From Nicotiana tabacum (taxonomy: Eukaryota > Streptophyta > Magnoliopsida > Solanales > Solanaceae): 64,000 nt of DNA. The notes beneath the pieces were generated by a model that was not told where the DNA came from, did not search any database, and saw only the letters and a list, made by a program, of their open reading frames with translations. Within the stretch, counting starts at the first letter, position 1, and the number at the start of each line of letters is the position of its first letter. Of the stretch, positions 1 to 64,000 are shown one piece after another. Location of the stretch: contig NC_134087.1 in assembly GCF_000715075.1 (NCBI RefSeq), positions 186,589,276-186,653,275 on the forward strand, in the 5' to 3' direction. The position numbers and the translations under genes were made by a program.

Positions 1-487
1 AATGACCTTGGCCTCAAGCTGTTTGGTGACCTCTTCCTTGATTTTCACACTCATATCAATTTTAAATTTCCTCAGCTTCTGCTTGACAGGGGGGAATGCC
101 GAATCAGTGGGCAATTTGTGAACCACCAAGCCAGTGCTTAGACCTGGCATGTCGTCATAGGACCATGCAAAAACATCTTTATACTCGAACAGTATTTTAA
201 TTATCTCCTCTCTGAGTTGTGGTTCAAGATGGACACTTATTTTAGTTTCCTGGACATTATCTTGGTCCCCTAAATTGGTTGCTTCTGTATCACTCAGGTT
301 AGGCTTGGGTTTTTCTTCAAAATGGCTTAATTCTTTACTAATCTCTTCAAAGGCTTCATCCTCGTCATATTCCGATTCAACATCACATTCTATTTCTTGA
401 ATTATTATTTCAGAATTAGATTGGCTTTTAATACTGGGCCGGAGATTCCGCATGCATATCATATCATCGAGGCCAGCATAAAAAGAA
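1..487 (-). pseudogene. Start of pol (upstream of RT), element I, partial
   Basis: The minus-strand frame is open from position 487 to the window edge. It encodes the acidic linker and the residues just before the reverse transcriptase core, ending at the segment that precedes the first RT motif in element II. Similarity to element II starts exactly at the predicted second exon (SFYA then DDM), so coding conservation begins where the intron should end. The bases before the exon read TACAA instead of TACAG in element II, so the splice acceptor appears lost. The rest of RT lies outside the window. Confidence 0.75.
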
Positions 488-660
488 TTGTACAAGGAAG
501 AAATGAAAACAAAAATAAAACTATCGAGAAGGAAGGAAAAGAGAAATTGCATTTCATTGAAATTAAAGATAACGGGGTTTATACATCCAAACGGATGAAA
601 CATAGAATCTGAATTACAACCCTGGAATAATCGAGATAAATTGAAAGAAAATCAAAGAAA
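488..660 (-). other. Predicted pro-pol intron of element I, acceptor mutated
   Basis: This non-coding stretch lies between the G-patch/pro frame and the pol frame, aligned with the predicted intron of element II (45900-46088). A GTAGT donor-like sequence follows the last conserved upstream codons, and a pyrimidine-rich stretch precedes TACAA at the 3' end. The AG acceptor is absent. One base is missing near the donor relative to element II, which also shifts phase. The boundaries are inferred from comparing the two copies. Confidence 0.5.
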
Positions 661-2437
661 ACTACCAAACTCCCTCCTGGTGGGGAGAGGAGTAGCTTCC
701 AAATTGTTAATCTTTGCATCGGGCCCAACAAATTGCACATCCGCCTTGCTATAACCCTGTCCAGCTTCCAACACGTTCACATCGACGAATATCCTCTCAA
801 ACCTTTCCATCAAATCTCCATCCACATCAACCACCGAAATGGGAACCGACGTCACTGGGCGTTTTCTGGTACCAAGCCTGACAAATGATCGGGATAGTGG
901 CGGGACTGGCTTTGGAAGGGCTCATGCTCTCTGTTTCATTTTTCTAGCTCTTCTCACATCTGCGACTGTGGGATTGAACCCCAGACCAAATGTATCCAAG
1001 TTTTTAGGAAGAGAAACAGGTTGTACGGTACCTTGCAGAGATGCGCCCAAACCTTTGCCCGGTATAAAACCATATTTCAACATTTCAACGGCTACCATGA
1101 CTGATGCAGCAGCTACCCTTGGAGTCGGCATGCACTTCCCTTCAGAAATTTTCTCTATCAATACCATGTCAAAAACCTAATAAACCCACGGCCCCTTGTC
1201 GTCTTCAAACTCTATGAATGGAAAATGGCATCACTGGGAACACACAAATTATCTTCGCCATGCACAACAATTTCCTATCTATCCCATTCAAACTTAACCA
1301 TTTGATGCAGAGTGTACGGGACCACTTTGGCAGCATGAATTCAGGGTCGACCTAACAATAGATTGTAAGAAATAGCCACATCGAGCACCTGGAATTCCAT
1401 AGTAAATTCAACTGGCCCTATTGTAAGCTCAAGCACTATATCCCCGACTGAATCTTTCCCTCCCTCATCGAATCCCCAAACGCAGATACTGTTCTTGTGA
1501 ATTCTTTCACCATCCACCTTCAACTTGTTCAGAGTGGAAAAAGTGCAAATATTTGCACTGGAAACGTTGTCAACCAGTACTCGAATAACCACGGAATCTT
1601 CACATTTCACCGTCAGATAGAGGGCTCTATTGTGCTCGGTACCCTCCATGGGCAACTCATCATCAGAAAAAGTGACATCACATTTGTTGACTTTTCAAAT
1701 GGCTTGGCTTCACTAGCCCGAATCATTATGACGGTTTGCGACGGCTTTTTAGGCTCCCCTCCCTTATGCACTATATCAATCATATTAGTCTCATGATAGG
1801 ACGGCAACGGGTTCTGGTTGATGTTGTGTGCCTCTGGGGCTTGGACCTCAATCTGATTAGTATCAATGAGCTCTTGAATAGCTGTTTTCAATTTCCAGCA
1901 TTTCTATGTGTCGTGACCCGAGGTCCCTGAACAATACTCACAACTCACCGAGCGGTCAAGATTTCTAGGAGGGGGATTCGACAGTTTATCCTCGATCGGA
2001 TTCAACATACCCAACTGTCTCAGTCGGTGGAATAGACTAGCATATGATTCTCCCAATGAAGTGAAAGTCTTCTGCTGCTGCAACCTCTCATTCTTAAAGA
2101 CTTATTTTGGCCGAAAACCTGTTCCAGGGGGATTTCTGTAGGCTCTTGGGGGTGGATGGGCATTTTGTGGAGCTAGGTATGGACTTTGTGGAGCCGGTGC
2201 ACGCCATTGTGCGTGAGCAGAAGGTTGGGTATAGGTTTGTGCGTGATGGACAGAAAAATGGGGATCTGATGGTGGGTAGTAGTATTGCGGTGGGCTATAT
2301 GGAGTGTGGGGGTAAGTTTGGTGGTAGGGTCGAGGCGGGTTGTAGTAACGTGGAAGGTTCCTGGAACCGACCCAAGCTCCCGACTCAATTGTCGCAACGT
2401 CCTCTTTCTTCTTTTTCCCGAGTACACCTCCAGTACC
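652..2437 (-). pseudogene. gag C-terminus, protease and G-patch-like region, element I
   Basis: This continues the gag frame after the in-frame stop at 2438-2440. In order: a Pro/Tyr-rich stretch, a CCHC knuckle (C-X2-C-X5-H-X4-C, about 1898-1942, with a stop inside it), an abrupt join near 1690 where about 0.6 kb of linker present in element II is missing, a retropepsin-like domain (1341-1655), and a G-patch-like segment (922-1167). The protease site reads D-N-V-S where element II has D-N-G-S, so the Gly of the D-S/T-G type triad is lost. Further stops and frameshifts lie between blocks. The region would have made the capsid tail and the maturation protease; it cannot now. Confidence 0.8.
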
Positions 2438-2440
2438 GTT

Positions 2441-3604
2441 TTAAATGGCCTGGGTGGTCGCTTTGATTGCTGAATAACTCATGATCTTGTTGGACTTGAG
2501 TCCCTCCTCAACCATGCCTCCCATTTTTACAACTTCATTAAAAGACTTGCCCACTGCTGACACCAAGTGACCAAAATAAGTGGGTTCCAAAGCCTGCAAG
2601 AAATAATCAACCATCTCACTTTCTTTCATCGGAGGGTCAACCCTCGCGGCTTGCTCTCTCCAACGGAATCCATATTCCCTAAAACTCTCATCGGGCTTCT
2701 TCTCAATCTTTGTTAATGACAGACGGTCTGGGATAATTTCGAGATTGTACTGAAAATGGCAGGCAAAGGCTTGGGCCAAATCGTCCCATGTGTACCACCT
2801 GCTGTGATCTTGTCTGGTATACCATTCTAATACCGATCCACTCAAACTTTGGCTGAAATATGCCATCAGCAATTCATCTCTTCCACCTGCTCCTCTCATC
2901 TTGCTACAAAACCCTCTTAAGTGTGCTACTGGATCACCATGCCCGTCGTACAGATCAAACTTGGGCATTTTGAACCCTGCTGGCAACTGAACATCTGTGA
3001 ACAGGCATAAATTTTTATAGGCCACACTTACTTGACATCCCAACCCCCTCATATCTCTGAACGATTGTTCTATGCTTTTGACCTTTCTGATCATCTCTTC
3101 ATGCTCGGGATTTTTGGGTGGCTTCTCGGTCTCTGCCGGGAGATCAAGATGAGGGGTGTAAGAATATGATTCTGGAACTTTGAAGGTGGTTTCAGGGGGA
3201 TAGTACTGGTTTTCGTGAGTTTGGAACAGAGGTTCACTGGAGAATCGGTGTAATGTAGCAGGTGGAGGTGCCACAAAAATGGGTGTAATTTGTGGGGGAG
3301 GGCGTGGGACCTGTTTGGGTGGTGGAGCTTGAGATGTATGGGAAGTGGCGCCATAGTATTGTTGTAGAGGGGAAAGGCTGGAGATGAGTTCATAGTGGGA
3401 GGCTCTTGAGGTTGGGCCGCTGGTGGGATATAAGCAGGGTTGGCGGGATAAACCGGTGGTGGATGCCCTTTTTTCCCAGGCTTGGTACATTTCAGTCGTC
3501 TGCTGCTTTAACTTATACATCTCTTCCTTCATTGCATTAACATCCAGATCTTCCACCTCTTTTGACGAGTCAACAATACTTGTCTCCGGTTCTTGGTTAG
3601 CCAT
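2441..3604 (-). pseudogene. gag (capsid) of element I, N-terminal part
   Basis: Gag packages the element RNA in cytoplasmic particles. The frame is open from the ATG at 3604 (chosen because it aligns with the gag start of element II) to a TAA at 2438-2440, where element II has CAA. The N-terminus is followed by a Pro-rich spacer and a retrotransposon gag domain with the WYTR...W..L..F segment and the ESFREYGFRWR block. The open frame itself extends upstream to 3661 through a non-conserved leader. This is the best preserved gag domain in the window; the C-terminus lies beyond the stop. Confidence 0.82.
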
Positions 3605-4436
3605 ATTCATCCTGTCTTTTGACCAGGTGTTGTATGAGTGAGTTGCCAGAATGCCAATCAATTAACCACCTGTCTGAACTTAATACATCAACAACAACCT
3701 TGTTAATGGTTAGGGTTTTAACAAATTAATAACCGCACATTTGGGGAATGAATGCACCTAAGCAGTTAACCGTTTCTATTATGCATTTGATCGGCTGTTT
3801 GCGTCATCCCGACTTTTCCATTTGCAACTTCTTTCTTCTCTTTTTCCATTCTGGCCTTTTCTTTTGTTTTTATCCTCTCATTTCTCTCTTATTTTGCCAT
3901 TGCTTATTCCTATTATTTTTCTCTCTTTTCTTTTCTTCTTCTTTTTTCTTCTTTTTTTTTGTTTTCGCTCTCTTTTTTCCCTCTCCTTTCTTTTTTCTCT
4001 TTTGGATATGGTCGAATCCTATGGAGATTGCCTACGTATCATGACCCCACATGAATCAGATCGAGCGTAGTTCTGGGAGATAAGTGTGAAAGCAAATAAT
4101 AAAACAATTTTTGGGATTTTCAATTTCATATAAAGCAAACGCTTTGATTACAAAGACTTAACACTAACGTACTCCAAGAGAAACTAATAGACGCTGATGA
4201 AAAGATGAAATACAGACTCCAAAAATAAACTATCATACTCCGACAGAAGAAAATGCAGACTCGACAACAAACGACAGACTCCAGCAGAAAGAAAATACAG
4301 ACTCAACACAACTGATAGACTCCATCGAAAATGAAATACAGACTCAAATGAAAAATCATGAATACATCAATGCTCCTGGTGCCCGCGGGACATCATTCGG
4401 TCTCATCGCGGGCCTATATGCAAGATCCCTTTGAAG
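3605..4436 (-). other. ORF1-gag spacer of element I
   Basis: Non-coding spacer between ORF1 and gag. On the plus strand it is strongly pyrimidine-rich at about 3820-4000 (purine-rich in element sense), as in the matching spacer of element II. It contains one copy of the structured module at 4010-4073. About 4150-4360 is an A-rich stretch with repeated 'cagactc' words. No coding potential is seen. Confidence 0.6.
4010..4073 (-). other. Structured junction module, copy I-b (ORF1/gag)
   Basis: In element sense: GAACTACG, a short spacer, TGAT, inner hairpin TCATG/CATGA, ATACGTAGGCA, then a second hairpin AATC/GATT. The outer stem is CTACG/CGTAG. It sits where element II has copy II-2, whose inner stem is TCGTG/CACGA, a paired difference that preserves pairing. 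Confidence 0.65.
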
Positions 4437-6393
4437 TCAGACCAAGTCACCCATTATCTGCTTAATGAATGTCATCACTACCACGAAGAAGGTAGTGCGA
4501 GGCATATCCTCACAGATTTGGAACTTCATAATGATGTAATCGGTGATGTTTCTAATTCTCTCTCTTATGACACCTTTTTCTTGTAACAAACGCCCAATCT
4601 GCTGGGCCCTGGCCTCTAAAGTTTGCTCGGCCACTTGATTTTGCTCCTGAAGTTGTTGCAAATTTATTTCTAATTGTGCTAATGCTGTATAACAATGCTC
4701 TCTTTCAACTTTGAAGTATTTAGCCTGTTTGATCATTTTGTTTTCCGTAGTGATAACCCTTTTCTTTAAGCCCGCGACCTCATCATCGTACTTTTCTTTC
4801 AACTGCTTAACCAGGTGTGCTCGTTCATCTGCATTTTTAGCCAACTGTTTTCGATCCTTTGCTAGTTCACTTTCTGCTTTGTTCAAATCAAAACTATAAT
4901 CACTCACCTTCTGCCTCAAGTTAGCTATGTGTTTCTCATCTTTGGCACTTCGGGCTGGGTTTTCTGCCGCTATTTTCATTTTCTGAGTCTGGGCTCGAAG
5001 GGCCTCATTTTCTATGGCTAGCTTTTTCTTTTCTCCTTCGTCCGTCGCGGCTTGCAAGCTATTTTCAATCTGAAGGTCCCTGACTTGTTTTTCCAATTTG
5101 CTTATGGTAGCCCTATACTCGCTTTCTTTGGCCAACCAGTCCCATTGTTCCTGTGATGCCTCGACGAATTCCTGAAGATGGGGTCTTTTAGTCGGCCTCC
5201 CAAACTCAATTTCTCTCCTATACCAAGCAAGGTATCATGGTGAAACCTCACCTTTGGACCGATCACGCACACAAGTTTTGGTTGTTAAGTATTGACATTC
5301 GCTCCAGATTTGGCGGATTGCTGCTTCATGAAATTGACCGTTAGGTCCGATCTCGACTACTTGGGCACTAAGATATTCATCTCTCGGAACTATCTGGCAT
5401 CTCCCCGACTGCCTCAAAACCCGATATGAAGCATAAGGTTGGATACTCATGAGTCCCATTAAAGGGAAATGAGGCCCGGTGGCTGGCATGTATATGACCT
5501 CATCCACAAACAGCCATCCAAACGTCCACTCTATTTGGTTTGCAGTGATGGAACTGAGGCACGCTTCCCACTCTGTGACCCCCTCCGGCAGGCTGATCCC
5601 GTTAACCCTTGTGTAAAATTCTTCTACGCATGTCTTCTCTGTCGACAATAGCTCAAATTGAGGATGATGGCATAAGTGTTCGATCATCCACATCTGCAAC
5701 AACACGTTGCACCCCTCAAAAAAGTCTCCTCCGGCTTTCCAGGTTGTGAGAGCGCGGAAGATTCAGCTACTATCATGGGTGCGAGGGTGCTGTTGGCCTG
5801 AGTAAGCAAAGTGCTGACAACTCCGGCTATTCGTATGTAAATATTCCCATCTTTTCTAGGAAACACCAAAAGTCCCAAGAAGACCACTATAAATGCGAAA
5901 CACCTATATTCTTCCCATTTTAGGCGGTTTTCTTTGCTGCAAATTTTATTTTACGGCTTGTTGAACCCTCCTACATGACCATATCAGTTGTATATAAACT
6001 ACAAAGTACAAAAACCAGCTGCCAAGTCTGGGTTGTGGACCCCCTGCTTATTTTCAAAAAGTCTAAGAACCTGTGGAGGGCTACGGCCCTTGGAGCAATC
6101 AGGTACTGGTGTCTCAGGGGAACTTTGGGATTCCCAATATATCCGGCTATTTCTTCCAATGTTGGGGTAAGTTCAAAATCTGAGAAATGAAATACGTTGT
6201 AGGCCGGGTCTCAAAATGTAACCAACGCCTTTATGATGTCCCCCCTAGGATTAATCTTCAACAACCCAGTGAGACCTCCCAAGTATTGATTGACCGTGTC
6301 TTGTCCCGATTTACCCAAATCATCTCACCACATATGCAACTCCAAAGGGATCTTGTTCACGACTGTTATTGGCAAATTCTGACTTGTGCTCAT
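4437..6393 (-). pseudogene. ORF1 of element I: DUF7745-like domain plus coiled coil
   Basis: Extra ORF upstream of gag, typical of Ogre-type Tat elements. The aligned ATG is at 6393. The N-terminal two thirds (about 5235-6393, in several broken frames) resembles the plant DUF7745 family: an ELTPTLEEI..YIG block, an FLGLLVFPRK block, an LLLQMWM block and an FG/LGW..VDEVIYMP block. The C-terminal third (4437-5135, one open frame of 232 codons) is rich in Lys, Glu, Gln and Ala with heptad-like spacing, so a long coiled coil is likely. Stops and frameshifts occur near 5150-5235, 5690, 5900-5970 and 6320. The molecular role is unknown; DUF7745 assignment is from remembered family layout. Confidence 0.72.
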
Positions 6394-7383
6394 TCTGCAC
6401 ATTTATTAGGGTGGTTAAACAAAAATCACGATTCAATTGACTCAAAAACAAATTGACACTTTTTCATTTAAAAATAAAATCCAATTTTGCAAATACGGCC
6501 TTTCAACACCTCGGAGTCGAAGATTTTAATTCTGTGTTGGCTAACCGGTGAAAACCTTAAAAAATGACCACATGTGGTTGTTCTTGCAAAAACAACCTTC
6601 CGGTGCATTTTTAGGGACATTCGGTTATTTCTGACAAGAATGACATCACCCTAATTATTTTCAAACAAAAGTAAAATTTTGTTTTTTTGGGCTATTTTTA
6701 CAAAAAAGGAAGTTGGACCCGATGGGGGTTGCCTACTTATCCCACATCCGGTGGGAATCAAACTGGCGTAGTTCGGGCAAATTTGTCAAAATAACACCAA
6801 CTATTTTTCCTTTCTAAAACACAAAAATTTTCCTCTTTTTCTTTTCTTTGAAAACTACAAAATTCTCTCTTTTTTCAAAATTTCGACAGAGTTTCGATAT
6901 GTTTGAGACATTGGTTTTTCAAAACAGACACTTATCCCTCTCAACCATCTCATTAACCCTTCTAATTTTTCCTTATAATCCGGTCAACATGCAAATCCGA
7001 AGCAAATGAATGCACAAGTAGCAAATAAAATGCATCATAATGGTCTTTACATTTCGGGTACACCTGTCCTAGACAAACCCAACCCCTGTGTTTAGTCTCC
7101 AAAGTCAAAATGCACATGATGCAAACAAACGTTCCTACTAGGGATCCAGCATGAGTCTAAGTTATTCTAGGTTAAAACCTGGGTATATGTTCTAGACTGT
7201 GTACCCGAGCAGACAACTCGAGCCGAGGAGGGGGCTACGTACCGCGAACCAAAAGGCCATCTGGCTTAGTAACTTGTCTGAGCTCCTTTCTTATATCTCT
7301 TCCATTCTGTTTTTCTTTCGTTTCAAACAGCTATAATTTCTTTCAGACAAGTATTTGTCGTAATTCATAGAATATTCGTGGAT
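6394..7383 (-). other. Leader of element I
   Basis: 5' untranslated leader in element sense. It matches the leader of element II in several blocks (for example 7140-7260 against 38570-38700). It holds structured module copy I-a at 6713-6774 and A-rich/purine-rich tracts. About 200 bp of leader plus the PBS are missing at the high-coordinate end. Confidence 0.6.
6713..6774 (-). other. Structured junction module, copy I-a (before ORF1)
   Basis: In element sense: GAACTACG, spacer, TGAT, inner hairpin TCCCAC/GTGGGA with loop CGGAT, then ATAAGTAGGCA and a second hairpin ACCC/GGGT. The outer stem is CTAC/GTAG with one end mismatch. It corresponds to copy II-1, where the inner stem is TCTCAC/GTGAGA, one compensated base pair different. 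Confidence 0.65.
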
Positions 7384-7607
7384 TGTGACACCAGTTTCTG
7401 GGTGGTAACAGTTTCGGTATTTTTAATAGTATATAGATAACCGGTAAATTATGTACTTTCGCATTTATTTCAGTTTGATTTTTCTTGTTTAATTTTAAAC
7501 TATGAAATGAAAAAAATAGTTAAATAAAACTCTAACGTTGGCTTGCCTAGTGAGTACGATATTAGGCATCATCACGGTCCCGACGGTGGGAATTTCGGGC
7601 CGTGACA
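7384..7607 (+). repeat. LTR-end-like fragment or short solo LTR
   Basis: The 3' part (about 7535-7607) reads like the tail of a common Solanaceae gypsy LTR: a TTGGCTTGCCTAG block, a GGCATCATCACGGTCCCGAC block and a terminal GTGACA. The left boundary near TGTGACACC coincides with loss of similarity to the element I leader. No convincing target duplication was found (TGGAT on the left, TTAAC on the right), so it may be a truncated LTR, not a clean solo LTR. Confidence 0.4.
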
Positions 7608-9331
7608 TTAACAAAATAAAAAATATTATGAGGATCATATAAAAAAATACAAGGTTCAATGTTCAACATATATATATATATCATGATACTAAGCCTCAAT
7701 TGATTAAGTTAATAAACACACATATTAATCATGGAGTCGAAAGTTCACTATGTTCCCAATCATCGTCCAAGAATTAAATACTATTAAAATTAACCTATTC
7801 AATTATCTAGCTAAGCGTCTTAATCATGTTTAAGACAATATAATTATCTATCATAATTTTACAATCTCATATGGATCATAAGTTAACAAATAACTTATAT
7901 TAGCATGCAAATAAAATTAATGTCAAACTAATTAACATTTATTACATGCTATACAATTTTACATAATATTCACTTTAATATTAAACTAATTAAAATATCA
8001 TACATGTTAAACAAATTAATAAGTAATATTAATATCAAACTAATTAATATTTGATTTCATGCTTAACAAGTTAACATAAAGCACGTGTTAAACTAATTAA
8101 GCAAAGTAATGTTAAAACAATTAACATTTCAAAGATATTAAACAAATTAACAAATAAATTTAATGTTAAACAATTTAACATTGTAAGCATGTTAAAATAT
8201 TAACAAATAAATATAAGGTTAAACAAATTAACGCTTTAAAGCATGTTAAATAAATTAACAAATAAATTTAATGTTAAACAAATTAACATTTCAAGCATGT
8301 TAAATAAATTAATAAATATATTAGTGTTAAACCAATTAACATTTTAAGCAAGTGGGATAATAAAATAATTATAGATTTCATAAAAGAGTATAAATATTAA
8401 ATTTATATTCTTAAAATTAAGTCTAATAAATTTTCGAAATTTGGGATTTATTAAAAAAATAGAACTAAATTTAAATTTTATTTAGTCCATTAGCCCTAAA
8501 AAATATTAAACAAGACTTATTAAAGTTGGTCTTTAGCTCAATAATGTCTTTAAGTCTTCTAGCATAAGAACAAAAAAGGCCCAGGAAGCCTCTTTAGTCC
8601 AATTCAGTAGTTCTACCAATTAACCTAATAAAAAACAGCCCAAACTTTTGTAGCCTACATTTTTTTAATAAAACTATTATATTCTCAATTGAGAAAGAAA
8701 CCTAATATTAGGTTCTTCTTCTTCCTAACATATTACTGCTGCCAACCACTGGATCCTCCAAATATATATATTTTTAACTCATATTTCTTTAGGATTTTAG
8801 AAAGAGAGAAGACTAATTTCTCTTCTTCCTCTTTGTCATTTCACCATTGTCATCATTACAACTATTGTAGATGAAGTGAATTCTTTTCTTTGCCATGGTC
8901 ATGGAGCACTAAGCTCCATTTTCTTTTTACTTAAATTCGACCATGAAGATGTGACAGTGACCACCAGCAGCGGCGGCAAAATCTCAAGTGCGACGGTAAC
9001 CGGTTGATCGGAAAAAAAGTATTACATGAAAAACTGATTCCCTTTGATAGATCTGGAGTAAACCAAAAAAAAAAAAAAAGAACTGATCCTTTTTTTTTGT
9101 TGGTTTCAATTATATAAAAAGACTGATTACTAGATTTAATATAAAAATTACAAGCACTGATAATCTCAAAATCAATGTTGAAATCTTATCCCACTTATTT
9201 AAAAAAGATACTGAAAACAGTGTAAATAAAATTTGTATGCATTCAAATTGCACACAGTAAAAACAGATACGCATATTTTTTTTACAAAAAGGACAGAACA
9301 GATCTTTTATTTATCCGAATCAGAATGTCAG
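7608..9331. other. AT-rich region without recognisable genes
   Basis: Strongly AT-rich. It contains the degenerate tandem field at about 7950-8350, then A/T-rich DNA with a short pyrimidine-rich stretch (8690-8870), homopolymer A and T runs near 9070-9100, and no reading frame with recognisable protein similarity. The 61-codon frame at 8689-8874 has low-complexity composition and is not called. Confidence 0.5.
7950..8350. repeat. Degenerate AT-rich tandem repeat, unit about 50-60 bp
   Basis: Repeated words 'gcatgttaaa', 'aaattaacaaataaat' and 'atgttaaacaaattaac' recur at roughly 50-60 bp spacing. The later copies (after about 8130) are the most alike. The earlier part looks like more diverged copies of the same unit. 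Confidence 0.6.
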
Positions 9332-9522
9332 CCTATAGCTCTGATACCAAATGAAGGAAAACGCGATAACATAAACACATTAGATAGCACATAAATCGTA
9401 GAATGAGAACTTGCTTGTGCGCATAGCGGAAGCGGAAAGAATGGAGGAACCACAGCTGGAATTACTGGTTGGTGGTAGTTGGCATAGTGTGTTGGAGCAA
9501 CCCCTATTCCACAGTTTAAACC
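9332..9522 (-). repeat. Possible copia-like PBS and LTR start, interrupted
   Basis: On the minus strand, 9332-9350 reads TTGGTATCAGAGCTATAGG, the usual initiator-tRNA-Met primer-binding word. It follows a possible LTR end at 9352 (a TG on the plus strand). The LTR-like sequence would run from 9352 to 9522, be split by the LARD-like insertion, and continue at 27364. No second LTR copy was found, so the call is weak. Confidence 0.35.
9518..9522. repeat. Left target-site duplication AAACC
   Basis: AAACC precedes the TG of LTR A and recurs directly after the final CA of LTR D at 27359-27363. This marks 9523-27358 as one insertion. Confidence 0.85.
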
Positions 9523-12500
9523 TGTAATGACCCGACCGGTCGTTTTGAGAATTTGCACTTCGCTCGGTTATTTTAGGGCATAAGTAGCTCTATATGATGT
9601 ATTATGACTTATGTGAATCGTCAGTTTTGGTTTTCAGGTCATTCGGAATTGATATTGAAGAATGATTCTCAACTAGAAGCTTCAAATTAGAAAGGTTTGA
9701 CCAAGTTTGACTTTTTAGTATTTGACCTCGAATTGGATTTCTGATGGTTCTGTTAGCTCCGTTGGGTAATTTTTGACATAGGAGCGCGTCCGGATCATGA
9801 TTTGGTGGCCCGTAATGGAATTTGGCTTGAAATGGCGAAAGTTGAAATTTTGGAAAAGTTTGACCGGGAGTGAAAATTTTGATATCGGCGTCGGATTCCG
9901 ATTCTGGAAGTTCGAGCATGTTCGTAATGTCAAATGTGACTTGTGTGCAAAATTTAAGGTCAATCAGATGTGATTTGATAGGTGTTGGCATCGGTTGTGG
10001 AAGTTGAAGTTTTAAAGTTCAATAATTTCGAATTGAGGTGTGATTCGTCGTTTCAATATTGTTATGTGTGTTTTGAGGCCTCGAGTAGGTCCGTTTTGTG
10101 TTATGGGACTTGTTGGTATGTTGGGACGGGGTCCCGAGGGGCTCGAGCGTGTTTCGGATTGATTTCGGATCATTTTCTTCAATGTTGCTATTGTTGGTTC
10201 TGGTGTGACCGCACCTACGGTTGGTATGTGTAGGTACGGAAGTCGCAGAAGCGACGAAGTGGTTGCAGGAGCTAAAATAGTGCTGGATGAGGAAGACCAC
10301 AGAAGCGAAGATTGGGGCGCATATGCGGATGCATAGGTGCAAAGTGATGTAGCGCAGGAACGATGTTTTTCGTAGGTGCGGATGGTGGCTCCCACCTGCG
10401 ATATCACAGAAGCGGGTATGTTGTCCGCAGGTGCGAGGGTCAAGTCCTTAGTTGATTCCATAGAAGCGAAGGTTATGTCGTAGAAGCGACGCCGCAAAAG
10501 CGGCTAATGTGTCCGCAGATGCGAAAGTGCTGTGCAGAATGTTAAATACAAAGGTTCGTGATTTTGGCTTCATTTTTACATTTCTAAGTGCGGATTGGGG
10601 CGATTTTGGAGCAATTTTCATCACAAGGATTGAGGTAAGTGCTCTACATTCAGTTTTGATTTTATTCCATGAATCTATCTTCATTTTGTGGCAATTTGTT
10701 GATGAATTTTAGAGAGGAAATTGGGGGTTTGGCCTAAAGTTTCATAATATGAATTTTTGAGTTTTGAACACCGACTTGGAGTCTAATTTGAGTGAAACTA
10801 ATATGGTTGGACTCGTAATGGAATGGGTTGTCGGATTTTATGAGCTTTGTCGGGTTTTGAAATACGTGCCCGGGTGTTCTTTTTGTGGCCGAATTTGGGA
10901 TTTGATGTAGGAATCGATCTTTATTATTTGTAATTATTTACTTGGGCTTCATCTGATGTATTTGATATGTTTTGGCTAGTTTTGAGGTGGTGAGAGGTCG
11001 CTACGCGCGTGATGGCATTCTTGGAGCATCGCTTGGCTTGCTCGATGTTGGGATTGGCTTGTTTGAGATAAGTAACTTTTCTAAACTTAGTGCTGAGGGT
11101 ATGAAACTACGAATTATGTGCTGAGGTGACGCACATGTTAGGTGACGGGCGTGTGGGCGTGCACCCAGTGAGTTGTGACTTTGTTGTTACCAGGGTATGG
11201 TTTAGTGGCCCACTTTGTTGATATATGTGTTTTTCACCATGTGATAAAGTAACTAAGTTGTACATCATGCTAGATATCCTATTTAGGCTTTATACTGATA
11301 TCGTTGGGACCCTAGCAGTTGTTTCTTGTTGTCATCTCATTGATTTCATTGAAATTCGAACTCAGTCACATTCATGCATTCATATCATATCTCAGTCTCA
11401 ATTGCGCTTATTGATACATCATATCATTATTTCGGGTCAGTTTTCATTACATTGTGAGCCTGTGGGTGAGATTGGAGAGATTCATGACTGAGTGAGGCCG
11501 AGAGCCTAATTATGAGTGACAGTATGGGATCGGGCTACACGTCGCAACATGTTTTATTGATTTATACCATGATTAACTTGTTATAGCGTTTGGGCTGTAA
11601 GAGCCCCTCCGGAGTCTGCATACCCCCAGTAAGCATGGATGATATTATTGAGGGATGAATTTTCCTGGACATGGAATTGTCCAAAGTATTTGATATCTGG
11701 AAATGGATTTCTCCACATGGTTGGATTGCCCTTTTTCCTCGATACTAGGTAACTTCTAGTTAGTGTTGTATATGTTTTGGGATGGATTTCAATGGCCGCA
11801 TGGGCCAGATACAGTACCGAGTGGTTGAGCATTCATATATTATTGAGGGATAGATTTCCCTGGACATGGATTTTTTTGAAGTACTTGATACCTGGAGATG
11901 GATTTCCCCATAGGGTTGGATTGCCCTTTTTCCTCCGTACTGGATGACTTATAGTCAGTGTTGTATATGTTCAAGGATAGATTTTCCGTGGGGCATATGG
12001 GCTATATACAGTATGGTTGAGTATGATGAGTGGAAAGTGTGATATAGTGAGGTTAAGTATCCTGAGAGTGTGAGTACATGATTCATCTATGAGATACATC
12101 GCATTGGCATACATATATGGCATACATGCATAGAGACGCATTTTCCTCGTGTTGTACGGTATCACATCATTCATAACCTTTTACACACATTTATATGTGG
12201 TCATAGAGTGGTATTTCACACTTGTTATTTGGAAAAGAAATGAAACATTTTTTATCTATTGTGAAAAGCAGTATTCACGAAAATTACAGTTTTTAAACTA
12301 TCTCATAATTTTTAGATGAATTCGATAAAGGATTTGTGTTTTCACTGATATTCTTGAAAAGTGGAACTATTTTTGGAAAACTGTGCAAAGGCTGAACATA
12401 TTTATCTCCGAGATCATTTCCTTGTTTATATGCTCTACATTGTATGAATTGGTGTTGGACCCAACCTATGTTCCAACTCGTCATTGCTTTCAACCTGAGG

Positions 12501-12712
12501 TTAGGTTTGTAACTTTTTGAGTACATGGGGTCAGTTGTACTCATACTGCACTTCCTGCACATTGCGTGCAGATCCCGGATGCTGATGTTCTTGCGTTTGA
12601 TGGTTGCGGGATTTTGTGGCGTACCTGCGTTCCTGCTATTACTGCTTCTTGTTCATGGTAGCCTTAGATTATAAAACACTGTTTATGTACTTTTCAAATA
12701 GAAGATGTATTT
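9523..12712 (+). repeat. LTR A, first segment (5' LTR of outer element)
   Basis: Starts TGTAATGACCCGACCGGTC and aligns with LTR D along most of its length. It stops at 'gatgtattt', where the inner element is inserted; the missing tail resumes at 21841. It contains the CG-rich decamer array at 10209-10526. Confidence 0.82.
10209..10526 (+). repeat. CG-rich decamer array in LTR A
   Basis: Short palindrome-like words of the form CGCAGAAGCG, CGCAGGTGCG and CGCAGATGCG recur every 15-40 bp in an otherwise AT-rich LTR. Several are paired with complementary CCGCACC words. Matching arrays occur in LTRs B and D. Confidence 0.6.
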
Positions 12713-15700
12713 TGTAATGACCCGACTGGTCGTTTTGAGAAATTGCACTTCGCTCGATTGTTTGAGGGCATGAGTAGCTCTGTATAATGTATTATGACTT
12801 ATGTGAATCATCAATTTTGGTTTTCAGGTTAATCAGGATTGATTTGGAAGGATGATTCTCAGCTTAAAGCTCTAAATTTGAAAGGTTTGACCAACTTTGA
12901 CTTTTTAGTATTTGACCTCGGATTAGATTTTTGATGGTTTCGTTAGCTCTGTTGGGTGATTTTGGACTTGGGAGAGCGTCTAAATCGAGATTTGGAGGTT
13001 CCTAGTGGAATTTGGCTTGAAATGGCGAAAGTTGGAATTTTGGAAAGTTTGACCCGGAGTGGACTTTTTGATATCGGGGTCGGATTCGGATTCCGGAAGT
13101 TGGAAAAGGTTCGTAATGTCAAATGTGACTTATGTGCAAAATTTGAGGTCAATCGGACGTGATTTGATAGGCTTCGGCATCGGTTGTGGAAGTTGAAGTT
13201 TCAAAGTTCAAAGATTTCGAATTGAGGTGCGATTCGTCGTTTCGATGTTGTTATGTATGTTTTGAGGCCTCAAGCAGGTCGGTGTTGTATTTTGAGACTT
13301 GTTGGTACATTTGGTTAGGGTCTCGAGTGGCTTGGGTGAGTTTCGGACGAGGTTTAAATCATTTCCACTCCATGTTACATAGCTGAAGGTTTTCTGGTTC
13401 TGGTTCTGGTCTAACCGCACCTGTGGAGTGTTGGTCGCAGGTGCGGAGCTGCAAAAGTGGCAGTATCATCGCAGAAGCGAGAAGGGAAGCTGGGAGTGTT
13501 GCTCGCAAGTGCGGGTGCTTGGACACACCTACGCAACAGCAGATGCAGTTCATGAGCGCAGAAGAGCAATCACAGAAGCGGCTTAAGACCGCAGGTGCGG
13601 GGATTTCTGGGCAAGCTATTTTCGCAGGAGCGAGGTTTTTACCGCAAATGCGGTGGTCGCAGATGCGGCAATTTGACCGCAAATGCGGAATTGGCTAGGA
13701 ATAAGCTATAAAAATCGAGGTTTTGGTTATTTCTTCATATTTTGAGATATGTGACTCGGATTGAGGCGATTTTTGGAGCAATTTTCATTACAAAGATTTG
13801 GGTAAGTGTTCTACACTCAGTTTTTATTATACCTCATGAATCTATCTTTATTTTTGGCAATTGATTGGTGAATTGAAAGAGGAAATTGGTGGTTTTGGCC
13901 TAAAGTTTCATAATGTGAATTTTTGAGTTTTGAATACCGATTTGGAGTCGGATTTGAGTAAAACTAGTATGGTTGGACTCGTAATTAAATGACTTGTCAG
14001 ATTTTGTGAGTTTTGTCGAGTTTCAAGGTGTGGGCCCGGGTGTGATTTTGGTCAGATATGGGATTTGACGTAGGATTCGATCTTTATCAGTTGTAATTGC
14101 TTCCTTGGGCTTTATCTGATGTATTTGAGTTGCTTTTGTCTTGTTTTGAGTTGTTCAGCGGTCGCTACGCGCTTGATGCCATTCTTGGAGCATCGCTTGG
14201 TTTGCTTGGTGTCAGAATCGGCTTGTTTCAGATAAGTAACTCTTTTAAACTTAGTGTTGAGGGTATAAAACCCCGAACTACGTGCTATATGAGTGATGTT
14301 GAGGTGAGGCACATGCTAGGTGATGGGCGTGTGGGCGTGTACCTCGTGAATGGTGACTTTGTCGTTCTAAGACACTGTATAGTGGTCCTATTTTTGTTGA
14401 TATCTGTGATTTCACCATGTGATAAAGTAATTGAGTTGTGCATCATGCTAGATATCATGTTTAGACTTTATAATGATACTGTTGAGGCCCGAGGGATCAT
14501 TTCTTGCTGTCATCTCATTTCATTCATTGATATTCTGTACTCAGTCTTGTTTATGCACATCATATCATGTCTCAGTTATTATTATTTGACACTTCATATC
14601 ATTGTTTCGGGCTAGCTCATGGCATTGTGAGCCCGTGTGTGAAAGACTGGAAAGTGATGACTGAGTGAGGCCTAGAGCCTAATTTTGAGTGACAGTATAG
14701 TATCGGGCTACACGCCGCAGCGAGATATTGAACATGCCTTCACTGGCTTGCTATAGCGCTTGGGCTAAGACGAAGCCCCTCCGGAGTCCTTATACCCCCA
14801 GAGACCGCAGTTGATGTTATTAAGGGATGGATATTCCTTGGACATAGATCTTGTCTGAAGTATTTATCTGGAGATGGATCTTCTCTATGAGGCTGGATTG
14901 GCTTGTTTTTCCTCGGTACTGGGTGACTTATAGTCAGTGATGTTTATAAATTCAAGGATGGATCTTCCCTGGACCGTATGGGCCATATACAGTACTGAGT
15001 AGTTGAGTATGATGAGTGGAAGGTGTAACATAGTGAGGTTGAATACTCTGAGAGTGTGAGTACATGATTCATCCATCATATACATGGTATTGGCATGCAT
15101 ATATGGCATACATGCATAAAGACGCATTTTCCTTATGCTGTATTGTATCACGTCATTCGTGACTTTTTACACACATTGATATATGGGCATAGAGTGGTAT
15201 TTCACACTTTTATTTGGAAAGGAAGTGAAACATGTTTAACTATTGTGGAAAGGATCTTTCAAGAAAAAAAATCACAGTTTTCAAACTATCTCATGACTTT
15301 CTAATGATTTCGATAAAGGATATGGATTTTCACTAATATTCTTGAAAAGGTGAACTGTTTTTGAAAAACTATGCAAAAGCTAAACATTATTGTGTCTGGA
15401 ATTATTTCCCTATTTCTGTGCTCTACGTTGTATGAACTGCTATTGGATATTTGTGTTGGACCTGACCTATGTTCCAGCTCGTTATTGTTTTCAACCTAAG
15501 TTTAGGTTTGTTACTTATTGAGTACATGGGGTCGGTTGTACTCATACTACACTTCCTACACATTGTGTATAGACTTCGGATGTCGTTGTTGCTGTGTTCG
15601 TTGGGAGCTGAATTTGAAGATGTACCTGCGTTCATGCTGTAGCTGCCTCTTATTTATGGTAGCCTTAGAATTTTAAACTCTGTTTATGTATCTATCAAGT

Positions 15701-15912
15701 AGATGATGTACTTTTTTCATATCATCTTTATAAACTCTATTCTTAGAAGCTCATGATTTGTACTACCAGTCCTTGGGGAATGTAATAGAACCAGATAGTT
15801 TATTTGTTTAATTGTTTAATTAACATTATTGGAAATTGGATAGTTATTAGTTGGCTTACCAAACAAGTTGGGTTAGGTACCATCACAACTAGTGGATTTT
15901 TGGGTCGTGAGA
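12713..15912 (+). repeat. LTR B (5' LTR of inner element)
   Basis: A 3.2-kb LTR from TGTAATGACCCG to a mutated end GTGAGA (family end GTGACA). It is followed by a tRNA-Met-type PBS. It holds a decamer array at 13414-13688 and the TTGGCTTACC...GCCATCAC tail typical of the family. Confidence 0.82.
13414..13688 (+). repeat. CG-rich decamer array in LTR B
   Basis: Same kind of array as in LTR A, with words such as CGCAGGTGCGG, CGCAGAAGCG and CGCAAATGCGG. LTR C lacks the segment that should carry it. Confidence 0.6.
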
Positions 15913-18900
15913 GATTGGTATCAGAATTCTAGGTTTATAGGTTCTACAAGTCATGACCAAGCATCTAGTAGAGTCTTGCAGATCGGTATGATGACGCCCA
16001 TACCTATCTTCGAGAGTCTACAGGACATTTAGGATATACTTCCCATCTTTATTTCCTTATCGTGCGACATTAATTCAGCTTGAAGCGTAACTCCTTGAAT
16101 TCCTTCCACGCATTCATATGCGCACATGAGTGCTCAATATCAGATGTGTATCGACAACTTGTGATTCTCTGGATGAGGTGCGATATGTGATTTCTGTGTT
16201 TTGATGATGGGCCAATATGTAGGGCTTGAGGCCGGGTTTTGACTGTAGCTTGAGTACTATGGTGTTGATTGTGTGAGCACGTGTTTTTGGATTTATATGT
16301 CTCGTAGCGTCCCTATGAGTGGAATTTGTGACTAAATGAGTAGTCAGATTGCTATATGATGAGTATGATATGACTATGGGTGTTCAGATAGATTTAATTT
16401 GATGAAAAGAGTTCGATTGAGAGGAAAATTTGGTGCTTGATTTTCATCTTGATTCGACGTATAGTCTAAGTGATAGGTGTGTGAAGGATTATTTTCATGT
16501 TGTATGGTTGAGGAATGAAGTAGACTTACATGTCATGATATAAGTCAAAATCAAGAAGATTAAGTAATTGCGTAGTATTTGTGATTGTGGAAGGGTATGG
16601 AAAGATGTCGGTTTGAGGCTAAGCAGGTGGGTTATCTCATGCGGAGTGTCATCGGATTGTGTGATCCTTATGTTGTTTTGTATCGAGTCCTCTTTTACCA
16701 GTGAATTATACGTGTTGCAATTTGAGTTTGGATCATTATGAGAGTTGGCTTGAATGTTACAAGGGTGAATATGAAGATTATAAATGATTTTAGATCTTAG
16801 ATGGTTGGTGATGAGTGAACTTGCCAAGGATTCAGTTGAATTTCATTGCGATATTGTGGCAGTAATGGTGTATGGATATTGTGGGTTATTAGATGGTTTA
16901 TTCCTTGGCTTTGAGCCAAGTGGAGGAGTCTGCTATTGACGAGCTGATTGAATGGTTATACTTAATTTCGGTTTGAGGTAGATCGTGAATCAGTTATAAC
17001 TTGCAAAGGCTAAATCCGAGGATGACTCGAGTAAAGGAATTTCTGGATACGGGTTGTATTATGTTTTGTGAGTATATGGGGAATATTGGGATGATTGAGT
17101 TGTTATTCGTAAGGGAGGTAGTGTTCATGAACTAGAAATTTGCTCGGTTGCTTAGAGGTGTGAATTACTCTCTAGGGTGTTGGTGTGCAAATGGGGCACA
17201 AGTCGTTCGGTCTGTTTGATCGGTTTAATGGAGATTTGAGTAGAATGGATGATTCTCGAGAAGGTTTTAGTAGCTTCAAGATTTATATGTAGCAACTGGG
17301 AATCTTCAAGATTTATATATGGCTAGAATATGAGATTTAAGTTGGATGATGTCAAGACTTGTGGCATATAGATATCACTATTGATTCTATATATCAGTAT
17401 CATGAAGGTGAAGGTAATGGCTTTAGATTCGCAGGAAGTCTCTTCAGAGTAAGTATTTTGAATGTAGTGCTTTTGGGGATATTTGAGAGAGCATTCAGCT
17501 TAGGAGCCTTAGACGATGTGGTTTTATTCTTAGGTCTTGTGTGGTAATTCTAGGTTGAGTATTGTGGTGTTATAGCGAGGAGAAGTATCAATTGGAAGGT
17601 AATTCGGAAGGAACTCAGAGAATTAGGACAGTTTGGTAGTAGGTTGAATCGGCATAGTAATGGATATGATCGGTTCTTGGGTGCTTATGATGCAGTGGGT
17701 TTCTACAGGAGTTTTGCAGCAATGCTCTTGGGTTTTTATGGCTTGCGTAGCATGGTTGAGTTAGAAGGAGTTAGTCCTGACGATTTGGTTTTGTGCAAAG
17801 GGAATTCGGAGAGTTCTTGATGGTTTCTACCACAATTAGAGAGGTGTATTTTCTCTTGGCGTGAGGAGCATATGATATATAGTTATTTTTCTCCGGATGA
17901 GATCAAATGGACTCGGAGTAGATTACGAAGTTCTCGTATTTTCATATGATGGCAAGGTTTATGCGGTGTATTGTGTGGGCTCGAGATTTGGCATGCGCAA
18001 GGTCAAAGTGTATTTCTTAGGCAGCATGGGCAGTTTCAGATGACTAGAGAAATGATATTACTATTAGATATGGCGTGAGGAGAGTGAAAATTTCAGAAGG
18101 GGCATTGTGTTTTGCTTTATGGGTACTCCATTGGTATTGCGGCACTCTCCTATTTGATCGACTGCTAATATTCAGATTTTTGCAGCGTGGCACGGGAGAA
18201 TTCTAGAAGTATTTGTCACGGGATAATCATGTATGAGAGATATGTTGGATGTTCGGGTGGTGGAGTTGGGATCGAATATGGTGATTCGTGTGCTATATGG
18301 ATTCGAAGACTGGGAGTTCTCATAAATAGGTTGTTCGTGGTTGTGGACTATGAAGATGTGGGCAAAGTTAGTTAGATGATAGTATATGATATGATTCATC
18401 CATTGTGAACTTTCATAGAGTTATTTAGCTATTGTGGGCGACCAGAGTTGATTTTGGGTTCATTGGTAGGCCCAATATGGATGTGTGGTGTGCATCGAGT
18501 CGGACATGTTAACTCTGAACTGCTATTATTGAGGGATGTGTCATTCGATTGTTGCTGAGCTTATTCGTATTCTGAAATGATCTGTGAGTTACCATTTTAT
18601 GTTACGAGGAGTTGTGATTCCTTGGTTATATGCACATATGGTGCGGTTCTATTAGGGTCTTATAGCGAAATTGGAGCAAGAAGAGCATTGGGTATTGCTT
18701 GGTTGATGGCGTATTGGTTATGCTCTTTCGGGTTTTGAGTGGCATTGTGTTATTTGCTCCTCCGTGGTTATGGTAATTCACTTTGGCTTCTTAGTGTCGA
18801 ATTTTGCGTGGTTATTGATTTTTTTGAGTAGGGTGGCTCGAGGTATACAATATAAACCAGTGTTTGGATGAGTCAGGCCTTATAGCGGAGTTATGTTGAG

Positions 18901-19729
18901 ACATGATCCTTTGTGTTAGATTCGTGTGTCTTGGTTATACGGTGCGTAATGGGTTCTTGGTATTGTGTTGTGGTGGTACTTGTTGAGCTAGCGAGACTGT
19001 TCTCTCGTCTGAGTCATTTTTCATGATTGAGTATATTTGGAATGTTGCTTATTAGTGCATGGATTGCACGAGTTACGGCTTTAGATTGTATTGATGTGTC
19101 ACGTCACTAGAGTGGTCGTGTTGGATGAGATGGGGTCATTGGACCTAGAATGAATTCTGTCGGAATTGATTGCAGCGTGGTTTGAAGAATAATATTGGAA
19201 GTCGGCTTAGAAATTTGTTGTAGTCCCTATCGAGGGAGAGGGAGATCTGTGATTGATTGACCTATGGAATGGTTATGAGTCTTTGCATGTTCCTTTCATC
19301 ATTGGCAGTGTATGAAGATTTCAGAATGAGGCTTTATTTGATATGAGGTTTATTACCGGCATTGAGTTGTTTTGAGCAGCTGTTGTGATTGGAAATTTAT
19401 CACTATAAGTGTTTGAGCTATGTGGTACATCACGTAATTTCATCTTGGGTTATGACTATGGCTAATACAGCTTGTTCAGACTTATACAGTGTGTAGATGC
19501 AAGATTCTGATCTTATAGTTAATTTCAGATACGGAAAGTGGATTCTAAGGCTTATGGGTTAGGTTGGATGAAGGAATTCAATTTATATTGTGTTATCAGA
19601 CCTATATGGGATAGGGTGATGTGGAATTACCTCCGGGGTATGCATGTGGTAAGATTATTCAGCGATTGGATGGATTTTGGAACAACTTTGGGCACGTTCG
19701 GGGACGAATGTATGTTTAAGTGGGGAGGA
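15913..19729 (+). other. Internal region of inner LARD-like element
   Basis: 3.8 kb without gag, protease, RT, RNase H or integrase motifs in any frame. Long blocks are shared with the internal region of the outer element (for example 18000-19727 against 22195-24428), so this is family sequence and not random insertion. The PPT AAGTGGGGAGGA lies at 19719-19730, preceded by a 'ggacgaatgtatgttt' block typical of the 3' end of Tekay-like gypsy elements. Frames at 17359 and 19538 are short and unlike known proteins. Confidence 0.65.
15916..15933 (+). other. Primer-binding site, initiator tRNA-Met type
   Basis: TGGTATCAGA followed by a partly diverged extension, three bases after the end of LTR B. 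The first ten bases are complementary to the 3' end of plant initiator tRNA-Met as I remember it. Confidence 0.7.
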
Positions 19730-21835
19730 TGTAACGACCTGACCGGTCGTTTTGAACAATTGCACTTCGCTCGGTTGTTTGAGGGCACGAGTAACTCCGA
19801 TTGATGTATTATGACTTATGTGACCAGGTTTGACTTTTTAGTATTTGACCTCAGATTGGATTTCTGATGGTACCGTTAGCTCTGTTGGGTGATTTTGGAC
19901 TTGAGAGCGCGTACGGATCGGGATTTGGAGGTCTGTAGTAGAATTTGGCTTGAAATGGCAAAAGTTGGAATTATGGAATGTTTGATGGGGAATGGACTTT
20001 TTGATATCGCGGTCGGATTTGGATTCCGGAAGTTGGAGAAGGTTCGTAATGTCAAATGTGACTTGTGTGCAAAATTTGAGGTCAATCGGATGTGATTTGT
20101 TAGGTTTCGGCATTAGTTATGGAAGTTGAAGTTTCAAAGTTCAAAGTTCAAAGATTTCGAATTGAGGTGTGATTCATCGTTTCGATGTTGTTATGCGTGT
20201 TTTGAGGCCTCGAGCAGGTCTGTGTTATGTCTTGAGGTGACGCACATGATAGATGTCGGGCGTATGGGCGTGCACCTCGTGAATGGCGACTCTGTCATTC
20301 CAGGACACTGTATAGTGGTCCTATTTTTGTTGATATCTGTGATTTCACCATGTGATAAAGTAATTGAGATGTGCATCATGCTAGATATCATGTTTAGGCT
20401 TGATGCTGATACTGTTGAGGCTCGAGGGGTCATTTCTTGCTATCATCTCATTTCATTCATTGATATTCTGGACTCATTCTTGTTTATGCATATCATATCA
20501 TGTCTCTGTCTCAGTTATTATTATTTGACACTTCATATCATTGTTTCGGGCTAGCTTATGGCATTGTGAGCCGGTGTGTGTGAGACTGGAGAGTGATTAC
20601 TGAGTGAGGCCGAGAGCCTGATTTTTAGTGACAGTGTGGGATCGGGCTACATGCCGCAGTGAGATATTGAACATGCCATCGCTGGCTTGTTATAGCGCTT
20701 GGGCTAAGAGAGAGCCCCTGCGGAGTCTTTACACCCCCAGTGAGCATAGTTGTTGAGGGATGGATTTTTCCTAAACATGGATCTTGTCCGAAGTATTTAT
20801 ATCTGGAGATGGATCTTCTCCATGAGGCTTGTTTGGCCTATTTTTTCTCGATACTAGGTGACTTATAGTCAGTGATATTTTTTTATTCCGGATGGATCTT
20901 CCCTGGGTCATATACAGTACCGAGTGGTTGAGTATGATGAGTGGAAGGTGTAATACAGTGAGGTTGAGTACTCTGAGAGTGTGAGTACATGATTCATCCA
21001 TCATATACATGGCATTGGCATCCATATATGGCATACATGCATAGAGATGCATTTTCCTCATGTTGTATTGTATCACGTCATTCGTGACTTTTTACACACA
21101 TTGATATGTGGACATAGAGTGGTATTTCACACTTTTATTTCGAAAGGAAATGAAATATGTTTAACTATTGAGGAAAGGATCTTTCAAGAAAAGAAATTAT
21201 AGTTTTCAAACTATCTCATGACTTTCCAATAATTCGATAAAGGATTTGGATTTTCACTGATATTCTTCAAACGCGGAACTGTTTTAGGAAAACTGTGCAA
21301 AGGCTGAACATTATTTTCTCTAGAATTATTTTCCTATTTATGTGCTCTACGTTGTATGAACTGCTGTTGGATATTTGTATTGGACTCGACCAATGTTCCA
21401 GCTCGTCACTGCTTTCAACCTAATTTTAGGTTTGTTACTTATTGAGTACATGGGGTCAGTTATACTCATACTACACTTCTTGTACATTACGTGCAGACTT
21501 CGGATGTCGTTGTTGCTGCATTCGCTGGGAGCTGAATTGGAAGATGTACCTGCATCCCTGCTGTAGCTGCCTCTTTTTCATGGTAGCCTTAGAATTTTAA
21601 ACTCTGTTTATGTGTCTATCAAATAAATGATGTACTTTCTTCATATCAGCTTTGTAAACTCTATTCTTAGAAGCTCGTGATTTGTACCACCAGTCCTTAG
21701 GGAATGTAATAGAATCAGATAGTTTATTTGTTTAATTGTTTAATTAACATTATTGGAAATTGGATAGTTATTAGTTGGCTTACCTAATGGGTTGGGTTAG
21801 GTGCCATCACAACTAGTGGATTTTGGGTCTTGACA
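19730..21835 (+). repeat. LTR C (3' LTR of inner element, internally deleted)
   Basis: Starts TGTAACGACC next to the PPT and ends CA at 21835. Relative to LTR B it lacks about 1 kb, jumping near 20235 from the segment matching about 13285 to that matching about 14297, which removes the decamer array. A smaller segment near 19820 is also missing. Confidence 0.78.
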
Positions 21836-21840
21836 AATTT

Positions 21841-22072
21841 ACTTCATATCAGTCTTGTAAATTCTACTCTTAGAAGCTCTACCAGTCCTTGGGGAATGTA
21901 ACAGATCCAGATAATTTGTATGTTTAATTGACTTGTTAGCATTATTGAAATTGGATAGATATTGGTTGGCTTACCTAGCGGGTTGGGTTAGGTGCCATCA
22001 CGACTAGTGAATTTTGGTACCTAGCGGGTTGGGTTAGGTGCCATCAAGACTAGTGAATTTTGGGTCATGATA
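21841..22072 (+). repeat. LTR A, second segment (tail after the nested insertion)
   Basis: Resumes at 'acttcatatc' and ends at GATA (family GTGACA) just before a PBS-like TGGGTATCAGAGC. A 46-bp tandem duplication lies within it, with copies starting at 21972 and 22018. Confidence 0.78.
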
Positions 22073-24428
22073 GATGGGTATCAGAGCTCTAGATTTATAG
22101 GTTCTACAAGTCATAAGCAAATGTCTAGTAGAGTCTTGCGGATCGGTAATACATACCTATCTTCGAGAGGCTACATGACATTTAGGATATACTTTCTAGC
22201 ATGGACAGTTTCAGATGACTAGAGGAATAATATTACTGATTGGTGTGGCATGATGAGAGTATACATTTCAGAAAGGGCAATGTGTTTTGATTTATGGATA
22301 CTCCATTGGTACTGCAACACTCTCCTCGGTGATCGACTGGTGATGTTTAAATTTTGCTTTGTGGCACAGAAGAATTATAGAAGTATTCTTTGTGGGATGA
22401 TCGTGTATTGAAGAAATGTTAGATATTCAGGTGGTAGAGTTGAGATCAGATATGGTGATTCGTATGGTCTATGGATTTGGAGACTGGGAGTTCTCATGAG
22501 TAGATTGTTTCATGGTTGTGGACCGTGAAAATGTAGCCAAGGTTGGTCAGAGGATAGTACGTGTTGTGATTCAGTCATTGTGGACTTTCGAAGGGTTATT
22601 TATCTATTGTGGGTGACAGAGTTGATTTGGGGTTCATTGGTAGGCCCAATATGGATGTGTATTCTGCATCGAATCGAATTTGTTGACTCCAAACTGCTAT
22701 TATTGAGGGATGTTCCATTCAGTTGTTGTTGAGCTTATTCGTGCTCTGGAATGATCTGTGAGTTACTATTCTATGCTACGAGGAGTTGGGATTCGTTGGT
22801 TATATACACACATTGTGCGGTTCTATTTGGGCTTTATGGTAGAAATTTGAGCAAGATGAGTATTTGGGTATTGCATGATTGATTGCGTGTTGGCTATGTT
22901 CCTTTCGGATGGTGGCATTGTGCTATTTGCTCTCCATGGTTATGGTAATGCTTTGGGTACTTGATGTCGAATTTTGAGTGGTTATGGATTTTGTGCAAGG
23001 TAGCTCGACGTATATAATATGGACCAGTGTTCGGATGGGGTCACACATTGTAGCAGAGTTATATAAAGGTATGATCCTTTGTGTTAGATTCTTGTGTTTT
23101 GGTTCTGCGGTGTGTGATAGGTTCTTAGCATTATGTTGTGGTGATGCTCGTTGAGCTTGCGAGATAGTTCTCTTGTTTGATGTCATTTTCCATGTTTGAG
23201 TACATTCGGAATATTGCTTATTGGTGCACGGATTGCACAGGTTGTGTCTTTAGATTGTATTGATGGATCATGTCACTAGAGTGGTCGTGCTGGATGAGAT
23301 GGGTTCACTGGGCCTAGAATGGATACTATCGGAATAGATTACAGCATGGTTGGAAGGATATTTGTTGTTGATCGGCTTACAAATTTGATGTAGTTCCTAT
23401 CGAAGGAGAGGGAGTTCCACAACTTGTTGATCTAACAAATGGTTATGAGTTTTTGCATGTTTCTTTCATCATTAGTAGTATATGAAACTGTTAGAATGAG
23501 GCTTTGTTTGATAAGAGGTTTATTACCGGCATTGGTTTGTTTGAGCAGCTATTGTGATTAGAAATTATCATTGTGAGTATTTGAGTTATGTGGTATATTA
23601 TGTGATTTCATCTTGGATTATGGCAATGGCTTGATACAGCTTGTTCAGATTATACAGTATGTAGATGCGAGATTCTGATCTTATAGAAAATTTCGGATGT
23701 GAAAATTGGATTCTAAGATTTATAGGCTAGGTTGGATTAAGAAATTTCAGTTATGTTGTGTTATCAGACCTATATGGAATAGGGTGATTGTATTGATGGA
23801 TCATGTACTAGAGTGGTCATGATGGATGAGATGGGTTCACTGGGCCTAGAATGGATACTATCGGAATTGATTACAACATAGTTGGAAGGATATTGTTGTT
23901 GATCGGCTTACAAATTTGATGTAGTTCCTATCGAAGGAGAGGGAGTTCCACAACTTGTTGATCTAACAAATGGTTATGAGTTTCTGCGTGTTTCTTTCAT
24001 CATTAGCAGTATATGAAACTGTTAGAATGAGGCTTTGTTTGATAAGAGGTTTATTACCGGCATTGGTTTGTTTGAGCAGCTACTGTGATTAGAAATTATC
24101 GTTGTGAGTGTTTGAGTTATGTGGTATATTATGTGATTTCATCTTGGATTATGGCTATGGCTTGATACAGCTTGTTCAGATTATACAGTATGTAGATGCG
24201 AGATTCTTATCTTATAGAAAATTTCGGATGTGAAAATTGGATTCTAAGATTTATGGGCTAGGTTGGATTAAGAAATTTCAGTTATGTTGTGTTATCAAAC
24301 CTATATGGAATAGGGTGATGTGGGATCTCCCCCAGGTATGCGCATGGTAAGGTTATACGACGAATTGATGGCTTTTGGAACAACTCTGGGCACGTTCGAA
24401 GATGAACGTATGTTTAAGTGGGGGAGGA
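22073..24428 (+). other. Internal region of outer LARD-like element
   Basis: Begins with an initiator-Met-type PBS (about 22076) and ends with the PPT AAGTGGGGGAGGA (24416-24428). No retroviral-type protein motifs are seen. It shares blocks with the inner element's internal region but is shorter, jumping near 22197. It includes a 533-bp tandem duplication. Confidence 0.65.
23253..24318 (+). repeat. 533-bp tandem duplication
   Basis: 23253-23785 and 23786-24318 are near-identical direct copies with a few substitutions and single-base deletions. The same sequence is single-copy in the inner element, so the duplication arose in this copy or its recent lineage. Confidence 0.8.
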
Positions 24429-27358
24429 TGTAACGACCCAAAGTTGAAGTTTCAAAGTTCAATGATTTCGAATTGAGGTGTGATTCATTGTTCCAATGTT
24501 GTTATGTGTGTTTTGAGGTCTCGAGTAGGTCTGTGTTATGTTATGGGACTTGTTCGTATGTTGGAACGGGGTCCTGAGGGGCTCGGGCGTGTTTCTCATT
24601 GATTTCGGATCATTTTCTTCAATGTTGGTATTGTTGGTTATGGTGTGACCGCACCTGCAGTTGGTATGCGCAGGTGCGGTGGTCGCAGAAGTGACGAAGT
24701 GTTCGCATGACCAATAATAGTTCTGGGTGAGGAAGACCGTAGAAGTGGAGATTGGGGCGCATATGCGGATGTATAGGTGCAAAGTGATGGAGCGCAGAAG
24801 CGAGGTTTTTCGCAGGTGCGGATGGTGGATCGCATTTGCGATGTCACAGAAGCGGGTATGTTGTCCGCAAGTGCGAGGGTCGAGTCCTCAGTTGATTTCG
24901 CAGAAGCAGAGGTTATGTCGCAGAAGCGGCTAATGTGTCCGCAGATGCGGAAGTACTGGGCAGAATGATAAATACAAGGGTTCGCGATTTTGGCTTCATT
25001 TTTACATTTCCAAGTGTGGATTGGGGCGATTTTGGAGCATTTTTCATCACAAGGATTGGGGTACATGTTCTACACTCAGTTTTGATTTCATTCCATGAAT
25101 CTATCTTTATTTTTGGCAATTGGTTGATGAATTTTACAGAGGAAATTGGGAATTTTGGCCTAAAGTTTCATAATATAAATTTTGAGGTTTGAACACCGAT
25201 TTGGAGTAGGATTTGAGTGAAACTAGTATGGTTGGACTCGTAATGGAATGGGTTGTCGAATTTTGTGAGTTTCGTCGGGTTCCGAGGTGCGAGCCCGGGT
25301 GTGATTTTTTGGCTAGATTTGGGATTTGATGTAGGATTTGATCTTTATTATTTGTAATTATTTTCTTGGGCTTCATCTGATGCATTTGAGATGTTTTGGC
25401 TAGTTTTGAGCCGGTCAGAGGTCGCTACGCGCGTGATGGCATTCTTGGAGCATCGTTTGGCTTGCTCGCCGTTGGGATTGGCGCACAAGAGATAAGTAAC
25501 TCTTATAAACTTAGTGCTGAGGGTATGAAATCCCGAATTATGTGCTATGTGATTGGTGTTGAGGTGATGCACATTCTAGGTGACGGGCGTGCACCCCGTG
25601 AGTTGTGACTTTGTTGTTACTGGGGCACAATTTAGTGGCCCACTTTGTTGATATCTATGTTTTTCACCATATGATAAAGTAATTGAGTTGTACATCATGC
25701 TAGATATCCTGTTTAGGCTTTATACTGATAGTGTTGGGACCCCTAGCGGTCATTTCTTGCTGTCTTCTCATTGATTTCATTGATATTTCGTACTCAGTCA
25801 CATTCATGCATTCATATCATATCTCATACTCAATTGTGCTTATTAATACATCATATCATTATTCCGGGTTAGTTTTCATGACATTGTGAGCCCATGGATG
25901 AGACTGGAGAGATTGATGACTGAATGAGGCCGAGAGCCTTATTATGAGTGATAGTATGGGATCGGGATGCACGCCGCAACATGTTTTATTAATTTATGAC
26001 ATGATTTGCTTGTTATAGCGCTCGGGCTAAAGGAGCCCCTCCGGAGTCTATACCCCTAATGAGCGCAAATGATATTTTTGAGGGATGGATTTCCCTGGAG
26101 ATGGATTTGTCCGAAGTATTTGATATCTTGAGATGGATTTCTCCACATGGTTGGATTGCCCTTTTTCCTCGGTACTGAGTTACTTCTAGTTAGTATTGTA
26201 TATGTTCCGGAATGGATTTCCTTGGCCCACATGGGCCATATACAGTACCGAGTGGTTGAGCATTGATATATTATTGAGGGATGTATTTCCCTGGACATGG
26301 ACTTTTCCAAAGTACTTGATACCTGCAGATGGATTTCTCCACAGGGTTGGATTGCCCTTTTTCCTCGGTACTGGGTGATTTATAGTCAGTGTTGTATATG
26401 TTCCGAGATGGATTTTTCCTGGGCCGTATGGGTCATATACTGTATCGAGTGGTTAAGTATGATGAGTGGAGAGTGTGATACGGTGAGGTTGAGTACTCTG
26501 AGAGTGTTAGTACATGATTCATCTATGAGATACATGGCATTGGTATGCATATATGGCATACATGCATAGAGACGCATTTTCCTCATGTTATACGGTATCA
26601 TATCTTTCATGACTTTTTACACACATTGATATGTGGGCATAGAGTAGTATTTCACACTTGTTATTTGGAAAGGAAATGAAATATTTTTTATTTATTGCGG
26701 AAATGATTTTTCAGGAGAATTACAGTTTTCAAACTATCTCATAATTTTTTGATGATTTCGATAAAGGATTTGGGTTTTCACTAATATTCTTGAAAAGCGG
26801 AACTATTTTCGGAAAAATGTGCAAAGGCTGAACATTTTTATCTCCGAGATTATTTCCTTATTTATATGTTCTACGTTGTATGAACTGCTGTTGGTTATTG
26901 GTGTTGGACCCGACCTATATTCTAGCTCGTCACTGCTTTCAACCTGAGGTTAGGTTTGTTACGTTTTGAGTACAGGGGGTCGGTTGTACTCATACTGCAC
27001 TTCCTGCACATTGCGTGCAGATCCCGGATGCCGATGTTGCTACGTTCGATGGTTGCTGGATTTGTTGGAATACTTGCATTCCTGTTGTAGCTGCCTATTG
27101 TTCACGGTAGCCTTAGATTATAAAACACTGTTTATATACTTTTCCAACAGAAGATGTATTTACTTCATATCAATCTTGTAAATTCTACTCTTAGAAGATC
27201 ATGATTTGTACTACCAGTCCTTGGAGAATATAACAGATCCAAATAATTTATTTGTTTAATTGACTTGTTCGCATTATAGAAATTGGATAGTTATTGGTTG
27301 GCTTACCTAGTGGGTTGAGTTAGGTGTCATCACGACTAGTGAATTTTGGGTCGTGACA
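24429..27358 (+). repeat. LTR D (3' LTR of outer element)
   Basis: Starts TGTAACGACCC and ends GTGACA. About 470 bp present in LTR A (9534-10000) is missing right after the first 11 bases. The rest aligns well with LTR A. The end is followed by AAACC. Confidence 0.82.
24649..24960 (+). repeat. CG-rich decamer array in LTR D
   Basis: Words such as CGCAGGTGCGG, CGCAGAAGCGG, CGCATTTGCG and CCGCAAGTGCG recur, aligned with the LTR A array but with different individual words changed. Confidence 0.6.
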
Positions 27359-27363
27359 AAACC
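27359..27363. repeat. Right target-site duplication AAACC
   Basis: Direct copy of 9518-9522, immediately after the CA end of LTR D. Confidence 0.85.
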
Positions 27364-28562
27364 CCTCGTCGGATTTTGGGAGAAAAGAGTGTGGGGAAAT
27401 ACTGTTTTTTTATATTTTATATTATACATTGTACGTGTACTTTTATAGAGAAATATTAGGGTTAATTAATAACCTTATTGGGCCTTAACGCACCCCTTAT
27501 ATGTGGACCCAATTTTCCTACAATTTCCTTATTAATTTAACACTGAAATATCTTCTTTTCTATTGGAAAATGCTTTGCAAAATGGAGTTATATATCTTCT
27601 AAAACGGGAGTTTTATTCCTTTTTTTTCTTGTTTCTTTTATTTTTCCGACAAAAGTAATTAATCTATTGAAAGTTATTGAAGGTTAGATTTTATGTACCC
27701 CTTCGTAGGAGTCTAAGCCAAACCCCACCACCTAAAGATGGTTTATATAAAGAATATTTATGAAAGCTTCTTTTTGCAAGAAAAAAAATTAAATACTAAG
27801 TCCACCCGAGAATAATTGGTGTAGAAACGACGCCAAGTAGCTACTTTAAAGTACTGCTATTTAGGAATTAGTTAGCACGTCTTGAATTTCAGTTTTTCAA
27901 CTTAATTTTTGAGGACTAAATGTATTGAATTGTTCTGAAGTTAAATTTTTAGTTTAAAATTTAAAAATAAAATAAATATTGATTAATCTTTAAAAAGCAT
28001 CTAAGAATGACTATATGTACACTAGCCCCACAATTGGTCGATGAAATAAATTTGATTGCTTCAATATTAAAAGCTATAGCTAGGTAAGAATTTGACCAAA
28101 AGTAAATTGCCTCGCCTGCATGTTTCTTCATAGTTTACGCTCTTTGCATGAAACAAAGAATTATTACCTTTTGAACAATTCTAGAAATACGGTTTCCATT
28201 AATTAATAATAATAATATTAGTATTACATGTAATTACTTATTTATCCCTTTATTCAGAATATTTATTTTTAAACCCAATATGATACTTTGAAAGTCAATT
28301 AAAAATGCTTAAAATGAGATGAATAGAGTATAGTTTCTTATTACCAATTAATCACATTGCACCATTGAAATTCAGGGTTCTATTTCTACTAAAGACTTTC
28401 TCATCTTTTATATATTTCCAATCGCAAATTCACGACTTTACTCCATAAAAAAATTTAAAATAAAAAGGAAAGACAAAAGGACTACTGTTTTTAATGGAGG
28501 CTAACCCTAATCTGAATGACGTATGATGTACTGGGATTTAATGAGTCTTTTTGGTGTAGTCT
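27364..28562. other. AT-rich intergenic DNA
   Basis: No genes or clear element boundaries. The first 150 bp or so may continue the interrupted copia-like LTR of 9352-9522. The remainder is A/T-rich single-copy-looking sequence. Confidence 0.4.
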
Positions 28563-29575
28563 CTGTTCTAAAAGGCATAATTGGGACTAGCACTCATAAA
28601 ACGCCTCTGGGCTTATGTATGGCGCTTAGTTCCGTGATATTTACGTCTCGACTATCGGGGCTTACGCCCCGAACACGCCAAGCGTACTGGGCTCGCCTAA
28701 TAGCACTTTATGCAATTGTATGTAACTGACCTTGTAAATCCTCAAATTTTCTTAATAAATCGTTGACTATTCAAAATTATTTTTTTCTTAATTATAAATA
28801 ATTAAGTTGAGAGTATTTTATGTCATAATTAAAATAAAAATTATCGCACGTTATCCACTAAGACCGCTATGATAGTTAATTTCAAATAAATCTTTTATTT
28901 AAAAGTATTTATTTATTAAATTTTGCTATGTCTTACTATATAATAGTCCATATTTTTTTTATAATTATTCTTTTAAATATTGTATTTTTCATGTTTACGA
29001 GATACAATACTTATTAATTTAAAAGCTCAGTATCAGCTAGTAACTATTTACAAATAATTAGTTATCATGGTATTATATAGTGAATTACGTGTCACTTTAT
29101 TAACTTGTTGAAACTTAAATATCAATGATGCTAGAGAATCATAATTAAATTGTGAATTATATTTTTATATAAATTCTCTTTCAAATAGAAAGCATATTAA
29201 ATAAAAGGGGTATTTTAAGAAAAATATCAAATTATAACATCGAAATTCTTCCAAGATTCATTACTCCTTAAGAGATACATATAAGATTTCGTATCGAATA
29301 CATTACTTTTGATGTTTGAGTTGTAATGACGTTGCAGATAATTTGCATATTATGATATATGTCATATTTTTGTATTATTCATAGTTGAATCAATATTTAT
29401 AAATATTTTAAATAGATTATATGTTATAATTTTGTGATTTTTTATAATTATTTTTTATTGTATACTATTTTAAATTTTTTGAAATTAGTAACATTTAAAG
29501 ATCCATGGGACTTACGCCCCATGTCTCAGGGCTTTCGCCTCGCCTCGCCTCACGCCCCTGCCTTTTAAAACATTG
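28563..29575. mobile_element. Candidate non-autonomous TIR element with GC-rich ends
   Basis: The left end (gttctaaaaggca) and right end (tgccttttaaaac) are inverted copies. Each end carries GC-rich words such as GGGGCTTACGCCCC, GCTCGCC and CGCCTCGCCTC, while the middle is very AT-rich. This resembles a common Solanaceae short repeat with 'aggcgtaagcc' words. No target duplication could be fixed. Confidence 0.45.
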
Positions 29576-29579
29576 GTTG

Positions 29580-29830
29580 TACTCTCTCTATTCTAATTTA
29601 TGTGAACTTATTTTCTTTTTGGTCTGTTTCAAAAAGAATGATCCATTCTAAATTTGGTAACAATTTAGCTTAAACATATAGTTCTACCCTTAATGAGAAA
29701 CGTTTATAACCATACAATACTTTGAGCCCCTTTTTGACTTGTTTAGGACCACAAATTCCAAAATTCTTTATTTTTTCTTAGACTACATGCCCAGTCAAAC
29801 AGGTTCACATAAATTGGAACGGATAGAGTA
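29580..29830. mobile_element. Stowaway-like MITE
   Basis: About 250 bp with terminal inverted repeats of 28 bp (including the TA at each end) and a few mismatches. The left end contains CTCTCTCTATTCTAATTTA and the right end TAAATTGGAACGGATAGAG. Ends and size fit Stowaway-type (Tc1/mariner) MITEs common in Solanaceae. No ORF. Confidence 0.8.
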
Positions 29831-30137
29831 ATTAATATACCCACCTTTCATTTTCCATTCTTTCTCTCTTTTGACTTGTGACGTACTAACCAATCAATGG
29901 ACAAGATTTCCTTAGCTAAAAACTAGTTTAACCATGGTTCTGTTTCTCCTCTCAGTATTTCTTCTTTAACCCTTTTCAAGCTATTCCTTCATTCTCTTTC
30001 TTTTTTCCTTCTTTGCTCTCTATGACTAGTATTTCTTTTATTTGCAATATTAATTATTGGGTGGTGGAGAGAGGACTCTTCTTAATAAACATTTGCACTT
30101 GCCTCACCTTATTCAAATTAGTCTAGGAAAGAAATAA

Positions 30138-30380
30138 GCAAATAACAATGTCCCGAAAGGATATCTAGCGATTCAAATAGGGCAAGTAGAAGATAATGTT
30201 TCATACATCAATCGCCCATTTTTTATTCAATTACTCAAAGAGGCTGAGGCAGTAGATTTTGTTAATCAAAAGAGTTACACCATTACTATACCTTGCTATG
30301 TCGAAGACTTTACTGCGCCAAGACTGATAAATACCACCACCACCCTCTTCATGTCTGATGTGTATTGTTTTAGATCCTAA
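30138..30380 (+). pseudogene. SAUR-like gene fragment (5'-truncated)
   Basis: SAUR (small auxin-up RNA) proteins are small plant growth regulators. One frame of 80 codons reads through NVPKGYLAIQIGQ, an INRPFFIQLLKEAE block and TITIPCYVEDF, which follow the order of the SAUR core: VPKG..AVYVG, a YLNHPLFQ.LL..AEEEFGF-type block, and the L.IPC....F motif. It lacks the usual N-terminal segment: an in-frame TAA at 30135 directly precedes it and there is no in-frame ATG before the core. The EEEFGF segment is diverged (AVDFVN). The stop is at 30378-30380. Probably a pseudogene; it is the only host-gene-like sequence in the window. Confidence 0.75.
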
Positions 30381-30539
30381 TTTTTTTCTTTTCGATGGTA
30401 TGGTTGAGATGAAAAGTGGCATCCTAGAGGAATTCGTTTTGCGGCTATGCATTGAATTAAAATGGCTTCGAACATCACTAAACTCAATCCTGATATCGCA
30501 GAAAGAAAGCATCTCTAGGTGATTTCACCTTCACTTTAC

Positions 30540-30727
30540 AGTGTCGGAGCTAGAGAAGTAAATGCGGGTTCAGATGAACCTAGTAAATTTTGCTTAAACT
30601 TTGTATTTATATTAAAATGTTCCAAAAATATGTATAAATATTTAATTGTGAACCCAGTAATTAAAACGAGTTATGGATTCGGTGACAAATTCAGAACCCA
30701 TAAATTTTAAATCCTGACTCTGCCTCT
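30540..30727. mobile_element. Candidate hAT-type MITE
   Basis: About 188 bp with diverged inverted ends (GTGTCGGAGCTAGA at the left; the right end is AGAGGCAGAGTCAGG when read on the minus strand) and inner GGGTTC/GAACCC words. The flanks are CACTTTAC (30532-30539) and ATCTTTAC (30728-30735), an 8-bp duplication with two mismatches. Resembles a common Solanaceae short repeat. Confidence 0.55.
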
Positions 30728-31059
30728 ATCTTTACTTATGCTAAAATGAACTTAAACAGATCCATAAAAGAACAATAATTGATTAGCATCAAGCAAAAGA
30801 AAATATGGGTAGTCTTGACCACATAGACGTAGAACGGAAGAGAAGAGAAATTGAACCATGGTTAAACTAGCTTTCTAGTTAAAGAGATCTTGTCCATTAA
30901 TTAGTATGTAGGATACGTCTCAGAAAATCAGCACCCTATTAAACAATACTGGACCAAACATTACTGGAGGGGATCCCAACCCAAAAATCTTAGGCCATAA
31001 AAGAATAGTATTTGAGGATTATTTAAGTACAAGTAAGTTTTAAATCAGTATAAAAAAAG

Positions 31060-31939
31060 GAGAAAATGCATAAAGTACCCATTAAACTTGTCAGGAAAAA
31101 TCATTTACACATCAAAATTTTACGGGTGTCCTAACACCCTACTATTCTTATCTAAACCAAATTTAATACCTCATTGAGTGATGACCTGTCATGAAAAGTG
31201 TAGTTCATTTCGTAGATGCGCGTGAGGCAAAAAAAATAGTTGAAAACTAATTTACTTGTCGAGGTGTCATTTTCCTATTGGATACTCTAACTAATTAAAC
31301 TTAATACTAATTTTTTCTCTTTTCTTATTCATTTTTCTTTTCTTCGTTTTAACAGAACCATTGTCACCCTCTTCCTCCCCATTTTTTGAAACTAAGTCAT
31401 GGTTTATTTTTTGCTTCTCTTTTTTTTTCTTGTTGAATTGATATTCTCACTCCTCTGTTTCCTTCGCCATATTCACCTACCTCCTCTACGGTAGCTGTCG
31501 CCGGTACTGGCCTTAACGTCGGCTTCCCTACGCACAAATCTTACACATTCCGGTTTAGAAAATTAACTGCTATGCAATAATAGGGATTAGAATTTTTTTA
31601 AATAGTATTTGAAGAAGATAAAGAAGAATGTTATATATTACGGTTAATTTTATATAAATACAGAGATAGAAGGAAATAGCGGAAAAACTTTCTGGAATCG
31701 CCATATACGGAAGACCCCGGTGGTGATTTGGTTAATGGTAATTACTGGTGAGTGGTGATCCATCAGTATTTGATCCATGGCGCGTGTTAACACAGCCCAC
31801 CAGAAGACTGGTTTAGTATTTTGAAGGAGGTATAAAATTTAGTTTAGATAAGAATAGTGGGGTGCTAGGACACACGTAAAGTTAAGGTGTGTAAATAATT
31901 TTTCCGAACAAGTTTAATGGGGTGTTTATGCATTTTCTC
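31060..31939. mobile_element. Foldback or MULE-like element with long inverted repeats
   Basis: About 880 bp with terminal inverted repeats of roughly 115 bp (31060-31174 and 31825-31939), beginning GAGAAAATGCATAAA at each outer end and highly similar throughout. The middle has no clear ORF but includes a GC-richer patch (31480-31540). Long TIRs fit a non-autonomous Mutator-like element. The target duplication is unclear because the right flank is a poly-A run. Confidence 0.65.
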
Positions 31940-32009
31940 AACAAAAAAAAAAGCGATAACATTTTGACCTACAAGTAAGAGATTTGAAATGGAATAGTAT
32001 TGAAACTAA

Positions 32010-32280
32010 GAGCCCGGAAGGCCATGAAATTTTTTTCATTTTTTTTTCATTTTTTTCCTTTTTTTCGAAATCAGTGTTTAACCATAAAATTTTTAATTTT
32101 CACTTAAAAATGAATTTGGGATTTTTCAAAAATTATTTTTCACAATTGTCACTCAATCAAGTACAAAATTCAAAAATAACCCAAAATTATATTCATGTCC
32201 AAACATAAATCTAATTTTCAAATATCATTTTCACTTGATTTTTTTTGGGAAATTTATAATTCTTATGTCCAAACGCCCAC
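32010..32280. mobile_element. Candidate MITE (GGGCGTTTGG-type ends)
   Basis: The left end GCCCGGAAGGCCATGAAA and the right end (minus strand GTGGGCGTTTGGACATAAG) are diverged inverted copies. The interior is T-rich and A-rich with repeated 'caaatttcac'-like words. Similar short elements are frequent in Solanaceae. Boundaries are approximate. Confidence 0.5.
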
Positions 32281-33330
32281 AATGATAGCCCCTGTTTAGA
32301 ATTCCTTTTGTTTAAATATCTTATATTGGTAGTTAAAAATACAAACTTTGTACAATTAAGTTAATAATTGTATCAACACACATAATTACTAATGTTAATT
32401 TGGTGTCACTGGGCCTCAAAATATCGAGCCCGGAACCCATTGGTATATATATATATAATTTGTACAATTAAATTATTAAAAAATATAAATTTAAATTATA
32501 AAACAAACACATAATTATTAATGATAGTTTGGTGCTACTAGGACTTTTTGTAACATGAATTATGAGTTAACGAAAGTTTAATAATGAAGTTAATATCTTG
32601 TCCTAATGAATCTTATGATCCCTATGCCAACTTGTTTCAGTTGGTTAAGAATCCCCTGCTCTCATTAGAAAATGATTAGTGAAAGTAACTAAGAAAGCTA
32701 AAATCTCTTTTTGAAGTCACTATTTATGTGGTTCCAGTTGCATTTCGACCCATTCAGTAACACTTTTTGACCCAATAGCTTGACGGGGAATTTACATAGA
32801 ATACAACTCTTTAAAGACTTAGTTATACTTTTTACAACTGCTTTCATAAAATTACTTTTAGTATAACTTATTTTAAAATGACCACTTTTTAATTAAAATA
32901 TATACAACTTTTTAATTCCTAAAATCTCTCCTTGATATTCTCTCTCACTTAAAAAATATCTCTTTCTGATTCTCACGTTTCTATCACTATCAATTTGCCC
33001 CCAATCTCTCAAATAAAATATACTCCATGATTTCATAATGCATATCCCCTTTTTGCGTGATTTCTCCATGATTCTCACGTATATCTCCTTTCTGTATCGA
33101 GATAATATATATGTGTAGAGGCCGATTCATAGAAAACATATTGCTCTACCCAAGTTTTTTTGACAATGTATTATTTTATATTATATATACTATATATTGT
33201 GTTATTGTATATATTTATCATATATACATTATATTTGTTTCCCCAAATTTGCTTCTTCTTTATCACTCCATCAGCAAAATGTATTTACTTCTCCCAAGTT
33301 TTTAAATAACGTATTCTTATATATTATATA

Positions 33331-33332
<2 letters not shown>

Positions 33333-33376
<44 letters not shown>
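33333..33376. repeat. (TA)n microsatellite
   Basis: Uninterrupted TA dinucleotides of about 40 bp within a wider TA-rich stretch. Confidence 0.9.
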
Positions 33377-33384
<8 letters not shown>

Positions 33385-33781
33385 TGTATACAAATATTGA
33401 ACTGGAAAAAAAAGAACTATTATTAACGACTTAAAATTTACAGTATATAATATATACATATACTATGTATTACTGTATATTTTCTTCGAGTTTTTCATAC
33501 CTAAAACATATCCTTTTATATCTCTCTTGAGATTCTCTCTCACCTAAGACGCATCTATCCATATTAAGTTTTCCTCAATTTTTCCGTTAAAGGATTCGAG
33601 TATATCCCAATGTCCTAAGCCTCTTCTCCGTTATTAAAAAATATATCCCATGTATATTAATAATAAATATAGTATATAATATATTTTATAGTATAAACTA
33701 ATATGAAAATGTATAGAAGTATACAATACAACATACCTTCAGTGTATAGTATCACTTTACTTCATCTAATGTATACATTGA

Positions 33782-33795
33782 GGGGGGGGGGGGGG
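33782..33795. repeat. Poly-G run
   Basis: Fourteen G in a row; the length is prone to sequencing error. Confidence 0.9.
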
Positions 33796-33878
33796 AACTA
33801 GATGTGCCACTAATAAATACCGTATATAATATATGATATAATATAAACCTATATGACATTGGTATAAGTATACAATAC

Positions 33879-34143
33879 TGTCACACCTCCTTTTTACCCC
33901 TCCAAAAGATAATGTGTGTTATGGATTGTGGATTAAAGAGTTTTTCCAATTAAAGTGACAAACTTGAGTATGGATTATTTTATTTACAGAGTCACCACTT
34001 GGAATTGAATTTTAGGTGTTCCAAGTCACCTTTTATTTGAATCCCTAGTCAAAGGAAGGTTTGATTCTATTTTTTATCGGTCTGCAAAAATAAAGTTCGG
34101 GTAAGGAATTCTGTTGACCGGGGAGAAGGTGTAAGGCATTCCC
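33879..34143 (-). repeat. 3' LTR of element III, terminal segment (split by element II)
   Basis: On the minus strand this ends GGTGTGACA. It is a diverged relative of the LTR ends of element II in reverse orientation, sharing 'agtttttccaattaaag', 'gtaaggaattctgttgacc' and 'aaggtgtaaggcattcc'. Sequence resumes after element II at 55787 with 'gagtcctgtggttctagcac', the expected next block. Element II therefore jumped into this LTR. Confidence 0.78.
34139..34143. repeat. Left target-site duplication TTCCC
   Basis: Direct copy at 55782-55786 after the end of the 3' LTR of element II. Confidence 0.88.
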
Positions 34144-37100
34144 TGTGAGCACGTGATTTTTGCTCAAAGCAAATTATTCCCAGAAATTCAAACAAAACAA
34201 TTTCTTTATTATTTTATAATTTTTGTGAATTTTGGTGTCATGTTCTGCTAATTGTTGCATTTATATGTGCATTTTAATTCATATGAAAAATACAAAAATA
34301 TGCATTTCCATTTAGGATTTAATTTCATATTTTAGTATTAATTAGGGGTTAATTTGTTTTAGAACAAAATGTGAAGAAAATCACAAAAATAGTCCGCTTT
34401 GTATTTTAATCGTTTTAATTGTGAATTTGCCGTGAAATAGGTTTTAAATAATTTTAGAATTTAATTAATTTAGCTTTGACATCTATTAGGATTTTTTATT
34501 TTTAATTGTGCAACATTATAAAATTAGGGAAAAATAAAACAAAAATACAAATTAAAAAATGAGTAAGAGAATTAAAAAGGAAAAGGGGAATAAATGAAAG
34601 AGGGATGCTCACAATTGGGCCCTTTCAATTAATTTCACCCAGCCCAAAAGAAAAAACACAATCAGACCAAACACACCCCAGAAACCGGCCCAAAACCGTC
34701 CCAATACCCGGTCCACCTGTTACTAAACCAAAACGACACCGTTTCGTTGCTTATTGATCCAGACCGTCGAGGTTAATCAATCCAACGGTCGAAAAGCTCG
34801 GATCGTTTGGTATATTAGTGTCCGAAACTAACCCCCCCCCCCTCTCAGATCCCCCTCATAATCAAACCAAACCCTAATCCCAGCCGCCCCTGTTCTCTCC
34901 GGTGTAATGTGCCGCCGGCGAACGCCACCTACGCCAACGCCCACCAGAAATACACCCGAAAATCTCCTCGTTCCCCTCTTTCTAACCATGCCACTGACTT
35001 CCTTCGAATCCACTCCGACAGCTTCGAATCTTTGAATGAAGTTTTCCGGCCAGAGCAACACCTTCTCCAAATCCAACCAAATTAACACCTTGGAACCGAC
35101 TTGACCTCCTCTTTCAAACCCCCCAAACCTCGTCCTTCGAATCTGACCAGATATGTTCGAATATTAAATCGAAGTTTTCCGACAAAACCCGGGTTTCTCC
35201 AAATTCCACCAAATTGATTCCACATAGTCACCTCACCTCCCTCGTGACAAATTCACCATCAGTGGCATGCAAACATCACCAGAATCAGGCGAATTTTAAA
35301 TCGAGAGGTAATAGAATTTTGAGCCGTGTCAGTGAAGTTTGATTTTTCTTTTCTTTTCTTTGTTTAGTTCTCCTCTTTTGCTTCTGTTCTGATACTTGTT
35401 AATTTCTAGTTTACTTTCAATTTTTGTCAATTCTGTTTAATTTCATATTCCGATTTGACTGTTTAATTCTAGTTCGTTTTGATTTCTGGTTTTAGTTGGA
35501 TTGGTAGATTGGAATTTGTTCTGTTTTGATTCAATATTGGTTCTGTTCTTAAAGTTGTTCTAGTTTTAGTTTAAATTCTGTTTTAAACATTAGTTCAATC
35601 TTTTGCTTTGGTAGTTTAATTGACTTCGTCTGGCTTGATTAGTTTGAATTTGTTATTTAGTATGGCTTTTAATTAGTTTAAGTTAATGATGTTAGTCAGA
35701 AATTTCCTTAGATGGATTTAATATTCCAGTTTCATACTGATGGATAATTGATTAGTTAGTGTGATTGTTAACGATAATTGGTGGTTTGAAATTCAGCAGC
35801 TAGTTTAGATTTAAGAGATTGGTTATAGCTGTTAATTTTAACTAATGTTAAGAGGGTTGGGTCAGTTAACTGAAGTAGGTAATTTCAGGTTGAGTTCAAG
35901 GGTATTTCAGATATTTAGGGTTGGGTAACACATGATAGTTGAAACTAGAATTTTCTAGAACATTCCAAAGTAGCTATAGTGTAGATTTCAATAATTTTAA
36001 TGGGATTACTTGGGTAACAAGTTAGAAAATAAGGGACTAATTGAATAAATAGATAAGGGACTGATTTGTAAACAGAATATAAGGGTTGCCCTCAGCTCTG
36101 CCTATAAAAGGCATGCCTAAATGCCTTAATGGGGAGGTTTTTTTTCCAGCCATCTAATTCCCCCAAAAAACTCTCTCTCTCTCTCTCTGAAATTTTCAGA
36201 TCTGAAGTAGAAATTTAAATTTCAAAAAAAAAAAAACCAAAAACAAACAAAAACTCAAAAATAAAAAAATATCACTATTTCATTAGAAATTGTAGACTGA
36301 TGCTGATGTTCTAGTTACTAATTCACATCCTCTAGTTCACTCTTTGATTGCTGATGCTCAGAATGGTTGCTGGGTGATTTCGAGCAGTTTTTGGGTCTAA
36401 TTAGATTGTGTTTGATTGAGATTTGGTTCTGTGAAAATATGCTGATGCCTTTCTAGTATAACTGAGTGCATTTCAAGTGTTTTGGTTTAATCTGCTTGTT
36501 TCATTTGAGTTCTGAACCTTCCTGGAATTTTTGAATTCATTTTCTGGGCTGTTTGTTGTTCCGTACTGTTGAAAATTGCTTACTGCTACTGCTGCTCGTG
36601 CGTTACTTCAGCTAACTTCCAACTCTTCTTTGTTTTGTGGTCTAAATATCACGTACATGTCCTGAATCTCAAATCATGTAGCTGTCCAGTTGGAATGAAA
36701 TGAAATGGAAGTATAACTTCATTGGAAGCTTCAGTTATTGCCGTGTTTTATCATAGTTGATTGTAGTAGTTTGGACTGTAATTAAAATTATTTTACAATG
36801 ATTTAGATTGGTTTGGACTATTAAACTCATGGACTGTTCAGGACATTTGATCATTTGTTAGACATGTTGTAGTTTAATTTCATTTAGTGTAGTTAAGTTT
36901 TGAAAATCAGACGTTATTCAAAACATAAAGCGATCTTGTGATTCACAGTCCTCACTCGTCTTAATAACTGACAGTGTAATCCTGGAGTCACATTGTTTGT
37001 ATTTAGTAAAGGTAATTGTTAGTTTAGAGCTGGACGTGTAATTTGACTGTTGGATTTGCTTATCACTAATTAGCCTAGAATAGTTTGTTGATTAACTCTG

Positions 37101-38290
37101 TTAAAAGACATAAGTTTGAAAATTGATTCTGGACTTGCATTTTTAGTTGATAATTGGATATTTGAATGATTGTGGATAATTAGTTAAGGTTAATTGCAAC
37201 ATGAGTTAGGAAGTATTATTAACTAGGAACTGAAGCAAAACTGGGCTGAACGTTATTAGCATAGAATTAGTGTAGAATTTCAAACTCAGCATGTTAAGTG
37301 CATCACGTGTGTGTTAACACAAAATTAGACCCTGAATTATAACACGGATACGTTAATGCTGCTGTTGATCTCGCCTGATTTTTGCTAATGGGCCAAGCTA
37401 AGCACAAGGTGTGGCTCACGCTCTGCAATGGGAACTCAGACTGGGCAGCATGTTCTCAAGGCCCAACTCGCTGGTTGGTTTCAATTCAGCAGGGATTGGG
37501 CCAATTACTTGAGCCCAGAATTGTTAAAGGGTCCTTATTAATATGTTTTGTTTAAGTAACTCCAATTATTTAGGGCCTCTTTTTCTTTATTCTTAGAAAC
37601 AAAAATATAGAAAATCATAGTTGCTTTAGGTTTGTCCTGTAATTAATAAAATGAGACGAGCCTCACAAAACAAAACATATAAATTGCAGGGCCCTCAATG
37701 AATATTGTGTTAAAATACTTAGAATTCAGGATGAGGCGTTTAGCGAATTTCACGGCCTTCCCCAAAATAATAATACGCTAGACTCTTTAAGCATGACTTT
37801 AATAAAATTACGTTCCTAAACTCGGGTGAGCATTGATGCGACCCAAATCCAAATCTCAACGGAGTCAAAATGTGTTGAAAATCACGGGTGCATTGATTGC
37901 GACGTGGTTCGAAACGCATTTTCACGACATTGCAATTCTTTTAAAATAACGATAAAAGCAGTTTACGAGTAAAAGGCACATAATCTAGCATGTTATAAAA
38001 TCAGATAAAATCAAATACAATAGTTGAGCGACCGTGCTAGAACCACGAAACCCGGGAATGCCTAACACCTTCCCCCGGGTTAACAGAATTCCTTACTCAG
38101 ATTTCTAGTTCGCGGACTCTTAACAGAGACATACGTTTCCTCGGTTCGGGATACAACCGGTGACTTGGGACACCATTAATCTCTCAAGTGGCGACACTGA
38201 ATAATAATAATAAATCTCGTTCTGATTGTCCTTTAATTGGAAAAACTCTTTTATGCCCTTACGGGGTGTAGTGAAAAAGGAGGTCTGACA
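34144..38290 (+). repeat. 5' LTR of element II
   Basis: 4147 bp from TGTGAGCACG to GTCTGACA. It aligns along its whole length with 51636-55781. Contains a C-rich run (34832-34843), a TATA box (36103), a CT microsatellite (36172-36188) and no ORF of note. The block 34880-35290 is GC-richer and resembles a captured genic leader, but no protein could be recognised. Confidence 0.93.
36103..36111 (+). promoter_or_regulatory. TATA box of 5' LTR, element II
   Basis: TATAAAAGG in a GC-richer context (tgcc...catgcc), conserved in the 3' LTR at 53595. It would place the transcription start about 30 bp downstream, giving a U3 of about 2 kb and an R-U5 of about 2.1 kb. Confidence 0.6.
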
Positions 38291-38294
38291 GCTC

Positions 38295-38331
38295 TGGCGA
38301 CTCTACTGGGGATCGAACCCAGAATCTCTGG
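38295..38331 (+). other. Primer-binding site, tRNA-Arg type, unusually long match
   Basis: TGGCGACTC begins four bases after the LTR end. As I remember plant tRNA-Arg(ACG), the complement continues through the whole T arm and into the anticodon-stem side (GGGGATCGAACCCAGAATC and further) with about two mismatches over roughly 37 bases. A tRNA-Arg PBS is the known Ogre choice. Confidence 0.75.
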
Positions 38332-39666
38332 TTCAGGGTTCAGAATTCGAGCTTAGATAAATTGTTGTATTTGGTTATATCTGATTTTCATACATGTTTT
38401 GTGCTGAATATGCTAAATGCTACTGCTTTGATATCATTTGAACTGTATATAAACTGTGCCGACACCCTTCTCTCTTCACCTCTGGGGATGTGCTTACTGG
38501 TTGAGACTCCCTATTCTGTTAGTGTCATACCCTGAAATAAAAAAGAGGCTCGGATAAGTTGCAAAGTCGGACGATCTTGCGGGTCCCCGGTACGCTGCCT
38601 CCTCCTCGACTCGAGTTGTCCGCTCGAGTGCACTGTTTAGAACACATACCCAGGTTTTAAACCAAGAATAACTTGACTTCATGCCGGATCCCTAGTAGGA
38701 GCGCTTAATTGCATCATGCTGCATTTGACTTAGGGGACACAACATAGGGGTTGGGTCCGTCTAGGGCTAGCAACCTGAAATGAAAAGACCATCCTGATGC
38801 ATCCTATGTGTTCTGTACATATATTTGTTTCGAACCAGCATGTTGACCGGCTTTTGAATATCGAGAATGTTGGAAAATTGAGAAAAAGAGGAAAAGAGAA
38901 AAGAGAGAAATAACAGTTAGGAGGTTAATTGATTATTTTAGAAAAACTAATGACCAAATACTATCGAAACTCTGCTGAAATTTTGAGAAAATGAAAAAGA
39001 AAAATGCTTTATTTTTAATAGTCTGTTTTACTAAAAGCAAAAGAAAAATAGAAAAAGAGTCTTTTATTGAAAAGGAAAAGAAAAAAAAAGAGAGTTTTTA
39101 TTTTAGTTTGGGAAAAATAGGTTGTTTATTGTTTGTTGAAAATGAAAAAGAAAAAAGAGTCGTTATTTTGTCTTGTTTTCAAAAAAATAGAAAGGGAAAA
39201 ATAGTTTGTCTTACCATGGAAAATGAAAAAAGGGTCTTGTTTTCAAAATATAGTTAGTTTCTCGGCCCGAACTATGCAGGTTTGATTCTCACAGGGCGTG
39301 AGATACGTAGGCAACCCTCATCGGGTCCAACCTCCCCGTTGCAAAAAATAGCCAAAAAACAAATATATCAAATTTTTAATTTTCGTCGTAAATAAGTTAG
39401 GTGATGTCGTTTTTGTCAAAAAATAGCCGAATGTTCCCGAAAGGGACGTCGAAAGGCTGACTTTGCAAAGACAGTCATTTTTGGTCATTTTGATTTTTGA
39501 CCGGTTGACTCTCACAGCTTGAAAATCTTCGTTCTTGGGAGTGCTGAAAGGCCATGTTCGAAAACCGAGTCTTTCATTTTACATTTGAAAAAAGGAAATA
39601 GTTAATTTTGTTCTGAGTCAAATAAAAGTTTTGTTTTTGCTTAAATCACTTTAATAAATGTGCAGG
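38332..39666 (+). other. Leader of element II
   Basis: 5' untranslated leader. 38540-38790 matches element I (7080-7260, minus). 38870-39250 is a purine-rich (A/G) tract. Structured module II-1 lies at 39269-39333, about 330 bp before the ORF1 start. The 88-codon frame in the purine tract is low-complexity and not called. Confidence 0.65.
39269..39333 (+). other. Structured junction module, copy II-1 (before ORF1)
   Basis: GAACTATG, spacer, TGAT, inner hairpin TCTCAC/GTGAGA with loop AGGGC, then ATACGTAGGCA and a second hairpin ACCC/GGGT. The outer stem is CTATG/CGTAG with one G-T wobble. Confidence 0.65.
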
Positions 39667-41715
39667 ATGATCACAATGCAAAACGAACCTTTCTCAATAA
39701 TGACTAAAATCCCTTTCGAGTTGAGGCTATGGTGGAATGATTTAGGCAAAGAAGGACAAGACGAAGTCAAGAAATATCTGAAAGGTCTTACGGGTTTATT
39801 GGAAATCAAGCCTTGAGGTGATATTATAAGAGCGTTGGTCACTTGTTGGGACTCGACGCACAATGTCTTCCACTTCTTAGATTTTGAGCTCACCCCAACT
39901 CTGGAGGAAATCGCCGGGTACATCGGAAATGCTGAGGTTCCGTTAAGAGGAAAATATCTGGTTGCTCCAAGAGCCATCACGGTGCACTAGTTTTTAGACT
40001 CATTAAAGATACCCAGGACAGTCCATAATCCAGATTTGGCAAAAGGCTTCTGCACTCTGCGCTTCATATACGACAGGTACGACCACGTGGGAGGGTTTAA
40101 CAAGACGGACATCAAGCTATGCAGTAAAAATAACCGTCAAAAATGGGATGAGCACAGACGGGTGGCTTTCATGATAACCTTTTTGGGCCTCCTGGTGTTC
40201 CCAAGGAAAGACAATAATATTGATATAAAAGTAGCCGGGGTCGTCAGTACCTTCCTTACTCAAGATGAAAGCACTCTTGCGCCTATGATCGTGTCTGACA
40301 TTTTCCGAGCTCTCACTGCCTGCAAAGCCGAAGGCAACTTTTTTGAGGGGTGTAACTTGTTACTACAAATGTGGATGACCGAGCATCTATGCTACCGTTC
40401 CCAGCTCTTGAGTTATGGTTCGTCTGACAAAACATGTATATGAGAGTTTTACACAAGGATTGACGGGGTTAGTCTGCCTGAAGGAGTAACAGCATGGATA
40501 TCATACTTTCGTACTCTCACGGACAGTCAGATACAGTGGACGTTGGGATGGTTGCCTGTTGAAGAAATCATATACATGCCAGCAGCTAGGTCGCATTTTC
40601 TTTTGATGGGACTTAAGAGCATCCAACCTTATGCTCCATGTCGGGTTCGGAGACAACTCAGGAGATGCCAAACTGTGCCACGGGAGGAAGATCTTAGTGC
40701 TCAAGTAATTGAGATTAGCCCTGATGGACAGTTTCTCGAAGCAAAAGTCCGCGAGATTTGGAATGAATGTCAATGTCTACAAGCAGATACTTGTATGCAG
40801 GATCGGGCCAAAGGAGAAATGTCGCCAGAATACCTCGCATGGTACAGAAGAGAGCTTGAGCATCAGAGGCCAGCTAAAAGACCCCACATCCAGATTTCTC
40901 TGAATCATCACAAGAACAATGGGGTTGGCTAGCAAAAGAAGAAGGCTATCGGGCTGAAATCGGCAAGCTGAAACAACATATTGGAGCTCTGAAATTTGAG
41001 AACAGTGTGCAAGTTGCTGCTGATCAGGGAGAAAAGAACAGGTTGGCCCAAGAAAATGAGGCGCTTAGGGCCCAAATCCAGCAAATGAGGATAGCTGCCA
41101 ATAACCAACAAAGGAGCCGGTCAGACGAGCAGTTGATAAAGAGGCTAAAAAAGGAAATTAGTGAGTGCCGGGATGAGCTGAAAAAAATCCGAAGGCACCA
41201 TAGCAGAACTCCGGGCACAGTGGGTAAAAAGAACAGAAGAACGCACCCATTACATGCAACAATTAAAGAAGGATTATGAAAAGACCATTGCTAGTCTGAA
41301 AAGAAAAGTGGTCACCCTTGAGGATAAGGCAGCTAAGCAAGCTAAAGCTTTTGAGACCGAAAGTGGACACTACTATGACTTACTGGCCCGAATGGAAGTA
41401 GAAATACAGTAGCTATAGGATCAACATCTTCAGGATTCTCATGTGTTGGAGGCTCGCAATAATCAAGTAAGGCGATTGCTTATAGAAAAGGGTCGAACAA
41501 GAGACAGGATTGATACCATTGCCCACGCCATCCTCAGGAGATGTCGGGCATGTGAAGACATGACCCGCACTACCTTCTTTTCGGCAGTAATGATTTATGT
41601 CAAGCGAACCATGTATGAGATGGAGCAACTTGAAAGGGATTTGGCACCTAATCCCGCGGCGAGGCCGAACGATGCCCCGTGGGCACCCACTTTTGAAGCA
41701 CTAATGTATTCATAG
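39667..41715 (+). pseudogene. ORF1 of element II: DUF7745-like domain plus coiled coil
   Basis: About 683 codons from the ATG at 39667. The first two thirds (39667-40880) match the layout of plant DUF7745: a short N-terminal segment, F-x-LTPTLEEIAGYIG, an RFIYDRYDHVGGF block, FLGLLVFPRKD, a FRALTACKAEGNFFEGC block and LGWLPVEEIIYMPA. The last third (about 40920-41715) is a Lys/Glu/Gln-rich coiled coil ending in a conserved CRACEDMTRTTFF block. In-frame stops: TGA near 39814, TAG near 39988, TGA at 40441. Frameshifts near 40880 and 41200, and a TAG near 41411. The function is unknown; it may be structural or regulatory, since it has no catalytic motif I recognise. Confidence 0.78.
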
Positions 41716-42356
41716 ATCGAGTCTGTATTTTCCATTCTAGAGTTTGTTGTTTGTCAGTCTATTTTCTTTTTGCGTCCAAGTATACTAGTATGTTCAGAGT
41801 TTGTATTTGAGTTTAGTTGGAGTCCGTTATTTTCCATTTCAAAATGTTTAGTTTGTAATAGAATGTTGTGGTAATGAAAATCTGAAAATTCCCAAAATTT
41901 GTTCCTTTATTTTGGCACTTATTTTCACGAACTACGCCTGGTCTGATTCGTGCGGGGTCACGATACGTAGGTAATCTCAATAGGATTCGACCGTAACCAA
42001 GTAAAGAAAAGAAAACAAAGAAAGGGAAAGAAGAAAGGGAAAAGCGGAGAGACGAGGAAAAAATGAATGAAAATAAGAGAAGAGAGAAAAGAAAAGAGAA
42101 AAGAAAACAAAAAGAAAAGAGAAAGCTTACAGTTGGAACTAAGGAAATGTCGGGATGACGCATGCGGTTGAACAAAAGCATAATAGAAATGGTTAACTGT
42201 ATAGGTGTATTCATGCCCAATGTGCGGTTATCCAATCTGTTAAAGCCTAATCGCTAATGGAATTGTTGTCTAAATGTGTGAGTCTAGGTAGGTGGTTAGT
42301 TGTTTGGCATTCTGGTAACTCATCCATACAACACCCGGTCTAAAGATAAAGTGAAC
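41716..42356 (+). other. ORF1-gag spacer of element II
   Basis: Non-coding. It has module II-2 at 41929-41992, followed by a purine-rich tract (41995-42125), then a block shared with element I up to the gag start (42150-42356). The order matches 3605-4436 of element I. Confidence 0.65.
41929..41992 (+). other. Structured junction module, copy II-2 (ORF1/gag)
   Basis: GAACTACG, spacer, TGAT, inner hairpin TCGTG/CACGA with loop CGGGGT, ATACGTAGG, second hairpin AATC/GATT. The outer stem is CTACG/CGTAG. Confidence 0.68.
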
Positions 42357-44218
42357 ATGACTGGCCCGGAATCTGACACGAGTATTGTTGACCCATCTAA
42401 AGAACTAGAAGAAATGGACGTTCATGCAATGAGGGAGTAAATGTATAAGTTGAAACAACAGATGACTGAAATGTACCAAGCATGGGCGAAGGGGCATCCA
42501 CCACTAGTTTATCCCGCTAACCCGGCTTATATCCCACTATTGGCTCAGCCTCAGGAGCCACCCACTGTGAATTCATCTCCAGCATTTCCACTCTACCAAC
42601 AATGCCAAGGCACCACTTCTCATACATCACAGGCTCCTCCATCCAAACAAGTCTCATACCCTCCTCCACCAATTACTCCCGTTTGTGTAGCACCTCCGCC
42701 TGCTACCCTACACCGATCCCCCAGTGAACCTCTGTTCCAGACGCACGACAACCAGTATTATCCCCCTAAGCCTACCTTCAAAGTACCAGAACCCTACTCT
42801 TATACCCCTCATCTTGATCTCACGGCAGGCACCGAGAAGCCGCCCAAAAACCCTGAGCAGGAGGAGATGATCAGAAAGGTCAAAAGCCTGGAGCAATCAT
42901 TCCGAGACATAAGGGGTTTAGGGGGCCAAGTAAGTGTGGCCTATAAAGATTTATGTCTGTTCCCAGATGTTCAGTTACCGGTCGGGTTCAATATGCCTAA
43001 GTTTGATTTGTACGACAAGCATGGCGACCCAATAGCACATTTAAGAGGATTTTGTAGCAAGATGAGAGGAGCGGGAGGGAGAGATGAATTGTTGATGGCA
43101 TATTTCGGCCAAAGTTTGAGCGGATCGGCGTTGGAATGGTACACTAGACAAGACCATAGCAGGTGGTACACCTAGGATGACTTGGCCCAAGCCTTCGCTT
43201 GTCAGTTTCAATAAAATCTTGAAATCATCCCAGATCGACTGTCATTGACAAAGATCGAGAAGAAGCCCGGTGAGAGCTTTCGAGAATATGGGTTCCGTTG
43301 GAGAGAACAAGCAGCGAGGGTTGACCCCCGATGAAAGAGAGTGAAATGGTTGATTATTTCTTGTAGGCTTTGGAGCCCACCTATTTTGGTCATTTGGTGT
43401 CAGCAGTGGGCAAGTCCTTTAATGAAGTCGTGAAAATGGGAGGCATGGTTGAGGAGGGACTCAAATCCAATAAGATCATGAGTTATTCAGCAATCAAAGT
43501 AACCAACCAAGCCATTCAAAATGGCACTGGGGGTGTGTTTGGGAAGAAGAAGAAGAAGAAGAAAGAAGAGGTTGCAACTGTCGAATCCGGAGTATGGTCC
43601 AGGTCTAAAAGCCCTTCACCCTATTACAACCAACCCAGACCCCACCACCCAAATTACCCGTATACCCCATATGGCTTTCCTCAACAGTATTATCCACCAC
43701 TAGAGCCACACTTTTCCGTCCATCATGCCCAAACTTATACCCAGCCTCCAGCTCACGCGCAATGGCGTGCGCCGGCTACCCAAAACACATACCCAGCTCC
43801 ACAAAACACATATCCACACCTGAGGGCTTATAGTCCAGGATTCAGCTTCCGCCCAAACCAGGCTTTCAGAAACGAGAGAATGCAGAAACATAAAACATTC
43901 ACTCTGCTGGGAGAATCCTATACTACTCTTTTCCACAAACTGAGACAAGTAGGCCTGTTGAACCCGGTTGAGGCTAAAATGCCAAATCCCCTTCCTAGAA
44001 ATTTGGACCATTCAGTGAGCTGTAAGTATTGTTCAGGGGCTCTCGGACATGATACTGAGAAATGTTGGAGATTAAAAACTATTGTGCAAGAGCTTATTGA
44101 CACAAACAGAATCGAGGTTCAGGCCCCGGAGGCGTCCAATATCAACCAGAACTCGTTGCCAGCGCATCATGAGGCCAACATGATTGAACTGATACATAAG
44201 GGAGCAAAGTTTAAATAG
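42357..44218 (+). pseudogene. gag (capsid/nucleocapsid) of element II
   Basis: Start ATG at 42357, aligned with the gag start of element I. Blocks: N-terminal coiled segment, Pro-rich spacer (42520-42860), retrotransposon gag domain (about 42930-43440), a short poly-Lys tract (43543-43570), a Tyr/Pro-rich segment, and a CCHC knuckle (C-X2-C-X5-H-X4-C, 44021-44065). Broken by an in-frame TAA at 42438, stops at 43173 and 43213, a frameshift near 43330 and a TAG at 44216. Gag would form the particle and bind RNA through the knuckle; this copy cannot give a full product. Confidence 0.85.
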
Positions 44219-45240
44219 CCCTCACAGACAGTCATGCTGATCCGTTCTAGTGAAGCCAAAGTGAATGAAAAGTCAGCTAGTGTGAAACCATCGGTTCAGT
44301 TGAAAAGAATAGACAATAAGCCAGTTGTGGTAATGGGGAAAGGATCTTCCGTTGTTGCGAAGAAACCAAAGCCGATCAAGGTAGTGGTTCGGGGAGTATC
44401 AAGCACACCTGCGGAAGTCGTGAGGGGGGCTCACATAGAACCAGTTGTTAAAAAGCCAGTAACTCAGTTACCAGTAATTGACAGTAAAGTCATCCCGTGG
44501 AAGTATGGACAGGTAGTTGTGACCTACAAGGGGAAGGAAATCAAAGAGGAAGTCTGTGAAACACAAGGTTTAACTCGCTCGGGACGTTGTTTTGCCCTCG
44601 AAGAGTTGAGAAAGGCTAGGGCTCCCAAGGAAAATCCGGCGCCAGTTAAGAAAGCTATTACGGAGGTAGAGGTAGAAGAGTTCTTGAAAAAGATGAAAGT
44701 GCAAGATTATTCTATTATTAAGCAGCTAAGGAAAATGCCAGCCCAAATCTTGTTGCTTCCGCTGCTTATCCACTCGGATGAACATCGCCGGGCTCTGATG
44801 AAGATATTGAACGAAGCTCATGTCCCCGATAAAATTTCAGTGAATCATTTGGAGAAAATCGCAAACAAAATCTTTGAGGTAAACAGAGTGACATTTTCTG
44901 ATGATGAATTGCTCGTGGAGGGTACAGAACATAATAGAGCTCTTTATTTAAACGTGAAATGTGAAGATTCGGTAGTCACTCGAGTACTGATTGATAATGG
45001 GTCCAATGCCAATATCTGTCCTTTGTCTACATTGAACAAGTTGAAGGTTGATAATGAAAGAATTCATAAGAATAACATCTGGTTCGGGGGTTTGATGGTG
45101 GTGGTACAGACAGAGTGGGTGACATCGTACTTGAAATGACAATTGGTCCGGTTGAGTTCACTATGGAGTTTCAGGTGTTAGACATGGCGGTGTCTTATAA
45201 TGTTCTGTTGGGGCGACCATAGATCCATGCTGCCAAAGCG
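44219..45240 (+). pseudogene. Protease region of element II
   Basis: Continues the gag frame after the TAG at 44216. A basic linker (44234-44640) leads to an EVEEFLKKMK..DYSI block and an RRALMKIL block, followed by an aspartic protease with the active site LIDNGS at about 44987-45004. The ILLGRP-type flap-end motif reads NVLLGRP near 45200. A frameshift near 45085-45110 splits the domain between frames, and a TAG follows at 45220. The family protease is a retropepsin-type dimer that cuts the polyprotein. The linker is missing from element I. Confidence 0.8.
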
Positions 45241-45899
45241 GTGCCTACTACACTACATCAGATGGTTAAATTCGAGTGGGATAGACAAGAGATCGTAGTA
45301 CATGGGGAAGACAACATGAGCATTGTAAGCGATGCCATTGTACCCTTCATAGAAACTGATGATGATAAGGGCCCATGGGTTTACCAGGTTTTCGATACAG
45401 TCTCAGTAGAAAAGGTTCCTGAGGGGAAAAGCGTCCCGGTTCCCAAAATAACAGCTGCAAATGTCATGGTAGCCTCTGAAATGTTGAAAAACGGGTTTGT
45501 ACCAGGCAAAAGGTTGGGTGCTGATTTTCAAGGTATTGTTCAGCCAGTTTATTTTCCCAAGAATCTGGATACCTTTGGGCTGGGTTTCAAGCCTACGGCG
45601 GCAGATGTAAGACGAGCCCGCAAGATGAAGAAAAGAGGCTGGGTTCTTCCCAAACCAATTCCACGTCTGTCCAGGTCCTTCATCAGGCCAAGTATTGGGA
45701 AGCAATTATTGGCAAAGGTGTTTAGTCTACTGATAGGTGCGGATGGGAACTTGGAGAAAGGGCTTGAGAAGGTATTTGCTGAGGTGAACATGGTTGAGGC
45801 CGGGGAAGGGTCGAGCAAAGCAGATATACAGTACATCGGGCCACATGCTAATGTCAACAACTGGGAAGCCACTCCTCTTCCATCTCGGATGGAGTCGTG
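45241..45899 (+). pseudogene. G-patch-like segment after protease, element II
   Basis: One open frame of 220 codons downstream of protease. A G-patch-like block at about 45475-45545 reads MLKNGFVPGKRLG then FQGI, matching the GxGLGxxxxG pattern of G-patch proteins with one Gly changed to Arg (GKGLG is intact in element I at about 1060-1110). A conserved basic block (DVRRARKMKKRGW) follows, then an acidic region ending LEATPLP-like. G-patches often bind RNA or RNA helicases; here it might assist RNA packaging or reverse transcription, which is inference. The open frame ends at the predicted splice donor. Confidence 0.7.
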
Positions 45900-46088
45900 G
45901 TAGTGGGTTTTGTTTTCCTTTCGTTCACCTGGATTATTCCAGGGTTTGTAATTCAGTTGCTATGTTCCGTCCGTTTGGATGAGTTAAAACCCTGTTATCT
46001 TTACATTCAATGAAATGCAATTCCTTTTCTTTCTTAATTCCTAATTTTGTTTCCATTTCTTTTTCTTTTTCTTTTTCTTTCTGTACAG
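45900..46088 (+). other. Predicted intron between pro and pol, element II
   Basis: GT donor at 45900 (tgGTAGTG), a strong pyrimidine tract at 46020-46080 and acceptor TACAG ending at 46088. Removing 189 bp joins the upstream frame to the pol frame in phase (two bases of the codon before, one after). Protein similarity between elements I and II starts exactly after the acceptor. Spliced introns before pol are documented for Ogre elements. Confidence 0.68.
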
Positions 46089-47647
46089 TTCTTTTTATGC
46101 TGATATCGATGACATGACATGCATGAGGAATCTTTGGCCCAGTTTTAAAAGCCAATCCAATTGAGAAATAATAGTGCAAGAAATCGAGTGTCATGATGAG
46201 GTGGAATATGATGATGACAAGGCCTATGAGGAAGTTAGTAAAAAATTAAGTGACTTTGAAGAAAAACCCAAACCTAACCTAAATGACACAAAAGCAGTTA
46301 ATCTAGGGGACCCAGACAATGTTCATGAAACTAAAATAAGTGTTCATCTGGAGCCACAACTCAAGGAGGGGATAATCAAAGCATTGTTCGAGTACAAAGA
46401 TGTGTTTTCATGGTCGTATGATGATATACTGGGTCTAAGTACCGATTTAGTGGTTCACAAATTAACCACTGACCCGACATTCCCTCCTGTCAAGCAGAAG
46501 TTGAGAAAGTTCAAAACGGACATAAGTGTAAAGATCAAAGAAGAGATTACCAAGAAGTTCGATGCGAAGGTCATTCAGGTTACACAGTATCCCACCTGGT
46601 TAGCTAATGTTGTGCCTGTGCCAAAGAAAGATGGCAAGACCAGGGTGTGTGTCGATTATCGGGATCTTAACAAGGCAAGTCCAAAAGACAATTTTCCACT
46701 GCCGAATATCCACATATTAATTGATAATTGTGCCAAGCATGAGATTGGCTCTTTTGTGGATTGTTACGTGGGTTATCATCAGATTTTAATGGACGAGGAA
46801 GATGCAGAAAAGACGGCATTCGTCACGCCATGGGGAACATACTACTATCGGGTCATGCCGTTTGGTTTGAAAAATGCTGGGGCAACTTATATGAGGGCAA
46901 TGACAACAATATTCCATGATATGATACACAAGGAAATTGAGGTGTATGTGGACGATGTGATTGTAAAGTCTAGACAGCAATTTGATCATGTCAGGGATCT
47001 AAGAAAGTTCTTCCAAAGGCTTCGCAGGTACAATCTCAAGCTTAATCATGCAAAATGCGCGTTTGGGGTGCCGTCTTGAAAGTTGTTGGGGTTTGTAGTC
47101 AGCCGCCAGGGTATTGAACTAGATCCATCAAAAATCAAGGCCATCCATGAATTGCCACCTCCGAGGAACAAGACCGAGGTGATGAGTTTGCTGGGGAGAT
47201 TGAATTATATCAGCAGGTTCATCGCCCAGCTCACGACAACTTGTGAGCCTATCTTTAAGCTCTTAAATAAAGACGTCGTGGTCACGTAGACAAACGAATG
47301 CCAGGAGGCGTTTGATAAGATAAATGGGTATTTGTCAAATCCACCCGTGTTGGTTCTGCCAGAATCAGGGCGACCTTTAATTCTATATTTAACGGTATTG
47401 GACAATTTGTTTGGCTGTGTATTGGGTCAGCATGATATCACTTGAAGGAAGGAGCAGGCCATCTATTACCTCAGTAAGAAGTTCACACCCTACGAGGTTA
47501 AGTATACTCATCTTGAAAGGACATGTTGCGCCCTAACTTGGGTGGCATAGAAGCTGAAACACTATTTGTCATCTTATACTACTTACCTCATATCTCGTTT
47601 GGACTCGTTAAAGTATATCTTTCAGAAGTCTAGACAACAATTCGACG
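46089..47647 (+). pseudogene. pol of element II: reverse transcriptase and truncated RNase H
   Basis: RT core in the frame 46174-47079: KKDGK..VCVDYRDLNK, the FVDCY motif with the first catalytic Asp, VMPFGLKNAG, and YVDD (residues 258-261 from 46174) with the other two catalytic Asp. Thumb and connection continue to about 47289, then RNase H with LGQHD and YYLSKKFTPYEVKYTHLE. Stops: TGA in the upstream linker at 46162, TGA 47077, TAG 47287, TGA near 47443, TAG near 47549. Near 47640 the sequence jumps from the RNase H region to the pre-integrase segment, so most of the second (archaeal-like) RNase H seen in element III is deleted. Confidence 0.85.
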
Positions 47648-47648
47648 G

Positions 47649-48812
47649 TTGGCAAGTGGGTTTTTCCTTAGTGGAGGAGTGTTGTACAAAATAACTCCAA
47701 ACCTCGGGTTGTTGAGGTGCATGGATGCGAGGCAGGCCACATCTATCATGACTGAGGTACATTCGGGAGTCTGTGGACCGCATATGAGTGGATATGTTTT
47801 GGCAAAGAAGATCCTACGGGCAGGTTACTATTGGCTTACTATGGAGCGAAATTGTATCAGTTTCGTACGTAAATGTCATCAGTGCCAAGTTCATGGAGAC
47901 CTGATTCATTCTCCGCCATCAGAACTACATAAGATGTCCGCACCATGGCCTTTTGTTGCCTGGGGCATGGATGTTATTGGGCCAATTGATCCAGCAGCGT
48001 CAAATGGGCACATGTTTATTCTGGTAGCTATAGATTATTTTACCAAATGGGTGGAAGCTAAGACGTTCAAGTCTGTGACCAAGAAAGCTGTGGTGGATTT
48101 TGTGCATTCGAATATTATTTGTTGGTTTGGGATCCCAAAGGTGATTATCACAGACAATGGGGCTAATCTCAATAGTCATCTGATTAAGGAGACATGTGAG
48201 CAGTTCAAGATTACTCATCGTCATTCCACTCCATACCGCCCTAAGGAAAATGGTACGGTTGAGGCAGCCAATAAGAATATAAAGAAAATACTCCGGAAAA
48301 TAGTGGAAGGATCTAGACAGTGGCATGAAAAGCTGCCTTTTGCATTATTGGGATACCGCACCACTGTTCGTACCTCGGTGGGGGCAACTCCTTACTCTTT
48401 GGTGTATGGCACGGAAGCAGTGATACCCGCAGAAGTGGAAATCCCGTCTCTCCGAATCATAGTAGAGGCTGAGATCGATGATGATGAATGGGTGAAAAGC
48501 CGCCTTGAGCAGTTGAGTTTGATTGACGAGAAGAGATTAGCATCAGCGTGTCATGGTCAACTGTACCAGCAAAGAATGGCAAGAGCGTACAATAAGAAAG
48601 TGCGTCCGAGGAAGTTTGAAGTCGGACAGTTAGTGCTGAGACGTATTTTTCCTCATTGGGCTGAAGCAAAAGGAAAGTTCGCCCCAAATTGGCAGGGTCC
48701 ATTTGTTGTAACCAGAGTGTTGTCTAATGGTGCACTATATTTGACAAACATAGAAGGAAAATGTGTAGAAATGGCCATCAATTCCGATACGGTCAAGAGA
48801 TACTATGTATGA
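47649..48812 (+). CDS. Integrase domain of element II pol (open frame)
   Basis: Inserts element cDNA into host chromosomes. 387 uninterrupted codons. HHCC zinc-binding site: His38, His45, Cys76, Cys79. Catalytic triad D108, D169 and E205 with the canonical 35-residue D-E spacing (GMDVIG, IITDNG, NGTVEAANK). The C-terminal part holds AYNKKVRPRKFEVGQLVL and WQGPFVV, ending KRYYV. There is no chromodomain, as expected for Tat. The domain looks intact, but it is in a different frame from RT because of the upstream deletion, and the start codon given is only the first ATG of the open frame. Confidence 0.85.
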   Translation: MASGFFLSGGVLYKITPNLGLLRCMDARQATSIMTEVHSGVCGPHMSGYVLAKKILRAGYYWLTMERNCISFVRKCHQCQVHGDLIHSPPSELHKMSAPWPFVAWGMDVIGPIDPAASNGHMFILVAIDYFTKWVEAKTFKSVTKKAVVDFVHSNIICWFGIPKVIITDNGANLNSHLIKETCEQFKITHRHSTPYRPKENGTVEAANKNIKKILRKIVEGSRQWHEKLPFALLGYRTTVRTSVGATPYSLVYGTEAVIPAEVEIPSLRIIVEAEIDDDEWVKSRLEQLSLIDEKRLASACHGQLYQQRMARAYNKKVRPRKFEVGQLVLRRIFPHWAEAKGKFAPNWQGPFVVTRVLSNGALYLTNIEGKCVEMAINSDTVKRYYV

Positions 48813-49114
48813 TTTATTTATTTTGATTGTATTTGTTTGTATTTGGCACCTTTTAAAGATTGAAATGACGAAGGCATTTTATTCTGCTATCCAAACACTT
48901 TAGCCCTTGTTATCCCCTTTGAGCATTAGTTATTTTCGTTCATACCCCTCTTTCGGAATCAACGGCACAATCAAGAAACGCAGGTGCCAGACATAAGGAA
49001 AAGAAAAAAGAAGAAAAGAAGAAAGAAAAGAAAGGGAAAAGAAAAAAAATGAAGAAAAGAAAGGAAAAGAAGAGCAGAAAAGAAAAAACAACAACAACAT
49101 AGTCTCTATGACGT

Positions 49115-49172
49115 GAACTACGTTTGACTTGATCCCGAAAGGGTACGTAGGCAGCCTCTCTAAGGTTCAGTC
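49115..49172 (+). other. Structured junction module, copy II-3 (after integrase)
   Basis: GAACTACG, spacer, TGAT, tight hairpin CCC-GAAA-GGG, TACGTAGGCA, then a second hairpin CCT/AGG. The outer stem is CTACG/CGTAG. The GAAA loop is shared with copy III-3. Confidence 0.68.
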
Positions 49173-49439
49173 ATACCAAAATAAAATCCAAAAGTCCCCA
49201 AGTAAGAAACTGGGGCAAAAGTCGTGGTTGTTGTAAGAAATCTGATTTCGAAAGTTGTAATTTTAACCCATTTTGAAATTATTTTGAGACATTCATACCC
49301 TTTTTTTCTAGCCCCGTCCAAAGCCCACATTACGGTCCAAAGAAAGACCTTCTGATCAATCTTTGAGAAATGCCAAGTCAAGCAGGTAAATGTAATTCAT
49401 GTCTGGGGCAACACTCTGGTTTAAGAAAGAAAAGCAAAA

Positions 49440-49640
49440 AGATAAAAATGAGAGAGTCTTATTGGTGAAAACCTGCATAGGCACCGTAAGACGACGGGAG
49501 TTGAGAGAAAGAATAAAATGAGAGAGTCTTATTGGTGAAAACCCTTGCGGGCACCTTGAGGCGAAAGTGAGTTGAGAAATGAATGATGGAGAAAGGTCTG
49601 TTGGTGGAAAATTGTTTCGAGGCACCATAGGACGAACAAG
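49440..49640 (+). repeat. Short tandem triplicate in 3' UTR, element II
   Basis: Three units of about 70 bp share 'gagagtcttattggtgaaaacc' -like and 'ggcacc' words. A related block occurs in the 3' UTR of element III (about 61530-61660, minus). Confidence 0.6.
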
Positions 49641-49893
49641 GCTAAGGTTTGGATAAAGTAATAAAGTGATGGAAATTCTGGGGCAACAAAGGGTGGCGAC
49701 CAAGAGTTGGTTAGTTGGACAGATTGGGCCGATTAGTCCAAAATGCATGTCATGATGATTGGTACCGGCTGTTCCGGTCAGATAAGTTTCGTTCCCCTTT
49801 TCTTTTTAGCAGTCATCTAGTTTTAGATTCTTCTTATCCTTAACTCGTAAACTCATTGCATTTCATTTTCTTTGGGGGTTTTATCTGTCTAAA

Positions 49894-50289
49894 ATGTTTC
49901 AATGTCAGTTTTGTTCAAAGCAAGTGGAAAGGGATTTCAAAACTCACTACCAGATTCCGGAAAGTGTAAATCGCGATGTGGTCAGAGCATGTCAAAAACA
50001 ATGTGATGAAAGGTGGAATATAGGGAATCACCGGAAATGTCATCGGTGGAATGATTGGGAAATGTCGTGGGAAGTGCAAAGGTTCAGAAAAAGGGTAAGA
50101 GGTATGAAACAACAACATGGGTACATAACACTCGGTTTGCCAGAGTCAGGGGTTCGAAGATCAGTCAGAAAGTCAAAGCGGTTTAGGGCCAGTTCGGGAA
50201 GCCAGTCGGAACAAAACAATGCAGCAGAAAGATCTCCAGCAAGAATGCCACCAACTAACCACCATTTTGAACTGACAAATTTTCTTTGA
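49894..50289 (+). CDS. Unassigned 131-codon frame in 3' UTR of element II
   Basis: An open frame from ATG to TGA with a basic, Trp- and Cys-containing product. It starts with a C-X2-C pair (CQFC) and has further Cys and His residues, then an Arg/Ser-rich tail. I do not recognise a family. It lies in a repeat-rich UTR and no second copy is visible here, so it may be chance. It is listed because it is the longest frame between integrase and the PPT. Confidence 0.25.
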   Translation: MFQCQFCSKQVERDFKTHYQIPESVNRDVVRACQKQCDERWNIGNHRKCHRWNDWEMSWEVQRFRKRVRGMKQQHGYITLGLPESGVRRSVRKSKRFRASSGSQSEQNNAAERSPARMPPTNHHFELTNFL

Positions 50290-50898
50290 TTAAAATAGGG
50301 ACAGAAAAGTTCGTTGGTTTCAGAGGAACTCTCTGTGGAGAAAGGCAGTCACCAAAAAGGTTTGCTTTTTAATTTTCAGAACTCTCCTGGAAAATGGGAC
50401 CTAGTTTAAAGTTCAAAAAGAACATAATCTAGCATAAACGTACCCTAAAGGAGTATAAGTTGGTTTAGAAGTGTGCATGTTCGAGACAGGATTCAATTAG
50501 GAGTTTCCAGGACCCTCCTGAATAAAGGGACTTAGCTTTAAGATTTCAATTAGATAACCACATTTAGCGTAAACTCTGTTGTAGGGTAGTGTAATTCAGA
50601 CATGAAAGTTGTCACCCTTAAGATAAAATTTGACCTTTGATTTTCAGGACCCTCCTTGATAATGGGGAGTAGTTTAAAGATCCTCTTAGATAGCAAGATT
50701 TAGTAGAAGTCACACTGTAGAAGATATAACTTAGATTTTAATCCGTCGTTTAGTTAAAGGTTGTCAGGACCCCCTGAATAATGAGACCTAGCTTTCAAAT
50801 CCTTAGTAATACTTGGTAATATGGTTTAGTTTTATAATCACATCTGCCCCCAGCCACCAAACTAGGGCAGAAAATTTTCTTTGGTTTGTCTATTTGAA

Positions 50899-51190
50899 GT
50901 CAGGAGCCCGCCTGAAGAGCAGGGAATACTTTCAAACGCAGTAGTCAGGAGCCCGCCTGGAGAGCAGGGAATACATCTCAAGTTAGAAGTCAGGAGCCTG
51001 CCTGGATAATAGAGGAATACATTCAAGTTCAAGTTCAGTAGTCAGGAGCCCGCCTGGATAACAGAGGAATACATTTAATTTCAAGATTCAGAAGTCAGGA
51101 GTCCGCTTGGAGAACAGAGACATACAGTTCAAGTTTCAGTAATCGGGAGCTCACCCGTACAATAAGGGAATACATTCAAGTTCAACAATT
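50899..51190 (+). repeat. Tandem array of 45-53 bp units, 3' UTR of element II
   Basis: Six units start at about 50899, 50944, 50989, 51041, 51094 and 51142. Each opens GTCAGGAGCCCGCCTGG or a variant and contains GGAATACA. Similar but longer-period 'caggaccctcctg' units precede it. Confidence 0.75.
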
Positions 51191-51449
51191 TGAAGAAAGG
51201 AACAACACCTCAATTTGTAGTTTGCAATGGCAACAATGGATTTTACCAAGAAAACACAAGACAACAAGGCAACGAGGAAGTACAACAACAAGTTTGAAGA
51301 ATTTAGATAGGATTTTGTAATTCATAGGTCATAGTTTAGTTTAGCTTCTTTTATTTTTCCATGGTGTAATAAGGAAGGTCAGCAAGCAGTAGCAGTAGCA
51401 ATCGCAGTGAAATCATAGCTCATGGTAGTCCCAGCTACCAGACACTCCT

Positions 51450-51516
51450 AAACTATACTGACCTGATTCCTATTTAGCCCAGGATATGTAGGCAACCTCC
51501 GAAGTAGGGTGCGGTC
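51450..51516 (+). other. Structured junction module, copy II-4 (near PPT)
   Basis: Opens AACTATA, then TGAT, inner hairpin TCCT/AGGA, then TATGTAGGCAACC and a second short stem ACC/GGT. The outer stem is CTATA/TGTAG with one wobble. Confidence 0.55.
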
Positions 51517-51617
51517 AAACTTTTTTTAAAAAAAAAATTATTCACACGGAATATTCAAACGGGCAAAAATCGCTCATTTCCGCTCACTTATCTTTGCACG
51601 AAAGCTCTTCGTTTTTC

Positions 51618-51635
51618 CGGGCAAAGAGGGGCAGC
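51618..51635 (+). other. Polypurine tract of element II
   Basis: GGGCAAAGAGGGGCAGC directly before the 3' LTR. It primes plus-strand synthesis. Element III has AAGCAAAGAGGGGCA at the same place. Confidence 0.8.
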
Positions 51636-54600
51636 TGTGAGAACGTGATTTTTGCCCAAAGCAAATTATTCCCAGAAATTCAAACAAAATAATTTTTTTA
51701 TTATTTTATAATTTTTGTGAATTTTGGTTTCATGTTCTGCTAATTGTTGCATTTACATGTGCATTTTAATTCATATGAAAAATACAAAAATATGCATTTG
51801 CATTTAGGATTTAATTTTATATTTTAGTATTAATTAGGGGTTAATTTGTTTTAGAACAAAATGTGAAGAAAATCACAAAAATAGTCCACTTTGCATTTTA
51901 ATCGTTTTAATTGTGAATTTGCCGTGAAATAGGTTTTAAATAATTTTAGAATTTAATTAATTTAGCTTTGACATCTAATAGGATTTTTTATTTTTAATTG
52001 TGCATCCTTATAAAATTAGGAAAAAATAAAACAAAAATACAAATTGAAAAATGAGTAAGAGAATTAAAAAAGAAAAGGGGAATAAATGAAAGAGGGATGC
52101 TCACAATTGGTCCCTTTCAATTAATTTCACCCAGCCGAAAAGAAAAAACACAATCAGACCAAACACACCCCAGAAACCGGCCCAAAACCGTCCCAATACC
52201 CGGTCCACCTGTTACTAAACCAAAACGACGTCGTTTCGTTGCTTATTGATCCAGACCGCCGAGGTTAATCAATCCAACGGTCGAAAAGCTCAGATCGTTT
52301 GGTATATTAGTGTCCGAAACTAACCCCCCCCCCCTCTCAGATCCCCCTCATAATCAAACCAAACCCTAATCCCAGCCGCCCCTGTTCTCTCCGGTGTAAT
52401 GTGCCGCCGGCGAACGCCACCTACGCTAATGGCCACCAGAAATACACCCGAAAATCTCATCATTTCCCTCTTTCTAACCATGCCACTGACTTCCTTCGAA
52501 TCCACTCCGACAGCTTCTAATCTTTGATTGAAGTTTTCCTGCCAGAGCACCACCTTCTCCAAATCCAACCAAATTAACACCCTGGAACCGACTTGACCTC
52601 CTCTTTCAAACCCCCCAAACCTCGTCCTTCGAATCTGACCAGATATGTTCGAATATTAAATCGAAGTTTTCCGACAAAACCCGGGTTTCTCCAAATTTCA
52701 CCAAATTGATTCCACATAGTCACCTCACCTCCCTCGTGACAAATTCACCATCAGTGGCATGCAAACATCACTAGAATCAGGCGAATTTTAAATCGAGAGG
52801 TAATAGAATTTTGAGCTGTGTCAGCGAAGTTTGATTTTTCTTTTCTTTTCTTTGTTTAGTTCTCCTCTTTTGCTTCTGTTCTGATACTTGTTAATTTCTA
52901 GTTTACTTTCAATTTTTGTCAATTCTGTTTAATTTCATATTCCGATTTGACTGTTTAATTCTAGTTCGTTTTGATTTCTGGTTTTAGTTGGATTGGTAGA
53001 TTGGAATTTGTTCTGTTTTGATTCAATATTGGTTTTGTTGTTAAAGTTGTTCTAGTTTTAGTTTAAATTCCGTTTTAAATATTAGTTCGATCTTTTGCTT
53101 TGGTAGTTTAATTGCCTTCGTCTGGGCTCGATTAGTTTGAATTTTTTATTTAGTATGGCTTATAATTAGTTTAAGTTAATGATGTTAGTTAGAAATTTCC
53201 TTAGATGGATTTAATATTCCAGTTTCATACTGATGGATAATTGATTAGTTAGTGTGATTGTTAACGGTAATTGGTGGTTTGAAATTCAGCAGCTAGTTTA
53301 GATTTAAGAGATTGGTTATAGCTGTTTGTTTTAACTAATGTTAAGGGGTTGGGTCAGTTAACTGAAGTAGGTAATTTCAGGTTGAGTTCAAGAGTATTTC
53401 AGATATTTAGGATTGAGTAACACATGATAGTTGAAACTAGAATCTTCTAGAATATTCCAAAGTGACTATAGTGTAGATTTCAATAATTTTAATGGGATTA
53501 CTTGGGTAACAAGTTAGAAAATAAGGGACTAATTGAATAAATAGATAAGGGACTGATTTGTAAACAGAAAATAAGGGCTGCCCTCAGCTCTGCCTATAAA
53601 AGGCATGCCTAAATGCCTTAATGGGGAGGTTTTTTTTTCGGCCATCTAATTCCCCCAAAAAACTCTCTCTCTCTCTGAAATTTTCAGATCTGAAGTAGAA
53701 ATTTAAATTTCAAAAAAAAAAAACCCAATACCAAACAAAAACTCAAAAATCAAAAAATATCACTATTTCATTGGAAATTGTAGATTGATGTTGATGTTCT
53801 AGTTACTAATTCACATCCTCTAGTTCACTCTTTGATTGCTGATGTTCAGAATGGTTGCTGGGTGATTTCGAGCAGTTTTTGGGTCTATTAGATTGTGTTT
53901 GATTGAGATTTAGTTATGTGAAAATATGCTGATGCCTTTCTAGTATAACTGAGTGCATTTCAAGGGTTTTTGTTTAATCTGCTTGTTTCATTTGAGTTCT
54001 GAACCTTCCTGGAATTTTTGGATTCATTTTCTGGGCTGTTTGTTGTTCCGTACTGTTGAAAATTGCTTACTGCTACTGCTGCTCGTGCGTTGCTTCAGCT
54101 GACTTCCAACTCTTCTTTGTTTTGTGGTCTAAATATCAGGTACATGTCCTGAATCTCAAATCATGTAGCTGTCCAGTTGGAATGAAATGAAATGGAAGTA
54201 TAACTTCATTGGAAGCTTCAGTTATTGCTGTGTTTTATCATAGTTGATTGTAGTAGTTTGGACTGTAATTAAAATTGTTTTACAATGATTTAAATTGGTT
54301 TGGACTGTTAAACTCATGGACTGTTCAGGAGATTTGATCGTTTGTTAGACATGTTGTAGTTCAATTTCATTTAGTGTAGTTAAGTTTTGAAAATCAGAAG
54401 TTATTCAAAGTATAAAGCGATCTTGTGATTCACAATCCTCACTCGTCTTAATAACTGGCAGTGTAATCCTGGAGTCACATTGTTTGTATTTAGTAAAGGT
54501 AATTGTGAGTTAGTTTAGAGCTGGACGTGTAATTTGACTGTTGGATTTGCTTATCACTAATTAGCCTAGAATAGTTTGTTGATTAACTCTGTTAAAAGAC

Positions 54601-55781
54601 ATTAGTTTGAAAATTGATTCTGGACTTTCCTTTTTAGTTGATAATTGGATATTTGAATGATTGTGGATAATTAGTTAAGGTTAATTGCAACATGAGTTAG
54701 GAAGTATTATTAACTAGGAACTGAAGCAAAACTGGGTTGAACGTTATTAGCATAGAATTAGTGTAGAATTTCAAACTCAGCATGTTAAGTGCATCACGTG
54801 TGTGTTAACACAAAATTAGACCCCCAAGTATAACACGGATACGTTAATGCTGTTGTTGATCTCGCCTGATTTTTGCTAATGGGCCAAGCTGAGCACAAGG
54901 TGTGGCTCGCGCTCTGCAATGGGAACTCTGACTGGGCAGCATGTTCTCAAGGCCCAACTCGCTGGTTGGTTTCAATTCAGCAGGGATTGGGCCAATTACT
55001 TGAGCCCAGAATTGCTAAAGGGTCCTTATTAATATATTTTGTTTAAGTAACTCCAATTATTTAGGGCCTCTTTTTCTTTATTCTTAGAAACAAAAATATA
55101 GAAAATCGTAGTTGCTTTAGGTTTGTCCTGTAATTAATAAAATGAGACGAGCCTCGCAAAACAAAACATATAAATTGCGGGGCCCTCAATGAACATTGTG
55201 TTAAAATACTTAGAATTCAGGATGGGGCGTTTAGCGAATTTCACGGCCTTCCACAAAATAATAATATGCTAGACTCTTTAAGCACGACTTTAATAAAATT
55301 ACGTTCCTAAACTCGGGTGCGCATTGATGCGGCCCAAATCCAAATCTCAACGGAGTCGAAATGTGTTGAAAATTACGGGTGCATTGATTGCGACGTGGTT
55401 CGAAACGCGTTTTCACGACATTGCATTTCTTTTAAAATAACGATAAAAGCGGTTTACGAGTAAAAGGCGCATAAGCTAGCATGTATGAAAATCAGATAAA
55501 ATTAAATACAATAGTTGAGCGACCGTGCTAGAACCACGGAACCCGGGAATGCCTAACACCCTCTCCCGGGTTAACAAAATTCCTTACTCGGATTTCTGGT
55601 TCGCGGACTGTTAACAGAGTCATACGTTTCCTCGGTTCGGGATACAACCGGTAACTTGGGACACCATTAATCTCCCAAGTGGCGACTCTGAATAATAATA
55701 ATAAATCCCGTTCTGGTTGTCTTTTAATTGGAAAAACTCCTTTATGCCTTTACGGGGTGTAGTGAAAAAGGAGGTGTAACA
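51636..55781 (+). repeat. 3' LTR of element II
   Basis: 4146 bp from TGTGAGAACG to GTGTAACA, matching 34144-38290 throughout with scattered substitutions and small indels. The TATA box is at 53595. Its last 59 bp belong to the 168-bp tandem duplication. Confidence 0.93.
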
Positions 55782-56054
55782 TTCCCGAGTCCTGTGGTTC
55801 TAGCACGGTCGCTTTATTGACTACATTTGACTTAAATTAATTTTGGATAAATTGTGATTTATTTGATTTTCAATATTTTATCTATCATCCTTTAATTGGA
55901 AAAACTCCTTTATGCCTTTACGGGGTGTAGTGAAAAAGGAGGTGTAACATTCCCGAGTCTCGTGGTTCTAGCACGGTCGCTTTATTGACTACATTTGACT
56001 TAAATTAATTTTGGATAAATTGTGATTTATTTGATTTTCAATATTTTATCTATC
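55723..56054. repeat. 168-bp tandem duplication across the LTR/flank junction
   Basis: 55723-55890 and 55891-56054 are near-identical. Each copy holds the last bases of the LTR, its CA end, TTCCC and about 105 bp of flanking LTR III. It must have formed after element II inserted, unless it is an assembly error. Confidence 0.88.
55782..55786. repeat. Right target-site duplication TTCCC
   Basis: Direct copy of 34139-34143, repeated again at 55950-55954 by the tandem duplication. Confidence 0.88.
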
Positions 56055-56407
56055 CGCTTTTATTTATTAAAATTTTTGAAGAGTGATTTGAATAATATTA
56101 AATTGTCCTAACCGCACCACGCGAGCGAATGTGCGATCGAGACGAATTTTATTAATTTTATCATAACAGCACTACGCAAGCGAATCCGCAGTCATGACAA
56201 AAATTAATACTACGTTATTAATTTTTTAATTTTTATTTTATTTTTTGGAAGAATTAAAAACATTTTGAGAAAGTTAACTAAAAAAAACTATCACGCTACG
56301 CAAGCGAGTCCGTGAATGAAAAGGTTAGAGTGCGCCTACTAGTTGCCTAGTAGTTCAACTCATTAATGAAAAGAAAATGTGTTAATCAATTAGTAACGAA
56401 AATCTGA

Positions 56408-56436
56408 TTATTATTATTATTATTATTATTATTATT
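56408..56436. repeat. (ATT)n microsatellite
   Basis: About ten uninterrupted ATT units. Confidence 0.9.
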
Positions 56437-56576
56437 TTCTAGCCTTATTGTTGGTAAAATTATGCAAATAAATGTTGGACCAACTCAATCTATTTTAAAG
56501 AAATAGGCCAACTTCTTGTTAAAGGAGAAATGGGCCAGCTTAAGGATTTTAGAAGATGGGACAACTATTTATTTAT

Positions 56577-57452
56577 GGAAATTTTACAACCTATAGAATA
56601 CATTAGTACCCTATTTATATTAAATAAATACCATTTTAAAATATTACATCCTATAAATACCTTTTATTCTTTATAGCAAAGAATCTAAATATAGTTCCAT
56701 CCTACAATTAAGGCACCATATATGCTAAAAAATATTTTTCTCTCTCCTTTTTTGTATTTTCTCTCACCTAATTACTGTATAACTCCTAAACACGTTCTCT
56801 CTCTCTTTTACATTGTGAAATATGCAATGTATTCAACTGTATTTTTGTTTGCAACTGTTCAATTTTCCAGTAAGTTTTCAAATGTATTCATATGTATTCA
56901 GCTTACTTATATTTTATGTCATGTGTGTGGTATCTAGTTTTTAATATGTATTTAGCCTTGTTACTGTATTTAGTCTTCTGTAAGTGTTTGTAGTTGTATT
57001 GATATTTATTCAAAACTGATTTGCTATGAAATATGCAATTTTGTAAGTGTTTGCTCTGTTTTTTGCTTCTTTTCACGAAAAAAGGGAGAAGATTATTCTG
57101 CTTTCTTTGGGCAGATTAATGTGTACTCATATTATTTGTTTGAGTTAAATTAGGAGACTATCATGTGAATTTATTTCCTTCCGTTTTTAACAAGTTTAAC
57201 TTCCCAGAATTTTGTGCAAAAATGTTACTGTATTTTATTTGTATTCAGCTTGAATACAAATAAATACAGATACCCATTCTGGAGTTCCCGTTTTTACGTC
57301 TATTTTTTTGGTTGTATTAATGAATACAACTGCTTAAATACATGAAATACATTGTATAAAAACATAAAAGGTATCTATAACAAGTAATATAGCAAAGAGT
57401 ATCTATAAATGACTAATTAGGGCTAAAAGATGGTGCTTTATGAAAAATTCTC
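56577..57452. mobile_element. Non-autonomous Mutator-like element with 9-bp TSD
   Basis: About 876 bp flanked by perfect 9-bp copies TTTATTTAT (56568-56576 and 57453-57461). The ends are diverged inverted repeats of roughly 100 bp, beginning GGAAATTTTACA and GAGAATTTTTCA, and match again at 'ATATTAC...TATA.ATACCTTTTAT'. The interior is rich in 'tgtattca' words with no transposase. The 9-bp duplication fits Mutator; the AT-rich TSD lowers certainty. Confidence 0.6.
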
Positions 57453-58701
57453 TTTATTTATTTCTTAGAAAAAAGAGAAAAAAAATGGACCACCTCGCTT
57501 AGATTTGCATTGGGCCTAAAGAATTGAGTTTTTTGCTCAAATTCTTTGTTTGCTTAAATGTTCAGCCTTTTTCCACACCCCTTTATCTTTATTCAGTTTT
57601 ATTTATTATTTGACTCCTAATTAGTTTACTGATTTATGTCCACTCAATACAATGACTAAAGGTACAATAACAACATAAACACTTAATAAAAATAAATAAT
57701 AAAATGAACTACATATGAAATAAACCTTCATTTATATATATATATACTCCTGGAATGAAAATATTGTTAACATATACTTCTTTCAACTTTCAGTATAAGA
57801 AACTTACTTCCAACACCAATTCTAAGAAAAGATAAATTAAACTAATGTTACTTTGTTGCAACTTATAGCCAAGTAGACATATTTCGGAATTCAAACCACA
57901 TGTCGAAATTGAAAACTAAAGCATTTCTTGACATAGCCAGCATTTATTCACAAACATGCGTACTTACCATTCATAAACTAAAAAAAATGTATTTGCAATT
58001 AACAAAGAGCACAAGTTAAAACTTCAAACTTTTTTACATCAAATTCAAAGTAATCTGAGTACTACATAGTTGAGATAAATACCTAGATAGCAGAGAAGTG
58101 AGCAACAAGCAGCACAATGGACTCCAAATTTATACAGAAACTATCAAACTAGCTCATGTTAAACCAACGACAACAGAAATCAGCTCAAGAACACCCAAAT
58201 AACTGAGGGACAACAGTATATTTTAAAACCAAACATAAAAAGACTGAAACTCTTTCTTCTCTAAAATCTCCTGCTAACAATTGTTTTCAAAGTCTTATCT
58301 AGGTGTTATAAACTCACTGATGTTGTTCTCTCTCCTTTTTTTCCGAGTGTATCTGTTTATATAAAATAAGAGAGAGTGTAAGTATGAGTTGTAAAGAGTA
58401 AGAGTTAGAAGGTAAGAGGAATCGTGAGATGTGTGTTGTGAGTGTAATGTGGGGGAGTTTGGGAAAAGGGATAAAGTGAGAGGGGACAAAGAAAAGTGGG
58501 GGAAAAAAGAGAATGGAGAGGGGACAAAGAGTTGGGGATAAAGGAGAGTGGAGTAGGGAATACTTTTGTGAGTGGAAAATGAGTGTATGCTTAGTGTAAA
58601 GTATCTGAGGGAATAATTGTGTTGGTGGTAAGGTGTGTGCTAAATAACGTGAGGGAGTTGAGAAAAATTCAAGAATGGTCAAAAATTAGGTGCTCATAGC
58701 A

Positions 58702-58716
58702 TGCCCCTCTTTGCTT
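58702..58716 (-). other. Polypurine tract of element III
   Basis: AAGCAAAGAGGGGCA on the minus strand, next to the LTR start. Nearly the same as the PPT of element II. Confidence 0.75.
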
Positions 58717-58813
58717 GGAAACATGAAAAGTTTTCAGGCAAAGACAAGGTGAGCCATGTGACTAATTTTTGATCAATTCATTACTCAAAAGGAAAAGAAA
58801 TAAAAGATAGGGT

Positions 58814-58881
58814 GCAACCGAGTCATGGTTTTGGACGGCCTACATATCTTAGGTTATAGGGGAGTTAGGTCACGTGTAGCT
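58814..58881 (-). other. Structured junction module, copy III-4 (near PPT)
   Basis: In element sense: GCTACACGTGACC, a diverged inner loop, then ATATGTAGGCC. The outer stem CTACA/TGTAG is fully paired, where II-4 has CTATA/TGTAG. The inner hairpin is weak, so this is the least certain copy. Confidence 0.45.
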
Positions 58882-59642
58882 CAAAGAAAAGGCTAGAATA
58901 CTGAGTTAAGGAGTCGAGTGAGGTTTCGTCGAGGCTCCGGTACGCGGCTTTGTTTATTACATCAAAAATATAAATAAAAAAATACATTAAAGAAAATGAA
59001 AATACAAGATCATATCTATAAGTCCTCTGAAACTTGATCTTGTGTCTTGACTGGTTCTTCTTTGCAAAATCTGATCGGAACCTTGATGCTTGCTAATTGC
59101 AGGTGCTATTTTATTCTTCTACAGCTCTTCTGATCAAAACGGGAAAATGCAATGCATCGTGACTTCGGTCATGTCTTGAACAGTCTGCATCTTTTCATCA
59201 CTTTTGTATTTTGGACTCACTTCTTTTTCTTTTCATTTCTTTCTTCTGGATTGAGAATTCTTCTTTTGATCATCTCGAACCCTGTGCCTTGAGGTCAAAC
59301 CTGCTCATATACTAAAATAAACAAACGAACGGAATTTTTTCGCCCCAGTTTTCATTAGGAAAATTTCGTGAGTTATTGTAACAAAATTCTAAACTACTTC
59401 TTTTAAAGCACTAAAGTGTCGGAATTGGTGTACCCTAGAAAAATACAATTCTTTGGGATGGTGTACCCTGATTATCTAAATGGTGTCTCAATTAAGGATT
59501 GACGTACCTTATGTTGGAAAACAAAGCTAGGGAATGACGTACCTTATACTGGTAAGGAAATGTAACTAGGGGTTAATGTCATGTATTATTGAAAAAGGAA
59601 ATGTAACCAGGGGTTGACACCCTGTATTACTGACAAAAATGT

Positions 59643-60655
59643 TGAATCCCCCTGGGTGATAAAGTTCTCCCTGGGTTAAGCTACAAAAACTAAGCATGGG
59701 CGAAGAGTACTTCTACCTGGAAATATGAGATAGATCCCCCTAGGCGAAAAAGCTCTACCTGGATTAAGCTATGAAAACTAAGCCTGGGCGAAAAGTACTT
59801 CTACCCAAAAATATGAGTTGGATCCCCCTAGGCGAAAAGGTTCTACCTGGGTTAAGCTATGATAACTAAGCTCGGGCAAAAAGTACTTCTACCCGTAAAT
59901 ATGATATAGATCCCCCTAGGCGTAAAGGTTCTGCCTGGGTTAAGCTATGAAAACTAAGCCTGGGCGAAAAGTACTTCTACCCGAAAATATGAGCTGGATC
60001 CCCCTAGGAGAAAAGGTTTTACCTGAGTTAAGCTACGAAAACTAAGCTTGGGCGAAAAGTACTTCTACCCAAAAATATGAGATAGATCCCCCTAGGAAAA
60101 AGGTTCTACCTGGGTTAAGCTATGAAAACTAAGCATGGGCGAAGAGTACTTCTACCCGGTACTATGAGCTGGATCCCCCTAGGCAAAAAGGTTCTACCTG
60201 AGTTAAGCTGCGTAAAACAACCTGAGCGAAGAGTACTTCTACCTGGCACTACGGGCTGGATCCCCCAGGCGAAAAGCTTCTACCTGAGTTAAGCTGCATA
60301 AAATAACCTGAACGAAGAGTACTTCTACTTGGAACTATGGGCGGATCCCCCTAGGCGAAAAGGTTCTACCTGGGTTAAGTTACGAAAACTAAGCCTAGGC
60401 GAAAAGTACTTCTACCCGAAAATATGAGCTGGACCCCCCTAGGCAAAAAGGTTCTACCTGGGTTAAGCTATGATAACCAAGACTGGGCAAAGATTACTTC
60501 TACCCGGAAATATGAGCTGGATCCCCTAGGCAAAAAGGTTTTACCTGGGTTAAGTACAAATAACAACCTGAGCGAATAGTACTTCTACCCGAAACTATGA
60601 GCTGGATCCTCCTAGGTGAAAAGGTTTTACCTGGGTTAAGCTACGTAAAAATAAG
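59643..60655 (-). repeat. Tandem array, about 12 copies of an 88-bp unit
   Basis: Units start near 59645, 59733, 59821, 59909, 59997, 60085, 60172, 60259, 60343, 60432, 60520 and 60605, so the period is 84-89 bp. Each holds GATCCCCCTAGGCGAAAAGG, a CTACCTGGGTTAAGCT word and 'aagtacttctaccc' on the plus strand. It lies in the 3' UTR of element III, a known seedbed for satellites in Tat elements. Confidence 0.9.
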
Positions 60656-61880
60656 AGGTGTGAACAATAGTGATGTATGCCGAAAGTAAAAGAAAAATAG
60701 AGATTTTAAGGAGCTTACATTTGGTGACATTCGTTCTTTTAGGATCGACATTCTGCACCGCTTTGTTCCTGCTTCAAACAAAGAAAAATTTATGAGTTTT
60801 CAAAGTGGTGGTTAGTTTTTGGCCTTGATGCCCTGAGTAGCTTGTTTCACGGCCACTGTTGTCGAAGAACCGATTCCGTCAGCGTGGTACCAAGATGCTC
60901 TGTCGCTCTGTATCATTTGCTGGAGACCTTGGATTTACAATATTGCCCCCAACAGTTTCATACCCAGATGTCCATGGTACCGCTACCCTTATCTCTAAGG
61001 CAATGCATTTTTTCTTTAAAATCAAACTCAGTTGTCTTGCACCCAATATCAGTTTGTGTCCGTAGTGCTTATCAACTTTTCTCATGAAACAGGTCTTGCT
61101 CATGTGACTTTTCAGTTTCTTTGAAACAATTTGTTCGCCTGATTGAATGAGATCTCAGATGTATTCGTGCCTTCGTCAATGCTATATATACCCCAAATTG
61201 TGCTCGATATCGCGGGAAAACTGTAGCTAGTTTTGTAGTCATTTCTTTGCTTCGCCTTTGATGCAGGATTAGACCGAAAGGGACTCAAAGAAAAATTAAA
61301 GGTAAAAACATAATAATAATTGAAAGTGAAAATGACCTGTGTTTAAACAAAAGGTGTCCTTTTCGGGGAAAGGAATAGGGAGACTTATCTAGAGGTGTGT
61401 GCCGACTTCAATGAATCATGACATGCATTTTGGACTAGACGCCTGATCTGTCTAGGCTATCTAATTCTCAAAATCCAATGCAAATGTTCATCTTGAATTT
61501 GTCTTGATTGTGCTCATGCCGGAGAATAAAAGGCCCTCATTCGGCTAGTAGCGCCTTTTGCAGGTTTTCGCTAACTAACCTCTCTCATTTCTCTGCTCAC
61601 TGCCGCCTTATAGTTCCTGTACGGGTTTTCACTGATAAGACTCTTTCATTTTTTTAACTAAGATACTGCATGAGGGAGGTTACCCAACTCCCTTGGTATG
61701 GGGACTTCAAACATTCTCAAAAAGCATCGATCAGAAGTTCTTGAAAGGTAAAAAAGGTGTAATGAACCTTGAATTGAATTACAACTTTTGGAAACCACTT
61801 TTACAGAAACATCGTGAAATAATACAAACTTCTGCCCCAGTTTTGGAGTATTGGAAATATGGATACTTTTGTTCTGATAG

Positions 61881-61939
61881 GACCGAACCCGGGGTAAGGC
61901 TGCCTACGTATCCTTTCGGAATCAGGTCGGACGTAGTTC
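61881..61939 (-). other. Structured junction module, copy III-3 (after integrase)
   Basis: In element sense: GAACTACG, spacer, CTGAT, tight hairpin TCC-GAAA-GGA, TACGTAGGCA and a second short hairpin. The outer stem is CTACG/CGTAG. It corresponds to II-3, which has CCC-GAAA-GGG: one compensated pair. Confidence 0.68.
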
Positions 61940-62147
61940 AATGACTCAGAAATTTGTTGTTTGGCTTTTCTTTTTCTTTTTCTTTATTACAAGTACACAA
62001 ATTCCAAAAAATGAGAAACAAGGAAGCCAAAGACGGCTCACAAGGATTAACAGAAGGGTGACACCAATTTGAATAGCGAGCAAATGATAGTCTTTGTCAC
62101 TTCGATCTGAGAAAATCAATGCGTGAAAATTCTATAGTGGGTATATA

Positions 62148-63260
62148 TCAGACATAATATCTTTTAATAGCATCTACATTAATAGTCATGTCTGGTACCC
62201 ATCCTTCTTTATCTACCAAGTGCAAGGCCCCTTTTGGTAACACTTTCTTGATGATGTAGGGTCCTTGCCAATTCGGGGTGAATTTTCCTTTAGCTTCTAC
62301 CTAGTGCGGAAGGATGCGTTTCAAAACCAGTTGGCCTACCTCAAACTGCCTTGGGTGCACTTTCTTATTGTAAGCACGTTCCATTCTTTGCTGGTATAAC
62401 TGGCTGAAACACACTACTACTAGCCTTTTTTCATCGATCAACATCAGTTGTTCTAATCGGGTCTTGACCCATTCGGTGTCTTCAATCTCTGATTCCACAA
62501 TAATTCGGAGAGAGGGAATTTCGACTTTAGCGGGTATTATAGCTTCAGTTCCATATACAAGTAGATACAGAGTTGCACCAAAGATGTGCGAACAGTCGTG
62601 CGGTATCCCAAAAGAGCAAAAGGCAACTTTTCATGCCATTGCCTGGAACCTTGGATCATCTTCCTAAGAATCTTCTTGATGTTCTTGTTCGCCGCTTCAA
62701 TGGCTCTATTGGCTTTTGGCCGGTAAGGGGTAGAATGGCGATGCATGATTTTAAATTGTTCGCATACCTCCTTCATCAAATGACTATTTAGATTAGCCTC
62801 ATTGTCCGTGATAATGGTCTTTGGGATACCAAAGCAATAGACGATGTTAGAATGAACAAAGTCTACCACTGCTTTCTCGGTGACTGCTTTGAAAGTGACG
62901 GCCTCCACCCACTTGGTGAAGTAATCAATTGCAACCAAAATGAACATATGCCCATTTAAAGCCTTCGGCTCGATTGGCACAATAACATCCATTCCCCAAG
63001 CGACGAAAGGCCAAGGAGAGGACATGGGATGCAACTCCGAAGTAAGCGAGTGAATCAGGTCACCATGAATCTGGCATTGGTGACACTTGCGAACAAATCT
63101 GAAGCAATCTCGCTCCATAGTAAGCCAATAATACCCTGCATGCAGAATCTTTTTCGCCAAAATATATCCATTCATATGAGGTCCGCATACCCTCGAATGC
63201 ACTTCACTCATGATCCGCTCTGCTTATGTGGTATCTATGTATCTCAACAAATTTAAATCT
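62148..63260 (-). pseudogene. Integrase domain of element III pol
   Basis: The open frame 63211-62537 holds the HHCC site (His5, His12, Cys43, Cys46 from its first Met) and the catalytic triad D75, D136, E172 with 35-residue D-E spacing. The residue after TDN is Glu where element II has Gly. A frameshift near 62570 moves the C-terminal part into another frame (62498-62301), and a TAG at 62298-62300 follows PH. The last block again ends KRYYV at about 62148. The region upstream of 63211 carries several stops. Confidence 0.85.
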
Positions 63261-63999
63261 GGGGGTCCTTTTGTACAGAATTTCCCCATTCAGGAAGAAA
63301 CCACTGGCGAGCCGCCTTATAGTTCTTTTTTGATCTCCTTTGGCATTCTCTTGATATTCTCTTGTTTTCATGAACCATTTTATGACATGTTACCATGGTT
63401 TTCTGTCTCAATTGTATTGCATTAACCGTGTTGATTCCGAACTTGGATTTTTAGTGGATCAATATGAGTGTTGCCTGGATAAGGGAGCATCGAGGCTAAA
63501 GTAGCCATGGCACCGACTAGCTCGTTGTGAAACCTGGGAATGTACCTGAACTCGATGGATTTGAATCTTTTGCACATGTCTTGCACACATTGTTTGTACG
63601 GAATAAGCTTGATGTCTCGAGTCTCCCATTCGCCTTGGGCTTGCCGGATAAGCAAGTCAGAACCTCCCATAACCAATAGTTCATGCACATCCAGATCGAT
63701 GGTCATATTCAAACCCATGATACAAGCTTCGTATTCTGCCATATTTTTGGTATAGAAGAACCGAAGTCGGGTTGTTGCAGGGTAATGATGTCCAATAGGT
63801 GAGATGAGATTGCCCCGATCCCAACTCCTATGATATTGACAGCCCCATCAAAATACATTTTCCATACAGGGTGATCGTCTGGAAATACTTCCTCTATTGA
63901 GTTGACCTCTTCGTCTGGGAAGTATGTGCTAAGTGGCATATACTCATCATCAACTGAATTCTCTACCAAATGATCTGCCAAAGCCTCTGCTTTCATCGC
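63261..63999 (-). pseudogene. RNase H domain of element III pol, partial
   Basis: This degrades the RNA strand during reverse transcription. In element sense: ALADHL, an acidic spacer, YFDGAVN (first catalytic Asp), a frameshift near 63740, AEYEACIMGL (Glu), GGSDLLIRQ (Asp), and a final block FHNELVGAMATLA where family members usually carry Asp in the AD-x-LA motif; here it is Gly. This is the archaeal-like RNase H characteristic of Tat, and it shows what element II has lost. A stop-rich stretch (63261-63421) separates it from integrase. Confidence 0.78.
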
Positions 64000-64000
64000 G

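Follow-up and report, generated by a model that had tools for sequence, protein, structure and literature searches.

A recurrent RNA module with a predicted pseudoknot at the coding-block junctions of Tat/Ogre-like retrotransposons, a possible exoribonuclease roadblock

Plant viruses carry xrRNAs in their intergenic regions and 3'UTRs. These RNAs need a pseudoknot and stop Xrn1 at the base of P1; the nucleotides immediately ahead of the pseudoknot's 3' strand are conserved, and some genomes carry two copies (PMC6299227, available sections). HDV-like ribozymes form a nested double pseudoknot and occur in non-LTR retrotransposons (PMC4908430, available sections). Ogre/Tat elements are retrotransposons of plants and are large. 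How a single transcript serves the expression of their separate blocks (ORF1 and gag-pol) is understood only in part; in pea and Medicago, an intron separates gag-pro from pol (PMC6317226, available sections). The available sections of PMC6317226 and PMC9289625 contain no mention of a conserved RNA pseudoknot in Tat/Ogre elements.

Here we describe a module of 58–70 nt, typically present in four copies per Tat/Ogre-like element. With xrRNA_D of the Tombusviridae and Luteoviridae, as far as the published excerpts describe it, the module shares a compact pseudoknot, an intergenic or 3'UTR-type placement and conserved letters before the 3' strand of the pseudoknot. It differs in an extra hairpin, P4, and in the 5' strand of the pseudoknot, which lies between P1 and P3. 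In xrRNA_D that strand is in the apical loop.

Module copies in the window and in the genome

The window is the whole 64-kb stretch of DNA that we analysed. A preliminary description had listed eight module copies in it, and all eight are present in element sense. We built a covariance model, R1, from 74 training rows (the eight window copies among them) and ran it over the whole window with filters off. It returned exactly these eight, at 46.6–74.3 bits. The runner-up match had 12.4 bits; thus, the window holds no ninth copy at the sensitivity of R1. The copies and their helices are as follows.

39269..39333, + strand: M1 of element II (II-1), R1 64.6 bits; P1 39272-39276/39306-39310, P2 39279-39282/39329-39332, P3 39287-39291/39299-39303, P4 39313-39317/39323-39327
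41929..41993, + strand: M2 of element II (II-2), R1 67.4 bits; P1 41932-41936/41966-41970, P2 41940-41943/41989-41992, P3 41948-41952/41959-41963, P4 41973-41977/41983-41987
49115..49173, + strand: M3 of element II (II-3), R1 63.5 bits; P1 49118-49122/49146-49150, P2 49126-49129/49169-49172, P3 a short hairpin, P4 49153-49157/49163-49167
51450..51517, + strand: M4 of element II (II-4), R1 60.9 bits, its end 105 nt upstream of the polypurine tract; P1 51453-51457/51487-51491 (A-U form), P2 51460-51463/51513-51516, P3 51468-51472/51480-51484, P4 51494-51498/51507-51511
6710..6774, - strand: M1 of element I (I-a), R1 58.9 bits; P2 AGTT/AACT, P3 TCCCA/TGGGA, innermost P1 pair mismatched
4009..4073, - strand: M2 of element I (I-b), R1 74.3 bits; P3 TCATG/CATGA, P2 GATC/GACC with 3/4 pairs
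61880..61939, - strand: M3 of element III (III-3), R1 60.6 bits; P2 GACC/GGTC, P3 TCC-GAAA-GGA
58815..58882, - strand: M4 of element III (III-4), R1 46.6 bits, the lowest copy; TAAC in place of UGAU, P2 GACC/GGTT

A search of the genome from which the window comes (4.0 Gb) with the strict G-C pattern GAACTACGN{4,12}TGATN{6,25}ATACGTAGGCA gave 43,428 exact matches, versus none for the pattern read backwards, which excludes chance occurrence. An A-U variant of the pattern has 27,228 exact matches there. The genome holds tens of thousands of module copies, which in our judgement would make the module one of the commoner structured RNA motifs of a plant genome. An Rfam scan of the window brought no family to its gathering threshold. 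Scans of 13 loci with E up to 10 and 5 gave eight weak matches to other families, all far below gathering; the sole one to overlap a module was CrcZ (15.9 bits against a gathering threshold of 95).

Modules at the same position in different elements are 0.64–0.86 identical, and modules at different positions within element II are 0.57–0.71 identical, so that the two ranges overlap. Judged by sequence, modules at different positions are old paralogues. Their 5' boundary is well marked: in the 56 of 95 copies with full flanks, identity between positions is 0.18–0.35 up to 4 nt before GAA and 0.33–0.48 in the last three nucleotides before it. A BLAST search with M2 of the shortened element L092 agrees, as 12 of the 15 matches at other loci (excluding its own locus and L009, a close relative) start no more than 2 nt from the first base of M2. 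The 3' edge is less sharp than the 5' edge, with identities of 0.23–0.59 across the next 30 nt.

Covariation and the fold

The module had been drawn as two hairpins in a row with an outer stem, CTACG/CGTAG, the inner stems changing in paired ways between elements. The quoted paired changes are real, and P1, P3 and P4 covary. That fold was incomplete: it missed a fourth helix, P2, formed between the word that precedes UGAU and the one that follows the second hairpin. Because P2 covaries alongside P1, P3 and P4, the module is, on covariation, an H-type pseudoknot with two inserted hairpins and the helix order P1-P2-P3-P1'-P4-P2'. The outer stem stood for M1–M3, where CUAYG faces CGUAG, with the exception of I-a, which has AGTAG and hence a G-A mismatch at the innermost P1 pair. 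It did not stand for M4, both copies of which have CUAYA/UGUAG. Since the innermost P1 pair is G-C in M1–M3 and A-U in M4, it covaries too; among 74 copies it is G-C in 47, A-U in 24, G-U in one and unpaired in two.

We scored the fold in 74 distinct copies: 92.5% of 1,390 cells were paired, versus at most 38.6% in slid controls, and the covariation score was 0.442, versus 0.242 for shuffled and at most 0.105 for slid controls. P2 was paired in 92.9% of cells, equal to the inner hairpin, with both-sided changes at all four of its pairs. When P2' was located blind to the P2 sequence in 95 copies, 76 formed all four pairs and 349 of 380 cells were paired, against 293 ± 5 (maximum 314) in 10,000 permutations. 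The compensating changes claimed earlier held up on a tree of 94 copies, where 22 of 28 both-sided changes preserved pairing (P1 1, P2 6, P3 9, P4 6); slid structures had 3–9 both-sided changes, 0–2 of them pairing-preserving. Covariation thus supports the pseudoknot, as is asked of an xrRNA. The strictest null comprised 20 alignments simulated along a tree that had itself been inferred from the same 78 columns; against it, a single P2 pair reached E 0.05, and a second had an E of only 2.4.

Other measures were less favourable. Nested minimum-energy folds of M1–M4 of element II were no better than shuffles (z -0.14, 0.53, -0.27 and 0.17), and the nested portion of the fold proposed here averaged -7.5 kcal/mol over 74 copies, worse than the -14.3 kcal/mol of the pseudoknot-free optimum. 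The innermost P2 pair, counted genome-wide in the M3 frame, is C-G in 5,195 cases, U-A in 5,428, C-A in 519 and U-G in 318; as C-A exceeds U-G, single copies give no sign that this pair is being purified.

It is highly improbable that the module is a DNA-level feature (a promoter, a protein site or a recombination joint) or reflects shared ancestry without an RNA role. The old paralogy of the modules would suit such a reading, which we disfavour: compensatory events fall within the pseudoknot, G-U cells outnumber A-C cells in element sense (80 versus 54, or 78 versus 36 without the outermost P4 pair), and the modules exceed both flanks in conservation at 4/4 positions. The internal promoter suggested earlier loses ground likewise, as a DNA promoter leaves the P2 covariation unexplained.

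The unpaired letters that are invariant or nearly so are GAA before P1, UGAU, UA, a G after P1' and one C before P2'. HDV-like ribozymes cut at the first nucleotide of P1, and their catalytic core is formed by conserved L3 and J4/2 sequence together with P1.1 pairs. They match the module in helix order and in the shortness of the J1/2 spacer (PMC4908430, available sections), and by that analogy the module might be a self-cleaving ribozyme that cuts before GAA, a reading we find decidedly unlikely. J4/2 is nearly always C and little sequence is conserved beyond about 3 nt upstream of GAA, both of which such a ribozyme would explain. However, J4/2 is a single nucleotide, L3 has no common sequence or length across the aligned copies, no constant P1.1 partner is seen and Rfam gives no match; on these four points membership fails. 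The module differs further in its UGAU between P2 and P3, in the near-invariant letters of P1 and in the 3 nt that separate P1 from the conserved 5' edge, and four cuts per genomic RNA would presumably ruin the reverse-transcription template.

Host elements and module placement

A primer binding site complementary to tRNA-Arg is one criterion for Tat/Ogre elements. The host elements share with these LTR retrotransposons a plant-mobile-domain ORF1, gag, RT-RH with a second RNase H, INT (in related loci) and multi-kb LTRs, and on these domains they are Tat/Ogre-like. PF10536/DUF7745 lies upstream of gag in ORF1 frames of the related loci L047, L031 and L006 (in L006 the plant mobile domain is below the cut-off and DUF7745 above it); a family scan of the 265-aa frame of element I in the window gave no match. 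In the related locus L037, RVT_3 follows RT_RNaseH, which gives pol a second, archaeal-type RNase H, a Tat/Ogre criterion (PMC6317226, available sections); the scan of element II reached the first RNase H. The parts of element II are listed below.

34144..38290, + strand: 5' LTR; its alignment with the 3' LTR spans 4,153 columns at 96.3% identity
38295..38320, + strand: putative primer binding site region, a PBS-like stretch
46165..47079, + strand: reverse transcriptase frame (RVT_1, E 6e-29)
47634..48812, + strand: integrase frame (rve, H2C2), its stop 302 nt upstream of M3
51623..51635, + strand: polypurine tract, directly preceding the 3' LTR
51636..55781, + strand: 3' LTR

As had been proposed, placement is fixed rather than random: the order M1-ORF1-M2-gag-pol-M3-M4 was found in all eight long elements completed, and the module order is unchanged in shortened L092 (all four modules, M1 to M4 at 68, 821, 2780 and 8260), L049 (five modules) and L040 (three). 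In the few loci measured, M1 lies about 0.31 kb upstream of ORF1, M2 0.29–0.47 kb upstream of gag, M3 0.14–0.30 kb downstream of pol and M4 105 nt upstream of the polypurine tract. The modules had been said to bracket each coding block; the order is right, but the stretch from M3 to M4 contains no coding block that we could recognise. They had also been said to adjoin purine-rich tracts, which is clear only in the case of M2. Purines make up 61–93% of the 100 nt that follow M2 in 13/13 copies with enough flank (43–51% of the 400 nt ahead of it), against 48–58% after M1 (8 copies), 52–61% after M3 (4 copies) and 36–49% after M4 (4 copies).

We wondered whether each module acts as a cap-independent translation element that initiates translation of the block downstream of it. 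M1 and M2 lie about 0.3–0.5 kb upstream of ORF1 and gag, and the leader downstream of M2 is purine- and A-rich in 13/13 copies, as would be expected. We nevertheless think this unlikely, as no ORF lies directly behind M4 of element II or behind M1 in L092 (no + strand open frame of at least 100 aa between M1 and M2), and AUGs between module and gag are not depleted: 13 pairs of 400-nt stretches hold 127 after M2 versus 128 before it, the later stretch extending into gag in some copies. Because L092 keeps M1 and M2 with no ORF between them and AUGs are not depleted after M2, the earlier suggestion of separate translation of ORF1 and gag is weakened as a sole role.

A candidate roadblock to exoribonucleases

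An xrRNA of whatever class blocks Xrn1 unaided by cofactors. The best reading of the module, which we favour tentatively because placement and pseudoknot resemble those of plant-virus xrRNAs, is an xrRNA-like roadblock that would halt 5'-to-3' exoribonucleases and shield the RNA downstream. P2 would close the RNA around its 5' end and resist pulling from the 5' side, and reverse transcriptase could still copy through the module from the 3' side. Once a transcript is decapped or sliced, its decay would then stop immediately 5' of GAA in each of M1–M4, and the RNAs left over would have their 5' ends ahead of ORF1, ahead of gag-pol, within the 3' non-coding part and ahead of the polypurine tract. 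We count for this reading the covarying P2 pseudoknot, the genome-wide C-G and U-A counts at its innermost pair, the fixed placement, the 5' boundary at GAA and the element-sense G-U excess; we count against it the folding energy relative to shuffles, the P2 result under the strictest null, the departures in architecture from coremin and xrRNA_D, the AUG counts, the blunter 3' edge and the excess of C-A over U-G. Moreover, a coding subgenomic RNA would be useless in L092 because M1 there has no ORF after it, and the near-invariant P1 letters are equally expected of a protein-binding site.

Such letters would fit contact with a protein in the reading that comes next after the roadblock, a packaging or RNP signal, in which the knot would be a repeated docking site for Gag or ORF1 protein and select RNA into particles. 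The shortened, presumably non-autonomous L092, L049 and L040 keep their modules in order, as expected if mobilisation by the proteins of another element requires these modules in cis. A docking site needs neither fixed placement at coding borders nor a sharp 5' edge at GAA, however, and we consider it rather doubtful.

A compact pseudoknot family that keeps its place at set junctions, in a shortened derivative too, is a concrete candidate cis-acting RNA. Should it serve in packaging, it would provide a tractable packaging signal of a plant retrotransposon. If the exoribonuclease block is true, viral xrRNA biology would extend to transposons, and persistent transposon RNA fragments would be explained. 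By analogy, the modules could even be exoribonuclease-resistant RNAs of a new class, and the first such RNAs in LTR retrotransposons: four successive pseudoknot roadblocks would turn decay of the giant Ogre transcript into stable RNAs (ORF1, gag-pol, 3' noncoding and polypurine-tract end), subgenomic RNAs as in some plant viruses, from tens of thousands of copies. We hold this fuller proposal possible, if somewhat doubtful.

The coremin xrRNA of Benyviridae and others comprises a 4-bp hairpin, whose loop is of the YGAD type, followed by a conserved spacer and a second hairpin (PMC10520033, available sections). It shares with the module two small hairpins around conserved letters and a plant setting. 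The module differs in its P2 and in having no conserved hairpin before GAA; the alignment read by eye and the upstream conservation place it outside coremin, as the hp1-spacer-hp2 arrangement is absent. The word AACUAC is common to coremin and the module, which we take as chance.

Recurrence and conservation of the module

We searched for the module (58–70 nt) in the window and in the genome from which it comes (3,996,098,646 bases). The preliminary description had claimed eight copies in three elements (I, II and III), and all eight were found where it had placed them, each in the sense of its own element. Over the window, a covariance model whose training set includes these same copies returned exactly eight hits, the weakest at 46.6 bits versus 12.4 for the ninth-best score. 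Genome-wide, a strict pattern had 43,428 exact matches (22,052 + 21,376) and none when read backwards. A variant pattern, with an A-U closing pair of helix P1, had 27,228 matches and 18 backwards. Because the two patterns are distinct at the closing pair, the genome holds tens of thousands of modules, a count that takes in many decayed copies and large families. The recurrence of the module is not due to chance.

Modules occupy four positions along an element, in the plan M1-ORF1-M2-gag-pol-M3-M4. Elements I and III are only partly contained in the window, both in minus-strand orientation. Element II has the following features:

34144-38290 and 51636-55781: LTRs, 96.3% identical
38295: primer-binding-site-like stretch
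51623-51635: polypurine tract

Element II retains recognisable though broken RT, RNase H and INT regions. No Pfam family matched its remaining long frames or those of element I. In element II, a 168-nt direct duplication (96% identical) lies across the 3' end of the 3' LTR (55720-56065). The M3-M4 interval of element III carries an 88-nt tandem array (59634-60655), and BLAST suggests such M3-M4 arrays in two other loci, L049 and L092. A large array of diverged repeats (9523-27360; units at about 0.5, 3.0–3.2, 5.5 and 5.9 kb, 60–98% alike) contains no module and no stop-free frame of at least 180 aa.

Between two elements, module identity was 0.62–0.86 versus 0.32–0.66 for the 110-nt flanks, and it was higher at all four positions. 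Modules at the same position in different elements were 0.83, 0.86, 0.79 and 0.64 identical, and modules at different positions within element II 0.57–0.71; likeness was thus mostly greater within a position, with the M4 pair (0.64) as the exception. The four positions read as old paralogues kept apart. BLAST of L092 revealed its M2 as a conserved island: of 15 matches elsewhere, not counting its own place or its close relative L009, 12 start no more than 2 nt from the first base of the module. Upstream of the initial GAA, identity between positions was at background level by about 4 nt out; the boundary on the downstream side is less well defined. Module length varies from 58 to 70 nt in single-nucleotide steps, which rules out coding conservation as the cause.

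Fold and covariation

A loose pattern was used to extract 95 copies from the window and from further loci, which were the first matches on one contig (C1) listed for the two genome patterns, a non-random sample. In element sense, the first half of the module reads GAA, P1 (CUACG or CUACA), 2–4 nt, P2 (4 nt), UGAU and the P3 hairpin. The second half reads UA, P1', G (usually followed by C), the P4 hairpin, 1 nt (nearly always C) and P2'. By covariation, P2 is the pseudoknot helix of an H-type fold. The preliminary description had noted eight modules with compensating stem changes; the copies stand, and the P2 helix had been overlooked.

P2 was recovered blind, with the position of P2' set by P4 and the C alone. 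In 76 of the 95 copies all four positions paired; 11 paired at three, 5 at two, 2 at one and 1 at none. Paired cells thus numbered 349 of 380, versus 293 ± 5 after permutation (maximum 314 in 10,000 permutations). In four rows (L010, L051, L066, L079), P2' was placed by hand with the pairing known; this hand placement enters the evolved-null test, the tree counts, the upstream-identity profile and the sequence ends of the alignment described below, and the blind permutation test made no use of it.

A MAFFT alignment of 74 distinct copies (A1; no more than three copies from any word class, without duplicates) had 92.5% of its cells paired and a covariation score of 0.442, versus 0.242 when shuffled. 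Slid-structure controls reached at most 38.6% and 0.105. Pairs changed on both sides and further pair types showed no excess over shuffles on A1 (82 and 358 of 500 as high). Pairing was 99.5% in P1, 92.9% in P2, 91.3% in P3 and 86.4% in P4. Three P1 pairs are invariant, and the innermost is G-C in 47 copies and A-U in 24. Further covarying M3 forms were seen outside A1, with a longer P4 (TTAGA...TCTAA) and a CCTC/GAGG P3 (e.g. C1:3771430).

On a tree of 94 copies we counted 28 both-sided branch changes, of which 22 replaced one pair by another (P1 1, P2 6, P3 9, P4 6), versus 3–9 and 0–2 for slid structures. Compensatory events averaged 1.67 for the 12 comparable structure pairs versus 0.08 for 961 control column pairs. 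A stricter null consisted of 20 alignments evolved on the same tree. Against it, the five highest-ranking column pairs all belonged to the structure (two in P3, one each in P1, P2 and P4); one P3 pair and one P4 pair, and no others, exceeded all 20 nulls. Among P2 pairs, the best had an E of 0.05 and the second an E of 2.4. Across the genome, M3-frame copies had C-G at the innermost P2 pair in 5,195 cases, U-A in 5,428, C-A in 519 and U-G in 318, a table that reflects association between large families, plus decay, not independent events.

G-U cells outnumbered A-C cells 80 to 54 (78 to 36 once the outermost P4 pair is set aside), as expected for an RNA of element sense. Nested minimum-energy folds of M1–M4 of element II were no better than shuffles, and the proposed fold, scored on its nested helices, had a computed energy above the pseudoknot-free optimum. 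Since the energy model is blind to the pseudoknot and to tertiary contacts, we took the folding energies as neutral to mildly negative.

Order and placement along the elements

Eight long elements were completed (element II and seven on C1), and in all eight the order was M1, M2, M3, M4 on one strand. Spacings, computed by hand, were 2.4–2.8 kb (M1-M2), 7.2–7.8 kb (M2-M3) and 2.3–6.8 kb (M3-M4). The loci were selected for holding an M3-type match; as M4 we took, in each case, the first one listed further downstream on the strand, presumed to belong to the same insertion. A ninth element (L045/L046) had M1-M2-M3 with M2-M3 at 8.0 kb, and a tenth (L039) had M2-M3 and an M4 matched by the A-U variant pattern. 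Among the strict-pattern matches listed, pairs of M1-type modules 0.2–0.8 kb apart on one strand (C1:1644184 and 1645001; C1:3344824 and 3345045) are exceptions to the rule of a single module at each junction. M3-like modules whose P3 is longer (with words like TTTGACC) occur in L049 (5582-5640), where one lies 1.2 kb past the usual M3, and in L010, L077 and L079. Several M3-type pairs about 1 kb apart stand among the genome matches listed (e.g. C1:6479920 and 6481090); with the extra M3 of L049, they indicate that some elements carry five modules.

Frames in the M1-M2 interval matched the plant mobile domain or DUF7745 (L047, L031, L006). The frame after M2 matched Retrotrans_gag above the cut-off in L037, just below it in L006 and weakly in L047; downstream of it, L037 carries RT, RNase H, a second RNase H-like domain and INT. 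An ORF1 with a plant mobile domain, gag, RT, two RNase H domains and INT are Tat/Ogre hallmarks (PMC6317226).

Placement of modules relative to coding blocks (first Met, the first ATG of the open stretch, is a putative start)
M1: 311 nt before the first Met of ORF1 (L031)
M1: 307 nt before the first Met of an unscanned frame (L042)
M2: 292, 311 and 470 nt before the first Met of gag (L006, L047 and L037, respectively)
M3: 302 nt (element II) and 143 nt (L037) after the INT stop
M3: 182 nt (L041) and 266 nt (L047) after the last long frame
M4: 105 nt before the polypurine tract (element II)

Stop-codon readthrough was ruled out: the 265-aa M1-M2 frame of element I stops 363 nt before M2. In 13 pairs of 400-nt stretches, AUGs numbered 127 after M2 and 128 before it; this lack of depletion argues against ribosomes simply scanning from a 5' end located at the module. 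The 100 nt downstream of M2 (41994-42100 in the window) show a marked excess of purines and of A in all 13 copies compared (61–93% purine).

Relation to known RNAs and possible function

Rfam release 15 had no match at gathering in the window and only eight weak ones, all to unrelated families, in 13 loci, ruling out a known RNA family. ARAGORN found no tRNA gene in the window, and coremin was ruled out by architecture. The topology equals that of HDV-like ribozymes (PMC4908430). A self-cleaving ribozyme would be possible by topology only; the HDV catalytic features are absent, and we rejected that assignment. Searches of the open-licence PMC literature listed no report of the motif, and where the motif string occurred in the papers inspected it belonged to primers or markers of other genes. 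Among viral contigs, a motif search gave two matches, with no module in either by eye, and RT and INT frame searches gave no relative; an INT search of genome contigs gave one distant locus (L091), without the module. We rate the module as a new RNA family within an established kind, a predicted cis-acting retroelement pseudoknot apart from HDV-like ribozymes and coremin.

The module may act as a roadblock to 5'-to-3' exoribonucleases. This reading fits its compact predicted pseudoknot, the unpaired conserved GAA at a sharp 5' edge and the conserved C before P2'. It also fits the repetition of the module along one RNA and its sites, upstream of coding blocks and within the 3' region; a roadblock would moreover be compatible with full-length reverse transcription. 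Plant-virus xrRNAs combine much the same traits (PMC6299227).

L049 kept five modules and L040 three. The derivative in L092 kept M1, M2, M3 and M4, with M2-M3 cut to 2.0 kb, the coding blocks lost and no frame above 238 aa on the + strand. That modules persist where the coding blocks are gone is in line with a cis-acting role of the RNA; it suits a packaging signal at least as well as a roadblock.
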